Source of the DNA: Cellulophaga sp. L1A9
GTDB lineage: Bacteria > Bacteroidota > Bacteroidia > Flavobacteriales > Flavobacteriaceae
DNA length: 64,000 nucleotides
Reading direction: 5' to 3'
Assembly: GCF_009797025.1 (NCBI RefSeq)
Contig: NZ_CP047027.1
Coordinates: 1,736,001-1,800,000, forward strand
Below, in pieces: positions 1 through 64,000 of the stretch. A program made the position numbers and the translations under genes. The notes under the pieces were generated by a model. That model made no database searches and was not told the origin of the DNA. It saw only the letters and a program-made list of their open reading frames with translations. Position 1 is the stretch's first letter, and the number at the start of each line of letters is the position of its first letter.

Positions 1-2088
1 TACCGCACAGTATTTAAAATCTGGTTCTTTTGAAACTGGATCTACAAGATCATTGGTTAAATTATTGGCACGCCCAAAATCGTTATTTAATATTTTTCCC
101 CAATGCATCGGCATAAAAACCACTTGCTCACGAATATCATAATTAATGGTAACTTTTACTTGAACTTCACCACGTCTACTTTTAATAACTGCTATATCGC
201 CTTCTTTTAATCGCCTTAAAAAAGCATCAACCTTATTCATTTCTAAATAGGGATGCGGAATATGGGTGAGCAATCTATTTACTTTTCCTGTTTTTGTACG
301 GGTATGCCATTGATCACGAACTCTACCTGTATTTAAGATTAGCGGATACTCTATATTTGTCTCTTCCGAGGTATTATAAACTTCTGTCGGTGCATTAAAA
401 TGTGCCTTTTTATCTGGTGTGCTAAAAACTAGGTCAGTAAACAACCTTGGTGTTCCTGGATGGGTATCGTGAGGTACTGGCCACTGAAAACTACCTTCAT
501 TTTTAAGTCTTGAATACGATAATCCAGAAATATCTATAGGTGTTCCTTTTGTTAACAAGCAATGCTCATCATATACTTCACTTGCATTGGTATAATTAAA
601 CCCCTCAAAATCCATTGCTTGCGCAAAGCGCCATAAGATTTCTGCATCTGGCAAGGCCTCTCCCGGAGCATCAATCACTTTTGGCAAATAACTAATTCTA
701 CGTTCAGAATTGGTCATAGTACCTTCTTTTTCTAACCAACCTGCAGCGGGCAATAGTAAATCTGCAAATTTCGTAGTTTCAGAATTATGAGAGATTTCTT
801 GAACCACAACAAAGCTCGCTTTCTTTAAAGCACGCTCTATCTTATTAGAATTAGGCATACTCACCACAGGATTGGTACAAATAATCCAAATAGCTTTTAG
901 CTTTCCTTCATCAAGTGCATCAAACATTTCTGTTGCAGTATAGCCTGGCTTTTCCTGAATAGGTTTTCCTCCCCAAAAATTGGCCACTTCATTTCTATGT
1001 TCCGGATTGCTTAAATCTTTATGAGCTGCTAATAGATTTGCCATTCCACCAACCTCACGCCCTCCCATAGCATTAGGTTGCCCTGTTAATGAGAAAGGAC
1101 CCGATCCTGGCTTTCCTATTTGACCTGTTAACAAGGATAAATTAAGTAACGATACGTTTTTTGAAACCCCAATAGCACTCTGATTAAGTCCCATGGTCCA
1201 CATGCTGATAAAACCTTTAGCATTGCCAATGTATTGGGCTGCTTTTTTAATTTCGTCTGCAGGGATTCCACATTTATCTGCTGCTTGACGGATGGTTAAT
1301 GTAAAAGCACTCGCTTTACAAGCTTCAAAATTTTCAGTATGTTTTTTTATAAAATTCTTATCTATTTTCTTTTTCTCAATTAATAATCGCGCAATAGCAT
1401 TGAACAAAATTACGTCTGTACCTGGAAGAATTTGCAAATGTAAATCTGCCGAAGCACAGGTCTGCGTTTTACGAGGGTCTACCACTATAATTTTTACATT
1501 CGGGTTTTCCTCTTTATGTTTTTCTAAACGTCTAAATAATATAGGATGACACCACGCAGGGTTTGCTCCTGCAATTAAAAAACAATCTGCTAATTCTATA
1601 TCCTCATAAGCGATAGGCACAGAATCATCTCCTACCGTTTTTTTGTAGCCTACCACTGCCGAACTCATGCATAAGCGAGAATTAGTATCAATATTATTAC
1701 TTCCTATAAACCCTTTAATAATTTTGTTAGCTAAATAATACTCTTCGGTTAAACATTGTCCTGACACATAAAAACCAACACTATCAGGACCATGCTTAGC
1801 AATAATGCTTTTAAAAACTGCAGTTGCACGCTCAAAAGCTGCATCCCAGGAGACACGCTGTAACGGGTGGTTTCTACTCCATCTCATTTCTGGATACAAA
1901 ATTCGATCTGTGGTATCTTGTGCTACGTAGTTCAAGTTTTTACCCTTAGAACATAACATACCCGTATTTACAGGATAGTCTTCATCACCTTCTACACTCA
2001 AGATCCCTTTTGCATCTTTCTCTACCACTATACCGCAGCCTACTCCGCAATAGGAACAAATAGTTTTATGTGTTGTATTCTTTTGCAT
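1..2088 (-). CDS. nasA: assimilatory nitrate reductase catalytic subunit (molybdopterin oxidoreductase), partial
   Basis: The frame stays open to the left window edge, so the C-terminus is missing (696 codons seen). It is the catalytic subunit that reduces nitrate to nitrite in the cytoplasm. The N-terminus carries the [4Fe-4S] ligands C11, C14, C18 and C46 (CSYCGVGC, then LCSKGK). The motif NSRLCMSSA puts a cysteine near residue 140 where Nas/Nap enzymes bind molybdenum. The later GQPNAMGGREVGG and LLPAAGW stretches are typical of the family. An in-frame ATG lies 13 codons upstream at 2127. I chose 2088 because the peptide then starts just before the cluster and the operator-promoter at 2139-2160 sits at a normal distance. 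Neighbours (nitrate transporters, nirBD, SUMT) support the assimilatory role. Confidence 0.93.
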   Translation of the reverse strand, partial: MQKNTTHKTICSYCGVGCGIVVEKDAKGILSVEGDEDYPVNTGMLCSKGKNLNYVAQDTTDRILYPEMRWSRNHPLQRVSWDAAFERATAVFKSIIAKHGPDSVGFYVSGQCLTEEYYLANKIIKGFIGSNNIDTNSRLCMSSAVVGYKKTVGDDSVPIAYEDIELADCFLIAGANPAWCHPILFRRLEKHKEENPNVKIIVVDPRKTQTCASADLHLQILPGTDVILFNAIARLLIEKKKIDKNFIKKHTENFEACKASAFTLTIRQAADKCGIPADEIKKAAQYIGNAKGFISMWTMGLNQSAIGVSKNVSLLNLSLLTGQIGKPGSGPFSLTGQPNAMGGREVGGMANLLAAHKDLSNPEHRNEVANFWGGKPIQEKPGYTATEMFDALDEGKLKAIWIICTNPVVSMPNSNKIERALKKASFVVVQEISHNSETTKFADLLLPAAGWLEKEGTMTNSERRISYLPKVIDAPGEALPDAEILWRFAQAMDFEGFNYTNASEVYDEHCLLTKGTPIDISGLSYSRLKNEGSFQWPVPHDTHPGTPRLFTDLVFSTPDKKAHFNAPTEVYNTSEETNIEYPLILNTGRVRDQWHTRTKTGKVNRLLTHIPHPYLEMNKVDAFLRRLKEGDIAVIKSRRGEVQVKVTINYDIREQVVFMPMHWGKILNNDFGRANNLTNDLVDPVSKEPDFKYCAV

Positions 2089-2101
2089 GATTTTAAATCT
2101 A

Positions 2102-2160
2102 GATGCGAACGCATCGTAATTAGCCATGACAAGGTACGAAAAAATACGTATATATACGTA
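2102..2160 (-). promoter_or_regulatory. nasA promoter region with TACGTA-TATA-TACGTA palindrome
   Basis: A perfect 16-bp palindrome (TACGTA, 4 bp, TACGTA) occupies 2145-2160. Read on the minus strand it runs straight into a T-run (2139-2144) resembling the TAnnTTTG -7 box, with a second weak box TACCTTG just after. A further TACGTA followed by ATTACG lies upstream at 2246-2257. Between palindrome and start codon is a small inverted repeat GATGCG-AA-CGCATC (2102-2115). The same palindrome design recurs at other nitrate promoters of the window. Binding by the FNR-like regulator is inferred. Confidence 0.6.
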
Positions 2161-2257
2161 GTGTTGATTTGATAATAATCAGCCTAAGGTTTTGATATAT
2201 CAATAATTAACTGGGAATAAAATAGTCGCATCTATGCAAAATACCTACGTAATTACG

Positions 2258-3133
2258 CTAAGAAATAGTATTTCTATACGCCTTAGGAGACGTTCCTATA
2301 GATCGTTTAAAATACTTTATAAAATAGGAATCATCCTCAAAGCCTAAACGGAATGCCACTTCATTTATAGGTAAATTCGTGAATTTCAACAAACGTTTCG
2401 CTTCTAATAATACGCGTTCTTTTACAAGCTGTGAAGGTGCTTTATCGACAACGTTTTTAGTAATTGTGGTAAGGGTTTTAGAAGAAGTATTCAGTAAATT
2501 TGCATAGTCAATTATTGCCAATCCGCTTGTATAGTGGAGTTCAATAAGATCTTTAAATTTAAAAAACTGCCGCTCGTAATGGGTATTAATCTGTAATTTT
2601 CTACTCGTATCTGCATAATGTATCCGCTCTACAGAAATCAGGAGTGATTTTAGTAAGAAGCGTATCATATCTTCATGACCAAAACTTAGTTTATTAGGCA
2701 ATTCTTTTTCGATTAATTCAATATGATGTGCTGCTATTTTTGCAGTAGCATCGTCTAAAAGGTAACAGGGGTTTTGCTCGATATTGAAAATGTTATATTT
2801 TAAAAAAATATCAACATCAGAATGCCTAAAAAAGCTTTCATTAAAATGAATCAGCCAACCTTCTACCTCTAAATTAGCATCAAAAGAATGAATTTGGTCT
2901 TTATTCGTAAAAAGCACCATGTTTTTTTCGATAGCATAGTTGTTGAAATCTACTGTATGCGTACCTCCTTTATTAAAAAACCAAAGCAATTGGTAGTAGC
3001 TGTGCGAATGAGGTATCGCTGCTTTTTCTGGATTTTTTTTACGGTAACTTTTTAAATCGTGCAGCTGAAACTGCAACTTATCAGGATGCGCTTTATGTAG
3101 GTGATATTGCTCTATTTTATGAGAATCTTTCAC
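2258..3133 (-). CDS. AraC-family transcriptional regulator
   Basis: A 291-residue protein with an N-terminal cupin-like sensing half (histidine-rich PHSHSYYQLLWF near residue 42) and a C-terminal AraC double helix-turn-helix. The signature NEVAFRLGFEDDSYFIKYFKRSIGTSPKAYR lies in the last 40 residues. The start is GTG at 3133, overlapping the TAG stop of the amine oxidase gene by one base, so the two are probably translationally coupled. It is the last gene of a short operon with the amine oxidase and AhpD-like genes and most likely regulates it. The ligand is unknown. It lies next to nasA, but nothing ties it to nitrate. Confidence 0.88.
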   Translation of the reverse strand: MKDSHKIEQYHLHKAHPDKLQFQLHDLKSYRKKNPEKAAIPHSHSYYQLLWFFNKGGTHTVDFNNYAIEKNMVLFTNKDQIHSFDANLEVEGWLIHFNESFFRHSDVDIFLKYNIFNIEQNPCYLLDDATAKIAAHHIELIEKELPNKLSFGHEDMIRFLLKSLLISVERIHYADTSRKLQINTHYERQFFKFKDLIELHYTSGLAIIDYANLLNTSSKTLTTITKNVVDKAPSQLVKERVLLEAKRLLKFTNLPINEVAFRLGFEDDSYFIKYFKRSIGTSPKAYRNTIS

Positions 3134-4176
3134 TAATGTTTCAATTTTTCGGCAGCTAATTTTCCACTATAAATAGCACCGTCCATATAACCTCCATGCA
3201 AGGGTGATGTTTCTGCTCCAGAAAACAACAGTTTTCCATTCATATAAAAGTCGGCAAAAACAGGATTCCCATACGCCGGACTCATATAAATAGACTTAAT
3301 GGTTTCACAAGAAGTGTTTTTATCCTGCGACCAATCCTTTTCATTATAGGAGGTGTACTCCATAATTTCTTCGCCTAAATATTTAGTAAGATACGCAAGA
3401 ATTTTTGCTTGGCGTTCCTCAGGAGTCAAATCTCTTAGTGCTTCATTTACAAAGCCCATTAAGCCAAATTCAGTTTCATCATGATTGGTATGATCATACA
3501 GTTCTGTTACAGCACCCACTTGCCCTATAACAGTTCCTGATAAATTTCTAGCCTTCCAAAAAGGTTGTTTGAACTTTATACCAACCTTTATAGCATTACT
3601 CATCCAGGTATGCGTTTTTTCCATCACTTCAGTAACATTACTTGGTAATTCTGGTGAAAAATCTATCCGCGTTGTGATCCGTGGCGGAATGGTACTCACT
3701 ACTTTTTCTGCACTATACACCCCTTTATTGGTTACTACCTTTATGCTACCACCAAGATCTTCCATCGCTAGAACTGTGGTATCTGTATGTATTTGATTAG
3801 AGAAAGATGCTGCTAATTTTTTAATTACAGCAATGGACCCGCCTGCAATTCTATGTGCAGATGGTGCACTAGGATCATTTTGAAAATAATGCTCAGGAGC
3901 CATAGTACTATACACCAAAACACTCTGCCCTTTAGCATATTGAGAGAATTTTTCAATCTTCAATTCCCTCAACATACCAGCCACATGTGTATGATGATTT
4001 TGAAACCAAGTAGCTCCAAAATCAATCTGATTAGCTGTCAAAATTCTACCTCCAATTGTTGCTCTAGCATCTAAAATAACAACATCTGATTCGCCTGCTT
4101 TGTACAATTCATAAGCCGTAGTTAGTCCAGAAAGGCCTGCGCCTAATATTAAATATTTAGAGGTAGTTTGTATCAT
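3133..4176 (-). CDS. FAD-dependent amine oxidase family protein
   Basis: A 347-residue flavoprotein. The N-terminus has the dinucleotide-binding fold LILGAGLSGLTTAYELYKAG with the acidic residue in VVILDAR, then IGGRI. The C-terminus has the flavin-contacting segment LLFSGAETSPLHGGYMDGAIYSGKLAAE seen in monoamine oxidase relatives. It is about 100 residues shorter than typical monoamine oxidases. No signal peptide is visible. Its ATG overlaps the stop of the upstream AhpD-like gene by one base, and its own stop overlaps the AraC start, so the three form a tight transcription unit. The substrate cannot be told from sequence. Confidence 0.8.
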   Translation of the reverse strand: MIQTTSKYLILGAGLSGLTTAYELYKAGESDVVILDARATIGGRILTANQIDFGATWFQNHHTHVAGMLRELKIEKFSQYAKGQSVLVYSTMAPEHYFQNDPSAPSAHRIAGGSIAVIKKLAASFSNQIHTDTTVLAMEDLGGSIKVVTNKGVYSAEKVVSTIPPRITTRIDFSPELPSNVTEVMEKTHTWMSNAIKVGIKFKQPFWKARNLSGTVIGQVGAVTELYDHTNHDETEFGLMGFVNEALRDLTPEERQAKILAYLTKYLGEEIMEYTSYNEKDWSQDKNTSCETIKSIYMSPAYGNPVFADFYMNGKLLFSGAETSPLHGGYMDGAIYSGKLAAEKLKH

Positions 4177-4481
4177 TATTTATTCATTAAATGAGTTCCA
4201 TGAACCACTGCCGCTCCTGCTCTTAATGCCGCCGCGACGAAGGTTACTTCTGCTAATTCTTCTTGTGTAACACCCGCTTTAACGGCTTGCTCTTTATGTA
4301 TTTCTAAACAATAAGGGCACTGCGTTGTTAACGCCACAGCAATCGCAATTAATTCTTTGTATTTTTTAGGAATTACACCATCACTCAAAGCTTCTTTATC
4401 AAAAGCTTGAAATGCTTTCATTGCCGGACTCGCATTTTTTTCTAAAGCCCCCAAGTGCTTTAAATTATCCATTGTATACAT
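4176..4481 (-). CDS. carboxymuconolactone decarboxylase / AhpD-like protein
   Basis: A 101-residue all-helical protein with the AhpD signature CPYCLEIHKEQAVKAG (CxxC plus conserved His), the peroxidase or thiol redox centre of this family. The second half has VTFVAAALRAGAAVVHGTH, as in other single-domain CMD proteins. A second ATG at 4472 would remove three residues and is equally possible. It is probably a thiol-dependent peroxidase or redox partner for the adjacent oxidase. The amine oxidase could produce hydrogen peroxide, which would give this gene a protective role; that link is inference. Confidence 0.85.
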   Translation of the reverse strand: MYTMDNLKHLGALEKNASPAMKAFQAFDKEALSDGVIPKKYKELIAIAVALTTQCPYCLEIHKEQAVKAGVTQEELAEVTFVAAALRAGAAVVHGTHLMNK

Positions 4482-4502
4482 ATTACTTATATTTTATAAA
4501 GA

Positions 4503-4535
4503 TTAAAAAAAATAAGATAAGACACACCTCTTATC
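4503..4535 (-). terminator. rho-independent terminator after the SDR gene
   Basis: On the minus strand GATAAG pairs with CTTATC (4530-4535 with 4516-4521, 8-nt loop) and is followed by a T-rich tail with a run of eight T. It lies between the SDR gene and the AhpD-like gene, so part of the SDR transcript should stop here. Confidence 0.5.
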
Positions 4536-4555
4536 CTTTAATAAAAACTTGAGTT

Positions 4556-5305
4556 TTAGTTTCTCCCAGACATTACACCGCCATCAGTATCCCAAATGGC
4601 ACCAGTTACCCATGATGCTTTATCTGATAATAAGAAATGTATGGTTTCGGCTACATCTTCTGGCTGCCCTATTCTCCCAATTGGATGAAACGCATTAAAG
4701 CCTTTTAAAGCTTCGTGCGCTTTTTCTGCATCGCCAAAAACACTATCATACACCGGTGTTTCTACAAGAGCAGGAGAAACTGCATTGACACGAATTTTAT
4801 GATCTGCAAGCTCCATAGCCAAATGTTGTGTAAGAGAATGTAATCCTGCCTTTTGCATAGAATACGCAGAAGAAGGCGTTGCTTTTACTGCTTGTTTTGC
4901 CCACATTGAACCTACATTTACAATGGCACCACCACCTGTAGCTGCCATTTTCTTGGCTGCATTTTGTGTAATAAAAAAGAAACCACGATTTAAATCTTGG
5001 TAAGAATCATAATCTTCTACAGTATGATCTAAGAATGGTTTAGGTCCAAAAATCCCAGAAGCATTTACGAGATAGTCTAAATTTTCCCATCCATCAACCA
5101 TACTATTTAGCTCACTTACCGCACTAAGGTTTGTAATATCAACCTTATGACAATGTAAATTCTCCGAAACCTCATTTTTAAAAGCGTTTAGCTTAGTATC
5201 ATTGGTTCCAACAATATGCACTTCTACACCTTCCTTTAATAATCTTTGGGCTGTAGCTTTTCCTATTCCACTACTTCCGCCTACAATTAATGCTGTCTTT
5301 TTCAT
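4556..5305 (-). CDS. short-chain dehydrogenase/reductase (SDR) family oxidoreductase
   Basis: A classical SDR of about 249 residues. It has the TGxxxGxG-type cofactor loop as [15 protein letters not shown] at the N-terminus, the NASG motif (LVNASGIFG), and the YxxxK catalytic pair in [10 protein letters not shown] with an upstream serine. The C-terminus [16 protein letters not shown] is typical. The open frame extends to 5365, but the extra 20 residues are not SDR-like, so I place the start at the ATG at 5305 ([10 protein letters not shown]). It heads a divergent pair with the DUF5995-like gene. The substrate is unknown. Confidence 0.86.
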
Positions 5306-5421
5306 TTGTTTATTTTTTATATTAAAACTTAGAGACAAAATTATGCAGCATATAACGCCTAGCATGGTAGGTACTAGAGAGAAAATGGTATTTTTAGGAA
5401 GTAAAACTTTTTCCTTATTAA

Positions 5422-6177
5422 ATGAACGAGCCTAAAACCATCAAAGAAGTACTGGTTGTACTTGACACCATCATTGAAGAATGCATTGCTAAAAATAGCC
5501 GATTGGGCTTATTTGCTTATTTATACCGAAGAACCACTGCCGAAATTTTAAAAGAAGTAGAACGTGGTGGTTTTGAAAACAATGTACAATTAGAACAGAT
5601 GGATGTTGCTTTTGCCAATTTGTACATAGACGCCTACCAAGAGCATGCTAAAGGGAATAAAGTGAGTGCCTCTTGGCTGTTTTCTTTTGAGAATGCAACA
5701 GAAGAACTAACTATTCTGCAACATATTATGTTAGGGATTAATGCTCATATAAATCTAGATTTGGGCATTGCAACGGCTGCGACTATGAAAGGAAAAGAGC
5801 TTACCCTTATTGAGAAAGATTTTAATACTGTAAATGATATTCTTTTTAATATTACCAATGAAATGCAAGACCGGTTAAGTCGCGTTTCACCATTACTTTT
5901 CCTATTAGATCTCTTGGGAAAAAATACGGATGAGAAGGTGATTGATTTTAGTATGCGTAAGGCAAGACAACAATCTTGGAACAGCACTAATCTTTTATGG
6001 GCTCTTGATGAAAGCCAAAAACCTGAGGCTATCGCTAAAATAGATCGATTAGTACTAGAATTGGGGAAATTCATAAAAGACCCAAAATCTAAATTAATTG
6101 GCTATGTATTAAAAGGCATAAGATCTTTTGAAGAAAAAGATGTTGGCCTAATTATTACCAAACTGCAGAAAGACTAG
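5422..6177 (+). CDS. DUF5995-like cytoplasmic protein
   Basis: A 251-residue soluble protein without signal peptide or membrane segment. I recognise the general pattern of the DUF5995 family ([13 protein letters not shown] near residue 30, [12 protein letters not shown] near 70, and a helix with [13 protein letters not shown] near 120). It is predicted mostly helical. Function is unknown. It is divergent from the SDR gene and converges on the response regulator with only three bases between stop codons, so it is probably a single-gene transcript. Confidence 0.6.
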
Positions 6178-6180
6178 CAA

Positions 6181-6852
6181 TTAGACCAAATTAAATTCTT
6201 GTGCTTTTTTAGACAGGTCGATAAGGTTCTTAACATCCATCTTGCGCATTAAATTAAACCGGTGCGTTTCTACCGTACGCTTACTATTCTCCAATTTTTC
6301 TGAAATTTGTTTATTGGTCAATCCCGATAAAATAAGCTCTAAAATCTGAAGCTCTTTACTGGTCAAATCAAACGGATTCTCATTTGATTTTGCTGGTTTT
6401 AGTTTTTCGGAAATAGGCTTATTTCCACTTAAAAGATTATTGACCAAGACATTAGAAATATCACCACTAAAATACTTACCTCCTTGCTGTACTGTACGTA
6501 TTGCTTTTATAAATTCGGTCTTACCAGTATCTTTAAGTAAATAGCCATTGGCTCCAGCATTCACAGATTTTAGTATATATTCCTCCGAATCATGCATGGA
6601 TAGAATAATGGTTTTTGTAGCAGTCCCTTGTTTATTTAGGATTTCAACAGCATCAATACCATTCATCACAGGCATTCGAATATCAATAATCAGCAGATCT
6701 GGTTTTTTTTCATTCACCATATCAATAGCTTCTTTTCCATTAGAAACCTCAGCAACTACTACTAAATCTTCTTCCTCTTCAAGTAAAGCACGAATACCAT
6801 CTCTAACTAAAGAATGATCATCTGCTAAAACTATTCGTATCGTCTGGGCCAT
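6181..6852 (-). CDS. NarL/FixJ-type response regulator
   Basis: A 223-residue regulator with a receiver domain (acidic pair D11-D12, phosphoacceptor D57 in LLIIDIRMP, conserved K in GYLLKDTGK) and a C-terminal LuxR-type helix-turn-helix (LTSKELQILELILSGLTNKQISEKL, then KRTVETHRFNLMRKM). The class matches the HisKA_3-type NarX-like kinase at 21323-23173, which has no regulator next to it, so I infer that they pair. The promoter region carries a TACGTA element like the nitrate genes, which supports that link. Confidence 0.92.
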   Translation of the reverse strand: MAQTIRIVLADDHSLVRDGIRALLEEEEDLVVVAEVSNGKEAIDMVNEKKPDLLIIDIRMPVMNGIDAVEILNKQGTATKTIILSMHDSEEYILKSVNAGANGYLLKDTGKTEFIKAIRTVQQGGKYFSGDISNVLVNNLLSGNKPISEKLKPAKSNENPFDLTSKELQILELILSGLTNKQISEKLENSKRTVETHRFNLMRKMDVKNLIDLSKKAQEFNLV

Positions 6853-6873
6853 AATTAAAAATGATATTTATTA

Positions 6874-6908
6874 CAAATATAAATTAAAAATACGTAGTTG
6901 AATACTTA
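6874..6908 (-). promoter_or_regulatory. promoter of the response regulator gene with TACGTA half-site
   Basis: On the minus strand a TATATTTG box (6874-6881) fits the Bacteroidota -7 consensus TAnnTTTG and lies about 20 bases before the ATG. Ten bases further upstream is TACGTA (6891-6896), preceded by TAAGTA at a six-base gap instead of the four-base gap of the full palindromes. I read it as a degenerate member of the same site family. Confidence 0.4.
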
Positions 6909-6991
6909 GAAAAATTTGAATAGCGTCAACGCATAAAAAAGCCTACAATCCTAAAATATGACCTAGGGTTTTTAATTGCTTATTTTAAAAA

Positions 6992-8413
6992 TTAAATAGC
7001 AGGACCACTATCTACTACAGCTTCTATTACCGCTTCAATAGTGTTTGGTATATTTTCAAAAAAGTCATAACCCGTAAGTATTTCTACGGAATCTACTGAG
7101 GTAGTAAATTGCGTCCAATCACTGCTAATACCTTGATCATTAGGCACATTAATAGCAATCATTCTAGTAGAAGATGCTACTCTGTTGATATCATCCGAAC
7201 CATTAGGCAAAATTAACACTACTTTCCAAAAGGTATCGGGTACCGTAATGTTCGTATTATATATTAAATCTGCAGCCCCATTAGATCCTGTTCCACCAAC
7301 ACCGGCAACGCCAGCAATAACATGGATTTCATTTCCCTCACTAGCCAAATCTCTTAAATAATCTTCAAAATTTGCCCAAATTCCTTGGTTATTATTAGGA
7401 GATTGAGGGGCTATATTGGTCATATAATAGGTGTTCTCATTCGAATCTTCATCACCATTTCTATCTGCCGAAGGGCACAAATGCCCTCTATTAAATCCTG
7501 TATTGGTATAGTTTGATGTGGTAGCTCTAAAAAAACTAGTAGGAAGCGAAACATCTTGTTTAAAACAATTACACCTTTCTGTATCACCTGTCCAAGCGGC
7601 ACTTAAATGCCAGCTCACCCAATTTGCTGTTCCTTTAGAGTTATTATAAGACAGGACATAATCTGTATTATCTAAATAGTAATTATCTGATAACACACCT
7701 GCATCAGAAGGATTTCCGAAAGTAATGTTACTATCTTTTGAAGCAATGCCAGCGTCTACAGAAACGTCTGGTATGCTCATTTCAATATTATCGATATTTA
7801 CGCGATTAGCTCCTCCTGATAATTTTAAAATACCATAGCGTGCACTCCCTGGTTCATTTAATTCATAAACAACTGTGTTTAAAATTGTAGAATTGGTGGT
7901 CACCACATCGCCTACCGTTAACCATGATACACCACTATCATAAGATAGCACTAGTTGCCAGGTAGAAGTGCCATCAGCACCATATGCGGCATGCCGAATA
8001 CTTAAAGATTCTACCCCGTTAGTCATATCAAAATTCATAATCAAGTGTCCTGAATTTCTTATTCTAACCGATTTAGAACCATATTTTCTATCATTGGTCA
8101 ATGCACCAATCAATGCATCAGAAAGATTCCAACTTCCTGAATTTTCAATGATAACATCATTAGCTGCGTAACTAGATTTTGAGGCCACCTCAAAACCTTC
8201 TATAAAACCATCTATCCCTTTTGCGGTGTGACGGTGTTTAAAATAACCTTCATTATCAAAAAAATAAGTGGGAACATTTTTTGAGCCCGAAATCAAAAGT
8301 TCTGATGATAACTCAATTTCTTCATAATAACTCACATCATCATTAGTACAACTACTAAAAATGAATACTGAAAATATTAAAAGTGATACACGATGAATTA
8401 CATAAGTTTTCAT
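6992..8413 (-). CDS. exported DNA/RNA non-specific endonuclease lipoprotein (NUC1 family)
   Basis: A 473-residue lipoprotein: signal peptide with lipobox FSSC at about residue 22. Residues about 60-215 form a beta-rich module (EGFEVASKS, SGSWNLSDALIG, GSKSVRIRNSGHLIMNFDM) like those attached to exported enzymes of Bacteroidota. Residues about 235-455 are the NUC1 nuclease with the metal/catalytic motif NRGHLCPSADR (DRGH variant with N in place of D) and NIAPQSPNNNQGIWANFED. It would degrade DNA or RNA outside the cell. It lies between the response regulator and the nitrate porin, transcribed the same way, but appears to have its own promoter. Confidence 0.85.
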   Translation of the reverse strand: MKTYVIHRVSLLIFSVFIFSSCTNDDVSYYEEIELSSELLISGSKNVPTYFFDNEGYFKHRHTAKGIDGFIEGFEVASKSSYAANDVIIENSGSWNLSDALIGALTNDRKYGSKSVRIRNSGHLIMNFDMTNGVESLSIRHAAYGADGTSTWQLVLSYDSGVSWLTVGDVVTTNSTILNTVVYELNEPGSARYGILKLSGGANRVNIDNIEMSIPDVSVDAGIASKDSNITFGNPSDAGVLSDNYYLDNTDYVLSYNNSKGTANWVSWHLSAAWTGDTERCNCFKQDVSLPTSFFRATTSNYTNTGFNRGHLCPSADRNGDEDSNENTYYMTNIAPQSPNNNQGIWANFEDYLRDLASEGNEIHVIAGVAGVGGTGSNGAADLIYNTNITVPDTFWKVVLILPNGSDDINRVASSTRMIAINVPNDQGISSDWTQFTTSVDSVEILTGYDFFENIPNTIEAVIEAVVDSGPAI

Positions 8414-8441
8414 TTACTTGACTATTTAATAATTAAAAAAT

Positions 8442-8471
8442 CAAATATACAGTTTGTAAGATTATTCTTAC
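8442..8471 (-). promoter_or_regulatory. putative promoter of the nuclease gene with inverted repeat
   Basis: TATATTTG on the minus strand (8442-8449) fits the TAnnTTTG -7 box, 29 bases before the ATG. Just upstream is the inverted repeat GTAAG-N6-CTTAC (8456-8471), which may be an operator. It is not the TACGTA motif of the other nitrate promoters. Confidence 0.35.
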
Positions 8472-8483
8472 TTATATTTAAAA

Positions 8484-8524
8484 CAAAAAAACTACTATAA
8501 TGAAATATTCTTCATCATAGTAGT
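8484..8524 (-). terminator. terminator of the nrtABCD-porin operon
   Basis: On the minus strand ACTACTAT pairs with ATAGTAGT (8 bp), extended after one mismatch by four more pairs around an 8-nt loop, and is followed by seven T. It lies 23 bases after the porin stop codon. Confidence 0.75.
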
Positions 8525-8547
8525 GTATAGAACTGTTGTATTTAACC

Positions 8548-9834
8548 TTATTTTGACGCTGTATTTAAGAACTTTGGTTTGATGGTTAACATTACCCAAG
8601 CCCAATTTTGACCACCTGCAGCTGCATCTTCTGTAATTCCTTTTAATTCATACATGCCATCGCTAGCAAACATTTGAGAGTATCCAATGGCAAGTCCGTA
8701 CCCTTTAAATTTCTTTGCAAAAACAAGATCTATCTCTGTTCCTAGCGACTTTTCTCCACTGGCTAACTCTTGTTCGCCACTAAAATTTAAAGCTTTAACC
8801 ATTAAACTAGAGGTTTCATTCAATTGAAATTTTGCACTAACATGTACATCTAATAAGCCTATTGAGTTTGCGTGGTTCCCAACATAGAAATAATCCATAA
8901 ACCCATTAAACTTATGATTGGTTCCGTACAGCGGAAAGAAAGCTCCTGTTTCTCCTGCATCGCCATCATTACCACTAATGATTTCTACCCCAGCTCCCAA
9001 TGTAACTTTATCAGACGTTTTAAAGCTTGCATCTAGACTCGCTAAATAAGCACCCTTTACATCTACTTCTCCTTGTCTTTTTCCTGTTTGTAAAAAGATA
9101 TTACTGTCCAAGCCTAATTTTCCTTTTTTATACGCCAAATGAGTTCCAAGCGTTAGCAAACTACTGGTGCCATCTGGTGTTGTAGCATCATCTTCATATT
9201 CTTGAAAACCATTGTTTAATACCAATAAACTTCCTGAGAATGCATCCCAGCTTTGTTTTAAGTAAACATATTGCATCGTTTTATAAGAAAAGAACCCTGT
9301 TGTACTATACTCCGTACCTACAGAGGAAAAACCTGATAAATCTGCTTTATCTTGATTAAATGCTAAACCTACATCCAATAAAAATTTATCTTTCTTATAT
9401 TTTAAAAGTGCAGCATCATGGTTACGTGCTTGTTGCGTCCACCCTACAGAACCTAAAATTCTTTGATCATCATAATCTAATGTTTGTCTTCCTATTTTGG
9501 TTGAAAAACCTTCTCCCAATGTTAATTCTCCCCAAGCTTCAAAAATGGCAAAAGAATTGTTAGCATCAGCGGGTAATAATTGTCTATTTTCCCCCCACGT
9601 CATTACATCCTGTAAACTTAAATACACCTTGTAGGATTCATCTGCATACCCAAAATTTACACGTGCTCTCGTAGATATTCCAAACCCGGCATCTGCATCA
9701 TCTGCTATTATACTTCCAAAACCATGACGGTATTCTGTTCGTGGTCTAAATTCACCATCTATAGTAAATTGTGCTGTTATAAATTGTGTTGCCAATAAAA
9801 AGAGTCCTAATAGTACGTATTGTTCCTTTTTCAT
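8548..9834 (-). CDS. alginate-export-family outer membrane porin
   Basis: About 428 residues with a signal peptide (MKKEQYVLLGLFLLATQFITAQ) and a beta-barrel of the Alginate_exp type: FTIDGEFRPRTEYRHGF at the mature N-terminus, then WGELTLGEGFSTKIGRQTLDYDDQRILG and many alternating strands, ending in an aromatic-rich strand. The frame opens 12 codons earlier at 9870, but the ATG at 9834 gives a proper signal peptide. It follows the nrtD-like gene by 42 bases and precedes the operon terminator, so I infer that it is the outer-membrane entry pore for nitrate. The family also includes pores for sugars and other solutes. Confidence 0.78.
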   Translation of the reverse strand: MKKEQYVLLGLFLLATQFITAQFTIDGEFRPRTEYRHGFGSIIADDADAGFGISTRARVNFGYADESYKVYLSLQDVMTWGENRQLLPADANNSFAIFEAWGELTLGEGFSTKIGRQTLDYDDQRILGSVGWTQQARNHDAALLKYKKDKFLLDVGLAFNQDKADLSGFSSVGTEYSTTGFFSYKTMQYVYLKQSWDAFSGSLLVLNNGFQEYEDDATTPDGTSSLLTLGTHLAYKKGKLGLDSNIFLQTGKRQGEVDVKGAYLASLDASFKTSDKVTLGAGVEIISGNDGDAGETGAFFPLYGTNHKFNGFMDYFYVGNHANSIGLLDVHVSAKFQLNETSSLMVKALNFSGEQELASGEKSLGTEIDLVFAKKFKGYGLAIGYSQMFASDGMYELKGITEDAAAGGQNWAWVMLTIKPKFLNTASK

Positions 9835-9876
9835 AATTTGAAATTTGATTGTGTTATTTAAAATTTTCAACTTGTT

Positions 9877-10704
9877 TTAATGTTCTAAAAAATCTATTAA
9901 GTGTTTTCTGTATTTGTAGTAATCTTGATGTTCTAAGACAGATTTTCTTGTTCTTGGTCTTTCAAAATCGATGTTGAGCACATCGCCAATCTTGGCTTTG
10001 GGTCCACTGGTCATCATCACCACACGATCCGCAAGAAAAATGGCCTCATCTACATCATGGGTAATCATTACTGCGGTAATTTTTTCTTTATTCCATATTT
10101 CTATCAGAATATCTTGAAGCTCACCCCTTGTTAAAGAGTCTAACATTCCAAAAGGCTCATCTAATAACAATACCTTAGGCTTAATAGCAAAGGCTCTTGC
10201 AATACCCACCCGCTGTTGCATTCCTTGAGAAAGTTCTGTTGCCTTTTTATGGAAAGCCCCATCTAATCCTACTTTGTGCAAATAATATTTAGCAATATCT
10301 GTACGTTGTTTTTTTGTGGCGTGTGGAAATACTTGATTAACTCCTAAAAGCACATTCTGTAATGCTGTCATCCAAGGCATTAAACTTGGTGATTGAAAAA
10401 TAACACCTCGATCTGGACCCGGACCTTTTACAGGATTTCCTAATACGGAAATATTTCCTCCAGATATAGGGTTGAGACCGGCAATCATAGAAAGCATGGT
10501 TGTTTTACCACAACCAGAATGCCCAATAATGGTAACAAACTCTTCTTTCATGATTTGTAAATTCAAATCTTCAAGAACTACATAATCTCCCTTAGGCGTA
10601 GGATACACCTTTTTTAGGTCTTTAAGATCTAACATTACCTTTGAAGGGTAGTAAATCCCATTTTCTAAATAAGAGTCTTTGGTATCTATGGGTGCTGAAT
10701 TCAT
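9877..10704 (-). CDS. nrtD: nitrate ABC transporter ATP-binding protein (NrtD-like)
   Basis: A 275-residue ATPase with all catalytic motifs: Walker [11 protein letters not shown]-loop FQSPSLMPW, signature [14 protein letters not shown], Walker [10 protein letters not shown] and switch histidine in MITHDVDEA. The [25 protein letters not shown] tail is typical of the nitrate/taurine importer class. It is last of the four nrt genes, 16 bases after the second ATPase gene. It should pair with that ATPase to drive import of nitrate through the NrtB-like permease. Confidence 0.88.
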
Positions 10705-10720
10705 GATTTTTATGATAAAA

Positions 10721-11560
10721 TTAGTTTACAAAACTTTTTGGAGCTACATCTGGCAGCACGTATTCTACTTCTGAAACAGATTTTCGGTCTTCACCAATTG
10801 CCATTAAATAAGCGATAATCTCATTTCTTGTTTTCATAAAATTGACATTATCATTTAATTCTGTTTTATCCCTAGGGCGGGCGATTTCTATTTTAAACTC
10901 TGGGCCTAAGGTTGCCCTAGGCCCTGGTTTTAATGGAATAATTCGGTCTGCCATATAGATCCCTTCATCAACATCATTTGTAATTAATAATGCTGTGCGC
11001 TTATCTTGATTCCAAATATTCAAAATCTCATCTTGTAAATTCCCTCTTGTCAAAGCATCAAGTGCCCCTAAAGGTTCGTCCATAATAATCATCTCCGGCT
11101 TCATTGCTAAAGCTCTTGCCACTGCTACCCGTTGACGCATACCGCCAGATAGCTCTTTTGGCCTTTTATTAATCGCGTGTGATAAGCCAACCATTTCTAC
11201 ATAGTTAGCTACTCTATCTTTTATTTCTTTTTTACTTTCTTTTGGAAAAGCTTCTTTGACCGCCATGGATACATTCTGAGCAACCGTTAACCATGGAAGT
11301 AGGGAATAATTTTGAAAAATAACTCCGCGTTCATGGCTTGTACCTACCACAGGTTCTCCCTTAAACAAAATCTCTCCACTTGTAGGTTTTATGAGTCCGT
11401 TTATAAGATTCACCAAGGTTGTTTTTCCGCTCCCAGTAAACCCTACAATAGCTACAAATTCTCCTTCTTCAATTTTTAAATTGATATTAGAAAGCACGGC
11501 AGTACTATCTTTTCCATGACCGTATGTTTTGCAAACATTTTTTAGTTCTAAATATGCCAT
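10721..11560 (-). CDS. nrtC: nitrate ABC transporter ATP-binding protein (NrtC-like, stand-alone)
   Basis: A 279-residue ATPase: Walker [11 protein letters not shown]-loop FQNYSLLPW, signature [14 protein letters not shown], Walker [13 protein letters not shown]. The switch loop reads LITNDVDEG, with asparagine where ABC ATPases normally have histidine, so this half-site may be less active than its partner. The segment [15 protein letters not shown] resembles cyanobacterial NrtC, but the C-terminal NrtA-like domain of those proteins is absent. It lies between nrtB (19-base gap) and nrtD (16-base gap). Confidence 0.86.
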
Positions 11561-11579
11561 AAGACTCGTATTAGAAAAA

Positions 11580-12680
11580 TTATATTCCTTCGTTTTTATT
11601 GAATGATACCATTTGCTGTACCATAAGCATTAGCCTATCTAAAAGGAATCCTATAATCCCGATAACAAACATGGCAACGATAATTTTAGCGTTAGAATCA
11701 TTGGCGCCATTTTGAAACTCTTCCCAAACAAATAATCCTAAACCTGGACTTTGTGCCAACAACTCTATTGCAATTAGAACCATCCACGCCACAGACAATG
11801 TAATTCTCAACCCTGTAAAAATCAAAGGCAATGATGAGGGTAGAATTACTTTAAATATTTTCTGAAAGGTGCCTAATTTTAGCACTTTAGCCACATTGAT
11901 ATAATCTTTATCTACTGAGGAAACTCCCATTGCGGTATTCACCAATGTAGCCCACATAGAACACAAGCCAACACTAATAAACGAGATGACAAAAGCATTA
12001 TCGGAGTTTGCACCGATGTACAAGGTTTTTACAATCATAAAAACCAACAAATACCATACTACTGGTGATACTGGTTTAAATATTTGTATAAACCAATTGA
12101 ATGCACTTCGTAAAGACGGACTCAAACCAATCACAACTCCAATAGGTACTGCAATGATTAGTGCTAAGAGAAACCCTGCAAAAACAGTTTTAATACTCGT
12201 TAAAACAGTATCTACAAAGGATGCACGCCCCGTATAAATGATAGCATCTTTACCTTGTGCTACCAATTTTTCATTGGTAGCTGCCATTTTAGTAGCAAAA
12301 GCTTCTTTCTTCGCTTTTATAAGTTTATGATCTGCTATTAAAGACTGAAAAGAAGCCCAAACTTGTGTAGGAGAAGGCAGAGTATTGGGCTGGCAACTAC
12401 TATCCCCAGATGCTATACACGCCTTTTCTGCATCTGCCGCTTCCTGACCTTGTTCTGATAAAGCTTTTTCAATTTTATAGGTAGCTTCTTTGTTGTATAA
12501 TGCCTTTGATCCAAGGTGCCATAAGGCCAGGAACAAAAGAATAGATACCAGTGTAATTCCTGTTTTTTTCAAAGACTTTACTACAGCATCTTTTTCAAAT
12601 TTCGCTTTGAACAGTGTAGCTATTGGCTTTAAAAATGTAATGCCTTGGCTTTCTTTTTCCAATGTGATTTCTTGTTTCAT
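11580..12680 (-). CDS. nrtB: nitrate ABC transporter permease (NrtB-like)
   Basis: A 366-residue permease of the BPD_transp_1 type. The first membrane helix (about 37-56) is followed by a hydrophilic insertion of about 90 residues containing two cysteines (CIASGDSSC) and many Lys/Glu/Ala. The usual permease core then begins near residue 165, with the coupling loop segment containing VAKVLKLGTFQKIFKVILPSSLPLIFTG. Family members are usually about 260-300 residues, so the insertion is unusual. It probably lies on the periplasmic side, next to the lipid-anchored binding protein; that is inferred. The gene is 31 bases after nrtA. Confidence 0.85.
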   Translation of the reverse strand: MKQEITLEKESQGITFLKPIATLFKAKFEKDAVVKSLKKTGITLVSILLFLALWHLGSKALYNKEATYKIEKALSEQGQEAADAEKACIASGDSSCQPNTLPSPTQVWASFQSLIADHKLIKAKKEAFATKMAATNEKLVAQGKDAIIYTGRASFVDTVLTSIKTVFAGFLLALIIAVPIGVVIGLSPSLRSAFNWFIQIFKPVSPVVWYLLVFMIVKTLYIGANSDNAFVISFISVGLCSMWATLVNTAMGVSSVDKDYINVAKVLKLGTFQKIFKVILPSSLPLIFTGLRITLSVAWMVLIAIELLAQSPGLGLFVWEEFQNGANDSNAKIIVAMFVIGIIGFLLDRLMLMVQQMVSFNKNEGI

Positions 12681-12711
12681 CTTTTGTTCTTTTCCTTGGT
12701 TATTGTACTAC

Positions 12712-14085
12712 TTAATCTTTGTTACCGATTGCAAAACTGTTGATGTATCCTATAGGATCTTTTGCATCATAGGTAGTGCCATCAATAAAATCTGCAGTTG
12801 CTGGCTTATACCCATCTGTTGTAGGCACATCTGTTGCAGGAATTTTACCTTCAGCTACTAATAAGTCGGCTGCTTTTTTCCATACATCTGGTCTATAAAT
12901 ATCTTTAATGGTCTCTTCATACCAAGCTGCTGGTTTTGCATCAGGAATTTGCCCCCATCTGCGCATTTGAGTTAAAAACCAAATTCCGTCAGAATAAAAA
13001 GGATATGTTGCGTTATACTTGTAAAACACATTAAAGTCTGGCATAGAACGCTTATCACCTTTTTCAAACTCAAAAGTACCTGTCATAGAATTTGCCAAGA
13101 CTTCTTCTGGCGCACCTACGTATTGTGACATAGATAATATTTTTACAGCTTCTGGTCTATTTGCAGGATCATCCAACCATTTTCCTGCTCTAATAAGTGC
13201 TTTTGTAACGGCTACTGCTGTGTTTGGGTTATCCTCAATAAACTTTTCTGTCATCACGAATACCTTTTCTGGATTGTTTTTCCAGATATCATAATTGGTT
13301 ACCACTGGCACTCCAATTCCTTTGAAAACTGCTTGCTGGTTCCATGGCTCTCCCACACAGTACCCATAAATAGTACCTGATTCTAGTGTTGCTGGCATTT
13401 GTGGCGGAGGCGTAACAGAAAGTAAAACTTCGGCATCTATTTGTCCTTGCACATTTTCTGCGGTATACATTCCTGGGTGAATACCCGCTGCTGCTAACCA
13501 ATAGCGTATTTCATAATTATGTGTAGATACAGGAAAAACCATTCCCATTTTAAAAGGTTTACCGCTGTTTTTGTATTCCGTAACTACTGGTTTTAATGCA
13601 TCGGCTTTTATTGGGTGTACAGGATTTCCATCTTCTCCAACAGGTACATTTGGTTTCATTTTAGACCAAACATCATTTGAAACGGTAATTGCATTTCCAT
13701 TTAAATCCATAGAAAAAGGAGTTACCAATTTAGCTTGCCTACCAAAACCAGCTCCCGCAGCAATAGGCTGACCTGCTAGCATATGTGAACCATCTAATTG
13801 TCCGTCAATAACACGGTCTAAAACATTTTTCCAGTTAGATTGTGCTTCCACAGAAACGTATAGTCCTTCTTCCTCAAAGAACCCTTTTTCTTTAGCAATT
13901 GCCAAAGGTGCCATATCTGTTAATTTGATAAAGCCAAAGGTTAGTTGGGGTTTTTCTATTTCTAAAGAATTCGCTTTTACTTCTTCTGAAGACGTTTCTT
14001 TTGCTTTCTTTTCTTTTCCTCCGCAAGCCGAAAGAAGCATAGCTGCCATAAAAGAAAAAGCCACTTTTTTGATTACATGTTTCAT
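12712..14085 (-). CDS. nrtA: nitrate-binding lipoprotein (NrtA/CmpA family)
   Basis: A 457-residue periplasmic binding protein anchored by lipid: lipobox LSAC with the cysteine at about residue 21. The mature part starts with [27 protein letters not shown], the typical opening of NrtA-type proteins. It continues with [28 protein letters not shown] and [20 protein letters not shown]. It captures nitrate (possibly nitrite) and delivers it to NrtB. It is the first gene of the nrtA-B-C-D-porin operon; a TACGTA-type site lies just before it. Confidence 0.88.
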
Positions 14086-14106
14086 AGTTGATTATTTATA
14101 GTTTTC

Positions 14107-14147
14107 TACGTACTAATACTTAATAATGACAAATATATAAGTACTTA
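14107..14147 (-). promoter_or_regulatory. nrtA promoter region with degenerate TACGTA palindromes
   Basis: On the minus strand a TATATTTG -7 box (14130-14137) lies 44-52 bases before the nrtA ATG. Downstream of it is TAAGTA-TTAG-TACGTA (14107-14122), the N4 palindrome with one mismatch. Just upstream of the box is TAAGTA-CTTA (about 14138-14147). The arrangement differs from the other promoters because the best site falls after the predicted transcription start. Confidence 0.45.
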
Positions 14148-14249
14148 AACGGAAATTTCATGAATTAGCGCAGCACCAAACCTCTTTTTATCCCATAACA
14201 AAACCTGCTATAAAACATATTTTCAGCGTAACAGACTAGCATAAAGAGC

Positions 14250-14297
14250 ATTAAAACAAAACACCAATTACGTAGCTGTACGTAATTGGTGTTTTGT
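14250..14297 (-). terminator. terminator of the MFS-fnr unit, with a TACGTA palindrome at its tip
   Basis: A perfect 19-bp inverted repeat (14256-14274 with 14279-14297) with the loop GCTG. On the minus strand it is followed by TTTTAATG, so it can terminate the transcript of the FNR-like gene, which ends at 14347. The top of the stem is TACGTA-GCTG-TACGTA, the same half-sites and spacing as the nitrate operators. It may therefore be both a terminator and a regulator binding site upstream of nrtA. Confidence 0.65.
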
Positions 14298-14346
14298 GCT
14301 CTTACCACTATGAACTGATTAAAAATAAACCAGAAATAATTTGCGA

Positions 14347-15105
14347 CTATAAATCCAGATAGAAGTTATGCTCCGAGATTTCTTTTTTGAGTAGGTCTAC
14401 ATTAGTAATGCCTACTTTTTTACCTTTTGTATGGATGAGATTTTCTTTTTTTAAGCTTGAAAATATACGAATGACTTGTTCTTCTGTTGTGCCTGCATAA
14501 TCTGCATACTCTCTTCTACTTAAGGCAAGATTTAAAAATCCGTTGTAATCTTTAAATTTTCTGTGGATATATAATAAGGTATCTACCACGCGTTCCCTTA
14601 CCGTCATTTGTGAAATAGATTTGACTTTTGCTTCACTTCTATTCAATTCATCGGCATAAAAAAGCATTAAATCATAGGCAAAACTAGCATTACTCTTTAG
14701 GGCTTTTTGTAATGTTTCTTTAGAGAAATAACAAAGCTCCGTATGTTCTAGCGCTATAGCCCCTATGGAATAATATTCTTCAGTACCAAAACCCCGGTGC
14801 CCAATAATTTCTCCTTCTTTTGCAAAACGAACAATTTGTTCCTTACCGTGTATTCCTGTCCTATATACCTTAACCTTACCTTTTAATATAAAGAAGAGCC
14901 CATTGACGGGTGCTCCCTCAATAATGAACTGTTGCCCTTTTTTACAAGTAATTTCTGTTTTTATAGTAGAAAATAGCGCTACTTGCTCTGAAGAAGTATT
15001 TCTATTGATCAGACAATTAGTGTTGAAACAACTTTCGCAAGCAGTATTCAAAGAATTGTATCTTTTTGAATTTACATTCCGTGTATGTGCTGTTAGCGTA
15101 TTCAA
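14347..15105 (-). CDS. FNR-like Crp-family transcriptional regulator
   Basis: A 252-residue regulator. The N-terminus has cysteines C23, C26 and C31 (CESCFNTNC), and another lies at C125 (TELCYF). This resembles the four [4Fe-4S] ligands of E. coli FNR (C20, C23, C29, C122), so oxygen or NO sensing is possible but not shown. A cNMP-type beta-roll covers about 45-130 and the winged helix about 165-235, with recognition helix TTEEQVIRIF keeping the E...R pair of FNR. The start codon appears to be TTG at 15105; no ATG is available near the N-terminus. It follows the MFS gene by 14 bases and is likely co-transcribed. I propose that it binds the TACGTA-N4-TACGTA sites of this island. Confidence 0.85.
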   Translation of the reverse strand: MNTLTAHTRNVNSKRYNSLNTACESCFNTNCLINRNTSSEQVALFSTIKTEITCKKGQQFIIEGAPVNGLFFILKGKVKVYRTGIHGKEQIVRFAKEGEIIGHRGFGTEEYYSIGAIALEHTELCYFSKETLQKALKSNASFAYDLMLFYADELNRSEAKVKSISQMTVRERVVDTLLYIHRKFKDYNGFLNLALSRREYADYAGTTEEQVIRIFSSLKKENLIHTKGKKVGITNVDLLKKEISEHNFYLDL

Positions 15106-15119
15106 TATTTTTTACCCTA

Positions 15120-16526
15120 TTATTTATCTGCTAATTGAATATTTAATTTTTCTGAAGGAACAGTCTCCTCTGAAGTGGCAAATTTTATCGCTAATGACAA
15201 TAAAGACGCAACTAAAATGCAACCCCCAATCACAAAGTATCCTGCCGAAACTGCAGAAGCGGAAGCTAATGTTTGCGCTGCTTTTACAGCTTCTTCGCCC
15301 AGATTACTGTTTGCTGAAATAGCGCTACTTTCTGCAATAGCAGATTTTGACTTTAATAATAAGGCTGCAAAAAATGCTCCTACATTCCCCCCTGCACCAA
15401 CAATCCCCGAAATAGAACCTATTGCTTTTTTATTAATAAATGGAACCACAGAAAATGTTGCTCCTTCTGCCATTTGCACCGTTAAGCTAAAAGCTATCAA
15501 AAAAATCATCCCTACAGCGAGACTTATTGTCATAGAAAAGAAAGACAGCATTATTCCTTCGGCAGCTAAAATAACTGCTAAGAAAATTACACGACCTCGC
15601 AAGCCTTTACTATTTCCAAATTTATCTCCAAAATAACCTCCAAGAGTACGGGCAAAAATATTCATTAAAGCAAAAGACAATACTAAATTTCCTGCGAACG
15701 ATCTTTCTAAACCAAATCTATTTTGAAGATAGTCATCCATAGTCCCATACACGGTTAATTCAATTCCGAAACAAGCAGCATAGACTAAAAATAATATCCA
15801 AACTCTATAATCTTTTAATACACTAGCAAAAGATGCCTCATCTTTTTTCAAAATAGGCATTTCACCTTTTTCTTTCAATTCCGCAAAATTTCCGTCGGGC
15901 GTATCCTTTGTAAAGGAGTAATAAACAAAACCCATTGCAAGGCACAAAAGACCTGCTATAACCATAGAGTAACGCCAAGCAATTTCATCTGCCACACCAA
16001 AACCAACAACTGCCGCAGCAATTAAGGGCATCCCTAAACGGTTAGCTCCACCTCCTAAATTTCCCCAACCCGCAGAAGTTGCATTTGCAGTACCTACAAT
16101 ATTAGGAGCAAACATAATAGATGTATGAAATTGTGTAATTACAAAAGATGCTCCTATAAAACCTATAAAAAACCTACATACCAAAAACTGCATAGGGGTT
16201 TGCACAAAACCCAGTAATATTACCGGAATTGCACCAAACACCAATAAATAGGTATAACACAACCTTGGTCCGTATTTATCACATAATTTACCAACAGCCA
16301 AACGTGCAAACACCGTTCCTGAAACGGCTAATATAATTGAGTTCCATTTTTGAGACGGACTCAAGCCTAAATCTTTAACTACATCTGGCATAAAAGGAAC
16401 GATCCCAAACCAAGCAAAAAAGCAAAGAAAGAATGCTAATGACGTAATCCAAAATGTCTTCATTTGAATACTCTTAAAATCACGGAAGTTTAGTTTCGTT
16501 GCTTTATTTGATGTCGTATTATTCAT
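15120..16526 (-). CDS. NarK/NasA-type MFS nitrate/nitrite transporter
   Basis: A 468-residue membrane protein with about 12 helices. The nitrate-nitrite porter signature appears as ATSAGWGNLGGGANRLGMPLI (near 145-165), and a related glycine-rich stretch GSISGIVGAGGNVGAFFAAL lies in the second half. The major-facilitator loop GKLCDKYGPR follows helix 2. It imports nitrate or exchanges nitrate for nitrite across the inner membrane. With the ABC system the island has two nitrate uptake routes, perhaps of different affinity. The promoter upstream carries three tandem TACGTA-type half-sites. Confidence 0.88.
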   Translation of the reverse strand: MNNTTSNKATKLNFRDFKSIQMKTFWITSLAFFLCFFAWFGIVPFMPDVVKDLGLSPSQKWNSIILAVSGTVFARLAVGKLCDKYGPRLCYTYLLVFGAIPVILLGFVQTPMQFLVCRFFIGFIGASFVITQFHTSIMFAPNIVGTANATSAGWGNLGGGANRLGMPLIAAAVVGFGVADEIAWRYSMVIAGLLCLAMGFVYYSFTKDTPDGNFAELKEKGEMPILKKDEASFASVLKDYRVWILFLVYAACFGIELTVYGTMDDYLQNRFGLERSFAGNLVLSFALMNIFARTLGGYFGDKFGNSKGLRGRVIFLAVILAAEGIMLSFFSMTISLAVGMIFLIAFSLTVQMAEGATFSVVPFINKKAIGSISGIVGAGGNVGAFFAALLLKSKSAIAESSAISANSNLGEEAVKAAQTLASASAVSAGYFVIGGCILVASLLSLAIKFATSEETVPSEKLNIQLADK

Positions 16527-16569
16527 GTCTTTATTATTTTGAAAGTTATACTAGATTCCAACTACTTCT

Positions 16570-16601
16570 CAAAAATAAGTATAATTACGTATTAATACGT
16601 A
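16570..16601 (-). promoter_or_regulatory. MFS-fnr promoter with three TACGTA-type half-sites and a -7 box
   Basis: Read on the minus strand: TACGTA-TTAA-TACGTA (16601-16586), then ATTA, then TACTTA (16581-16576), which runs directly into TTTTTG to complete the -7 box TATTTTTG (16570-16577). Half-sites repeat every 10 bp, so two overlapping palindromes are possible. The proximal part differs from the nirB promoter site by one base only. The ATG is 44 bases downstream of the box. Because the regulator gene is in this unit, autoregulation is likely. Confidence 0.65.
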
Positions 16602-16763
16602 TATACTTAATTAAAAAAGGTTCGGTATACGTATTTTTATTAAAGTGTCAAGATTTTCATAGAAATTCTATCAAATAGAAAAAAAAGAGAAGCGTATATT
16701 AAAAATTTCATATTTAGAGAAGTATTTCAAATACCTATAAGTACTTAAAAATGAGATAATTCA

Positions 16764-16819
16764 CCGATATATTAATCAGCATATGGATCAAGGCAGAACC
16801 AAAATGCTGATTATATCGG
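16764..16819. other. long imperfect hairpin in the 309-base gap between SUMT and the MFS gene
   Basis: CCGATAT-(ATT)-AATCAGCAT (16764-16782) pairs with ATGCTGATT-ATATCGG (16804-16819): 16 base pairs with a 3-nt bulge and a 21-nt loop, 17 bases after the SUMT stop. It has no T-run on the minus strand, so it is not a standard terminator; it may protect or process the SUMT transcript. The rest of the gap 16527-16835 holds the MFS promoter, a lone TACGTA at 16628-16633 and AT-rich sequence without a gene. Confidence 0.4.
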
Positions 16820-16835
16820 CTATAAACTGAATGAA

Positions 16836-17609
16836 TTAAAAATTAGAATGAAGTACACGCTGGAGTTCTTCTTCAAAAAAAGAAGGATGCTCTGCCACAA
16901 CATCTCCAATAACAATAATCCCTGGTAATGAAGTATTTATCTGATGCAAGCGCGCCTCCCTATTATATAAGGTACCTGTAATACAAACCTCTTTATCGAA
17001 TGTACCGTTTTGAATGATTGCAAAAGGAGTGATGCCTTTTCTATATTTTGCTATTTCTTCAGCGATTTCATTAAACTTACGTACTCCCATCAATATCACT
17101 AAAGTTGCAGATGATTGTGCTGCCAATTTAAGATCTTGAGAAAAAGAGCCATCTTTTTTTGTGGCCGTCATCACCCAAAAACTACTGCTAATTCCTCTGC
17201 GAGTTACAGGAATTCCTTGACTAGCAGGAACCGAAATAGCACTAGTCAACCCTGGAACTACGGTTACCGGTATTCCAAAAGATGCTACATATTCTATTTC
17301 TTCACTTGCTCTACCAAATACAAAAGGATCTCCCCCTTTTAAACGAACCACATGTCCGTATTGGTAAGCATTTTCTACAATCAATCTATTAATATCATCT
17401 TGTGAAAAAGAATGTTCTCCACAGCGCTTACCTACGTATATTTTTGGAATATGCTCATCAATTTCATCAAGCAATTCTTGACTTATCAAAGCATCGTATA
17501 AAATTACTGATGCCTCTTGCAATACCTTGAAACCTCTTCTCGTGATAAGGTCGCTGCTACCAGGGCCTGCACCCACTAAACTAACTTTTGGATTATTGTT
17601 TGACATCAT
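16836..17609 (-). CDS. cobA: uroporphyrinogen-III C-methyltransferase (SUMT)
   Basis: A 257-residue single-domain SUMT that methylates uroporphyrinogen III twice with SAM to give precorrin-2, the route to the siroheme of NirB. Motifs: VSLVGAGPGSSDLITRRG at the N-terminus, VRLKGGDPFVFGRASEE (about 89-105), and VPGLTSAISVPASQGIPVTRRG (about 117-140). There is no fused dehydrogenase/ferrochelatase domain, so siroheme synthesis needs another gene elsewhere. Two adjacent ATG codons (17609, 17606) could start it. It is divergent from nirB and shares a regulatory gap with it. Confidence 0.92.
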   Translation of the reverse strand: MMSNNNPKVSLVGAGPGSSDLITRRGFKVLQEASVILYDALISQELLDEIDEHIPKIYVGKRCGEHSFSQDDINRLIVENAYQYGHVVRLKGGDPFVFGRASEEIEYVASFGIPVTVVPGLTSAISVPASQGIPVTRRGISSSFWVMTATKKDGSFSQDLKLAAQSSATLVILMGVRKFNEIAEEIAKYRKGITPFAIIQNGTFDKEVCITGTLYNREARLHQINTSLPGIIVIGDVVAEHPSFFEEELQRVLHSNF

Positions 17610-17649
17610 AATTTCTATTTTTTAAGGTGTAGAATTATTAATATGATAA

Positions 17650-17661
17650 CAAACCTACGTA
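17650..17661 (-). promoter_or_regulatory. SUMT promoter: -7 box fused to TACGTA
   Basis: On the minus strand TAGGTTTG (17650-17657) fits the TAnnTTTG box, and its first two bases are the last two of TACGTA (17656-17661). The partner half-site four bases upstream is degenerate (TAAAAA). The overlap of half-site and -7 box is the same as at nirB. Confidence 0.45.
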
Positions 17662-17688
17662 TTTATTTTTATAAAATTACCTAAAATA

Positions 17689-17710
17689 TACGTAATTATA
17701 CGTATTTTTG
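17689..17710 (+). promoter_or_regulatory. nirB promoter with TACGTA-ATTA-TACGTA palindrome joined to the -7 box
   Basis: TACGTA (17689-17694), ATTA, TACGTA (17699-17704) followed directly by TTTTTG, so the last TA of the palindrome begins the -7 box TATTTTTG (17703-17710). The ATG of nirB is 27 bases after the box and is itself the end of another TACGTA (17732-17737). A bound protein would cover the region just upstream of the transcription start, a position more usual for repression than for class II activation. Confidence 0.65.
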
Positions 17711-17736
17711 CTTCATAACATGATAAACCCGTACGT

Positions 17737-20250
17737 ATGAAAACCGTAATCGTAGTAGGAAATGGAATGGTAGGTTATAAATTTTGCGAAAAATTTGTAG
17801 CAAAAGAAACAAGTGAAGATTATAAGCTTATTGTTTTTGGTGATGAACCAAGACCTGCCTATGACCGGGTTCATTTAAGTGAGTTTTTTGAAAACCAAGA
17901 TGCTAAAGCCTTAGAAATGGCTCCCGCAGAATGGTACGCCGAAAATGGTATAGAACTCATGGTAAACGAGCGCGTTTCAGATATTAATAGAGAAGAGAAA
18001 ACTATTACTACCGCAAAAAATCGTGATTTCTCTTACGATTATCTTGTTTTGGCAACAGGTTCCTCTGCTTTTGTACCTCCTATTAAAGGCGTAGAAAAAA
18101 AGGGAGTCTTTGTATATCGTACCATTGAAGACTTAGAAGGTATGCTATCCTATGCAGCGGAATTAAAAGTAAAAAACCCCAATGCCAAAGCCGCTGTTCT
18201 TGGAGGCGGACTTTTAGGTTTAGAAGCAGGGAAAGCGGTCATGGATATGGGCTTAGAACCACATATTGTAGAATTTGCACCTAAGTTAATGCCTAGGCAG
18301 TTGGATTCTAGAAGTAGTCAAGTACTGCAATTAAAGCTAGAATCTATTGGTTTACATATTCATTTAAGTAAAGCAACCAATCAAATATTGGGAGAGGAAG
18401 CTATTACAGGAATGGAATTTGGCGAAGATGATGTGTTAGATGTAGAGATGCTAGTGATTTCTGCTGGGATTCGTCCTCGTGATGAATTAGGCAAGTCTAG
18501 CGGATTAAAAATGGGAGTCCGCGGTGGTATAACCGTTAATAATAAAATGCAAACTTCTGACGAAAACATCTATGCCATTGGAGAGATTGCCTTATACAAC
18601 CAAATGATTTATGGTTTAGTGGCTCCTGGTTATGAAATGGCGACAGTTGCTGTAGATCAAATCACAGGAAAGACGGATAATGTAATGGCAGCTGAGATAG
18701 ACATGTCTACCAAACTAAAACTTATAGGTGTTGATGTAGCTAGCTTTGGAGAACCATTTATGCCAGCTGCAAAAGGACACTCTGTTATATTTGAAAATAA
18801 AACACAACACTTATATAAAAGAATAAATGTAAGTCTTGATGGTAAAAAATTATTAGGGGGCATCTTAGTTGGTGATGCTTCTGATTATAGCATGTTACAT
18901 CAAATATATTTGAATAGTATGCCTATTCCTTCAGATCCTTCAAAACTGATACTCCCTGCTGGAGATGGCGGCGCATCTTTTGGTAGTGCTATGGATTTAC
19001 CAGATACTGCTGTGGTTTGTTCTTGTGAAGCGGTTACTAAAGGACAAGTTTGTTGCTCTGTAAAAGACGATGGCAATGAAACCGTTAAAGATGTTGCTAA
19101 AGCTACTAAAGCAACTACCGGTTGTGGTGGCTGTAAACCTATGGTGACCGATTTAGTGAACGAAACGCTAAAATCTTTAGGTAAGGTGGTCAAAGAACGC
19201 ATCTGTGAGCATTTTGATTATTCGCGTCAAGAATTATATGACATCGTAAAAATGAAGAAGATTCATGACTACGATGAATTATTAGACACCCACGGAAAAG
19301 GAAACGGATGTGAAGTCTGTAAGCCTTTAGCTGCTTCTCTATTTGCTAGTATTTTTAACGAAACAGCTAACAAACAAGACACTATTCAAGATACCAACGA
19401 TAGATACTTAGCAAACATACAACGCAATGGCACCTACTCTGTTGTACCCCGTGTTGCTGGTGGCGAAATTTCTCCAAAGCAAATGATTGCTATGGGTAGA
19501 ATTGCTCAAAAATATGATTTGTATACCAAAATTACCGGCGGACAACGTATTGATATGTTCGGCGCCAAACTGCACGAATTACCATTAATTTGGGAAGAGC
19601 TCATCGCGGAAGGTTTTGAAACCGGACAAGCGTATGGTAAATCGTTACGAACCGTAAAAAGTTGCGTAGGTTCTACTTGGTGTAGGTACGGTATGGATGA
19701 AAGCGTAAGTTTTGCTATAGAAATAGAAAACAGGTACAAAGGCATCCGTTCTCCTCACAAATTTAAAGGTGGCGTTTCTGGTTGCATCCGTGAATGTGCA
19801 GAAGCACGTGGTAAAGATTTTGGATTTATCGCCGTAGAAGGTGGTTGGAACATATATATTGGCGGAAACGGCGGAGCTACTCCTAAACATGCCTTGCTGT
19901 TAGCAGAAAAGGTAGACAAAGAGACTGCTATTACATACGTAGACCGTTTCTTAATGTATTACATACAAACGGCACAACCCTTAATGCGTACTGCTGCCTG
20001 GTTAGATAAACTAGAAGGTGGTATAGACTATGTAAAAGACGTGGTAATTAATGATTGTCTGGGTATTGTAGACCAATTAGATAAAGAAATGCAACATTTA
20101 GTAGATACTTACAAATGTGAGTGGAAAGAAGCCGTTGAGAATCCAGAAATTAGAGCAAAATATACACATTTCGTAAACTCTACAGAAGCAGATGAAAATA
20201 TAGAATTTGTGTCTTTAAGAGAACAGAAAATGCCTGCTCCTTGGGCTTAA
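17737..20250 (+). CDS. nirB: NADH-dependent nitrite reductase, large subunit
   Basis: An 837-residue cytoplasmic enzyme reducing nitrite to ammonium. Domains in order: FAD/NAD-dependent oxidoreductase (1 to about 320; VVGNGMVGYKF and second nucleotide fold AAVLGGGLLGLEAG); a BFD-like [2Fe-2S] domain with C428, C430, C463, C466 (CSC and GCGGC); a second cysteine pair (GCEVC) near 525; then the ferredoxin-like half and siroheme domain. The siroheme/[4Fe-4S] ligands are complete: C643-x5-C649 and C683-x3-C687. Length matches E. coli NirB. It heads the nirB-nirD-DUF4202-kinase-DUF7009 unit. Confidence 0.96.
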   Translation: MKTVIVVGNGMVGYKFCEKFVAKETSEDYKLIVFGDEPRPAYDRVHLSEFFENQDAKALEMAPAEWYAENGIELMVNERVSDINREEKTITTAKNRDFSYDYLVLATGSSAFVPPIKGVEKKGVFVYRTIEDLEGMLSYAAELKVKNPNAKAAVLGGGLLGLEAGKAVMDMGLEPHIVEFAPKLMPRQLDSRSSQVLQLKLESIGLHIHLSKATNQILGEEAITGMEFGEDDVLDVEMLVISAGIRPRDELGKSSGLKMGVRGGITVNNKMQTSDENIYAIGEIALYNQMIYGLVAPGYEMATVAVDQITGKTDNVMAAEIDMSTKLKLIGVDVASFGEPFMPAAKGHSVIFENKTQHLYKRINVSLDGKKLLGGILVGDASDYSMLHQIYLNSMPIPSDPSKLILPAGDGGASFGSAMDLPDTAVVCSCEAVTKGQVCCSVKDDGNETVKDVAKATKATTGCGGCKPMVTDLVNETLKSLGKVVKERICEHFDYSRQELYDIVKMKKIHDYDELLDTHGKGNGCEVCKPLAASLFASIFNETANKQDTIQDTNDRYLANIQRNGTYSVVPRVAGGEISPKQMIAMGRIAQKYDLYTKITGGQRIDMFGAKLHELPLIWEELIAEGFETGQAYGKSLRTVKSCVGSTWCRYGMDESVSFAIEIENRYKGIRSPHKFKGGVSGCIRECAEARGKDFGFIAVEGGWNIYIGGNGGATPKHALLLAEKVDKETAITYVDRFLMYYIQTAQPLMRTAAWLDKLEGGIDYVKDVVINDCLGIVDQLDKEMQHLVDTYKCEWKEAVENPEIRAKYTHFVNSTEADENIEFVSLREQKMPAPWA

Positions 20251-20291
20251 AATAAAATACATCACATAATGTTGAACGAAAAGCTAATAAA

Positions 20292-20672
20292 ATGATAGAT
20301 TCAATTTTAAAAGAATACAATACAACTTCTATTGAAAATGTAACAGTGTGGTTTAAGGCTGCTGCCGTAACAAAATTTCCAAAAAATGGTGGTGCTTGCG
20401 TAAAGTACAATGAAAAACAAATAGCAGTTTTCAACTTTACACGAGAAGATAAATGGTACGCGTGCCAAAACTTATGTCCACATAAAATGGAAATGGTGCT
20501 TTCTCGCGGAATGATTGGCGAAGATATGGGTACTCCAAAAGTAGCTTGTCCTCTGCATAAAAATACCTTCTCTCTAGAAACAGGAGAAAATTTAAATGGT
20601 ACCTTATCTGCTATTTCAACTTATCCTGTAAAAATAGAAGATGGTTTTGTGTATATTGGTTTTTCTGAATAG
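20292..20672 (+). CDS. nirD: nitrite reductase small subunit, Rieske-type
   Basis: A 126-residue protein 41 bases after nirB. It keeps full Rieske ligands: C62-P-H64 in NLCPHK and C86-x2-H89 in ACPLHK, so it can hold a [2Fe-2S] cluster, unlike some NirD homologues that have lost these residues. It forms the active NADH-nitrite reductase together with NirB. Confidence 0.93.
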   Translation: MIDSILKEYNTTSIENVTVWFKAAAVTKFPKNGGACVKYNEKQIAVFNFTREDKWYACQNLCPHKMEMVLSRGMIGEDMGTPKVACPLHKNTFSLETGENLNGTLSAISTYPVKIEDGFVYIGFSE

Positions 20673-20696
20673 CTTTGGAGCAAACCCTGAAATATT

Positions 20697-21287
20697 ATGG
20701 CATCATCGGATAAACTAGAAAAAGCTTTTATACTTTTTGATAACGCAAACGAGCAAGACCCAAATAAAGAAATTTATGAAGGTAAAGAATATGCTAAAGA
20801 AGTACTCTATGCCATCCGAATGACTAAAAAGTTAAACGCTTTTGCTCCTGATGCATCAGAAGTATTACAACTTACCGCTAGGTGCCAACACATTTGCCGA
20901 TGGGAAATTCCTCGAGATTCCTATGAAATGAATAGAGCTGGCTACTTAACATGGCGCCAAGACCTAAAAAAATTCCATGCTAAAAAAGCAGGAGAAATAC
21001 TTGAGAATGTTGGCTACGACCAAACAACAATTGATCGTGTCGCATTTTTATTAGAGAAAAAACAACTTAAAAAAAACGAAGAAACCCAAACGCTAGAAGA
21101 CGTAATCTGTTTGGTGTTTCTTGAATATTACTTTGAGCCTTTTGCCCAAAAATATTCAGAAGAAAAACTGATTGATATTTTACAAAAAACATGGCGTAAA
21201 ATGTCTGAAGTAGGTCAAGAAGCGGCATTAAAACTTCCTTTATCTGCAAACTCTTTAGCCCTAGTGGGGAAAGCATTACAAGGCTAA
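20697..21287 (+). CDS. DUF4202 family protein
   Basis: A 196-residue soluble, mostly helical protein that I recognise as DUF4202 ([45 protein letters not shown] near 60-105, with conserved His, Arg and Trp; [18 protein letters not shown] near 135-150). The spaced His/Asp pattern in helices recalls metal-binding HD-type proteins, but I cannot assign activity. It lies 24 bases after nirD and before the nitrate-sensor kinase, so it is probably part of nitrite assimilation or its control. Confidence 0.75.
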
Positions 21288-21322
21288 ATCTTAGATTTTA
21301 TACGTTTATCAGTATCCATATC

Positions 21323-23173
21323 ATGAGCAAAACAAAATTTGAGCGACCGCTAGACTCTTCTACCTTTTTGAGAATTCGAAAATGGTATTTGCTTGCTCTA
21401 GCCGGAATTGCACTTACTATTATTGTAGCTCAAATTTTAATACAAGTACATTTAAATTCTCAACTAGACGATTCTAGAGTTATTAACGTTGCGGGTAGAC
21501 AGCGTGCCTATAGTCAGAAATTAGTAAAAGAAGCGCTTCTATTAAAACAACCTGGCTCCGATAGGAAACAAATACTAACGGAATTAAAAAAGACCATCAC
21601 AACGTGGAAAATATCTCACGAAGCACTGCAATTTGGGAATGATTCTATGGGGATTCAAAAGGAGACCCATCAAGATATTCTAGCGCTATTCAAGAAAATT
21701 ACTCCTTACCATACTGCTATGATTACGGCCGCAGAACATGTCATTACGGAGGAAGAAAAACAAATTGAACGTAGCCCAGAAATTAACCAAAAAAATATTC
21801 AAACACTACTTAATAACGAACGCACTTTTTTAAGGTTGATGGATGTTATTGTTAACGAATATGATAACCGGAGTAAAACACAACTTGAAAATTTAAAGTT
21901 TAAAGAATACCTATTACTTATTTTTTCCTTGTTAATTCTAGTTTTAGAAATCGTCTTTATTTTTAAACCGCTCTCTCTTCAAATTAAAAATACTATTTCT
22001 AGACTGATGAAAAATCAGCTAGAATCTGATACCAATACCGATAAAATTCAACAACTGTATCAAGAAAAAGAAAAGTCGTTAAAAGAACTGCAAGAGCTTA
22101 ATTTTGTTATTGATAATGCAGCGCTGTTTGCCAGTGCCAAAAATGACGGGAGTGTGGTCTTTATCAGCAAAAAATTTCAGGAACTTTTAGAGTGTACTGA
22201 TGAAGATTTATCAAAACCCCTATCCGAACTACTCACCACTAACGAAGGTCAACAACAATATTTAAAAGAAGTTTTAAAAAGCAATAGGAAGACGATCCGA
22301 ACCGAAGAAATTAATGTAGAAACACAGGGAGCTGAGACTATTTGGTTAGACATGTCTATTATTCCGTTGCATGAATCTAGTAAAAAACAAAGCGTCCTTA
22401 TTCTTTGTTCTGATATCACAGAGCGGAAACAAAACCAAGAAAAAGTTGAGCAGCTTATTAAACAAAATTTTGAAGATAAAATACTTCAAAAAAAGGTGCA
22501 AGCGAGTCAGATTGTTGAGGGTCAGGAAGAAGAACGGAAACGTATTGCCAAAGATATTCATGATGGAATTGGCCAGATGTTAACTGCGTTAAAATTTAAT
22601 ATAGAATCTATTAACCTAGATAATAAAGACAAAACGGCAGAAAAAATAGCGTATTTGAAAACACTTTGTTCCGATTTGATCAAAGGGGTTAGAACAGCTA
22701 CTTTTAATTTAACGCCACCAGAATTAAAAGATCATGGTATTATTCCTGCTTTGCAGAAAATGACTTCTGAACTAGCTAAATTAACAGGCAAAAATATTCT
22801 CTTTGATAATAAAACCGAAAAATTCATTCGTTTTGATTCGCTCGCCGAAACCAACATCTACAGGGTGGCACAAGAGGCTGTAAATAACGCTATAAAATAT
22901 GCAGAAGCCAATTACATCTTATTAAGCATTAAATACACAGACAGTGTCCTGAGTATTGTTATAGATGATGACGGCAAAGGGTTTGACCAAAGTCTTCTTG
23001 AAAAAATGCCAAAAAACACTAGTGAGGGAGGTATGGGGCTTTTTTATATGAAAGAACGTATCAGTTATATTAACGGCAGGTTATTTATAAATTCTATTCT
23101 AGGTCAAGGCACCCGAGTTACTATTAATTATAAAACTACTGCACCAGAAAAAGAGGTACATTTAGTTTCCTAA
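21323..23173 (+). CDS. NarX-like nitrate-sensing histidine kinase
   Basis: A 616-residue membrane kinase. TM1 is about 21-41 and TM2 about 195-216. Between them is a helical periplasmic domain starting with [21 protein letters not shown] (51-71), which matches the P-box of NarX/NarQ and PilJ-type domains where nitrate binds. A coiled linker follows (about 217-260), then a PAS domain (about 260-370), a HisKA_3 dimerisation domain with phospho-acceptor H413 ([12 protein letters not shown]) and an HATPase domain (N-box [29 protein letters not shown]). It is 35 bases after the DUF4202 gene. Its likely partner is the NarL-type regulator at 6181-6852. Confidence 0.92.
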
Positions 23174-23183
23174 ATTATCACCA

Positions 23184-23546
23184 ATGAAAATTAGAATTAA
23201 AGGAAATACTTTAAGATATAGACTCACAAAAAGTGATGTAGAAACCTTTTGTAAAACAGGTTTTTTAAGTGAGAAAACGTCATTTGCAACAACTCAATTT
23301 TCTTATGAATTAGTAGCAAAAGAAGGTATCTCACAACTAGAGGCAGATTACACCAACAACACCATCACCTTATATTTCCCTAAAGAAGACACTAAAGATT
23401 GGGCTACCAATAATACTGTAGGCTTTGAAAACATCCATACCACCTCAGCTGGTGATGCAATAAGTATTTTAATAGAGAAAGATTTTATTTGCATGGATCA
23501 ACCATTAGAAGATCAAGCTAACCATTACCCAAACCCTAAGCTTTAA
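23184..23546 (+). CDS. small DUF7009-like protein
   Basis: A 120-residue protein, 10 bases after the kinase gene and so surely in the same unit. It begins MKIRIKGNTLRYRLTKSDVE and looks like an alpha/beta protein without signal peptide. I believe it matches the DUF7009 family but cannot search. The C-terminus has two cysteines overall (C27 and the C in DFICMDQP) and several acidic residues. Function is unknown; its place suggests a helper in nitrite reduction or signalling. Confidence 0.6.
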   Translation: MKIRIKGNTLRYRLTKSDVETFCKTGFLSEKTSFATTQFSYELVAKEGISQLEADYTNNTITLYFPKEDTKDWATNNTVGFENIHTTSAGDAISILIEKDFICMDQPLEDQANHYPNPKL

Positions 23547-23652
23547 AAGTCAACATTTGTTATTTTTAGACCCTAAACACAAAGGATAGCACATAGAATA
23601 GATAAATTTATTTCTACAACAAACAGGCTAAACATTAAATAAAAGTTAAATT

Positions 23653-23684
23653 ATAGTCTACAAAAGACTATTTATGTTTTGTTT
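23653..23684 (+). terminator. probable terminator of the nirB operon
   Basis: ATAGTC (23653-23658) pairs with GACTAT (23666-23671) around a 7-nt loop, followed by a T-rich stretch with TTTTGTTT. The stem is short and AT-rich, so termination may be partial. The rest of the gap 23547-23803 shows nothing I recognise. Confidence 0.4.
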
Positions 23685-23803
23685 AACAAGAAAACTTAGA
23701 AAATAAACCTTAATTGCTGAGGCATAGCTCCTAACGTTTATTAGAAACTATAAGTTTTGCAAAAACTAACCACATCCAAGTAATTGGACACAACTAGCGC
23801 TCC

Positions 23804-26224
23804 TTGAAAACAAAACTACTCTACTCCGTATTCATTATTCTTTTTATTTCGAACAGCCTATCAGCAAAAGAAAAACGAAATTTTATCCACAAAAAATCCA
23901 CGCCTCATCAGGCAGAAAAATATACTGTAAGTGGTTATATAAAAGAACAGGGTAGTGGTGAAAATTTATTTGGAGTCTCTGTTTATATTCCAGAATTAAA
24001 AGTGGGTACCATCACAAACGAATATGGCTTTTTTTCTTTTACCGTACCAAAAGGAAAGCACACTGTAATCTTCTCCTATATAGGTTTTACCTCCCAGACC
24101 AAAGAAATTGATTTGAATGCTGACTTGGAAGTATTCGTAAATTTAATAGCATCGTCTGAAGCCTTATCTGAAGTTGTCGTTATAGCTGACCAGAATGTTA
24201 AAGAAAGTAAAGTAACGCAAATGAGTGCTGTTCGTCTTAACCCTATGGATGTTCAAGATCTTCCTGCATTACTCGGTGAAAAAGACGTTTTAAAGACCTT
24301 ACAACTCTTACCTGGCATTCAAGGAGGGTCAGAAGGCAGCTCCGGATTTCATGTACGCGGAGGAACACCAGATCAAAACTTAATAATTCTTGATGATGCT
24401 GTGGTGTATAATTCTAATCACTTGTTTGGTTTCTTTTCCGTTTTTAATGGTGATGCTATCAAGTCCGTAGAAGCTTTTAAGGGTGGTTTTCCTGCCCGCT
24501 ATGGCGGCAGATTATCTTCTGTCATAAATATAGGCATGAAAGATGGCAATAAAGAAAAACTCTCTGGAAATATAAATATTGGATTAATTTCATCATCCGT
24601 TGTACTTGAGGGGCCAATTAATAAAGGGAAGACATCCTTTATCATGAGCGGAAGACGTACTTATGCCGATTTAATAGTGCAACCTTTTCTTAATAAAGAT
24701 GAGAATGGCGGTTATTTTTTTACAGATTTAAACTTTAAAATACATCACGTCTTTAGTTCAAAAGATAAATTATATTGGAGTAATTACTATGGAAAAGATA
24801 AATTTTACAGCAGATATCTTGATGAAACAGCTAAAGAAAAAACAAAATTAGCTTGGGGAAATATTACCTCAACCCTACGCTGGAATCATCAATTTAGTAA
24901 TAAACTATTTGCTAATACTTCTCTTATTTTTAGTAACTACGAATTCAAAATTAATATTGACAATGAAGATTTACAAATTGATGAGTATGATGAAAACTAC
25001 TTATTTAATACAAGCTCTGGTATTGATGATTATTCTATAAAAACAGATTTTGATTACTACCCAAATAACAACCACAGTGTAAAATTTGGAGCTATTGCAA
25101 CAAGACATAATTTTACCCCTCAAAGAGTTGTAATCAAAGATCCCTATAGTGGTACTATTAACAAAATACAAGAACTCAATTCTTTTGAAGGTGCAGTATA
25201 CCTAGAAGATGATTGGAAGGTTACCGATAAGCTTAATTTTTCTCCTGGTTTCAGGGCCAGTTACTTTAACTATAAAGCAGAAAATTATTTAAATTTTGAA
25301 CCTCGCATTGCCTTGTCGTATAATTTAAGACCTGATTTAGCATTCAAAGCATCTTATTCTAAAATGAATCAATACATTCATTTGTTATCAAGTTCAGGCA
25401 TTGGTTTACCAACAGATTTATGGGTTTCTTCTACAGATAATGTAAAGCCTCAAAGCTCAGAACAATATGCTATTGGAATTGCAAAAGATTTCCAAGAAAA
25501 AGACTATTCATTATCTGCTGAAGCTTACTATAAAAAACTAGACAATGTAATTTCTTATAAAGAAGGGGCATCATTCTTAGCACTTGACAATTTAGAAAGT
25601 GGGAAAAACATAAATTGGGAAGAGAATATTACCACAGGGCAAGGGTGGGCCTATGGTACAGAGCTTCTTTTTAGAAAACAATCAGGGCCTTTAACTGGTT
25701 GGTTGGGCTATACACTTTCCTGGTCTGAAAGACAATTTGATGAACTAAATTTAGGAAAGAAATTCTTTGACCGCTATGATCGCAGACATGATATATCATT
25801 AGTAGGTATTTATAAGCCTAGTGAAAAAATAACCTTATCTGGAACCTGGGTGTTATCTACAGGTAATAATTATACGCTTCCTAACTTACAACGTTTGAAT
25901 AATTTAGGAAATTTTCCAATCAATACGAATTACGATTATTTTAATGGAAATGAAGAATTTAGTTCAGGTAGAAATAATTTTAGAGGAGAAACTACCCACA
26001 GACTAGATTTAGGAATTCAATTTCATAAAAAGAAAAAGAACAACAAAGTGCGTACTTGGGGAGTGTCATTATACAACGCATACTCTAGACAAAATCCGTT
26101 CATTTACACCCTCGATGATAAATATTACGATTACAATGACCCGGATGCCACTTCAGAAAAAGAGTTAACCAGAACCTCTGTACTTATGCTCATACCTTCT
26201 ATAAATTACAACCTAAAATTCTAA
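23804..26224 (+). CDS. TonB-dependent receptor with carboxypeptidase-like domain
   Basis: An 806-residue outer-membrane receptor. The start seems to be TTG at 23804, which gives a signal peptide (KTKLLYSVFIILFISNSLSA). Residues about 38-125 are a carboxypeptidase-D regulatory-like beta-sandwich (YTVSGYIKEQGSGENLFGVSVYIP). The plug follows (LLPGIQGGSEGSSGFHVRGG, then NLIILDDAVVYNSNHLFGFFSVFN), then the barrel to the end. It is followed four bases later by a DUF4249 lipoprotein, a standard pair in Flavobacteriaceae. The ligand is unknown; iron or a peptide is possible. Confidence 0.88.
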   Translation: MKTKLLYSVFIILFISNSLSAKEKRNFIHKKSTPHQAEKYTVSGYIKEQGSGENLFGVSVYIPELKVGTITNEYGFFSFTVPKGKHTVIFSYIGFTSQTKEIDLNADLEVFVNLIASSEALSEVVVIADQNVKESKVTQMSAVRLNPMDVQDLPALLGEKDVLKTLQLLPGIQGGSEGSSGFHVRGGTPDQNLIILDDAVVYNSNHLFGFFSVFNGDAIKSVEAFKGGFPARYGGRLSSVINIGMKDGNKEKLSGNINIGLISSSVVLEGPINKGKTSFIMSGRRTYADLIVQPFLNKDENGGYFFTDLNFKIHHVFSSKDKLYWSNYYGKDKFYSRYLDETAKEKTKLAWGNITSTLRWNHQFSNKLFANTSLIFSNYEFKINIDNEDLQIDEYDENYLFNTSSGIDDYSIKTDFDYYPNNNHSVKFGAIATRHNFTPQRVVIKDPYSGTINKIQELNSFEGAVYLEDDWKVTDKLNFSPGFRASYFNYKAENYLNFEPRIALSYNLRPDLAFKASYSKMNQYIHLLSSSGIGLPTDLWVSSTDNVKPQSSEQYAIGIAKDFQEKDYSLSAEAYYKKLDNVISYKEGASFLALDNLESGKNINWEENITTGQGWAYGTELLFRKQSGPLTGWLGYTLSWSERQFDELNLGKKFFDRYDRRHDISLVGIYKPSEKITLSGTWVLSTGNNYTLPNLQRLNNLGNFPINTNYDYFNGNEEFSSGRNNFRGETTHRLDLGIQFHKKKKNNKVRTWGVSLYNAYSRQNPFIYTLDDKYYDYNDPDATSEKELTRTSVLMLIPSINYNLKF

Positions 26225-26228
26225 GTTT

Positions 26229-27098
26229 ATGAAAACATTAATCACCATACTGTTTTTTATTTTAATCGTATTCTCGGGATGTCAAAAAGTTGTAGATGCT
26301 GACAAGTTATTAGATGCAGAAGAAAAAGTGTATATAATAAGTTATATATCTCCTACAGATACTCTTTTAACCGCAAGCGTTTCTAAAGCACTACCTGCTA
26401 TTGGCACACCACTAAGCTTTGATGACATGGAAAATTACACGTCTTTTATTATTGAAGACGCTATAGTAAGCATAGCTGATGTTGAAGGGAATTCTGTACA
26501 GCTTCTATATTCTAATGAAAATTCTATGTATTCTACCAATGCAGAAAATCTTAAAATAACAGAGGGAAGTCAATATTTTTTAGAAGTAATTACACAAGGA
26601 GAAACCTATACCTCAAGTTGTAAAATTCCTAAAAAAGTAGCTACTATTCTAGAAAACCTCGCTACAGATCGTGATGAATACGGTGTCTATACGGATGTAG
26701 ATATAAGTTTTAAGGATATAGTGGGTACTGCAAATTTTTATATTGTTGGTGCCAAATACGAAGAGACATTTGAAGAAGATATATATCAAGGCTCACTACA
26801 ATTTGAAACGGGTGGCTTTCTAACAGATGCTATCGGAGATGGTGTTATTTTAAATGATAAGACGTCTGCGTATACAGGGTCTTTAGAAGAAGGAACTTCT
26901 GTAAAACTAACGTTACAAGTAGCGAACGTTGAAGAAGTAATTTATCAAAACTTAAGAGCCACCTACCTAAATGACGACTCCGACGGGAATCCTTTTATTG
27001 AATATAGTATTGCACCAGACAATATAGATGGAGAAAATGGAGTTGGTGTTTTTGGCGGATATCAACTGACTGAAAAAATCATAGAAGTTCAATATTGA
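26229..27098 (+). CDS. DUF4249 family lipoprotein, partner of the TonB receptor
   Basis: A 289-residue lipoprotein with lipobox FSGC at about residue 18. The N-terminal half reads like DUF4249 (EEKVYIISYISPTDTLLTASVSKALPAIG, then FIIEDAIVSIADVEGNSVQL and EGSQYFLEVITQGETYTSSCKIPKK). It is predicted beta-rich. It lies directly behind the TonB-dependent receptor and probably forms a surface lid or ligand-capturing partner, as SusD does for SusC. No enzyme motif is present. Confidence 0.8.
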   Translation: MKTLITILFFILIVFSGCQKVVDADKLLDAEEKVYIISYISPTDTLLTASVSKALPAIGTPLSFDDMENYTSFIIEDAIVSIADVEGNSVQLLYSNENSMYSTNAENLKITEGSQYFLEVITQGETYTSSCKIPKKVATILENLATDRDEYGVYTDVDISFKDIVGTANFYIVGAKYEETFEEDIYQGSLQFETGGFLTDAIGDGVILNDKTSAYTGSLEEGTSVKLTLQVANVEEVIYQNLRATYLNDDSDGNPFIEYSIAPDNIDGENGVGVFGGYQLTEKIIEVQY

Positions 27099-27113
27099 CA
27101 AAAAAGTAAGCGC

Positions 27114-27902
27114 CTAATAATTTAAAAATAATCCCTTTGCTGCTATTTTTAACTTTATAGCTTCCATTTCATTTACAGTGGCCGTATACCCAATATCAAA
27201 AAGTTCTTGAGTTTTCTGAATATCAAAAATACCAAAATGAAAAGCATCTTGAATTTCTATGGCATGGTCACACATTTTTAGTCTAGGCTCAACATTGGTA
27301 CGAATAGCTAATTGAAGGCAACGGTGTGCAATTTCTAATCGGCTATTTACTTTCTTTCCTTTTTCTAGACCACTCACATTAGAACCAAATACAAACTGGC
27401 ATTTTTCTTTGAGGACATCTACCGGTAAATTATTTAAAATTCCGCCATCTACATACGTATTGCCATTAAAGTTAAATGGTTTAAAAATTAATGGAATAGC
27501 ACAAGAAGCCATGACTGCTGGTAATAACTTTCCTTCACTCATAATTTCATTTAATCCAGAATCTAAATTTGTAGCCGATAAAAAAAGAGGCGTTTGCAAT
27601 TCTTCAAAATCATACTTTATATGATAATACAGAAACTCTTTTAAGCGAGACATATCTCGAATGGACTTAAATCCTAATCCTAATTTAAAAATGTGCAGAA
27701 AAGAAGCCGTTTTTGTTAATTCTAAAATTTCTATTGGCGCATACCCTGTACAGTATAAGGCTCCAATAACAGCACCACCGCTTGTACCAGAAACATGGGT
27801 GGGAAAAATTCCATGGTCATTTAAAGCCTGCAATACTCCTATATGAGCAGCGGCTCTAGCTCCGCCTCCAGATAGTGCAATACCTATAGTTGTTTTTATC
27901 AT
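27114..27902 (-). CDS. patatin-like phospholipase family protein
   Basis: A 262-residue serine acyl hydrolase with the complete patatin set: oxyanion loop GIALSGGGARAAAHIGVL, nucleophile elbow GTSGG, and catalytic aspartate in YVDGGILNNLPV. No signal peptide, so it acts in the cytoplasm or at the inner membrane face, probably on phospholipids. Its start overlaps the stop of the DUF1003 gene by four bases (ATGA), so the two are coupled. Confidence 0.9.
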   Translation of the reverse strand: MIKTTIGIALSGGGARAAAHIGVLQALNDHGIFPTHVSGTSGGAVIGALYCTGYAPIEILELTKTASFLHIFKLGLGFKSIRDMSRLKEFLYYHIKYDFEELQTPLFLSATNLDSGLNEIMSEGKLLPAVMASCAIPLIFKPFNFNGNTYVDGGILNNLPVDVLKEKCQFVFGSNVSGLEKGKKVNSRLEIAHRCLQLAIRTNVEPRLKMCDHAIEIQDAFHFGIFDIQKTQELFDIGYTATVNEMEAIKLKIAAKGLFLNY

Positions 27903-28603
27903 TTTGATTTTAAATTTAACTGTTTCATGATATCTTCTAGCATCTCTACTTGTACTTGCTGAATGGTTAACAGTTCTTGCTGTTGGTGTATTATTAAATG
28001 ATCTATTTTCTCATGTAGCGTTCTAATTTCTAGCTCTGCTTTTAAATTAATCATGTAATCTTGCTGGTTTCTTTCACGATCTTTTTCTTCTTGCCTATTT
28101 TGGCTCATCATAATTACTGGTGCCTGCAATGCCGCTAAACAAGAGAGTATTAAATTTAGTAAAATAAAAGGATAGGGATCAAAGCCCTTATTAAGAAGAA
28201 ATACAATATTGGAGGTAATCCATACTGCAATGAATAAACCAAAAATAATTATAAATTTCCAACTTCCGCCAAAGGCAGCAACAACATCTGCTAGCCGTTG
28301 ACCTACCGAATAATCTGCACCATCATCAACATTACTTTTAATCGTAATAATCTCATTATTGGCAATGGTTTCTAGGACATCATTTTCCAAATTAGAGAGC
28401 TCTCCTACTTCTTTAATTAGGTAATTGGACAAATACTTTTGTCGGTAAAAATTTAATTCAGATACTGCTATAGTACTTTTTTTAGTGAAGCTAGGGTAAT
28501 CTTTAAGGATAATATCAAAGATTGATTTTCTAATTGCTGCCCCTATAAATTTTTCATTAATCGGAAACTCTTTTTTTGAAATAGTACTCACAAAGGTTTT
28601 CAT
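27899..28603 (-). CDS. DUF1003 family membrane protein
   Basis: About 234 residues. The DUF1003 core has VGQRLADVVAAFGGSWKFIIIFGLFIAVWITSNIVF, then PYPFILLNLILSCLAALQAPVIMMSQNRQEEKDRERNQQDYMIN: two membrane helices with a charged cytosolic tail that looks coiled coil. The frame runs up to a TTG at 28657, but ATG at 28603 or 28609 is more likely. It precedes the patatin gene with overlapping codons. The family's function is unknown. Confidence 0.82.
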   Translation of the reverse strand: MKTFVSTISKKEFPINEKFIGAAIRKSIFDIILKDYPSFTKKSTIAVSELNFYRQKYLSNYLIKEVGELSNLENDVLETIANNEIITIKSNVDDGADYSVGQRLADVVAAFGGSWKFIIIFGLFIAVWITSNIVFLLNKGFDPYPFILLNLILSCLAALQAPVIMMSQNRQEEKDRERNQQDYMINLKAELEIRTLHEKIDHLIIHQQQELLTIQQVQVEMLEDIMKQLNLKSK

Positions 28604-28699
28604 TATCATACAATTACGGTTATTAAAAATAATCTTTTCTTTTAAGTCTATTATCAAGCTTGGTATGAATGTTTACATATCTTTGCCTCTTTTAAAAAA

Positions 28700-29611
28700 A
28701 TGAATACATACTTTTCAACCATACTTATTTTCTTTTTTGGCTTCAATCTTTGTTTTAGTCAAACAAGATATAAAGACGATATTTTTTCTGATGTTAGGAC
28801 AAGAACACTAGTGTATGCAGATACGTTAAAGTTAGATTTCTATGATGTAAAAAAAGATCGTGAACAATTAAAACCACTTGTAATCATTGTTCACGGTGGT
28901 GGTTTTGTTGCAGGTCAAAGAAATGGTGGTGATGAAAAAGGGTTGGGTAGGGCATTGGCAAAAAAAGGATACGCAGTAGCCTCCATTGACTACCGTTTAT
29001 CCCAAAGAAAACAATCTTTTGGGTGTGATTATCGAACCTCTCAAAAAATGAGAACATATTTAGAAACTGCTGCAGATTTAAATAAATCTATTTGGTATCT
29101 CACTAATTATTCTAAAAGTTTTAATGTAGACCCTAATAATGTAATTCTTGTAGGGAGTAGTGCTGGTGCAGAAATGGTTCTCAATACTGTAATCATGAAG
29201 AATCACTATTTATTTAGAACTATTTACTATAGCAATGCAAAAATTAAAGGGATTGTGAGTTTTGCTGGAGCAACTTTAAATAACGACTACTTAACAAAAG
29301 AAAACGCAGTTCCTATGCTATTCTTTCATGGTAAATTAGATACTAAAGTACCTTATGCACTTGCAGCACACCATAATTGTGACGAACGTTCTGATGGATA
29401 TGTGCTTCTTGATGGGCCTAAAATTATTACCCAAAAACTTAAAGAGCTCAACCAATCCTATTCCCTATATGTAGATATAGAAGGCGGACATAATTGGGCA
29501 GAATGGGGATACTCTTATAAAGATATCATTACCAAATTCTTATATGAAAATGTATTACACGGAGTAAAAATTCAGACCATAGAGACCATAACTCCGCCTA
29601 TAAAAAAATAA
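28700..29611 (+). CDS. exported alpha/beta hydrolase (carboxylesterase-like)
   Basis: A 303-residue protein with a signal peptide (to about residue 21, CFSQ). It shows the oxyanion motif HGGGFVAGQRNGG, the nucleophile elbow VGSSAGAEM, an acid in FFHGKLDTKVPY and the histidine in EGGHNWAEWG. This is the hormone-sensitive-lipase-like or feruloyl-esterase-like arrangement for cleaving esters outside the cytoplasm. A TATCTTTG box at 28678-28685 may be its promoter. It stands alone between divergent and convergent neighbours. Confidence 0.82.
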   Translation: MNTYFSTILIFFFGFNLCFSQTRYKDDIFSDVRTRTLVYADTLKLDFYDVKKDREQLKPLVIIVHGGGFVAGQRNGGDEKGLGRALAKKGYAVASIDYRLSQRKQSFGCDYRTSQKMRTYLETAADLNKSIWYLTNYSKSFNVDPNNVILVGSSAGAEMVLNTVIMKNHYLFRTIYYSNAKIKGIVSFAGATLNNDYLTKENAVPMLFFHGKLDTKVPYALAAHHNCDERSDGYVLLDGPKIITQKLKELNQSYSLYVDIEGGHNWAEWGYSYKDIITKFLYENVLHGVKIQTIETITPPIKK

Positions 29612-29613
29612 AC

Positions 29614-30390
29614 CTAGGCGCCATCTTGCGCATATATTTTAGTCAACAAACCATATAATTCAGGATGCTTTTCTTTTAATTTTTCAGGCTGATTAAAGAA
29701 ATACTCGCTGACTACACTTAAAAACTCTACCTGACTTGTAGCACCATAAGGGTTTATATCTGAGTCGTTTTCTTTAATTTTTTCAATTTCTTGATGCATT
29801 AAATTCAGCCATGGGAGAACAAATTGTTGCCGCATGATGCTCTCAGGAAGACCATCTACCGCGCCATCTGCCTTATCTATCAAATGTACAAACTCATGAA
29901 TACCCACATTGCTTTTGCTATTTTCAATGGCAAATCCTGCTCGTAAAGCTGGTAGCGATAGAATCATTAATCGATTCATATCACCAGAACCCACTTTACC
30001 TAAAATATTACGTTTTTCTCCTTCGGTTTGGTGGTCTTCATTAAATGAATCTTTATACAATAACACTTCATTAATATTCCGATAACGCAATTCGGGAAAC
30101 CCAAAAAGAGGAATCACAGCACTAGAAGCAACCAAAAGACGATCACTGTCATCAATCTGTATCTTTACCCCTGTTATGGTTACCGTATTCAAGAAATAAA
30201 GTACATCTGCTTCAAATTTCAATTTATCACCTGCATCCAATTCATTATAAAACTGAACTTTCTTATCTAGTATTTTTTTCCATGCATCAGGAAAAATATT
30301 TAGTTTATAGGTCTTTTTCTTTACCCAAATTCTCCAAATCATATACCCCAAAAAAAGAATTGGGAGCAACCAAGCAATTGAATATGGCAT
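29614..30390 (-). CDS. M90 family zinc peptidase (MtfA-like)
   Basis: A 258-residue protein with one N-terminal membrane helix (SIAWLLPILFLGYMIWRIW) and the M90 metallopeptidase core. The zinc motif is HEFVHLID (HExxH, about residue 165), with a downstream glutamate in VVSEYFFNQPEKL as third ligand. It is like MtfA, which in E. coli links to glucose uptake control through Mlc. It is 5 bases after the glycosidase gene in the same direction, so probably co-transcribed. Confidence 0.86.
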   Translation of the reverse strand: MPYSIAWLLPILFLGYMIWRIWVKKKTYKLNIFPDAWKKILDKKVQFYNELDAGDKLKFEADVLYFLNTVTITGVKIQIDDSDRLLVASSAVIPLFGFPELRYRNINEVLLYKDSFNEDHQTEGEKRNILGKVGSGDMNRLMILSLPALRAGFAIENSKSNVGIHEFVHLIDKADGAVDGLPESIMRQQFVLPWLNLMHQEIEKIKENDSDINPYGATSQVEFLSVVSEYFFNQPEKLKEKHPELYGLLTKIYAQDGA

Positions 30391-30395
30391 TGATT

Positions 30396-33032
30396 TTATT
30401 CTTTCTGATTTATTTCATTGATTAGATTAGCGACTAAGGAAGTCCAACCCGTTTGATGCGATGCACCTACGCCCCTACCATTATCACCATCGAAATATTC
30501 ATAAAAAAGAATTAAATCTTTAAAACCTTCTCTTGAGTATATCTCTTTATGCAAGGCATGAACAATACGATTGTCGTCTTTGTCTTTTTCAAAAATTGAA
30601 ATTAGCCTTTTGCTTATTTCAATACTAATCTCATTTAAGTTTAGCTTATTCTTACTCCCTGCAGGGTATTCAAATTTTAAATTAGCTCCACCATAGTTAT
30701 GGTGTTCTTTTAATGCTTGAATAAATAAATAATTCATTGGAAACCAAACAGGACCTCTCCAGTTAGAATTACCTCCAAATAATGAGGTTGTAGATTCGTT
30801 TGGTTCGTAACTAATATTATAATTTACCCCATTGATATCCACATTATATGGTGTTTCGTGAATTTTAGAGAGAGAACGAATCCCGTAAGAACTCAAAAAT
30901 TCTTTCTCATCTAAAAGCACATTCACTAACCTTGTAAGTCGATCTTTGGGTACTAATGAAAGCAACAAATCATCACCATCTGCATATTCCTGAACCACAG
31001 GATATTTCAGTGTTTTCATTCTATGGTTTTTAAACCACTGAACGGCCGTATTAAATTTTGGTAGTTTTTCTAAAGTTTCTTTTCGAATACAAAGTACCGC
31101 TGCGATAGAAAGCATTCCTGCAATAGAACGCACTTTTATAGAGGCAGAACCTCCATCAGGGAAAAGTAACTTATCATAGAAAAAACCTTCTTCTTCATCC
31201 CATATACCTTCGTTTTGAAGGCTTAATTTGTTTAATGCTTCTGCTATAAAAACAAAATGACCAAAATATTTAATAGCCATATCATCATAAGAATCATCTT
31301 CTAAAGCCAATTCTAAACTTATTTCTAACATATTTAGACAATAGAGTGCCATCCAAGAGGTGCCATCTACCTGTTCTAGTGTACCGCCTCCAGGCACGCC
31401 ATGACTACGATCAAAAACACCAATATTATCAAGACCTAAGAATCCGCCTTCAAAGACGTTATTCTGACTTCCATCTATTTGGTTTACCCACCACGTGAAG
31501 TTTATGGCAAGTTTATTAAACATTTTCTTTAAAAATCGTAAATCGCCTTTACCTGTTTTCTCTTTATCGGTCTTATAAACATTTAAGGTTGCCCATGCTT
31601 GTACCGGTGGGTTTACATCGCTAAAATTCCATTCATATGCAGGAATCTGACCGTTTGGAGCCATATACCACTCTTTGGTAAATAATAACAGTTGATGTTT
31701 TGCAAAATTAGCATCTACTAATGCCATGGTCACACAATGAAAAGCAGAATCCCAAGCGGCATACCAAGGGTATTCCCAAGCGTCTGGCATCAACATAATA
31801 TCATGATTCCGCAATGTTTTCCAAGAATTGTTTCTGCCAGATAATCTTTCTACAGCTGGAATAGAGGTTTTAGAATCTCCTAACAACCATTGTTCTACAT
31901 CATAATTATAGTAATTTTTAGACCATAACATTCCTGCCAATGCTTGCCTTTGTATTTCTTTATGATCAACATCGCCAATTGTAGCCTTGTAAAAATCGTC
32001 ACACTCTGCCACTCTTGCATCAAAAACGGTATCAAATTCAGCACTAAATGGTTTTTCAACAGCTTCTTTCGTAAAACGAAGTTTGATAACTTTAGTCTCT
32101 CCTCCTTTTAAATTAAGCTTATATAAGGGTGAGAATTTAGTTCCTTCCGTACGCTTTGTAGCTATTTTATAATCGTTTGAAGTCACTGCTTTATGGAATA
32201 AATCTTTTTTATAAGGATGATCGTTTTTCGCTAAATAAACGCTTTCCATATTGGTTTCATTCTCCGTAAAAAGTAATTCTGTGGCTTCTTCAAAATACAA
32301 ATTATAATTGCCTACAAAACAGTGTTCTACCTTTACAAAAGGAGTACCATTCTGTGTTTGTTTTTCAATTTTTGGCTTTTTAGGCATTTCCTTAAAATCC
32401 CAATAATTACGAATCCATAAGGTTGGTAGTAAATGCAAAGGAGCCGCTTTTTTACTCTTATTATTTACAGTGATTTTTATTAATATATCTTCATTGTCTG
32501 CCTTGGCATACTCTGTAAAAACATCAAAGTATTCATCGTTATCTAAAATTCCAGTATCTAGTAATTGGTATTCTAATTGTGTTCTATTTCTTTTTGCATT
32601 CTCATCCACCAATTTCGCATATGGAAATTCATTCTGAGGATATTTGTACAGCTGTTTCATGTACGAATGCGTAGGTGTATTTTCAAGGTAATAGTACAAC
32701 TCCTTTACATCTTCACCATGGTTCCCTTGTGGTCCCGTTAACCCAAAAAGACGTTCTTTTATAATAGAATCTTTTCCGTTCCACATACTTACCCCAAAAC
32801 AGATATTACAGTAACGATCAGAGATGGCTGCAATACCGTCTTCGCCCCACCTGTACACTCTACTTCTAGCATGTTCATGAGGAAAATAGTTCCAAGCATC
32901 TCCATTAGGGCTATAGTCTTCTCTAACGGTACCCCATTGGCGTTCACTCACATAAGAACCCCATTGCATCCAATCTTTTTGTTCAGAATAGTTTTCTTCG
33001 AGACGTTTGTGTTCTTCTGTAGTATTATTCAT
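30396..33032 (-). CDS. MGH1/GH63-like glycoside hydrolase
   Basis: An 878-residue cytoplasmic enzyme with no signal peptide. The N-terminus (WMQWGSYVSERQWGTVREDYSPNGDAWNYFPHEHARSRVYRWGEDG) and the (alpha/alpha)6 toroid with PWYAAWDSAFHCVTMALVD, GQIPAYEWNFSDVNPPVQAW and NWRGPVWFPMNYL match large glucosidase-like proteins of the MGH1/GH63 group. The aspartate in AAWDSAF is the likely catalytic acid. It may act on alpha-glucosides or mannosylglycerate-like compounds. It is a candidate for compatible-solute or storage sugar turnover. Confidence 0.85.
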   Translation of the reverse strand: MNNTTEEHKRLEENYSEQKDWMQWGSYVSERQWGTVREDYSPNGDAWNYFPHEHARSRVYRWGEDGIAAISDRYCNICFGVSMWNGKDSIIKERLFGLTGPQGNHGEDVKELYYYLENTPTHSYMKQLYKYPQNEFPYAKLVDENAKRNRTQLEYQLLDTGILDNDEYFDVFTEYAKADNEDILIKITVNNKSKKAAPLHLLPTLWIRNYWDFKEMPKKPKIEKQTQNGTPFVKVEHCFVGNYNLYFEEATELLFTENETNMESVYLAKNDHPYKKDLFHKAVTSNDYKIATKRTEGTKFSPLYKLNLKGGETKVIKLRFTKEAVEKPFSAEFDTVFDARVAECDDFYKATIGDVDHKEIQRQALAGMLWSKNYYNYDVEQWLLGDSKTSIPAVERLSGRNNSWKTLRNHDIMLMPDAWEYPWYAAWDSAFHCVTMALVDANFAKHQLLLFTKEWYMAPNGQIPAYEWNFSDVNPPVQAWATLNVYKTDKEKTGKGDLRFLKKMFNKLAINFTWWVNQIDGSQNNVFEGGFLGLDNIGVFDRSHGVPGGGTLEQVDGTSWMALYCLNMLEISLELALEDDSYDDMAIKYFGHFVFIAEALNKLSLQNEGIWDEEEGFFYDKLLFPDGGSASIKVRSIAGMLSIAAVLCIRKETLEKLPKFNTAVQWFKNHRMKTLKYPVVQEYADGDDLLLSLVPKDRLTRLVNVLLDEKEFLSSYGIRSLSKIHETPYNVDINGVNYNISYEPNESTTSLFGGNSNWRGPVWFPMNYLFIQALKEHHNYGGANLKFEYPAGSKNKLNLNEISIEISKRLISIFEKDKDDNRIVHALHKEIYSREGFKDLILFYEYFDGDNGRGVGASHQTGWTSLVANLINEINQKE

Positions 33033-33287
33033 GTATGATGTATCAAATTATATGCTACTGCACGATAAAGAACGTTAAATTGCGCTTTATCATATGTAGG
33101 CATCACATAAATATACTAATGTTTAAGGCTTGTTATAATATTCTAAAATTGGAAATTGGTATTATTATCGAAAAACTATTTTTTTTTGAGTTTTTTGATA
33201 AATTATTTTTTTTGCCTGACGGAATTTTCTTTTAGCGCAGCCTTAAAAGCTTCACAAGTATCAAAAACCCGCAATTAAAAGCAACTA

Positions 33288-34730
33288 TTAGGTTAAATCC
33301 CAAACCAACGGAAGGACAAAATATACAAATAAGGTTAAGATAAGAATGGATATAATATTCATCCAAATACCCTTTTTCACCATATCTTCTATTTTCAGGT
33401 ATCCAGAACCAAAGACTACTGCATTAGGTGGCGTAGCCACAGGAAGCATAAAAGCGCATGAGGCTGCTACAGTTGCACTTATCATCAAATAATAAGGATG
33501 TACCCCTAGCGTTGGAGCTAAAGAGATGAGTACGGGCAATAACATAGCCGTTGTTGCTATATTGGAGGTTATTTCTGTTAGAAAATTTACCGCAAAAATT
33601 AATATTAGTATTAAAAATATAAACGGAACGGACTCTAATGCAATTAGTTTATTCCCGATCCACAAGGCTAAGCCACTTGTTTCAAAACCTAATGCCAAAG
33701 CCATACCTCCACCAAATAATAACACCACACCCCAAGGAAGTTTTACAGCATCTTCCCAAGAAATTAAGCCTTCTTTTTTCTTACTAGAGGGTAGAACAAA
33801 TAACGCTATTGCGAAAAATACGCTAATAATGGTATCATCTATTTGTGGGATAAGTTTCTGAAGTAAAAAAGATCTTGTAATCCATGCAAAAGCAGTACAA
33901 ACAAATACCGCTAAAACCATCTTTTCATCATAAGACATTTTACCCAATGCTTTTAATTGTGCATTTATTTCTTCTCTACCCCCAGGGAATTCTTTTTGTT
34001 CAAATTTAAACGCAAATTTTGTCAAATATTTCCAACATAAAAACAATAAAATAAGAGCTATAGGAAAGCCAAATACAAACCATTGATAAAATGTTATTTC
34101 TACTCCAAAAGTGGTTTGCACAACACCCGCAAGCACCAAGTTTGTTGGGGTTCCTATTAAGGTAGCAATGCCTCCAATAGATGCACTATACGCAATTGCT
34201 AACATTAAAGCCTTACCAAAGAGTACGTTTTCATTTTTTATAGTGTTTGGATTATCACGCAATTGCGATACAATGGCCATCCCCATGGGTAGGATCATAA
34301 CGGTTGCTGCTGTATTTGAGATCCACATCGATAAAAGCGCAGTCGCTATCATAAAACCAAGAATAATATTGATGATATTAGTGCCAACAATTTTTATGAT
34401 TGAAAGTGCAATTCTCTTATGGAGGTTACATTTTTCGATAGCAATAGCTAAAATAAAACCTCCTACATATAGGAAAATATATTTATGGCCGTAAGATGCA
34501 GTAGTTTGCATTAAGTCTAAGCCACCAGATAATGGAAAAAGTACAATAGGCAATAATGCAGTCACCGCAATAGAAATTGCTTCTGTAATCCACCAAATTG
34601 CAATCCAAGCAACTGAAGCCAGTATTGCTTTTGCTGTTTGATCTAAACCTTCTGCGTTAAAAAAGAAAAGAATATAGAAAAAAGCAAGTGGCCCTAAAAT
34701 TAACCCAATACGTTCTTTTGAAATTTGCAT
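33288..34730 (-). CDS. DASS (SLC13) family sodium:dicarboxylate symporter
   Basis: A 480-residue inner-membrane carrier with about 11-12 helices. It has the two SNT-type sodium/substrate motifs, SNTAATVMILPMG and TSNIATTAMLLPVL, and the family signature around TPPNAVVFGSGYLKIEDMVKKG. It should import C4-dicarboxylates or related acids with sodium. It is the last gene of the long SusCD-associated unit, two bases after the racemase gene, so it most likely takes up the end product of that pathway. Confidence 0.9.
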   Translation of the reverse strand: MQISKERIGLILGPLAFFYILFFFNAEGLDQTAKAILASVAWIAIWWITEAISIAVTALLPIVLFPLSGGLDLMQTTASYGHKYIFLYVGGFILAIAIEKCNLHKRIALSIIKIVGTNIINIILGFMIATALLSMWISNTAATVMILPMGMAIVSQLRDNPNTIKNENVLFGKALMLAIAYSASIGGIATLIGTPTNLVLAGVVQTTFGVEITFYQWFVFGFPIALILLFLCWKYLTKFAFKFEQKEFPGGREEINAQLKALGKMSYDEKMVLAVFVCTAFAWITRSFLLQKLIPQIDDTIISVFFAIALFVLPSSKKKEGLISWEDAVKLPWGVVLLFGGGMALALGFETSGLALWIGNKLIALESVPFIFLILILIFAVNFLTEITSNIATTAMLLPVLISLAPTLGVHPYYLMISATVAASCAFMLPVATPPNAVVFGSGYLKIEDMVKKGIWMNIISILILTLFVYFVLPLVWDLT

Positions 34731-34732
34731 AG

Positions 34733-35536
34733 TTAATTTTTTAAAATATAGTCTACTCCTGCTTTTGAATGAATCTCCGTCGTATTAAAAATAGGGACCG
34801 CTAGGTCTTCCTGAAAAATCATTAAAGGAAACTCCGTACATCCAAGAATAACACCTTCTGCTCCTTGCGCTATTGATTTTTTTATAATGCCCAACACGTA
34901 TTCTTTAGACTCCTTAGTGACCGTACCATACGTTAGTTCTTCTTGAATAATTCTGTGCAATTCATTAATCTCTTTTTTTTCTTTAGGCACTAGAACCTCA
35001 ATACCATTGTCTTCAATTCTTTTGGTGACAAAGGTTTCTTCCATACTATACCTAGTGCCAATAAAAAGTACTTTTTTTAAGCCTTTTTCATGAATTGCTT
35101 TGGCTGTAGCATCAGCAATATGTATTACAGGGAAATCTAGCTGTTTTTGAACAACATCAAACACTTTATGTGGCGTATTAGCACAAAAAAGTACGGAAGT
35201 TGCTCCTGCTTTATTTAAGTTTATAGCAGCAACTACCAACATATTAGCAATAGAATCCCATTTATCTTCTATTTGGAATCTATGAACTTCTGCCTGATTA
35301 AGTGTATAGACCAACAACGGGGGGTTTGTATTATTTCCGTAATAATCATTTACAGACTGATTTATGGTTTTGTAATAATCAACTGTTGAATGCCATGAAG
35401 TTCCTCCTATTAATCCTAATGTATTCATTTCGGTATGATTTATTTTTGGAAGTAGCAGTTGTTCTAATTTATCTTTTGGAGGAACAATATAGGAGGTAAG
35501 GACTAAAAACAAAAACCCAAAAATGTATTTTTTCAT
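34733..35536 (-). CDS. aspartate/glutamate racemase family protein with apparent signal peptide
   Basis: The racemase domain covers about 37-267: MNTLGLIGGTSWHSTVDYYKTIN, first catalytic cysteine in VLFCANTPHKV, second in VILGCTEFPLM. Both cysteines are present, so it should be active on Asp, Glu or a relative. The reading frame begins 36 residues earlier with a hydrophobic stretch (MKKYIFGFLFLVLTSYIVPP) that looks like a signal peptide, although no clear cleavage site is seen. The alternative start at 35428 would give a normal cytoplasmic enzyme. It is two bases from the dicarboxylate transporter gene. Confidence 0.82.
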   Translation of the reverse strand: MKKYIFGFLFLVLTSYIVPPKDKLEQLLLPKINHTEMNTLGLIGGTSWHSTVDYYKTINQSVNDYYGNNTNPPLLVYTLNQAEVHRFQIEDKWDSIANMLVVAAINLNKAGATSVLFCANTPHKVFDVVQKQLDFPVIHIADATAKAIHEKGLKKVLFIGTRYSMEETFVTKRIEDNGIEVLVPKEKKEINELHRIIQEELTYGTVTKESKEYVLGIIKKSIAQGAEGVILGCTEFPLMIFQEDLAVPIFNTTEIHSKAGVDYILKN

Positions 35537-35578
35537 AACAATATGTACTTTAATAATTAGACTTCATTAAACGGGGTG

Positions 35579-36469
35579 TTAATTTCCTTTTCCAAGTAGC
35601 GCTATCCACTGGTCTTTATAAGCCAAATTCCTAATCCCATTTGAGTGTGCTTTTTTCCCTTCAGGAACCTCTAAATCAAAAGCATAAATATTTTCTTCAG
35701 GAATATTCATGGCTTTATACGTTTTGAGGATAGTAGCAGCAACAGGTTCCTTAACATGATAGGTTCCATACCAACGATCCATAGGTGTGATACTCTTTTT
35801 TGAATACCAATCTGCTATTTTATTTTTCGCAGAATAATCCCATCCTCCTGAAAAATCAATAACCCTTGCTACACGATGTGTCTTCGCAATAAATGCGGAC
35901 ATTCCTCCTCCTTGAGATTGACCCGCTAAAGCGATCTCCTCCCATTTTGGTTGGCCATTTTCTAAGTAATGATCCCATTTTCCCTTTTCATCATTCTCCG
36001 AAAGATACATTAGAAGTTTGGTAAAACGGTTTAGAATAGCGTCATAAGACGCATCGCTAATCAACGAAAAAGTTGTGGTACCATACACCCTTCTATTTCT
36101 AAATTCTTCAGCACAATTAGAATTTTCAATGATCGTATTGCCTTTACAGATTCGTGCTATTGCAGGAGTATTTATATACGATAGGTTGATTACATAATAT
36201 CCTTGATCAATGGCTGTAGAAAACAAATCCTTTGGCCCTCTTGAAGCTATCCCATTTGTACCTGGTAAAAAAAGCAGCAATTTACCTTGCTTTATTGCCG
36301 GATTATAAGTTACAAAATGCGGGGTATTGGCCTTATTAATTCTGGCATCTGTTTTTGAAGGTACAATGTTTAATACCACATTTGAATTAGCTAATAAATC
36401 AACATCTTGAGCACTAGAATAAGTGTGAAACAAAAAAATAAAAATTATTGAAAATATATAGTGCTTCAT
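35579..36469 (-). CDS. exported alpha/beta hydrolase-like protein (BPSS1187-like)
   Basis: About 296 residues with a signal peptide ending SSAQ. The hydrolase fold is suggested by LLLFLPGTNG (oxyanion strand), the nucleophile elbow GQSQGGGMSAF and a late histidine in KAHSNG. I believe it matches the BPSS1187 family but cannot check. The frame extends to 36505; the ATG at 36469 gives the proper signal peptide. It is part of the SusCD-associated unit, between racemase and creatininase genes, and may cleave an ester or amide of the substrate in the periplasm. Confidence 0.7.
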   Translation of the reverse strand: MKHYIFSIIFIFLFHTYSSAQDVDLLANSNVVLNIVPSKTDARINKANTPHFVTYNPAIKQGKLLLFLPGTNGIASRGPKDLFSTAIDQGYYVINLSYINTPAIARICKGNTIIENSNCAEEFRNRRVYGTTTFSLISDASYDAILNRFTKLLMYLSENDEKGKWDHYLENGQPKWEEIALAGQSQGGGMSAFIAKTHRVARVIDFSGGWDYSAKNKIADWYSKKSITPMDRWYGTYHVKEPVAATILKTYKAMNIPEENIYAFDLEVPEGKKAHSNGIRNLAYKDQWIALLGKGN

Positions 36470-36546
36470 TCGTTCTGTCTCAAAAATTAATTTAAATGTA
36501 TTCATAAATATTGCAATTAAAATAAAAAAGGCTCCTGAAAATTGTA

Positions 36547-37410
36547 TTAAATTTTAATAAGTTCATTCCACTTATCTATAAACCCTACCATTGCCTGAAC
36601 AACGTTATTTATATTCGCTGCTCCTCTTTCCACGGTTGCTTCTTTAGGGTTTAATTCTCCCCAAACACCTGTTTTAGTCATGTCTATCGTTGCTGTTTTC
36701 TTTCCTGTTTCTTCTCCTTTTAGCGCTTCTGAAAGAAATAATAGTTTAGCCGTAGGTTCCTCATTAACCACCTCTGAAACCATATTTTCTAAATGCTTAG
36801 GAAGCGTTAATTTTGTCGCAGTAGCTTTATCTAATTGAACCAAATCTGGCATTAAATACAAAGAGTCTGATGTTTCTCCTGTACCCGCATGACGGTCTAA
36901 CACTTTGGGCTTTGGGCTATGATCAGGTTTCAAATAGGGACGTATTGCTTCGCCAAAATCTACGGCAATACCCTTGGTTTTTTGGTTAATTTGATCTACT
37001 AAAAAAGTAGTAATAGCCCTATTCCCGCCATGAGAATTCATAAACACAAAACGTTTAAAACCGTGTTTGATCAACGATTGAACCGTTTCCATATGCACTT
37101 GAATTATCGTGTCTGCGCTTAATGTAATAGAGCCAGAAAATGCCATGTGATAAGGAGATTGTCCTGCCATTAAAACAGGAGCTACTAGAATATCACGCTC
37201 TTGTGCGATAAGCTTACACTGCTCTACTCCGTTTATAAAATCGGTCCCAATAGGCAAATGACTTGAATGCTGTTCTAATGCTCCAATAGGAATAATAACC
37301 ATATCAGATTTCGATAAAAATGCATCCACCTCAGGAACCGTCATGTGAGGCAAATAATTCTTAACTTTTTTCTCGTTCCAAAGTGGGTTTATTGAGGAGC
37401 CTGTATGCAT
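36547..37410 (-). CDS. creatininase family amidohydrolase
   Basis: A 287-residue cytoplasmic enzyme. The metal-binding set is complete: PIGALEQHSSHLPIGTD (E, H and D ligands), MNSHGGNRAI, and the HAGTGETS glutamate motif. Creatininase-family members open cyclic amides (creatinine) or cleave related amide bonds. With no signal peptide, it should act after import. It is in the middle of the SusCD-associated operon, next to the metallo-hydrolase and RidA genes. Confidence 0.87.
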   Translation of the reverse strand: MHTGSSINPLWNEKKVKNYLPHMTVPEVDAFLSKSDMVIIPIGALEQHSSHLPIGTDFINGVEQCKLIAQERDILVAPVLMAGQSPYHMAFSGSITLSADTIIQVHMETVQSLIKHGFKRFVFMNSHGGNRAITTFLVDQINQKTKGIAVDFGEAIRPYLKPDHSPKPKVLDRHAGTGETSDSLYLMPDLVQLDKATATKLTLPKHLENMVSEVVNEEPTAKLLFLSEALKGEETGKKTATIDMTKTGVWGELNPKEATVERGAANINNVVQAMVGFIDKWNELIKI

Positions 37411-37471
37411 AGAAATACGTTTTAGAATAAATAATAGTTAATTAGTTCTGCTTTAAAGATTAAGCGATAGG

Positions 37472-38383
37472 CTATTTTATGATAATTGTTTCTAGATGTA
37501 CAGGAACGATAATAGTAGCTTCGGGGGAAACGGCTTTAACCTCTTCAATAAAAGGTGTAATCTTATTGTCTATAGCTTTTTCTTGAGAATACCCATAAGG
37601 CACTCTAAAGTTATCCCAATGGGTAGGTATTATAGTTTTAGGAAAATTTGTAGCTTTCAATAAGCGTTCTGTATACTTGTAAATTTCCAATCTTGAAAAA
37701 TTTACGCCTGGCAAAAGAATATCTGGCGTTAGGCCTTGAACTTCTTTTTCTAAAAAGTTCATAGAACCTGCTGTTAATATTTTGTGATTATTGAATCTTA
37801 CATAAAACATTAAGGAACCACCTTCTATAAAGTCTTCTAGCTTTAAGGGTGCTTTTAATTCTTTTTCATGCGTTCTAGCATCAAAATAATGTTTGTCATT
37901 TAAAGCAGAATGTATCGAAGGAACCACCTTTACCGAAAACTCATCAAACTGATAATCTTCCCCGCCTCTAACGGTAAGTAGTTGTTCTTCCGGAACCCCG
38001 TAGGCTCTTAGTATATTGCAGCTCGTTTCTGTAGCAATTACTTTAGCACCTGTTTTCTTTGCGATATAAGGTACATCTCCTAAATGATCTAAATGCGAAT
38101 GGTGTACTAAAATATAATCAGCCGTTGTAATATGTTTATTGATGACCACGGTGTCTGATACAAAATAATCACTTTCATAATAATTTTTACGAGGATCTTC
38201 TTTACTATTTGCAGGGCTATCTCCTAATTTTACTCTAGACAAATAAGGGTCTACTAAAATGGTTGTTTTCCCATCTGTCATTTCCCAACCAGCACCACCA
38301 AAATATTTTAATTTCAGTTCTTGACTGCTTGCATATTGAAGACCTAAAAACAGAAGTCCTAAAAACCATGTTTTAGAACTCAT
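37472..38383 (-). CDS. exported metallo-beta-lactamase-fold hydrolase
   Basis: About 303 residues with a signal peptide (SSKTWFLGLLFLGLQYASSQ). The zinc motif is HHSHLDHLGD (HxHxDH), with histidine in IHSALND, aspartate or equivalent in the GSMN region and a late histidine in IPTHWDN. The pattern FGGAGWEMTDGKTTILVDPYL is close to UlaG-like lactonases. The frame is open to 38431, but 38383 gives a clean signal peptide. Probably a periplasmic lactonase or amidase of the pathway. Confidence 0.8.
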   Translation of the reverse strand: MSSKTWFLGLLFLGLQYASSQELKLKYFGGAGWEMTDGKTTILVDPYLSRVKLGDSPANSKEDPRKNYYESDYFVSDTVVINKHITTADYILVHHSHLDHLGDVPYIAKKTGAKVIATETSCNILRAYGVPEEQLLTVRGGEDYQFDEFSVKVVPSIHSALNDKHYFDARTHEKELKAPLKLEDFIEGGSLMFYVRFNNHKILTAGSMNFLEKEVQGLTPDILLPGVNFSRLEIYKYTERLLKATNFPKTIIPTHWDNFRVPYGYSQEKAIDNKITPFIEEVKAVSPEATIIVPVHLETIIIK

Positions 38384-38460
38384 AATTTTTGAAGGTGATT
38401 TTTTAATTCGTGTATTTAACATGAAGTGCATAAATTTAAGATTGCATTAAAAGAGTGATA

Positions 38461-38946
38461 CTAATCGATGACCTCAACGATTACTTCTATTTCTACAGCT
38501 TGCGCTCTAGGTAATGTAGCTACACCAATGGCAGCGCGCGCATGAATACCTCTTTCTCCAAAAACAGCCACCATTACATCTGAAAAGCCATTAATTACTT
38601 TTGGTTGTTCTATAAAAGTAGGCTCAGCGTTTACAAAAGCCAAGGCTTTCACGATACGCTTCACTTTTTTTAAATCACCCAACATGTATTCTAATACTGC
38701 TATTTGATTTATTGCCGTTAATCTAGCACCTTCATAGCCTTGATCAATAGAGACATCTAGCCCTAGTTTCCCTGTCATTTCAGTTCCATCTGCATATCTA
38801 GGGCCTTTGCCTGCTAAAAATATAAGGTTACCAGTTTGTACACCATTAACGTAATTAGCTACTGGGTTGGGGGGACTAGGTAACGTTATATTTAATTCTT
38901 TTAATCGCTGTTCTGGATTGTATTCTTTTTCAATACTATCTGGCAT
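38461..38946 (-). CDS. RidA (YjgF) family protein
   Basis: A 161-residue protein of the longer RidA branch: NYVNGVQTGNLIFLAGKGPR near the N-terminus and HARAAIGVATLPRAQAVEIEVIVEV at the C-terminus, with the arginine that binds the carboxylate of imine substrates. RidA proteins hydrolyse reactive enamine/imine intermediates from amino-acid breakdown. It is 8 bases after the lipoprotein amidohydrolase gene. Its presence hints at imine or enamine intermediates, such as from amino acids or amides. Confidence 0.88.
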   Translation of the reverse strand: MPDSIEKEYNPEQRLKELNITLPSPPNPVANYVNGVQTGNLIFLAGKGPRYADGTEMTGKLGLDVSIDQGYEGARLTAINQIAVLEYMLGDLKKVKRIVKALAFVNAEPTFIEQPKVINGFSDVMVAVFGERGIHARAAIGVATLPRAQAVEIEVIVEVID

Positions 38947-38954
38947 TACTTTTT

Positions 38955-40997
38955 TCAGTTATCGTTTTTAGCTTTAAAATCCGCCGCGTGCCACAAAGGC
39001 TCACTTTCATAATAATTTCCATTGGTAACAACTGCTTCAACAGTTCTCAAGTTTTCAATATTTTCTAATGGATTTTTCTCTAAAATAGCAATATCTGCTT
39101 CTTTACCAATCTCTAAGGTCCCTGTTTCATCGCCTCTTCCCATAGCAGTTGCAGGAACGATTGTAGCTGTTTTAAGAGCTTGCAAAGGCGTTAATCCTCC
39201 ATATTTAGTATAGGTTTCTAATTCTAAAAAGAGTCCAAATCCTGGTGCAAAATTATCCGTACCAGCAACAACAGGTATCCCTGCTTTGTAAAACTTTCCT
39301 ATTACCGCTGCAGATTTCATTATATCTTTCTTCGCTTGTTCTGCACGTGTTGCATTTAAACCACTTCTAAACCTTTTACCTTCAAAAAGTTCATAAGCCA
39401 TTTTACCTGCATCTGGTTCTATTGTTTCCATTAATTCGCCTTCTTGCATAGTACGTACAACTCCCAAACCAAGTGTAGGATCTAATACAGTACCGTGTTT
39501 TAAATAAAACGCGATTGCAGTATTAATCTGCTCCTCAGTAATTTCATTTTTAGCCATAAAATATGACCCTAATTCTGATATTTTTTTATCTGGAAATAAT
39601 ACCGCTAAAATCCTATTGTAATGACTTAACATATCCATACCATCTTCCACCGCCTTATTTGCATTATCGACCAATGCAGGAACATGGCCGGTAACGGTCA
39701 TACCAACTTTATGAGCTTCAATAGCTAATACTTTTAAAATTTCTGGCTCTATTGAAGTATAAATCTTAATTTGCTCATACCCATTTTTATGGTATAAGTC
39801 TACAACTTCCTTAGCTTCTTCTGCAGATCTAGCTCTTATAATTCCGTTACCTTTAACACCAGGCCCGTCCGTCATACCAGACAATAGAATATCTGGCCCC
39901 AAGGCTCCATCTTTTGCTATAGCATCTCTAAAAGCGGTTGCAAATTCTAATTCATTACCATTATCTCTAATTGTAGTAACACCACCCGCTAAGTATGTTG
40001 GTGCCCATTGTACCTGATTTGAATGTGCATGCATGTCCCATAAACCAGGTATTAATGTTTTTCCTTTTACATCAATAACTGTTGCGTTTTCAGGAATTTC
40101 TACATCAGTTCTTTTTCCAATTGTTTTAATACGACCATCTTCAATAATCATGGTCATATCCTTTAATGTTTGATCACTTAGACCATCTACAATATCACCA
40201 CCAACTAAAGCTTTAACTTTAGCTTGTTCTCCTTTTAAATCTGTAGTATATTTTTTAAGCGCTGCCATTTGTTCTTCGACATTACCTTTGATAAAAAATG
40301 GTTTAGCTTCTTCATAACCTTTCTTTATTAACTCTCTAATTTGAGTATTTGCTTTTACTAAGGCAACTAAATTTTTAGACTTATCTAACCAAATGGTACG
40401 CCCGCCCCAATTAATACCTTCAACAACATAACGATCTAATGCAACATCTTCTCCTTTTATTTGAACAATGTCTTCTCCTTTGTGTGTTAAAGAAACTTCT
40501 CCTCTTGGTAACGTTGATAATGATGTAATACCTTCATGATTAAAATAATATTGATATAACATCATTTCAATCCCAGCAGGAATATTACTATTTACTGCAA
40601 AAAAAGCATCTTTTTTATTTGAAGTAACTACATCAAAATGCTTTTCCCATATGGAAACCTGATCTCCATGAACCTCCATTTTAAATATATTAGTGGTATC
40701 CTTACTCGTAATACGTCTACTTTCATAAGATATTGGTTCCAGATCAGTTGTTAAGTATAATTTTGATTCTATACCCGTAATACGACCTCTTTCATTTTCA
40801 CCTTGGATAGACGTAACTGTTATCCTGTCTTTATTTGAAGTAATATTATAAGTTTCTTCCCCTATTTGTGACTGCCTTCTATAAACAAAAAAAGTACCCT
40901 CATCACTAATATCTTGCCATTTTGAGGGTGTAGTTGTACAACCAGTAACGAAAAGCAACACAACCATTTGTAGCATGTAGCTTGCTTTATTCATCAT
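38955..40997 (-). CDS. lipoprotein amidohydrolase with N-terminal extension
   Basis: About 680 residues. Lipobox VTGC follows a short signal peptide. Residues about 30-260 form a beta-rich domain I do not recognise (FFVYRRQSQIGEETYNI, WEKHFDVVTSNKKDAFFAVNSNIPAG). From about 265 on it is a metal-dependent amidohydrolase of the imidazolonepropionase/prolidase-like group: LIPGLWDMHAHSN (HxH), VTGHVPA and SHYN histidines, and VAGTDNFAPG (D ligand). An ATG at 41024 exists, but 40997 or 40994 gives a better lipoprotein signal. It is probably on the cell surface or in the periplasm. Confidence 0.84.
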   Translation of the reverse strand: MMNKASYMLQMVVLLFVTGCTTTPSKWQDISDEGTFFVYRRQSQIGEETYNITSNKDRITVTSIQGENERGRITGIESKLYLTTDLEPISYESRRITSKDTTNIFKMEVHGDQVSIWEKHFDVVTSNKKDAFFAVNSNIPAGIEMMLYQYYFNHEGITSLSTLPRGEVSLTHKGEDIVQIKGEDVALDRYVVEGINWGGRTIWLDKSKNLVALVKANTQIRELIKKGYEEAKPFFIKGNVEEQMAALKKYTTDLKGEQAKVKALVGGDIVDGLSDQTLKDMTMIIEDGRIKTIGKRTDVEIPENATVIDVKGKTLIPGLWDMHAHSNQVQWAPTYLAGGVTTIRDNGNELEFATAFRDAIAKDGALGPDILLSGMTDGPGVKGNGIIRARSAEEAKEVVDLYHKNGYEQIKIYTSIEPEILKVLAIEAHKVGMTVTGHVPALVDNANKAVEDGMDMLSHYNRILAVLFPDKKISELGSYFMAKNEITEEQINTAIAFYLKHGTVLDPTLGLGVVRTMQEGELMETIEPDAGKMAYELFEGKRFRSGLNATRAEQAKKDIMKSAAVIGKFYKAGIPVVAGTDNFAPGFGLFLELETYTKYGGLTPLQALKTATIVPATAMGRGDETGTLEIGKEADIAILEKNPLENIENLRTVEAVVTNGNYYESEPLWHAADFKAKNDN

Positions 40998-41066
40998 AAA
41001 TTTTGAATTATTTTTAACTATCATTTTAGTTTTTTTTAGAATTGTAATTAGAGCCTATACTTAAAA

Positions 41067-42188
41067 TCAAGGAAATTTAGGGGTGAATTTATTGAAGTAA
41101 AACTGATTCAATTCATCAGAATTACTTTCAATAATATCTAGTTTATTATCGCCATTTAAATCAAATGTCAGGATATCATAGGTACTAAAATTCTGATTAT
41201 TTAATTGAACTTTCTCCCAGGAAGTGGCATCTCCCGAGTTAATAAAAACGTTATTTGGAGCGGCTACATTCCCAACAATGATGTCTATATTACCATCACC
41301 ATTTAAATCGCCAATAGACAGCGAGTAAGATTCATCTGAACTATCATCAAATACTACTTTACGCGTGTATGTTCCTTTTTTACTTCCAAAATAGATGACA
41401 TTAGGCTCTCCTATATTTGCAGTAATAATATCCTTAAATCCATCTTTATCTAGGTCTATTACGGCTACAGATCTTGTAACATCATTACCTGTTCCATAGG
41501 GTGTTTTTTTTGAGAATTTTAGATTGCCATCATTTAAATACACATAGTTGGGTTGGTCATCTCTATTGGCTAATATCAAATCTAAATATCCATCGTCATT
41601 CATATCTGCAACCTCAACATCTATGGTAGAATCTTTTTTATCACCAAACCCTATAACTTCCGTAAAAATCCCTTTTCCATTATTTAAGCAAATTTCATTT
41701 TCACTTCCTCTATTGGTAATCAGAATATCTTTATCGCCATCATCATCTAAATCTGCAACAACAATATTTCTTGTGTGCCCATATTTTTCACCAAAGCTTG
41801 CACCTTTAGTAAAGTTTCCTGCTCCGTCATTTATAAAAATGTAATTGGGAGCCATATCATTTCCAACGGCAATATCTAAATCGCCATCACCATCAAAATC
41901 TGCGAGTTCTGTAGAATAACTTGTTTCTTGCTCTGTCCCTAAATTTTTTGAAACGGTAAAAATACCACGTCCATTGTTTATAAAAATTCGGTTCTGACCT
42001 GGCCAATGCCTACCATTTGCCGCAACAATATCTAAATCGCCATCATTATCAATATCACCAATACCCATAGAAGCGGTTCTCTCCTTATGGATACCTAAAA
42101 TTGTTCTACTATTATTAAAAAAATTTGATTTTTGGGAGTGTACAGAAAGGATGCAACTTGAAAAAAGTGCAAATAGAATATATTTCAT
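41067..42188 (-). CDS. exported FG-GAP/VCBS repeat protein
   Basis: A 373-residue secreted protein (signal peptide to about residue 18) built of about seven FG-GAP/VCBS repeats. Each repeat has a calcium-binding loop such as DIDNDGDLDI, DFDGDGDLDI, DLDDDGDKDI, DMNDDGYLDL, DLNGDGNIDI, spaced every 45-50 residues, so it should fold as a beta-propeller. No catalytic motif is seen. It lies between the two amidohydrolase genes and may act as a surface binding scaffold for substrate or enzyme. Confidence 0.85.
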   Translation of the reverse strand: MKYILFALFSSCILSVHSQKSNFFNNSRTILGIHKERTASMGIGDIDNDGDLDIVAANGRHWPGQNRIFINNGRGIFTVSKNLGTEQETSYSTELADFDGDGDLDIAVGNDMAPNYIFINDGAGNFTKGASFGEKYGHTRNIVVADLDDDGDKDILITNRGSENEICLNNGKGIFTEVIGFGDKKDSTIDVEVADMNDDGYLDLILANRDDQPNYVYLNDGNLKFSKKTPYGTGNDVTRSVAVIDLDKDGFKDIITANIGEPNVIYFGSKKGTYTRKVVFDDSSDESYSLSIGDLNGDGNIDIIVGNVAAPNNVFINSGDATSWEKVQLNNQNFSTYDILTFDLNGDNKLDIIESNSDELNQFYFNKFTPKFP

Positions 42189-42275
42189 ACGTTAACTATT
42201 AGTTGGTTTGAGTCGCTAGTATTAATAAGCAGTTGTGTCTCTTTTTATAGACACAATTTTGGTACTGAATTTTAT

Positions 42276-44273
42276 TTATTTAAAATGTTGGATCCCCATG
42301 GCTTGATACACCTCTTCGGCATAAAAAAGATTTCCCCCCTTCATGGTCCACTCAACATTACGAATTGCACTAATCGCTTCTAAGGGATTTCCATCGATAA
42401 GAATAAGATCTGCTTTTTTACCAACTTCTATAGAACCGTATGATTCTGACACCCCTGTCATTTCTGCAGATTTTATTGTTGCAATTTTTAAAACCTCCGC
42501 ATTGGGGATACCTGCTTGCGCATAAAGCTCTAGTTCTCTATGATATAAAAAACCTGGAAGCCCATCTGTACCTGGAACAATTTCTATCCCTTTCTCATAC
42601 AAATCATAAACAACGGCTAACATTTTATTAAAACTCCCTTTATAGCGTGTTATTTTCTCACCAGATTTTGGGAGTCCACCGCTATAATAATCACGTTGGT
42701 TAAGTAATGGAAGTCTGTCTATAATCTTAACATAAGTAGGACTTGGCTCGCCTTTTACGGACACAAACATATTTTCAAAAATAGAAACGGTAGGATCTAT
42801 ACGGATGTTTTTTGTTTTTAAAAGATGCACAAAATCGAGGTATTCTTTAGATTTAAGATCAAGGTCTACACCGTGGTATGCAGACATCGTATGCCTTAAT
42901 GGCGTGCGGGTATCTATGGTATCTGATAAAAAATTGAGCAAAACCATGTTCATATGCTGTATCTCATCATATCCTTGATTAATGGCTTGCGTAGCCGTCA
43001 TAAAAGCAGGAATATGACCGCTAACACGCATCTCTAATTCATGCGCTCTTTTAGTTAAAGGCGCTACCCATTCTGGCCTAATAGAACTATATAATTTAAT
43101 TTGCTCATAGCCTAGATCTTTATATTCTTGTATTTCCGACAAGCCTTCTTCTACAGAACTCACTACGTTACGTTGATTCGCATAAGGCCCATCTCCATCT
43201 ATAATACCCCCAAATGTGACAATACGTGGGCCGATAATTTCATTGGTATTAAATTGCTTGCTTAACACTTTTAATTGTTTGTTGTTTGCTAAATCTCTAA
43301 CAGAAGTAACTCCACCAGCCACATGTAACATGCCTCTAAATTTGGTATTATGCGTATGCATATCAAACATGCCAGGCATTAGTGTTTTTCCACCACAGTT
43401 AATAACTTTAATCTCTTTACTTATTTCTTGATCATCACTAGCTTTAATTGATTCGATGTTATCACCATCTACAACTACATCTTGATTTTTTAATAGTGTT
43501 CCTTGAGCAGTAAAAACATTTACATTTTTAATGATAACCTGATCTAGTTTATGAGTTACCTTTTTAGCCACATCAGCTAAATACTCATCTTCAATAGCGT
43601 CTTGTATGCCCTTCATTTCTAGGCGCAATTCTTTTAAATCTGTTCTAATAATATGCAGATTTCCTGATATTTTAGCAACCATTTCATCCCCGATCATCCA
43701 TAAATATGTGGGATTCATGTCCAATCCTTTCACCATTAAAAGGTTTATTAGCGTACTGTTAGAAAGAGATATAGCACGTTTATCCACAAGCTCAACTTCG
43801 CCTTTTGGGTATAATTTTACTTTTTCGTCTTCAGAGGACATTAGAAGTTTGGCAAGAACTTCATAAATGGCAGGAGAGCCATCATATCTAAAATAAAGGG
43901 CGTCTCCGTTGAAGTCGCCCTTACGCTCACCTTTTGGATTTAACCAAGTTGCTTTATGCTTTTCACTCTTAAAAAACTCCTGTATGGAATCTTTTAAATA
44001 ATTAACCCCAGAAACAGATTGCGAAGTAATATACCCTTTCTTATTAAAAGTTAGTTCTTCTAAAAATTCAGGACCACGACCTCTATCTGTATAGGTATAA
44101 TAATAGTTTACCGTGTTTTTATTGGTCTTCCACTTCTCATATTTACCTGCTAAACCTTCTCTAAAAACCACATCGTAAACCACTTTATCTGAAGTGTTCT
44201 CATTTGCAGAGAATGGGTTATTAAAACTACTTGTAATTATAAAAAAAAAGAAAAGTGTGCATATATATTTCAT
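42276..44273 (-). CDS. exported amidohydrolase with N-terminal extension
   Basis: A 665-residue protein with a signal peptide (no clear lipobox). Residues about 25-235 are an extension of unknown fold similar in plan to that of the other amidohydrolase of the locus. The amidohydrolase domain follows: LMPGMFDMHTHNT (HxH), VSGHIPAFM and IQHMNM histidines, and VPGTDGLPGFL (D). The C-terminal IEVGKKADLILIDGNPLEAISAIRNVEWTMKGG is typical. I infer that the two arose by duplication and divergence. The substrate is likely a dipeptide or N-acyl compound. Confidence 0.84.
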   Translation of the reverse strand: MKYICTLFFFFIITSSFNNPFSANENTSDKVVYDVVFREGLAGKYEKWKTNKNTVNYYYTYTDRGRGPEFLEELTFNKKGYITSQSVSGVNYLKDSIQEFFKSEKHKATWLNPKGERKGDFNGDALYFRYDGSPAIYEVLAKLLMSSEDEKVKLYPKGEVELVDKRAISLSNSTLINLLMVKGLDMNPTYLWMIGDEMVAKISGNLHIIRTDLKELRLEMKGIQDAIEDEYLADVAKKVTHKLDQVIIKNVNVFTAQGTLLKNQDVVVDGDNIESIKASDDQEISKEIKVINCGGKTLMPGMFDMHTHNTKFRGMLHVAGGVTSVRDLANNKQLKVLSKQFNTNEIIGPRIVTFGGIIDGDGPYANQRNVVSSVEEGLSEIQEYKDLGYEQIKLYSSIRPEWVAPLTKRAHELEMRVSGHIPAFMTATQAINQGYDEIQHMNMVLLNFLSDTIDTRTPLRHTMSAYHGVDLDLKSKEYLDFVHLLKTKNIRIDPTVSIFENMFVSVKGEPSPTYVKIIDRLPLLNQRDYYSGGLPKSGEKITRYKGSFNKMLAVVYDLYEKGIEIVPGTDGLPGFLYHRELELYAQAGIPNAEVLKIATIKSAEMTGVSESYGSIEVGKKADLILIDGNPLEAISAIRNVEWTMKGGNLFYAEEVYQAMGIQHFK

Positions 44274-44325
44274 AAGCTACAAGAGTATTTTAAGGTGTAT
44301 ACTTCGTTTTTTTGCTATTTAAGCG

Positions 44326-45480
44326 TTAAGACTTTAGCGTATCTTTAAAATACCCCAACCAATTGAGACCCAGTATCTTTTCTATATCCCCGGTACTATA
44401 CCCTCTTTTGTCTAAAACTTTTGCCACTTGCAAATAACGATCTGGTTTATCTAATTCGGGAATCCAAGGTGGCCATTGTACTTTATAGGATGGTTTAAAT
44501 CTCGTTAATCTTGGTACGTACCAATTCTCTCTAGTAGCACCTGTTGCCTCTAAACCTTGAATAGCAAAATCTGCTGCAACACCTACATGGTCTATTCCTG
44601 CAATTTTAACGGCATGGTCTATATGATCTACATAGGTTTCCAGTGTGGTTTTTGTCCCTAATTCTGGACCAATCATATACCCTAAACATATAATTCCTAT
44701 AACTCCGCCTTTATCTGCCATTGCTTTAATTTGGCCGTCTGTTTTAGCTCGTGGATGGTCTTTATATAAAGCCTCACACATAGAGTGATTAAAACAAGCA
44801 CCAGAGGTACTAAATTTAATTCCGTCGTTAGTTGTTTCTCGCCCACAATGCGATAGATCTATCATGATCCCTAGCTCATTCATACGTGCTAAAGCCTCAA
44901 TACCAAAGTCTGATAAGCCAGAGTTGGTGCGTTCTGTACTCCCGTCTCCCAATAAATTTCTCTGATTATAGGTTAATTGAATCCAACGTGTTCCTGCATC
45001 ATAAAGTGTATCAATATTATCTATTGATTTTTCTATCATTGTTGCATTCTGAAACCCTAAAAATGCGGCCGTCTTATTTTCTTTTTTTGCGCGAATAAAA
45101 TCATCAGCGCTTGTAGCAAGTAATAGTTTATCAGGATTATCTTTTATTCGTTTTTGCCACTCTGCTAACGAAGCTAAGGCCACATTTAAATTACCCGATG
45201 CTAATGAAGCTCCAAACCCCGTATAACCAGATTGATCTAATGCTTTAAAAGATTCCTCGTTCCAACCCCTAGGTATTATTAACCCATCTATAACGATGGC
45301 TTCTTTATAAAGTTTTTCTATTTTTTTATCTAGAAGGTTTGTAAATACACTGTTTGACATGTTTTGGTTTGGGGCTATAGTAATGGATTCCATTATTGAA
45401 TTAAAGGCCATTGCCGTCTGTGCGGGAAAAAGTGTTCCTAGTGATAATAGTTTGACTAAATTTCTACGATTTTGTTTCAA
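44326..45480 (-). CDS. atypical M19 (membrane dipeptidase) family protein with Tat-like signal
   Basis: A 384-residue protein, starting with TTG at 45480. The N-terminus NRRNLVKLLSLGTLFPAQTAMA looks like a twin-arginine signal. The fold is M19: RWIQLTYNQRNLLGDG, IMIDLSHCG (H201), CFNHSMCEAL (H222), GVAADF (D294). But the N-terminal HxD zinc motif is absent (VIDGLIIPR), the bridging glutamate of GxEGG is glutamine (GFQNA), and the substrate histidine of LTH is tyrosine. It is thus not a standard two-zinc dipeptidase. It lies downstream of susD after a terminator hairpin. Confidence 0.83.
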   Translation of the reverse strand: MKQNRRNLVKLLSLGTLFPAQTAMAFNSIMESITIAPNQNMSNSVFTNLLDKKIEKLYKEAIVIDGLIIPRGWNEESFKALDQSGYTGFGASLASGNLNVALASLAEWQKRIKDNPDKLLLATSADDFIRAKKENKTAAFLGFQNATMIEKSIDNIDTLYDAGTRWIQLTYNQRNLLGDGSTERTNSGLSDFGIEALARMNELGIMIDLSHCGRETTNDGIKFSTSGACFNHSMCEALYKDHPRAKTDGQIKAMADKGGVIGIICLGYMIGPELGTKTTLETYVDHIDHAVKIAGIDHVGVAADFAIQGLEATGATRENWYVPRLTRFKPSYKVQWPPWIPELDKPDRYLQVAKVLDKRGYSTGDIEKILGLNWLGYFKDTLKS

Positions 45481-45525
45481 AATATTCTAGTATTACTATT
45501 TAAAAAATGATATAAAGAGATAGTT

Positions 45526-45557
45526 AAAAAGCAAGGCTATTTTTAGCATTGCTTTTT
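45526..45557 (-). terminator. terminator after susD
   Basis: On the minus strand AAAAAGCAA pairs with TTGCTTTTT (9 bp, extended by three inner pairs after a mismatch) and ends in a T-run. It lies between susD and the dipeptidase-like gene, so susCD can be made without the hydrolase genes, and read-through would link them. Confidence 0.55.
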
Positions 45558-45571
45558 ATCATGAATTAAAT

Positions 45572-45620
45572 CTTGTACACACATTGAAAATAACAGTAAC
45601 GTATCAATGTGTGTAACAAG
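45572..45620 (-). other. long hairpin downstream of susD
   Basis: TCAATGTGTGTA-(A)-CAAG (45604-45620) pairs with CTTGTACACACATTGA (45572-45587): 16 pairs with one bulged base and a 16-nt loop, 24 bases after the susD stop. Together with the terminator behind it, it would stabilise the 3' end of the susCD message. Confidence 0.5.
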
Positions 45621-45644
45621 TAAATGGTTCCAATAGGGTATTAA

Positions 45645-47060
45645 TTAATACCCTGGATTTTGCTCAATATTAGGATTAACATCTGTCTCGTCTTGAGGTA
45701 TTGGCATTATAACAGTATCTGCTCCATAAGGAATTAAACAAATCTGTGCCGTACAGTTGGTTCTAACAATATCCATTTGATTACGCATCAAATCCCAAAG
45801 TCGTTGTCCTTCAAAGGCCAACTCTAATCTTCGTTCCAAGAATATAGCATCATCAAGAGCAACACCAGTATCTGTATTATCTGGTTCATCTGCAATTGCA
45901 CGTTGACGTACCATATCTAAATCATCTTGTGCACCCGCTATATCAGTACCAATTTCTGCTCTAGCTTCTGCGCGTATCAAATACATTTCTGCTAGTCTAA
46001 CAACTTTTACATTGTCAAAACCATTGATGTCCGGATATTTGATCATCCTATTTGGTGCAAATTCTCCAGTTAATAAAGGGTCTACTTCAAAGGTGCTTAA
46101 GCGAGCATCATTCTCAGGATAAAGATTAGCTACATCATTTGAAGGAAGGTAATCTCCAAAACCTGCTTGTAGATAAAGTCCAGCGATACCATTACCACCA
46201 ACATTATCAGTTTCAGTCATTGATATTTCAAAAATAGACTCCGAACTATTGTCGGTTGTCCACAAGTCATAATAGTTAGCGTTGGAAACTAAACTATAAT
46301 CACCTGATTCTATAACATTTGAAGCCATAGCTTCTGCATTTGTCCAATCTTCTTGAAACAGATATACTTTAGCCATTAATGCCCTTACCGATATTGGAGA
46401 TAAGGTATTTGAATTACCGCTTCTAGAGTTCCCATTCATAAAAGAAATACCCGTAGTCATATCAGAAATAATTTGTTCATATACTTCTGCTACGGTACTT
46501 CTAGAAGGTTCATTATCTAAATCAAAATTCAAAACAATTGGCACCCCTAAATGACTAGCATCTGCCGTATAATTATATTGTTGAGCAAACATGCGTACTA
46601 AATCAAAATACATCAAACCTCTTAGCGCATAAGCCTCACCAATGATATGATTTTGCTCCGCTATAACTGCATCAGATAAAATTGTTTCGGAGTTGATGAT
46701 AGCGTTAGCTGCATTAATTCCTTCATAAGCACTAGCCCAAAGCGCTTGCGCCTGTCCATCGGATACTCTTTGAATATGTTCGGCATAATCTACAACTCTG
46801 TTGGCCTGCCCATTTTGTTTTACGTCATCTGCTAATACATCAGGTATCATAATCATATAACGTCCATAATATTCTGAACCAGATAATTTATTATATATGC
46901 CAGTAATAGAAGATTCATAACCGTCAAGATCCAATAAGGCATCGGTATCCGAAACAGATTGTTGCGGAGTAAGTTCTAAAAAAGAGTCTGAACAAGAGAA
47001 TACGAGTCCAGTCAATATCGATAATATAAATATTTTATATGTTTTCATATTTTTCATCAT
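45645..47060 (-). CDS. RagB/SusD family nutrient-binding lipoprotein
   Basis: A 471-residue surface lipoprotein, lipobox VFSC at about residue 23. The SusD pattern is clear: SCSDSFLELTPQQSVSDTDALLDLDGYESSITGIYNKL at the mature N-terminus, TPR-like helices (GEAYALRGLMYFDLVRMFAQQY) and the C-terminal LERRLELAFEGQRLWDLMR with a final NPGY. It should capture the substrate and close the SusC barrel. The start may be the ATG at 47060 or at 47057. It lies directly behind susC. Confidence 0.93.
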   Translation of the reverse strand: MMKNMKTYKIFILSILTGLVFSCSDSFLELTPQQSVSDTDALLDLDGYESSITGIYNKLSGSEYYGRYMIMIPDVLADDVKQNGQANRVVDYAEHIQRVSDGQAQALWASAYEGINAANAIINSETILSDAVIAEQNHIIGEAYALRGLMYFDLVRMFAQQYNYTADASHLGVPIVLNFDLDNEPSRSTVAEVYEQIISDMTTGISFMNGNSRSGNSNTLSPISVRALMAKVYLFQEDWTNAEAMASNVIESGDYSLVSNANYYDLWTTDNSSESIFEISMTETDNVGGNGIAGLYLQAGFGDYLPSNDVANLYPENDARLSTFEVDPLLTGEFAPNRMIKYPDINGFDNVKVVRLAEMYLIRAEARAEIGTDIAGAQDDLDMVRQRAIADEPDNTDTGVALDDAIFLERRLELAFEGQRLWDLMRNQMDIVRTNCTAQICLIPYGADTVIMPIPQDETDVNPNIEQNPGY

Positions 47061-50000
47061 TTAAAGTTGAATATCTAAACCTATGGATACAGTCTTCACT
47101 GCTGGCGTCTGTCCTGTGTAGCTACCATTAATACCTTGTTCTGGATCAATGTACAGGATATCCTCTTTCACAAAGGTTAGGATATTAGTTCCTCTAGCAT
47201 ACAATCGCATAGAATTCAAACCTAATAGCGAAGTAATCTTTTCGGTAAAATTATAGGCAACTGTTAAATCTCTTAATCGAATATAACTACCATCATACAA
47301 CCATCTAGTTTGGTTTCCTTCATTACTACCATTACGACCACCCCAAATAAACTGAGGCGCTAATGCGTCTGTTGAACCAGGTTGCCATCTGTTGTCATAA
47401 ATAAAGTCAGCTGTACTTCTTGGCGTTAGTCTTCCGTCTCCTAATGTACCTCTTGCTCTAGAATCAAAAATATAATTACCGTAAGAGTAGATAAAGTTGG
47501 CACTAAGGCTTACATCTTTATAAGTGAACATGGTATTGAAACCTCCAAAAAATTCTGGTGTAGCAGACTTGTCATCTAAAAAGCGCTCTGCATCACTGAT
47601 ATCATTCGTTATCGTTGTTTTTGAAGCATCTGTATACCATTGTGGATCACCATTTTCTTGATTCACACCAGCCCAACTATATAAATAGAAAGATTGAAAA
47701 TCTTCACCTTCTTGTCTTCTATAAGCACCATCTGTAAAATCGTCAGTAAGTTCTGTGATTTCATTCTTTAGAAAGGTGGTATTAAACCCAACATTCCAAG
47801 TAAAGTCTTTCTTGCTGATGATATCTGCATTCATTGAGATTTCCAAACCTGAGTTTTTCATTTCACCAAAGTTTTGGGTCAACGAAGAGAAGCCGGAGGT
47901 CAAGGTAATTGGCACATTTAAAATAAGGTCTGAAGAAGTACGTTCAAAATACTCAACAGTACCACTTATTTTAGAAAACAGACCAAAATCTATACCTACG
48001 TTAAAATTCTGTTGACTCTCCCAAGTAAGATCAGGATTGGCAATTTGGTTTGGACTACCACCTGGATTACCATCATAATCTTGACCAAAAACGTAAAGTC
48101 CTTGTGAAGGAAAATTACCAATGGCAGCATTACCTGTTACACCCCAAGAACTTCTAACTTTTAGTAAATCTAAAAAGGAAACATCTTCTAAAAAAGATTC
48201 CCTACTAGCAACCCAACTTCCACCGAAGGAATAAAAAGTACCCCATCTGTTATCAGCACCAAATCTAGAAGACCCGTCTCGTCTTAAACTACCTGAAAGA
48301 AAATATTTTCCATCGTAGTTGTAATTTAACCTAGAAAAGGCAGAAACAAAGGTATACTCAGATTTTGATCCACTAATGGCAAACTCTGCCGATGCACTAT
48401 TTAACGTTCTTAAACTTTGGTTAGGAAATTGCGTTCCAGAAGCACTAAAGGATTCATTATTAGTTTCTTGAGCTTCAAAACCCCCTAAGACATTAAAGTT
48501 ATGGTTATCACCTAAAATAAAATTATAATCTGCTGTTTGCGTACCTACAAAGGTTCTAAGTGACGTATTGGCTTCGTAACCAATACCTCCAGAATTTCTT
48601 CCTCCACCATATCTTGGATTTTGATATTGCGATTCGGTTAACGTAAGAAGGTCAAAATTCAATTGTGAACGTAAGGTCAGATTCTTAATTGGTTTAATAG
48701 ACACCGCAAAATTATCAATAACCCTAAACTGTTTATTTTCCCATAAATCATCACCACTTAAAGCACCAACTGGGTTGGCTCCTCCTAAAGGAAAATAGTC
48801 GGCATGTTCCCCATTAAATCTTCCTTCTTCATCATAAATAGGAATTAACGGTGATAACTCTAAAGAGTTTTTAAACGGATTATTAAAAGAACCACCATCA
48901 AAAAATGTATTTGTTGTACTGTTCGAAACCGATATATTATTGGAAATGGTTAAATAATCTGTCGCTTTAAATTCAATATTACTTCGGGCACTTAACCTAT
49001 TAAAACCAGATCCTATAATATAGTTTTCTTGATCATAATAAGCTCCAGAGAAAAAATACTTTAAATTATCAGTACCTCCACTAGCACTTAAATCATAACT
49101 TTGAGTTATTCCCGTTCTGGTAATTGCATCTAACCAATTGGTATCTGTAGGTTCTCCCGTTGAAGGATCAATCAGTTGTTGAAAAGTAGCATCAAATCTT
49201 GCTTGCGCTTCCGCTGCTGTATCTCCACCATTAACATAACCTTCAAGATAAAGTTCTGTATACTCTGCGGCATTCAATGGTTTCAAGATCTTATTGTATG
49301 CTTGTGAATTGAACCCTGTTAGGGTTTTTAAGGTAATTTTAGCCTTACCAGACTTTCCTGATTTTGTGGTAATTAAAATAACACCATTTGCTCCTCTAGA
49401 CCCATAAATTGCAGTTGAAGATGCATCTTTTAATACTGAAATTGATTCAATATCATTAGGGTTAATCGATGCCATAACATTAGTACTAGTACCTCCATTA
49501 TCTATAGTACCGATACTACCATTTTGTATAGGAATACCATCTATAACGTACAATGGTTCACTAGACGCTGATATAGAACCAATACCTCTTATTCTAACTT
49601 GTGTATTTCCACCCGGGGCACCATCTACCGCACTTGCCTGTAAACCTGCAGTACTACCTCTTAATGCTTGCTCGAAACTAGAAACCGGTGCTTGTTCAAA
49701 AGTTTCACTTTTTACAACACCTACAGATCCTGTTAAAGATTCTTTTGTTTGCGTACCATATGCCACAACTACAACTTCACCTAAAGCTGCTGCATTTTCT
49801 TTTAAGGTGATATCGATAACATTTTTTTCACCAACAGTAGCAGTTTGAGATAACATTCCTATATAAGAAAATGCTAATATGTCTGTACTATTAGCGTTAA
49901 TAGCATAGTGACCATCAAAATCTGATTGCGTACCTTGAGTGGTACCTTTCACAAGAATATTTACACCTACTAATGGTATTCCATCAGTACCATAAACGGT

Positions 50001-50402
50001 TCCTGTTATTGTCTTTTCTTGTACCGAAGCATCATCGTTTGAAATATTTTGGTTCGTTGTTCTCGATTCAACTTTTTTAACGACAATTTGCTTCCCTTCT
50101 ATCTTATAGGTAAGATTTGTATTTGAAAAGGCTTTATCCAGTATGGTAGAAATTTTTACATTTTTAAGCTTTAAAGAGATCTTCTTATTTGTACTGATCA
50201 CATCATCTTTATAAAAAAAGATGTAATTACTAGTACTCTGAATTTCACTAAAAAATTGCTCAACAGAAAGATTATTAAGTTCTACATCCATCTTACTTTG
50301 CCCCATAGCCAAATTGGCATAAGCACTTGAAAGACCGATAGTAATAAACAATAAAAATATTCTCATAAGCGTAAGGATTCCTAAACTTAAATTTTTTTTC
50401 AT
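47061..50402 (-). CDS. SusC/RagA family TonB-linked outer membrane protein with STN domain
   Basis: An 1113-residue outer-membrane transporter. After the signal peptide comes an STN domain (about 36-110; MDVELNNLSVEQFFSEIQSTSNYIFFY), then a carboxypeptidase-like domain (TGTVYGTDGIPLVGVNILVKG), the plug with SusC motifs (GSISASSEPLYVIDGIPIQNG, ESISVLKDASSTAIYGSRGANGVILITTKSG) and the barrel. The STN domain is the part that signals substrate binding to FecR, matching the FecR and sigma genes just upstream. It imports an oligomer or peptide together with SusD. Confidence 0.94.
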   Translation of the reverse strand: MKKNLSLGILTLMRIFLLFITIGLSSAYANLAMGQSKMDVELNNLSVEQFFSEIQSTSNYIFFYKDDVISTNKKISLKLKNVKISTILDKAFSNTNLTYKIEGKQIVVKKVESRTTNQNISNDDASVQEKTITGTVYGTDGIPLVGVNILVKGTTQGTQSDFDGHYAINANSTDILAFSYIGMLSQTATVGEKNVIDITLKENAAALGEVVVVAYGTQTKESLTGSVGVVKSETFEQAPVSSFEQALRGSTAGLQASAVDGAPGGNTQVRIRGIGSISASSEPLYVIDGIPIQNGSIGTIDNGGTSTNVMASINPNDIESISVLKDASSTAIYGSRGANGVILITTKSGKSGKAKITLKTLTGFNSQAYNKILKPLNAAEYTELYLEGYVNGGDTAAEAQARFDATFQQLIDPSTGEPTDTNWLDAITRTGITQSYDLSASGGTDNLKYFFSGAYYDQENYIIGSGFNRLSARSNIEFKATDYLTISNNISVSNSTTNTFFDGGSFNNPFKNSLELSPLIPIYDEEGRFNGEHADYFPLGGANPVGALSGDDLWENKQFRVIDNFAVSIKPIKNLTLRSQLNFDLLTLTESQYQNPRYGGGRNSGGIGYEANTSLRTFVGTQTADYNFILGDNHNFNVLGGFEAQETNNESFSASGTQFPNQSLRTLNSASAEFAISGSKSEYTFVSAFSRLNYNYDGKYFLSGSLRRDGSSRFGADNRWGTFYSFGGSWVASRESFLEDVSFLDLLKVRSSWGVTGNAAIGNFPSQGLYVFGQDYDGNPGGSPNQIANPDLTWESQQNFNVGIDFGLFSKISGTVEYFERTSSDLILNVPITLTSGFSSLTQNFGEMKNSGLEISMNADIISKKDFTWNVGFNTTFLKNEITELTDDFTDGAYRRQEGEDFQSFYLYSWAGVNQENGDPQWYTDASKTTITNDISDAERFLDDKSATPEFFGGFNTMFTYKDVSLSANFIYSYGNYIFDSRARGTLGDGRLTPRSTADFIYDNRWQPGSTDALAPQFIWGGRNGSNEGNQTRWLYDGSYIRLRDLTVAYNFTEKITSLLGLNSMRLYARGTNILTFVKEDILYIDPEQGINGSYTGQTPAVKTVSIGLDIQL

Positions 50403-50415
50403 ATTTTTGGTATTG

Positions 50416-50495
50416 GTTAATTAATGTCACTTTTTTTTAAGTGATTTTGATTTAAAATACCCAGAAGATGTTGGACGCATCTTCTGGTCTTTTTT
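50416..50495 (+). ncRNA. candidate antisense small RNA opposite the susC leader
   Basis: On the plus strand TATTTTTG (50402-50409) fits a -7 box. About 50 bases later a perfect hairpin CCAGAAGATG / CATCTTCTGG (50461-50470 and 50478-50487, 7-nt loop) is followed by TCTTTTTT, a good plus-strand terminator; no plus-strand gene precedes it. A second hairpin TCACTT/AAGTGA lies at 50427-50444. A transcript of about 80 nt would be fully complementary to the susC 5' leader. The -33 element is weak. In Bacteroides, antisense small RNAs in this position are known to repress susC homologues. Confidence 0.3.
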
Positions 50496-50542
50496 ACTAA
50501 TTCAAATAACTACTAGTTTTCATTCATATACTGACTGTATGT

Positions 50543-51598
50543 TTAGTTAATAATTATTTTATCTTCTTTAAAAGTGTAATTCATATCTGTGCTAGCTTTA
50601 ATATTTATTAATACACTCTCTATATCTTCGTTTAAATCTAGATACCCAGAAAAACTTTCAGTACTTAAACGTTCATCTTCTATAATAATGTTCTTATTAT
50701 AATACCTAGATACTCTCTTTATAATATGCTTTAAATCGTTTTTCTTAAATACAAATACACCATCTTTCCAAGAGAAATAATTATCAACATTTACCTTCTC
50801 TGAAAATATACTTTTATTGATTTTATCGTAACTAGCCTTTGTCCCTGGAGTTATTTTCATTTTATCCATGTGGCTAGAAGAAGAAGAAGAATCGTTTTTG
50901 TAACTAATTTGGACACTACCACTTTTTAAAACTGTATTTATTGTGTTTTCATCTTCATAACATGTTACACCAAACACAGTCCCTAAAACCTCTATTTCCT
51001 GATCTTGAGACATCACTATGAATGGTTGATTCTTGTTATGTGCGACATCAAAAATTGCTTCGCCTTCTAAATAAACCTCTCTTCTATCGCCATTGAAAAC
51101 AGCAGGATATATCATTTTAGAACCTGAGTTTAACCAAACTATACTGCCGTCCGATAAATTTATTTTTGACCGCTCTCCGTAAGGAACTAATAGTGTATTA
51201 TAAACAGTTTTATTGTTTTTAGAAGTCTCCTGATTAACTTCTTTTGCGTTTCCTAAGCTTATTTTCTCGCCTGTTTTTGAATAATTAATTGTTTCCGTGT
51301 CTTTATCAATATTCAAATTTTCACCTCCACCCAATATCAAGACCACTTTATCAGATCCATTGACATTTACATTTTTAGAAGACGCTACAAAATCTGAAAT
51401 TGAAACTTCTGGAGTTCTATTATTGTACCAAAAAAATCCTGAAATAAGAAGTCCTGCAGAAAAGGCAATGGCCAAACTTTTTCCAAAAACCTTTCTTGTT
51501 TTTGAGATTTTATTTATTGAAGTAAATATGTTTTTTTTCAACAACTCTTTCTCTACTTCAGATAATTGATTATTATATTTTGATTTAATTTCTTTCAT
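50543..51598 (-). CDS. FecR family anti-sigma factor
   Basis: About 351 residues. A cytosolic N-terminal stretch (about 1-40) would hold the sigma factor, a single membrane helix follows (KSLAIAFSAGLLISGFFWY), then a periplasmic FecR domain (TLLVPYGERSKINLSDGSIVWLNSGSKMIYPAVFNGDRREVYLEGEAIFDVAH, then EIEVLGTVFGVTCY) and a C-terminal domain (DNYFSWKDGVFVFKKNDLKHIIKRVSRYY). The frame opens at a TTG (51616), but ATG at 51598 is preferred. It relays the SusC STN signal to the ECF sigma factor encoded 127 bases upstream. Confidence 0.93.
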   Translation of the reverse strand: MKEIKSKYNNQLSEVEKELLKKNIFTSINKISKTRKVFGKSLAIAFSAGLLISGFFWYNNRTPEVSISDFVASSKNVNVNGSDKVVLILGGGENLNIDKDTETINYSKTGEKISLGNAKEVNQETSKNNKTVYNTLLVPYGERSKINLSDGSIVWLNSGSKMIYPAVFNGDRREVYLEGEAIFDVAHNKNQPFIVMSQDQEIEVLGTVFGVTCYEDENTINTVLKSGSVQISYKNDSSSSSSHMDKMKITPGTKASYDKINKSIFSEKVNVDNYFSWKDGVFVFKKNDLKHIIKRVSRYYNKNIIIEDERLSTESFSGYLDLNEDIESVLINIKASTDMNYTFKEDKIIIN

Positions 51599-51725
51599 GT
51601 CTTTACTTAGATTCAATAATCTTAAATTTCAAGTTTTTATTAAATTGACTAATTGAATTGAATGCTATTACTAATAAGTAGTTTCTTTATTTTTTATAGA
51701 CAGTATTAACTCAGTTTTATTTGAA

Positions 51726-52394
51726 TTAATAAAATTTTAATTTCCGTAGTGTTTTAATAGCACGATATATTGATGTTCTCGCCGTTTGTACAGATATATC
51801 CATAATCGTTGAAATTTCATCGTAAGATTTTTCCTGATCAAATCTTAAAAAAAGTATTTTTTGCTGCTTTTTAGTCAGCGTACTAAGAGCCTTGGCTAAC
51901 TTTGCATTCCGCTCCCTCGTATTTTCTTGATTGATAATAGATTTCTCACAAGAATTAGTGTGGTTTGTATTGGTGAAATCTGGTTTAAATTGAAAATCAT
52001 CTAATGATACAGAGATGTTCTTTGACCTATATTTTTTATTAATTTTCCGCTTTAAAGATCTAAACAAATAATATTTTACATTATCCGTCATCGATAAATT
52101 GTTTCTATACTTATACAGGTCTACAAACAAATCATGAATACAATCTGAGACATAGCTTTTATCTTTAGAATGATACATCCCATAAGTAAAAAGAATATTG
52201 ATGTATATGTCATATAATTCGCCCAAAGCAAGCTTATCGCCATCTACCAATCGTTTCCAGATTAAAAGCTCCCCATTTTTATCAACAAAAAATTCTGTAC
52301 CACTAAATTCTGGTTGTTGATCAAATACTTTTTCATCTGTATCTAAATTTTTTTCTGTAGCTAAAGCCAATGCTAACTCACCATATTCCTGCAT
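51726..52394 (-). CDS. ECF-type RNA polymerase sigma factor
   Basis: About 222 residues with sigma region 2 (LYDIYINILFTYGMYHSKDKSYVSDCIHDLFVDLYKYRNNL) and region 4 (KALSTLTKKQQKILFLRFDQEKSYDEISTIMDISVQTARTSIYRAIKTLRKL). There is an N-terminal extension of about 55 residues before region 2. The open frame begins at a TTG (52403); ATG at 52394 is preferred. With FecR and the STN-type SusC it forms a cell-surface signalling cassette that should switch on the operon when substrate is present. Confidence 0.92.
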   Translation of the reverse strand: MQEYGELALALATEKNLDTDEKVFDQQPEFSGTEFFVDKNGELLIWKRLVDGDKLALGELYDIYINILFTYGMYHSKDKSYVSDCIHDLFVDLYKYRNNLSMTDNVKYYLFRSLKRKINKKYRSKNISVSLDDFQFKPDFTNTNHTNSCEKSIINQENTRERNAKLAKALSTLTKKQQKILFLRFDQEKSYDEISTIMDISVQTARTSIYRAIKTLRKLKFY

Positions 52395-52723
52395 GATATT
52401 CAAATTTAATATTATGTTCTGCTTATGCCTTCATACTAAATAAGTAATATATAGTCCCGCCATAGACACTAATATTGATTTTTTAAGAAAAAAAACAAAA
52501 TAACAAGTTATTATCACATATTTTATCGATATGATACCTATACTTCAATAATTCTAACAATATGATACACATAATACAAAATTATTTTATTTAAAGTACT
52601 GATTTTTGAACTGTAAATTGCTTAGTAGCACCAATGAAGTTTGTAAACGTTGGCGGGGCTTATTGAGGATTTAATCCTTTAAAAAGGAGTATAAGCTTCA
52701 TAGTACAAAGATGGGAGTGGAAA
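52395..52723. other. intergenic region upstream of the sigma factor gene
   Basis: About 330 bases between the sigma factor start and the tRNA terminator. It is AT-rich and holds only very short open frames. I see no repeat, RNA gene or clear promoter beyond one TAAATTTG box (52401-52408 on the minus strand), which is too close to the start codon to be convincing. Confidence 0.5.
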
Positions 52724-52755
52724 TAAAAAAAGCCTCTCGATTTCTCGAAAGGCTT
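52724..52755 (-). terminator. terminator of the tRNA gene
   Basis: On the minus strand AAGCCT (52755-52750) pairs with AGGCTT (52735-52730), with an inner TCGA/CGA pairing, followed by a run of T. It lies 16 bases after the tRNA 3' end. Confidence 0.7.
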
Positions 52756-52770
52756 AACAAACTGTAAAAG

Positions 52771-52844
52771 TGGTCCCACCTGGGCTCGAACCAGGGACCA
52801 CCTGATTATGAGTCAGGTGCTCTAACCAACTGAGCTATAGGACC
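52771..52844 (-). tRNA. tRNA with anticodon CAT (elongator Met, or Ile read by lysidine-modified CAT)
   Basis: A full 74-base cloverleaf on the minus strand: acceptor GGTCCTA with TGGGACC (one G-T pair), D-arm AGCTCAGTTGGTTAGAGC, anticodon stem CCTGA/TCAGG with loop CTCATAA (anticodon CAT at 52808-52810), T-arm GGTTCGAGCCC, discriminator A. CCA is not encoded. CAT can be Met or Ile2; I cannot decide without comparing with the other CAT tRNAs of the genome. Confidence 0.93.
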
Positions 52845-52859
52845 GGCAATTTGCGGATG

Positions 52860-52890
52860 CAATATTACCATTTATTTTTATACGTTGCAA
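52860..52890 (-). promoter_or_regulatory. promoter of the tRNA gene
   Basis: On the minus strand TTG (52890-52888), 20 bases, then TAATATTG (52867-52860). This fits the Bacteroidota promoter TTTG-N19-TAnnTTTG with one mismatch and starts transcription about 8 bases before the mature tRNA. Confidence 0.5.
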
Positions 52891-52956
52891 GCATTCTCTT
52901 TTACAAAAATGCAACAAACCCCTATTTTATTTCTAATAGTACTGATACACAAAAAA

Positions 52957-53367
52957 TTAGACCTCCTCTGGAGCCTCTTGACAAAGTTCAATTAATACGC
53001 CATTTGTGGTTTTAGGATGTACAAAGGCCACTAATTTATTATCTGCTCCTCTTTTTGGAACTTCATTTAAAATAGTGAAACCTTCTGCTTTTAAACGCGC
53101 TATTTCTGCTACTATATCATCTACGGCAAAGGCTATATGATGTACGCCCTCTCCTTTTTTTGCTAAAAACTTAGCAATAGGTCCGTCTATATTGGTTGAT
53201 TCTAAAAGTTCTATTTTATTAGGCCCGTTCTTGAAAAATGATGTTTTTACCCCTTCCGATTGTACTTCTTCTTCTTTATAAGGCGCCGCCCCCAAAAGCT
53301 TCTCGAACAAGTCATTAGAGGTTTCTAAGTTGTTAACAGCAATACCAATATGCTCAATTTTTTTCAT
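52957..53367 (-). CDS. mce: methylmalonyl-CoA epimerase
   Basis: A 136-residue vicinal-oxygen-chelate enzyme that interconverts (R)- and (S)-methylmalonyl-CoA for propionate metabolism. Motifs: EHIGIAVNNLETSNDLFEKLLG, the catalytic GEGVHHIAFAVDD, and the C-terminal metal glutamate in VLIELCQ. Length is normal for the family. It is divergent from rbfA, with 60 bases between the starts. Confidence 0.93.
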   Translation of the reverse strand: MKKIEHIGIAVNNLETSNDLFEKLLGAAPYKEEEVQSEGVKTSFFKNGPNKIELLESTNIDGPIAKFLAKKGEGVHHIAFAVDDIVAEIARLKAEGFTILNEVPKRGADNKLVAFVHPKTTNGVLIELCQEAPEEV

Positions 53368-53427
53368 TTTTTCTACTATATAGTACTAATGCACTAAAAT
53401 ACGCAATAATCTGCGTATTTTTGTCCC

Positions 53428-53820
53428 ATGGAAACACAGAGACAAAAAAAAATAGGTGGCGTCATACAGAAAGATATCGCTGATGTCTTACAAAGAGCCG
53501 CAACAGATGGTGGACTTAGAGGGACTTTAATTTCCGTTTCAAAAGTTCTTGTTACTACAGATCTTTCTATTGCAAAAGTATACGTAAGTATTTTTCCAAC
53601 AAAAGATGCTGAGGAGTTATTAAAAGGCATGAAGTCTAATCAGCCATTAATTAAACATGAACTAGCGCAGCGTACAAAAAATCAATTGCGTCGTATGCCT
53701 GAACTTATGTTCTTTTTAGACGATTCGTTGGAATATATAGACGGAATAGAAAAATCATTAAAAGGAAAGGATAATCCAATTGACAATCCTGATTTATTAG
53801 AAAAAAGAAAAAAAGCATAG
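53428..53820 (+). CDS. rbfA: ribosome-binding factor A
   Basis: A 130-residue KH-like protein: VIQKDIADVLQRAA, LISVSKVLVTTDLSIAKVYVSIFP, then RTKNQLRRMPELMFFLDDSLEYIDGIEK. It helps mature the 16S rRNA 5' end in the 30S subunit. A TATTTTTG -7 box ends only four bases before the ATG (53416-53423), so a very short leader is possible. Upstream is TACGCA-N6-TGCGTA (53400-53417). It is three bases before the permease gene, so co-transcribed. Confidence 0.93.
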   Translation: METQRQKKIGGVIQKDIADVLQRAATDGGLRGTLISVSKVLVTTDLSIAKVYVSIFPTKDAEELLKGMKSNQPLIKHELAQRTKNQLRRMPELMFFLDDSLEYIDGIEKSLKGKDNPIDNPDLLEKRKKA

Positions 53821-53823
53821 TCA

Positions 53824-55026
53824 TTGAATTTTCCGCTGTACATCGCCAAGCGATACGTAAGGTCAAAAAGTAAACAAAGTGCCGTTAATATCATCAACTT
53901 GGTTACTTTTTGCGTTATTGTCATTGGCTCTGCAGCATTATTTATTGTCCTATCCGGATTTTCTGGATTAAAAACGTATAGTCTTTCCTATACCAATTCT
54001 TTTGACCCCGATTTAAAAGCGCTACCTGCCACAGGTAAATTTTTTAATATCACTCCAGAACAAGAGCAAAAGCTACAAGCGCTTAATGGCATAACTGCAT
54101 ACGCTAAAGAACTAGAAGACAGAGTGTATCTTACCCATAAACAAAAAGACCATATTGCCTATATTAAAGGTGTCGACCAAAATTATACTAAGGTAACTGG
54201 CATAGACAGTACCTTATATGTTGGAAATTGGTTTAATGAACAGCAAGTGGTTGCCGGTATTGGTATTGCAAATCTTTTAAGCTTATCCATTAACAACTAC
54301 CGTAGTCCTTTAGAAATTTTAGTTCCTAGAGCAGGAACACAATCCTTGACACAACAAGGGCCTAATGCAAAATTTTTTAATACAATTCCGGTAGTGATTA
54401 GCGGAGTTTATGCTGTTGAAGCAGACCTTGATAGTAAATATATATTTGCTAATCTTGCCCAAGTACAAGCATTATTGGAAAAAGAGAGCACTCAAATTTC
54501 TGGAGTAAACTTTAAATACACGAATCCTGATACTGCCGAAACTACCAGAAAAGAGATTCAGGCTATTTTAGGAAAAAATGTTATTTTAAAAAACAGAAAA
54601 GAACTCAACAGCACCCTTTACCGTATGCTGAATACGGAAAACATGGCTACCTATTTAATCTTTACCCTTGTATTAATTATTGCTTTGTTTAATGTAGTTG
54701 GTGCATTTATTATGATGATCCTAGACCAACAAGGAAATTCTAAGACACTATACAGTTTGGGAACTAGTATTCGTGAATTAAGGAGAATCTACTTTATTCA
54801 AGGGGTAATTGTTACCTTTTCAGGCGGACTTATAGGCGTAGTATTAGGATCGCTATTAATCTGGTCACAACTCCTTTTTGAGTGGTTAAAAATTAGTGGA
54901 GATTTAGCCTATCCCGTAGAATATCTTTTAACTAATGTGCTTGTTGTTCTTGCTACCATTTCTGTTTTAGGTATTATTGCTTCAAAAATTGCAAGTAGTA
55001 GAATTAATAAGACCTTGTTGTCTTAA
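53824..55026 (+). CDS. LolC/LolE-type FtsX family permease
   Basis: A 400-residue inner-membrane protein, starting with TTG (FPLYIAKRYVRSKSKQSAVNIIN). One helix lies near 25-47, a large periplasmic MacB/LolE-like domain spans about 50-270, and three helices follow in the FtsX domain (MATYLIFTLVLIIALFNVVGAFIMMIL, YFIQGVIVTFSGGLIGVVLGSLLI, and the last near 370). It probably releases lipoproteins from the inner membrane, with a separate ATPase encoded elsewhere. Confidence 0.88.
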   Translation: MNFPLYIAKRYVRSKSKQSAVNIINLVTFCVIVIGSAALFIVLSGFSGLKTYSLSYTNSFDPDLKALPATGKFFNITPEQEQKLQALNGITAYAKELEDRVYLTHKQKDHIAYIKGVDQNYTKVTGIDSTLYVGNWFNEQQVVAGIGIANLLSLSINNYRSPLEILVPRAGTQSLTQQGPNAKFFNTIPVVISGVYAVEADLDSKYIFANLAQVQALLEKESTQISGVNFKYTNPDTAETTRKEIQAILGKNVILKNRKELNSTLYRMLNTENMATYLIFTLVLIIALFNVVGAFIMMILDQQGNSKTLYSLGTSIRELRRIYFIQGVIVTFSGGLIGVVLGSLLIWSQLLFEWLKISGDLAYPVEYLLTNVLVVLATISVLGIIASKIASSRINKTLLS

Positions 55027-56019
55027 TTAAGAAAACTCATAATCACCAAAAATATTTAATACTTCCTCAAAAGCTTTAAAAACATCTTCGGAATGATCAC
55101 TGGTTACCATTTTCATTCGATATTCTTTAAAATTAGGAATCCCTTTAAAGTAATTGGTATAATGTCTTCTTGTTTCAAAAACTCCTAATTGCTCGCCTTT
55201 CCAATCTATTGCCATTTGCAAATGACGCTGCGCAGCTGTTACACGTTCTTGAATGGTAGGTGGCGCTAAATGTTCGCCTGTTTTAAAGAAATGTTTTACT
55301 TCATTAAAAAACCAAGGATACCCAATACTAGCTCTCCCAATCATAGCACCATCTAATCCGTATTCGTCACGCATTTTCATGGCTGCTTCTGGCGTATTTA
55401 CATCACCATTTCCAAAAACGGGAATATGCATTCTTTGGTTGTTCTTTACTGCTGCTATAGGTGCCCAATTGGCATCACCTTTATACATCTGTGCTCGCGT
55501 TCTACCATGAATAGCAATGGCCTTACAGCCTACATCTTGTAAACGCTCTGCAACCTCAACAATTTTTATAGAATCATCATCCCAACCCAAACGTGTTTTT
55601 ACAGTAATAGGTAAATTGGAGTGTTTAACCATGGCCTCAGTTAATGAAACCATTAAATCGATATCTTTTAATATTCCTGCTCCAGCACCTTTACTCACTA
55701 CCTTTTTTACAGGACAGCCAAAGTTAATATCAATAATATCTGGATTAGATTTTTCTACAATCGCAACAGACTGCAACATCGATTCTAGATTAGCACCAAA
55801 AATTTGAATACCGACAGGCCTTTCTTTTTCATAAATGTCTAATTTCATGACACTTTTAGCAGCATCCCGTATTAAACCTTCAGAAGATATAAACTCGGTA
55901 TACACCACATCTGCTCCTTGCTCTTTACATAAGGCACGAAAAGGTGGATCACTTACATCCTCCATCGGCGCAAGTAATAATGGAAATTCTGGCAGTTGTA
56001 TGTCTCCTATTTTTGGCAA
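55027..56019 (-). CDS. dusB: tRNA-dihydrouridine synthase B
   Basis: A 330-residue FMN enzyme that reduces uridines in the tRNA D-loop. Motifs: LLLAPMEDVSDPPFRALC, the catalytic cysteine in INFGCPVKKVVSKGAGAGIL, KTRLGWDD, AIHGRTRAQMYKG and DGAMIGRASIGYPW. The likely start is TTG at 56019 (PKIGDIQLPEF), giving the usual N-terminus of the family. It converges on the LolE-type gene with no bases between the stops. Confidence 0.94.
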   Translation of the reverse strand: MPKIGDIQLPEFPLLLAPMEDVSDPPFRALCKEQGADVVYTEFISSEGLIRDAAKSVMKLDIYEKERPVGIQIFGANLESMLQSVAIVEKSNPDIIDINFGCPVKKVVSKGAGAGILKDIDLMVSLTEAMVKHSNLPITVKTRLGWDDDSIKIVEVAERLQDVGCKAIAIHGRTRAQMYKGDANWAPIAAVKNNQRMHIPVFGNGDVNTPEAAMKMRDEYGLDGAMIGRASIGYPWFFNEVKHFFKTGEHLAPPTIQERVTAAQRHLQMAIDWKGEQLGVFETRRHYTNYFKGIPNFKEYRMKMVTSDHSEDVFKAFEEVLNIFGDYEFS

Positions 56020-56241
56020 AATTATCGATTTTAGTAAAGGGCAAAATTACATAATTTTTAGGAAGATATCACGGGTTAGTAAATAAGGCTATCGGCTCAA
56101 CGTATTTCAACAATTCAAATTTGTTTTAACGTATCGAAAAACTCGGGTTGGTAATAATCAAAAGATTTAAATTACTCACAAATACAGCTGTTTTTTGAGA
56201 GCCATCGACCTTCTTTTTATATATTATCGCGAATAGCTCCT

Positions 56242-56796
56242 CTAGTCACAATGCTTCCAACCATTATCTGATGTCTTTCTAAACCCAAGTTTTTTAGTAA
56301 TAAAATCGGTATTATCGTTTTCAAATTCAAAAAAAGGTGTTTTGTTTTTCTTTAAATATACCACAGTAACTTCTGCTGCATGTAATGAAGGTATTTCGTG
56401 AACTTCCTTTACTTCATCAATTTTATAGTCAAATGTTCTTACAGTAGACTTTAGAACACCATAAAATGCATCTGTTTCATTTTCCAAGACAAAATCTTTT
56501 GATTTGTCAGTAAAAGACACTTTATAAATTGAATAATTATATCTACTCGAAAATGAAATGGAGTCCATATTTATATAACCTTCCGTTGATAATTTTTTAT
56601 ATGCTAACAAACTCTTAGCGTCATCCTCTTTCTTCTCGTAAAACCTTAGTTCCCCTGTTTTAAACACTATTTCACCATATTTTGGATTATCATTTAAGCA
56701 TTCTTCAATTATATTTTCAGCTTTTGAGTTGGTCAATTTGTCCGAGCAAGAAGTAATGGTGGTCAGTAAAAAAAGTGAATAAATTATGTTTTTCAT
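56242..56796 (-). CDS. lipoprotein of unknown function
   Basis: A 184-residue lipoprotein, lipobox ITSC at about residue 17. The mature part mixes charged and aromatic residues and looks like a beta-rich domain (EIVFKTGELRFYEKKEDDAKSLLAYKKLSTEGYINM, then YSIYKVSFTDKSKDFVLEN). I do not recognise a family. It ends one base before the start region of the next gene, so the two form a pair. The gap 56020-56241 has no clear gene. Confidence 0.6.
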   Translation of the reverse strand: MKNIIYSLFLLTTITSCSDKLTNSKAENIIEECLNDNPKYGEIVFKTGELRFYEKKEDDAKSLLAYKKLSTEGYINMDSISFSSRYNYSIYKVSFTDKSKDFVLENETDAFYGVLKSTVRTFDYKIDEVKEVHEIPSLHAAEVTVVYLKKNKTPFFEFENDNTDFITKKLGFRKTSDNGWKHCD

Positions 56797-56797
56797 T

Positions 56798-57370
56798 TTA
56801 ATCCCAGTTAATAGTTAGATTTCTAATTTCAAATACACCTTTCCCTCTATCTTTTCCACCATCTTCATTTTCAAAAATCACCTTTCCATTCACTAATGTG
56901 AATTTTTTAGTTTGCGGCAAAACATTCCGGAATATAAGTTTCCCTTTAATCAATATGCCCGTAGGCAATTTAAATCTTTGATAACCAGACATTCCAGAAC
57001 CCGATTCCGGAAATTCCGCCCCTTTAAAAACATAAGAATTTCCAGTTTCACCATATGCCATTGGCTTGTCTGAACCTGTATAAAGTGTCATAGCTTGATG
57101 AACCAAGGCATGTTTCATTGTAAATACCACTTCTACAGTTTGGTCACTAGAATTCCCCACGCATTGTAAAATTTTTAAATCAAAATTTGTATTGAAACTT
57201 TTAATGTCTATATCATTAGATTTTTCGTAAATGGAACAAAAATCAATTTTTTCTTGTAATCTAGAATTTTGATCTCCCAATAGTTCTATTTTCTTTTTCA
57301 ATTCGGTTAATTCCTGGGCCTTTAATCCCATTCCATATAATAAAAGCGCAACAATTAAAACTTTTTTCAT
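56798..57370 (-). CDS. exported protein of unknown function
   Basis: A 190-residue secreted protein with signal peptide MKKVLIVALLLYGMGLKAQ. A short coiled-coil-like stretch follows (LTELKKKIELLGDQNSRLQEKIDF), then a beta-rich part (QCVGNSSDQTVEVVFTMKHALVHQAMTLYTG, GILIKGKLIFRNVLP). No known motif. It is upstream of the lipoprotein gene, with one base between them. Confidence 0.62.
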   Translation of the reverse strand: MKKVLIVALLLYGMGLKAQELTELKKKIELLGDQNSRLQEKIDFCSIYEKSNDIDIKSFNTNFDLKILQCVGNSSDQTVEVVFTMKHALVHQAMTLYTGSDKPMAYGETGNSYVFKGAEFPESGSGMSGYQRFKLPTGILIKGKLIFRNVLPQTKKFTLVNGKVIFENEDGGKDRGKGVFEIRNLTINWD

Positions 57371-57449
57371 AAATTTTCAATTTTGATTTAAATTATTCTA
57401 ATGTCTTAGTAGTAATCGATAAATATGTTTTCCACATAAAATGTTATAC

Positions 57450-59879
57450 TTAATCCTTATTCAATAGCCTTTCTTGTTCTTCTACCGCCTCTGCTTTACT
57501 ATTTTTTAATTTGAAATTACCGAACTTGTATACTGCTTTACATGTAAACATTCTTGTTTCTGGTCTTGAATAGTAACTATAATTCTGATCTAAATAGTTT
57601 GATGAAACTGGAATATTAGTAGCATTTAACAAGTCATCCACACCCAAACTAACAATTAAACTTTTATCAAAAAACTGCTTCTGTACATTAAAAGAAACAT
57701 CTGCAACAGCTTTATCATAGTAAAAAGAGCCCGAAATAAATGTTGGCATATAGCTGGCGGTTATCACCGCATTCAAAGATTTATCTTCTAAAAAACTTAT
57801 GTAATTCTGCGCCAATATGTAGCAACTTTTTACATCTAAATCTAGAATTTGATTATTGTTTGCCCGTGCATAAAATTGATTTTTTAAGTAAAAAAACGAG
57901 CTATAAGCATATAAATACCAATTATCTGTGATATAATCTTGATACGTAACATCAAAACTTACTTGGTCTCCGTTTATTAAATTATCTGTAATGGTACTTA
58001 TAGTTTGTTGCTCATTATTTTGAAAAGGCATTCTATAAATATCATTTTTTATTCGCTCGACATAAAAATCAAAAGTAAGCTTATTCTTTAGCGTATAACT
58101 TGCCGTGATTCTATTAGTTATACTCGGCTGAATTTTAGGATTTCCTTGAGCAACATTATTTTCATTTATAAAAGTTATAAATGGATTAAGCAGTTGAAAA
58201 GGTGGTCTTGTAATTCTTCTATTAAAGTTTAATCCAAAAAGATGATTCTCATTGTGCTGATATTGCAGAAAAATAGTTGGAAATAGATTAAAATAAGAAT
58301 TAGAATTTATTTCAGCCAATACCAGAGAATTTCCTTCAGAATTTGTGTATTCACCCCGAATCCCCCCTTTTACTGTAAAGGCATCCCATTCTTTGGATGT
58401 ACTAATATAGCCTGCAAAAATATTTTCATTATAATCAAAATTATCTGCAACAATCCCATTAAACGATTCATTAGTTGTATTTGATGAAGAATTTTCAAAT
58501 TCTTGTTCACTAATAGAGTTTATTCCAGAATATTTTAAGCCTGTTTCAAAAACAAGATGTTCTGTAGGATAGATAAGATCTGACTGTAACGTATAAATTT
58601 TTGTCTTCTGATGGGCTAAAGTGACAATTGTATTCTCATTTAGCAGCGTATTATCAGGTAAACGGTACTTTGTATCTAAATTTTGCTCTTGGTTTTTATC
58701 AAAAAAAATATAATTACCCTGAGTAGTTAGCTCTGTTCCTTTTTCTCCTAGTTTTGATATATACTGCACTGTAAATAGATGCGTATTTTCGTAGTCATTA
58801 GTAGTACTGTTAGTGTCATAAAGAGAATCTACCATCATATTTGCATCAAACATCGTGGTTAGCTCATCACGATCTGAATCTATTTTTGGACTTAGTACTG
58901 AAGAAACGCTTAAGTTTATTGTATTGTTATCATTTAAATAAAATTCAAATAAGCTATTAATAGTATGACTGTTCGTATGGGTAGTTCTTTTAAACCTTGA
59001 TTCCCAAAAGGAGTTTATCGTTCCACCTTCTTGTGCAAACAATAGACCAGTAGTACCATTTCTAACCTCTTCCTTAGTATTCAAAGAATATGAAACATAA
59101 CTATTCAACCAATCATTTTTATAATAATGATTGGTACCAAAAGTGTATTTAGGTTTTATTGCGATTGCATAATCTGAATGTATAGCCCCTTTGTACCCAA
59201 TAGAAAGATTTTTAGTGGTTGTGATGTTGAGTATGGAATTACCTTCTGCATCATATTTTGAAGGTGGGTTGGTAATGACTTCTACAGATGCTATATTTCC
59301 TCCGTCTAAGCCTTGTAATAATTGTTGTAATTCATCAGAAGTCAAATAAACTTTACGGTCATTGATATATACATTTGCAGCTCTATTCTTTAACTTTATT
59401 TCTCCTTGCATTATAATTACTCCTGGAGTACTTTTTAAAATATCCCAAGAATTTTTTTGAGATAAAGCTGAATTTGCTACGTTAAAAATTATTCTATCTG
59501 CTTTACGTTCTATTGTTGGATTTTTGTGTTTTACAACAACCTCATTTAAGGCTTCAATATGTTCTGCTATTACTAATTCACCAACGCTTGTATTTTTCGT
59601 TACCGCTATAGCCATCAACTCTGATGTTTGTCCTATATAATTTGCTTGTAAAAAATAATTATCTGGTGCAATATCTCTAATTTCAAAAGAACCATCCTCT
59701 TCTGAAGATGCTCCATACACTAGCGTGGTATCTGCCGCTTTTAGTAAATATACATTTGCAAACGGTATGCTTTTTCTTAAGTCATCCTTGACATTCCCTT
59801 CTACCTTAAATGTTTGCGCAATAAGTGATGAGCTACAAATAAGAAAAATGTAGAGGAATACGTATTTATATAATTTCAA
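57450..59879 (-). CDS. outer membrane beta-barrel receptor (TonB-receptor-like, OMP_b-brl_3 type)
   Basis: An 809-residue outer-membrane protein. TTG start gives the signal peptide KLYKYVFLYIFLICSSSLIAQ. A carboxypeptidase-like domain follows (FKVEGNVKDDLRKSIPFANVYLLKAADTTLVYG), then a plug with the pattern SWDILKSTPGVIIMQGEIKLKNRAANVYINDRKVYL and ASVEVITNPPSKYDAEGN, then a long barrel (NRRITRPPFQLLNPF). No TonB box can be called. Alone on its strand; the ligand is unknown. Confidence 0.86.
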   Translation of the reverse strand: MKLYKYVFLYIFLICSSSLIAQTFKVEGNVKDDLRKSIPFANVYLLKAADTTLVYGASSEEDGSFEIRDIAPDNYFLQANYIGQTSELMAIAVTKNTSVGELVIAEHIEALNEVVVKHKNPTIERKADRIIFNVANSALSQKNSWDILKSTPGVIIMQGEIKLKNRAANVYINDRKVYLTSDELQQLLQGLDGGNIASVEVITNPPSKYDAEGNSILNITTTKNLSIGYKGAIHSDYAIAIKPKYTFGTNHYYKNDWLNSYVSYSLNTKEEVRNGTTGLLFAQEGGTINSFWESRFKRTTHTNSHTINSLFEFYLNDNNTINLSVSSVLSPKIDSDRDELTTMFDANMMVDSLYDTNSTTNDYENTHLFTVQYISKLGEKGTELTTQGNYIFFDKNQEQNLDTKYRLPDNTLLNENTIVTLAHQKTKIYTLQSDLIYPTEHLVFETGLKYSGINSISEQEFENSSSNTTNESFNGIVADNFDYNENIFAGYISTSKEWDAFTVKGGIRGEYTNSEGNSLVLAEINSNSYFNLFPTIFLQYQHNENHLFGLNFNRRITRPPFQLLNPFITFINENNVAQGNPKIQPSITNRITASYTLKNKLTFDFYVERIKNDIYRMPFQNNEQQTISTITDNLINGDQVSFDVTYQDYITDNWYLYAYSSFFYLKNQFYARANNNQILDLDVKSCYILAQNYISFLEDKSLNAVITASYMPTFISGSFYYDKAVADVSFNVQKQFFDKSLIVSLGVDDLLNATNIPVSSNYLDQNYSYYSRPETRMFTCKAVYKFGNFKLKNSKAEAVEEQERLLNKD

Positions 59880-60030
59880 ATTCTTATTGATTTAGTGAAT
59901 CAGTAGCTAAAATTAACATTTTTTTAATACAAAAAAGATAAATAATCTATCTTTGTGTTAATTATTTTCTATTATTTAATATTTAGTTCGTATTTCTATT
60001 CTTGTCATATTTAATGCTCAACAAATCACT

Positions 60031-60038
60031 TATATTTG
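60031..60038 (+). promoter_or_regulatory. possible -7 box of lepA
   Basis: TATATTTG fits TAnnTTTG and lies 68 bases before the lepA ATG. No good -33 TTG is found at the usual spacing. The rest of the gap 59880-60105 is AT-rich without a gene. Confidence 0.3.
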
Positions 60039-60105
60039 CAATTGGTTTTGATCCCATTTTTTTGGGTAAACCAAAATTTTAGTCAACTGAACTTATTCAG
60101 CTTAC

Positions 60106-61902
60106 ATGAAAAACATTAGAAACTTCTGTATTATTGCGCATATTGACCATGGTAAAAGTACCTTGGCAGATAGATTGTTAGATTTTACTGGTTCTGTTAC
60201 GGAGCGAGAGAAAAAAGAACAATTGCTCGATTCTATGGATTTAGAGCGTGAACGTGGCATTACCATTAAGAGTCACGCCATACAAATGGAATATACTTAT
60301 AAAGGGGAAGAATATATTTTAAACCTTATTGATACTCCAGGCCACGTAGATTTCTCTTATGAAGTTTCTAGATCTATTGCTGCTTGTGAAGGTGCACTAT
60401 TAATAGTTGATGCTGCACAAAGCATTCAAGCACAAACCATAAGTAACTTATACCTTGCTCTAGAAAATGATCTAGAGATTATACCTATTTTAAATAAAAT
60501 AGATTTACCAAGTGCCAACCCTGAAGAAGTAACGGATGATATCGTAGACTTATTAGGGTGTGATCCTAGCGATGTAATTCCTGCTAGTGCAAAAACAGGT
60601 ATTGGTATTGAAGAAATTTTAGCGGCTGTTATTGAACGTATTCCTCCTCCAAAAGGAAACCCTGATGAATCATTACAAGCGTTGGTATTTGACTCTGTGT
60701 ATAACCCTTTTAGGGGTGTAGAAACTTATTTTAGAGTTATTAACGGTGAAATTAAAAAAGGTCAAAAAATAAAATTTGTAGCTACAGACAGTGATTATTT
60801 TGCGGATGAAGTGGGTACTTTAAAGTTAACACAACACCCAAAGCAAAGTGTAAAGACGGGGGATGTTGGGTACTTAATTACAGGGATAAAAGATGCACGT
60901 GAGGTAAAAGTAGGTGATACAATTACGGATGCAGCTAACCCTACAAAAAATCCGATAGAAGGTTTTGAAGATGTAAAACCAATGGTATTTGCAGGTATTT
61001 ACCCAGTAGATACAGATGAATTTGAAGAACTTAGAGCTTCTATGGAGAAGTTACAACTTAATGATGCCTCTTTAGTATTTGCACCAGAAAGTAGTGCCGC
61101 CCTAGGTTTTGGTTTCCGTTGTGGTTTCTTAGGAATGCTGCATATGGAGATTATTCAAGAGCGCCTAGAGCGTGAGTTTAACATGACAGTGATTACTACG
61201 GTACCTAACGTTAGTTACCATGCGTACACGCGTAAAAACCCTAACGAACCTTTAATTGTAAATAACCCAACAGATTTACCAGACCCGTCTAGTATAGATC
61301 GTGTTGAGGAACCGTATATAAAAGCAACGATTATTACAAAGGCTGATTATGTTGGTAATGTAATGTCTCTCTGTATTGAAAAAAGAGGACAAATTACCAA
61401 TCAGACCTATTTAACAACAGAACGTGTTGAACTTACTTTTGATATGCCGTTAGCGGAAATTGTTTTCGATTTTTATGATCGATTAAAAACTGTTTCTAAA
61501 GGGTATGCTTCTTTTGATTATACGCCTATTGGAATGCGTGCTTCTAAACTTGTACGTGTAGATATTTTATTAAATGCACAACCTGTTGATGCCCTTTCTG
61601 CACTTATTCACGCAGATAACGCTGTGTATATTGGTAAAAGAATGTGTGAAAAATTAAAGGAACTAATCCCGCGTCAGCAGTTTGATATTCCTATTCAAGC
61701 CGCTATTGGCTCTAAAGTTATTTCTAGGGAAACAACAAAAGCACTTCGTAAAGATGTTACTGCTAAATGTTATGGTGGTGATATTTCTAGAAAGCGTAAA
61801 CTTTTAGAAAAGCAGAAAAAAGGTAAAAAACGTATGCGCCAGGTTGGTAACGTAGAAGTACCACAAGAAGCATTTATGGCTGTTTTAAAGCTAAATGATT
61901 AA
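60106..61902 (+). CDS. lepA: elongation factor 4 (LepA)
   Basis: A 598-residue translational GTPase of normal length. G1 [10 protein letters not shown]2 region [11 protein letters not shown]3 DTPGH, G4 NKID, and the LepA C-terminal domain with [34 protein letters not shown]. It can back-translocate stalled ribosomes. It is a single-gene unit with a strong terminator behind it. Confidence 0.97.
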
Positions 61903-61903
61903 T

Positions 61904-61935
61904 AAAAAAGGCTACATTAAAATGTAGCCTTTTTT
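61904..61935. terminator. bidirectional terminator between lepA and the small lipoprotein gene
   Basis: A perfect 15-bp inverted repeat AAAAAAGGCTACATT / AATGTAGCCTTTTTT with A- and T-runs on both sides serves lepA on the plus strand and the convergent small gene on the minus strand. Confidence 0.85.
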
Positions 61936-61962
61936 TATATTGTATAGGATAAGCATAGCTAA

Positions 61963-62232
61963 TTAATTAGCTTCCCCAAAATCAAGATCACCAACAGAGC
62001 AGATTCCTTTTACATAGTCCTCTGGGCTTAAGCCCCCCAATTCTTCTTCAGAAATAGTTTCAGAATTTCCTCCAGAGGAAATAGATACTGTACCATCACC
62101 ATTATCACAAGCTGTTATAGGAACTCCTATAAGCTCGCAACTTTCGCAGATGCCTTTATCATCATTATCTTTAGAGCAAGAAAAAAATAAAACACTTCCT
62201 ATTAGTGCGGCAAATAAAATTGATTTTTTCAT
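61963..62232 (-). CDS. small cysteine-rich lipoprotein
   Basis: An 89-residue lipoprotein, lipobox FFSC (C19). The mature part is acidic and has four further cysteines (C29, C32, C42, C78), with CESC as a CxxC pair, and a repeat-like DGTVSISSGGNSETISEEEL. Similar tiny acidic lipoproteins occur often in Flavobacteria; function unknown. Confidence 0.65.
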   Translation of the reverse strand: MKKSILFAALIGSVLFFSCSKDNDDKGICESCELIGVPITACDNGDGTVSISSGGNSETISEEELGGLSPEDYVKGICSVGDLDFGEAN

Positions 62233-62449
62233 AAAATTAATAGTTTTTGGTTTCGGTTATTTAATTCATAACAGGTTATTTTCGCTGTTATTGCAGGTTT
62301 CTCCCAAAAAATTGATTTTTTTATCATTTTGGTTCAAATCAAATTCTACTTAAAAAGAGGCTAATCTATCTTTTTTTAGAAAATTTTAAGATTTGGTATA
62401 CTATTTGAGTCTTTTTTACGTTAGAAAATAGAACCTGATGTGGATTTTC

Positions 62450-63244
62450 ATGAAAAAGCTAAACTTATTTAAACGTTCCGTTTTTGCACTTATTGCAGTT
62501 TTTGGGCTGGCCTTAAATAGTTGCTCTACAGATAGTAACAGTTCTGAGGACATAGAAATTTCTGAATTTGAAGTTCAAAAAGTACTCGCCATAGATGATT
62601 ATACAGGTATCATCGATAATGCCATTACAGAAGCTTTTATTAGCAAAGAGAACACCGGAAAAAGATTTTTAACTCAAAAAGATAGTGACTGTTATAGTAC
62701 AACCTATGCAGATTCTGGCTTTACAATGACATTTAATAATTGCACCTTCAACGAAACCGATAAGGTAAATGGCCTCTTGGCTGTAACCTACGCTATAAAT
62801 GAAACCAGTAGTACGTTTACGGCAACCTATAGTGATTTTTACGTAGGAACCATACGATTAGACGGCACAAGAACATTTACCATAAGCACTACAGCCGAGG
62901 AAAACGAAATAAATTTTACAGTAACTTCCGATATGGTAATTACACTAGAAGATGGTGAACTGATTACAGAAGCTGGTACTAAAACAGAAAGCATAATTTT
63001 TGCGGATGACAACATCGTAGTTGCAGTTACTGGCACTTGGGCGTTAGTAGAAAACGGAGATACATATATGGTAACCGTTACTGAAAAATTAACCAAATTA
63101 TTAGATTGTGAGTATTTCTCTGATGGATTATTTACATTATCTAAAAATGGTATTGACGTTATTGTAGCTATGGGTGATGGCACATGTGATAACAAAGCCA
63201 ACATCATTTACCCGAACGGAACTACTGAAGAAGTTACACTCTAA
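62450..63244 (+). CDS. lipoprotein of unknown function
   Basis: About 264 residues, lipobox LNSC with Cys near residue 25. The mature part is almost all beta-strand with many Thr/Ser (TMTFNNCTFNETDKVNGLLAVTYAINETSSTFTATYSDFYVG), suggesting a beta-sandwich or lipocalin-like fold, with cysteines that could pair. The frame opens at 62438, but ATG at 62450 gives a normal signal peptide. It is followed by a terminator shared with the antiporter gene. Confidence 0.65.
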   Translation: MKKLNLFKRSVFALIAVFGLALNSCSTDSNSSEDIEISEFEVQKVLAIDDYTGIIDNAITEAFISKENTGKRFLTQKDSDCYSTTYADSGFTMTFNNCTFNETDKVNGLLAVTYAINETSSTFTATYSDFYVGTIRLDGTRTFTISTTAEENEINFTVTSDMVITLEDGELITEAGTKTESIIFADDNIVVAVTGTWALVENGDTYMVTVTEKLTKLLDCEYFSDGLFTLSKNGIDVIVAMGDGTCDNKANIIYPNGTTEEVTL

Positions 63245-63263
63245 TACTCCTACAACACTATTT

Positions 63264-63300
63264 AAAAAGCCCTTTGTACATTTCATACAAAGGGCTTTTT
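63264..63300. terminator. bidirectional terminator between the lipoprotein and antiporter genes
   Basis: A perfect 15-bp inverted repeat AAAAAGCCCTTTGTA / TACAAAGGGCTTTTT with a 7-nt loop ends transcripts from both convergent genes. Confidence 0.87.
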
Positions 63301-63318
63301 AATATGTTTAAATTTTAG

Positions 63319-64000
63319 TTAGGCTTCTTGGTCGTCTTCAAAACGTTTTCCTACATACACCAATTTAAATTTTTCAGTAATATCTTCAAACTGCTCGCTA
63401 AAAGAGGATATAATCTTTAAATCTCCATCTGGTGTTTTCAAAAATACAGGAATGATATTAGGGTCTGCTTTTGTAATTTCGATTAAACTATTATAATGCT
63501 CCGTAGATTTCAGCGCAATTTCATGAATAGCAGGGTATTGTCTAATGGCCTCTGTTAGCTTGATAAAATCATCCGTATGTGAAAATAGCCCTTCTTTAGG
63601 GTTATTGTCAGGATTCCCCATTTCATCATCAGTAACCAATCTAAACGCACCATTCTCACCAAAATGCTTTGTAAACTTATTTATAGCATATTTATTAATG
63701 TCAGAATTTCCTGTTAGTGCCATTAAGTATCCAACATCATTTAACTCAATATTATCGCTTAAGGTATCTGAATAAATATTAGCAGCGATAGCTTCAAGTC
63801 CCATTTTTTTAGCCTTATCTACATTTGTTTGGTTGTTGTCAATAAGGACGACATGTCTATTATTCTTTTGTAAATAACTGCCAATAATTCTTGATACTTT
63901 TGATGCTCCGATAATTAGAATACCATTAGATTTTTTCAAAAAGACTCCTACCAATTTAGCAAAAAACCTGGCAGTTGTTGCATTTAAAATCACGGTTCCT
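63319..64000 (-). CDS. cation:proton antiporter with TrkA-N domain, partial (C-terminal part)
   Basis: The frame continues through the right window edge; 227 codons are seen. The first residues (GTVILNATTARFFAKLVGVF) look like the end of an NhaP-type membrane domain. They are followed by a nucleotide-binding TrkA-N/RCK domain (NGILIIGASKVSRIIGSYLQKNNRHVVLIDNNQTNVDKAKKMG) and a C-terminal regulatory part. The fused domain order suggests a CPA1-type Na+/H+ or K+/H+ antiporter controlled by NAD(H). A GTG at 63993 is internal, not a start. Confidence 0.75.
   Translation of the reverse strand, partial: GTVILNATTARFFAKLVGVFLKKSNGILIIGASKVSRIIGSYLQKNNRHVVLIDNNQTNVDKAKKMGLEAIAANIYSDTLSDNIELNDVGYLMALTGNSDINKYAINKFTKHFGENGAFRLVTDDEMGNPDNNPKEGLFSHTDDFIKLTEAIRQYPAIHEIALKSTEHYNSLIEITKADPNIIPVFLKTPDGDLKIISSFSEQFEDITEKFKLVYVGKRFEDDQEA

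Follow-up and report, generated by a model that had tools for sequence, protein, structure and literature searches.

The nitrate island of Cellulophaga sp. L1A9 carries a palindrome, TACGTA-N4-TACGTA, in the gaps before several of its genes, and the question raised by this locus is which protein recognises it and with what effect on the promoters. The window analysed here was a stretch of 64,000 nucleotides of contig NZ_CP047027.1, in which the following genes were relevant:

6181–6852 (−): NarL-type response regulator (RR; receiver and LuxR/GerE HTH), the proposed binder
12712–14085 (−): nrtA-like nitrate-binding lipoprotein (NMT1_2), by domain match
14347–15105 (−): FNR-like CRP-family protein (CxxCx4C), a probable operator target
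15120–16526 (−): narK-type nitrate/nitrite transporter, by profile match to TIGR00886
16836–17609 (−): uroporphyrinogen-III C-methyltransferase (SUMT; siroheme)
17737–20250 (+): nirB, nitrite reductase large subunit
20292–21287 (+): nirD and DUF4202 genes, separating nirB from the kinase gene
21323–23173 (+): nitrate-sensor histidine kinase (PilJ sensor, PAS, HisKA_3, HATPase), N-box with R61

The best model for the transporter, TIGR00886, scored 296.7 bits, slightly below its cut-off of 311.7, and fnr begins 14 bases behind narK. The nitrate role of the lipoprotein (12712–14085) is suggested by its place. SUMT shares its gap with nirB. The sites and adjoining elements were as follows:

2135–2140: third half-site TACGAA near the nasA operator, 10 bp away
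2139–2146: −7-like box TATTTTTT at nasA
2145–2160 (−): putative nasA operator TACGTA-TATA-TACGTA, by sequence match, conserved in relatives
6891–6908 (−): TACGTA-N6-TACTTA upstream of the RR gene, with a spacing unlike that of the operator
14107–14122 (−): putative nrtA operator TAAGTATTAGTACGTA (minus strand), present in 20/21 nrtA promoters of relatives
14130–14137: −7-like box TATATTTG, with the nrtA operator just downstream of it
14256–14297 (no strand): 19-bp perfect inverted repeat with a 4-nt loop, terminator-like, downstream of fnr
16570–16601 (−): narK promoter with three half-sites at 10-bp steps (16576, 16586, 16596)
16570–16577: −7 box TATTTTTG, fused to the narK half-site array
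17650–17661 (−): single TACGTA half-site and −7-like box TAGGTTTG, oriented toward the divergent SUMT gene
17689–17704 (+): putative nirB operator TACGTAATTATACGTA (region 17689–17710)
17703–17710 (+): −7 box TATTTTTG, fused to the nirB operator

A sequence-only reading of this DNA had described exact copies of the palindrome at 2145, 14269, 16586 and 17689, all in gaps, as marks of a local nitrate regulon. All four were confirmed, and a scan of the complete 5.07-Mb genome, proposed in the same reading, returned these four matches exclusively, each in a gap of the nitrate island. The reversed control pattern had one match in the whole genome. With up to three mismatches allowed, 41 matches were counted versus 24.2 (sd 4.55) in shuffled sequences, and none of 100 shuffles reached 41. 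The degenerate form TAMGTAWNNWTACKTA had five matches genome-wide, the four island gaps and one within an unrelated ORF (L005). One-mismatch copies were found at 2135, 14107 and 16576, the latter two as described earlier. The pairs 2135/2145 and 16576/16586 are not separate sites but arrays of three half-sites at 10-bp steps; the positions previously given for the two copies at the transporter gene were right, but they make up one array. Two other supposed near copies proved different, since the one at 17656 has three mismatches and is really a single TACGTA half-site beside a TAnnTTTG box toward SUMT, and the one at 6891–6908 has a spacing of 6 instead of 4.

The relatives, whose scanning had also been suggested, were represented by 80 related nirB loci with 150 kb of gaps and 1.56 Mb of coding sequence. 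In this sample the site generalised to TAMGTA-N4-TACKTA, with 219 copies in the gaps versus 9 in coding sequence. TACGTA-N4-TACGTA itself occurred 66 times in gaps, and none of 23 other palindromes with the same composition occurred there even once. The site was present before nirB in 76 of 79 cases, before narK in 46/49 and before nrtA in 20/21, with lower counts for nasA (30/55) and for the RR gene (33/70, N4 site). No site was found in three of the 79 nirB promoters (L080, L085, L094) and in one of 20 further ones (L142). Half-site spacings clustered at N4, N14–17 and N24–27, with none at N10–11 and N21–22, and the variable letters showed two-fold symmetry. An outer TAC...GTA holds for C-type half-sites alone (53% per side), the A-type being TAA...TTA. 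The exact pattern was present in 122 of 249 family genomes with many GC-centred copies, and the AT-centred form (128/249) was used instead. The island is also kept, through orthologs, in three genomes from outside the family, two of them with perfect sites and one with near copies; two RR matches outside the family (L237, L238) differ in their helix, lack nirB and showed no site in the 20 kb fetched, and were not counted as orthologs. Genome-wide exclusivity and conservation before nitrate genes strongly support the proposal that the palindrome marks a local nitrate regulon.

The copy at 14269 had been placed before nrtA. The copy is exact, but positions 14269–14284 form the inner part of the 19-bp inverted repeat at 14256–14297, and the conserved nrtA site is the one at 14107. 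As folded RNA the repeat had an energy of −31.8 kcal/mol (z −7.3), and it has a T-rich tail directly behind the fnr stop; the terminator scan did not list this hairpin. Because it sits in the hairpin, the copy is doubtful as a promoter site. A role is still conceivable, as the corresponding interval of L057 also contains an exact copy.

As the binder, the sequence-only reading had named the FNR-like protein (14347–15105), arguing from the geometry of the FNR site (TTGAT-N4-ATCAA, as given in part of PMC1802743). The NarL-type regulator and the nitrate-sensor kinase of the island had been left out as candidates. The geometry does not discriminate, as 16 bp is also the length of the 7-2-7 arrangement of NarL sites, and the consensus TAMGTA-N4-TACKTA holds no TTGAT-N4-ATCAA-like half-site. 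An fnr ortholog was absent in 17 of 50 genomes searched (best match ≤36% identity versus 60–75% for orthologs), and all of these keep the site before nirB (17/17), narK (12/12) and nasA (16/16), so the sites do not depend on the ortholog. The recognition helix of the protein, TTEEQVIR, varies very little whether a genome has C-type or A-type half-sites, hardly changing where the site letter changes. The fetched loci contained 29 copies of fnr: 13 came straight after narK, and of the remaining 16, 13 had a site within 300 bases upstream; fnr is mostly behind the operator and is therefore probably a member and target of the regulon. Its location within the island, the retention of E and R in its recognition helix, with their presumed role, and the 16-bp length, which is compatible with a CRP-type 5-6-5 reading, speak for the FNR-like protein, but given the missing orthologs, the constant helix and the position of fnr behind the operator it was rejected, and its binding is considered very improbable.

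The site might instead be recognised by a different CRP-family paralog of wider distribution, or by an unlinked regulator. A count by eye gave such a paralog (30–36% identity) in 47 of 50 genomes searched, but no linkage to the island was seen, sites are kept in two of the three paralog-less genomes (L079, L118; best match ≤27%), and genomes without RR have on average only background site counts, which makes this alternative improbable. The AraC regulator at 2258–3133, beside nasA, was dismissed as a candidate, with no match at E ≤ 1e-15 in 80 + 20 nirB loci.

The preferred reading, highly probable from sequence comparison, is that TAMGTA-N4-TACKTA is the operator of a Bacteroidota nitrate two-component system, bound by the NarL-type regulator paired with the PilJ kinase. 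RR orthologs and nirB were found in the same 60 of 249 family genomes. The mean site count was 4.97 in these 60 (control 1.12) and 0.66 in the other 189 (control 0.60). Fourteen of the 189 had at least three site matches, and no nitrate gene was found within 3 kb in the two that were opened (L044, L045); one RR-bearing genome (G030) had fewer copies than the control (1 vs 2). In 15 of 15 genomes tested whose fetched stretch held no full RR, exactly one RR ortholog was found elsewhere, in some just outside the stretch. In 38 of 80 loci, the RR gene followed the kinase gene in the same orientation at no more than 1.5 kb. Presence and absence were discarded as a means of separating RR from the rest of the island: alone they cannot single it out, because RR and nirB co-occur perfectly and never part.

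The best PDB match of RR was NarL (1a04), with a receiver and a GerE/LuxR HTH domain. It scored 147.6 bits with the NCBIfam NarL model, below the cut-off of 250, and 192.5 bits with MctR (cut-off 300); as it falls below the NarL cut-off and MctR scores higher, it is regarded as a homologue and not as NarL. The recognition helix is nearly constant among relatives. One helix residue (T or V), aligned with V189, a contact residue of NarL, co-varied with the half-site letter C/A (156:46 vs 59:155), which is just suggestive because it reflects one split on the RR tree. In the kinase, the PilJ domain was detected with E 1.3e-13, G58 and R61 were each present in 91 of 93 aligned rows, and the sole PDB sequence match was McpN (6gcv, E 0.002). 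The kinase has the G-x-x-R of the Bacteroidetes nitrate-sensing histidine kinase (NSHK) class, no HAMP or GAF domain (Pfam, E ≤ 0.001), PAS before DHp and nitrate genes nearby. Two genomes (G180, G228) retain RR and the sites although the kinase next to RR has no nitrate domain.

At 72 of 99 nirB sites and 36 of 59 narK sites, the site ends in the same TA with which the −7 box TAnnTTTG begins. For nrtA, 13 of 33 sites have the box upstream, in most RR promoters the site is upstream of the box, and some sites stand at other distances than the fused phase. A TTG at −33 spacing is rare in fused nirB promoters, with 8 matches in 72 (offsets −12 to −5). The fixed phase to TAnnTTTG could indicate that the motif is part of an alternative sigma factor promoter and not an operator, but the two-fold symmetry of the variable letters, the helical half-site arrays and the sites at other distances leave this with hardly any credibility. 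It is possible, though rather doubtful, that the regulator binds but represses, the operator over −26 to −11 excluding RNA polymerase until nitrate relieves the block. The shared TA at nirB and narK and the upstream box at nrtA would suit repression; the rarity of TTG at −33 would be unexpected if the promoter works unaided, and the site upstream of the box in most RR promoters also speaks against it.

Returning to the two-component system, we infer that the membrane kinase (21323–23173) would sense nitrate via its PilJ/NarX-type domain and phosphorylate the NarL-type regulator (6181–6852), which would bind next to the sigma −7 box, at the 7-2-7-like site of 16 bp, in dimeric or helically phased oligomeric form. 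Its predicted targets are nasA, nrtA, narK-fnr and nirB, so that the FNR-like protein would be a regulated gene of the nitrate regulon, and it would most likely activate promoters lacking a −33 element. An activator would not usually be expected to bind between −26 and −11, and the RR promoter of the island has N6 instead of N4; both were counted against this explanation. More tentatively, a Bacteroidota-specific arrangement may be envisaged, in which NarL-type dimers in helically phased arrays activate between −26 and −11, replacing the −33 element and sharing the TA of TAnnTTTG, with the operator reused for glnA, citrate synthase and porin genes where the kinase has lost its nitrate domain. 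Such a mode resembles that of MerR-type spacer-binding activators but would be built from NarL-type dimers in arrays.

To our knowledge, few regulator–operator pairs have been described in Bacteroidota. The analysis provides a flavobacterial nitrate-assimilation regulon with a specific consensus, named candidates for regulator and sensor, and a promoter geometry that is unusual; in the family, 60 of 249 sampled genomes have both regulator and nirB, and three genomes from other families have the island. Nitrate control in flavobacteria thereby becomes directly testable, and the attribution to FNR is corrected. No published report of the operator was found in a literature search with partial coverage of journals.

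Among known systems, NarX-NarL/NarQ-NarP of Enterobacteria share with the island the G-x-x-R nitrate sensor domain, the HisKA_3 kinase, the NarL-type regulator and a 16-bp inverted site of 7-2-7-like length and symmetry, with outer TAC...GTA in the C-type half-sites of the island. In contrast, no HAMP or GAF was found in the island kinase, which has PAS instead, the inner half-site is GTAT and not CCCT, and the island adjoins assimilatory genes, with the site fused to the −7 box and helical half-site arrays. The engineered NarL 7-2-7 site TACCCCTAAAGGGGTA (as given in part of PMC4549865) has the same length and outer TAC...GTA; length and symmetry fit the island site, the inner letters differ, and the outer TAC...GTA is found in C-type half-sites only. 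FNR is matched by the CxxCx4C motif of the island protein, which is however dispensable for the site. NreBC of staphylococci is likewise a two-component system that controls nir and nar genes in response to nitrate, but is described, in the portion of PMC8139620 available, with a GC-rich palindrome and an Fe-S cluster kinase. The nitrate chemoreceptor McpN (PMC6381276, in part) has the same PilJ N-box and nitrate-binding arginine, but is not a kinase; the G-x-x-R nitrate motif appears in the available text of both this source and PMC8199190. Shared in architecture and nitrate-gene neighbourhood are the Bacteroidetes narHK/narRR kinases (sensor, TM, PAS, DHp, CA) of the latter, in whose available portion no DNA target is named. 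The kinase class is already published, and a proposed operator and regulon for it are given here.

The scan of the Cellulophaga sp. L1A9 genome (one contig, 5,072,468 bases) for TACGTA-N4-TACGTA revealed four exact copies, all of them in gaps of the nitrate island, with a single match for the reversed control. The sequence-only reading, which had proposed such a scan, had placed all four correctly. When up to two mismatches were allowed, the genome was not enriched relative to the reversed control (176 vs 252), so near-perfect copies alone carry the signal. One-mismatch copies beyond the island comprised six inside open frames (loci L005-L007 and L012-L014), two in gaps (L008 and L015) and eight copies of a single repeated sequence, TACGGAAAAGTACGTA (L016-L023). 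The latter were located inside 18 kb (contig coordinates G000:C1:4693994-4712083), apparently in a repeated gene array. The regulatory genes of the island considered here are:

6181-6852, minus strand, NarL-type response regulator (RR)
14347-15105, minus strand, FNR-like protein of the CRP family (fnr)
21323-23173, plus strand, histidine kinase with a PilJ domain

The exact copy at 14269 was found inside a 19-bp perfect inverted repeat (14256-14297) with a T-rich tail behind fnr, for which a double role as terminator and site is possible. The equivalent interval of a related locus (L057) contained an exact copy without the long stem.

To follow the site in relatives, nirB was used as the anchor, and the best 80 loci, mostly from named Flavobacteriaceae, were taken with up to 10 kb per side. 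The site at nirB was mostly located 38-52 bases ahead of the start codon, and its half-sites recurred as TACGTA or TAAGTA/TACTTA, which gave the consensus TAMGTA-N4-TACKTA. This pattern was present in 219 copies in 149,876 gap bases (gaps being the stretches outside ORFs of 100 or more codons) vs nine in 1,558,523 coding bases. The site recurred before nirB (76/79), narK (46/49) and nrtA (20/21). It was also detected at 32 of 33 SUMT promoters, nearly all in the gap that SUMT shares with nirB, and at 30/55 nasA, 33/70 RR and 1/15 fnr promoters. No site was found in these loci upstream of the kinase (0/79), porin (0/32), nirD (0/75) or DUF4202 (0/79) genes. In 20 additional nirB loci, the site was present in 19, leaving 4 of 99 nirB promoters without it (L080, L085, L094 and L142). 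The DUF4202 gene itself (20697-21287 in the window) was present in all 80 nirB loci.

The N4 tandem of TACGTA occurred 66 times in gaps, and those of other palindromes of equal composition (24 compared in all) not once. The spacings of half-site pairs clustered at N4 (214, with gaps cut into segments), N14-17 and N24-27, and no pairs at N10, N11, N21 or N22 were observed in the gap segments of the relatives' loci, a pattern of helical phasing on one face. Much of the N27 peak (56) came from SUMT and nirB elements that occur as pairs.

The FNR-like protein had been proposed as the binder of the palindrome. When 50 of the 80 genomes were searched in full, 33 proved to have an ortholog (60-75% identity) and 17 to have none, the best match there having at most 36% identity. 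These 17 genomes kept the site at nirB (17/17), narK (12/12), nasA (16/16) and SUMT (15/15), as well as at nrtA (4/5) and RR (2/17), and its retention at every nirB argues strongly against FNR as the binder. The fnr gene would mostly be a target of the operator and perhaps a second regulatory tier, because 13 of 29 fnr copies (>50% identity) in the fetched loci came immediately after narK in the same orientation (14 bases behind it in the window), and for 13 of the remaining 16 a site was present no more than 300 bases upstream, in some cases in a gap shared with nirB or nasA. No site within that distance was found for the copies in L142 and L239 and for one of two in L145. A single-domain globin gene with its own site adjoined fnr in two loci (L195:4979-5445 and L223:6887-7370), which suggests a regulon arm for nitric-oxide or nitrite stress.

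We infer from sequence that RR would bind the operator, as we do its phosphorylation and the sign of control. Its best solved structure match was NarL (E 2.1e-32), in line with its NarL type, and the window kinase combined HisKA_3 with a PilJ sensor. In 38/80 loci RR was encoded downstream of the kinase, in the same orientation and no more than 1.5 kb away, and in 20/80 the distance was within 400 bases. With cut-offs set by the analyst (nirB E<=1e-200, RR E<=1e-60), nirB and the RR ortholog were present in the identical 60 of 249 family genomes and never parted company. The AT-centred pattern, used for genome counts since the exact one takes in many GC-centred copies, averaged 4.97 copies vs 1.12 for the reversed control in these 60 genomes and 0.66 vs 0.60 in the other 189, of which 14 had at least three copies. 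In G203, a genome of the same genus, neither nirB nor RR was matched at these cut-offs, and the AT-centred pattern was absent. All 15 tested genomes without a full RR in the fetched stretch had exactly one RR match (E<=1e-45), in some cases only just beyond that stretch. The recognition helix S-x-RT-x-E-x-HRF-x-x-M-x-K was nearly constant among relatives. The RR tree (71 rows) was divided into two clades with mostly ETH or mostly EVH helices, corresponding to mostly C-type and mostly A-type half-sites, a co-variation that amounts to one phylogenetic split.

A -7 box, TAnnTTTG, began at site position 14 in 72/99 nirB and 36/59 narK sites, so the final TA of the site is common to both elements. 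Of the 78 nirB sites in the first 80 loci, 55 had the box fused to the end nearer the gene and two to the end farther from it. The usual promoter distance for a TTG element is -33, and TTG at this distance was rare in the 72 fused promoters (eight matches over offsets -12 to -5). The box was mostly 6-10 bases past the site at RR promoters, upstream of it in 13/33 nrtA sites, at position 47 in 15/36 SUMT sites and fused in only 8/39 nasA sites. According to the F. psychrophilum transcriptome account in PMC9723704, TAnnTTTG is located at -12 to -5, and the operator would therefore cover about -26 to -11.

The survey of wider sites covered six genomes picked for many copies or oddity and regions fetched from others. 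Beyond the nirB stretch, sites were located upstream of the globin beside fnr, moeA, a second narK-like transporter and a lysR-type HTH protein. Further ones, from G180, G228 or G213, preceded glutamine synthetase, citrate synthase, a porin and a succinate dehydrogenase subunit. These targets, named from one example each against Pfam (the transporter excepted) and otherwise by first-residue similarity, were found in one to three genomes each, in part with divergent neighbours, and have weaker support than the core targets. The copies in G024 were largely repeated GC-centred sequences. In G228 (L200) and G180 (L201), the kinase beside RR had no PilJ nitrate domain and retained PAS and kinase domains; in these genomes sites stood before glutamine synthetase, citrate synthase and a porin. 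DUF4202 accompanied RR and the kinase in both loci, there apart from nirB.

A class-wide draw of 395 genomes gave RR matches (E<=1e-55) in nine, of which four belong to the family. Of the five from outside it, L237 and L238 differed in the helix and showed neither nirB nor a site in the 20 kb fetched. The island was present in the other three (L234-L236, GC 0.44-0.61). L234 carried perfect sites, one of them at nirB, and in L235 perfect sites flanked RR on both sides, nirB having a near copy only. The perfect site was absent from L236 (61% GC), where several TACGTA half-sites were located ahead of nirB and one pair at N5 was fused to TATTTTTG.

The N-box residues G58 and R61 of the kinase were each kept in 91/93 aligned rows. 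Its sole PDB sequence match was McpN (6gcv, E 0.002), in which R61 is described as hydrogen-bonding nitrate (PMC6381276); the window kinase has AY vs ML in the N-box pattern given there, and most relatives keep ML. This Bacteroidetes kinase class without HAMP or GAF, its genes labelled narHK and narRR, is described in PMC8199190, where the passages considered here name no operator. NarL sites are inverted heptamers two bases apart. The engineered site in PMC4549865 is TACCCCTAAAGGGGTA; TACCCCTAAAGGGGTA and TACGTATTAATACGTA are both 16 bp long and have identical outer letters.
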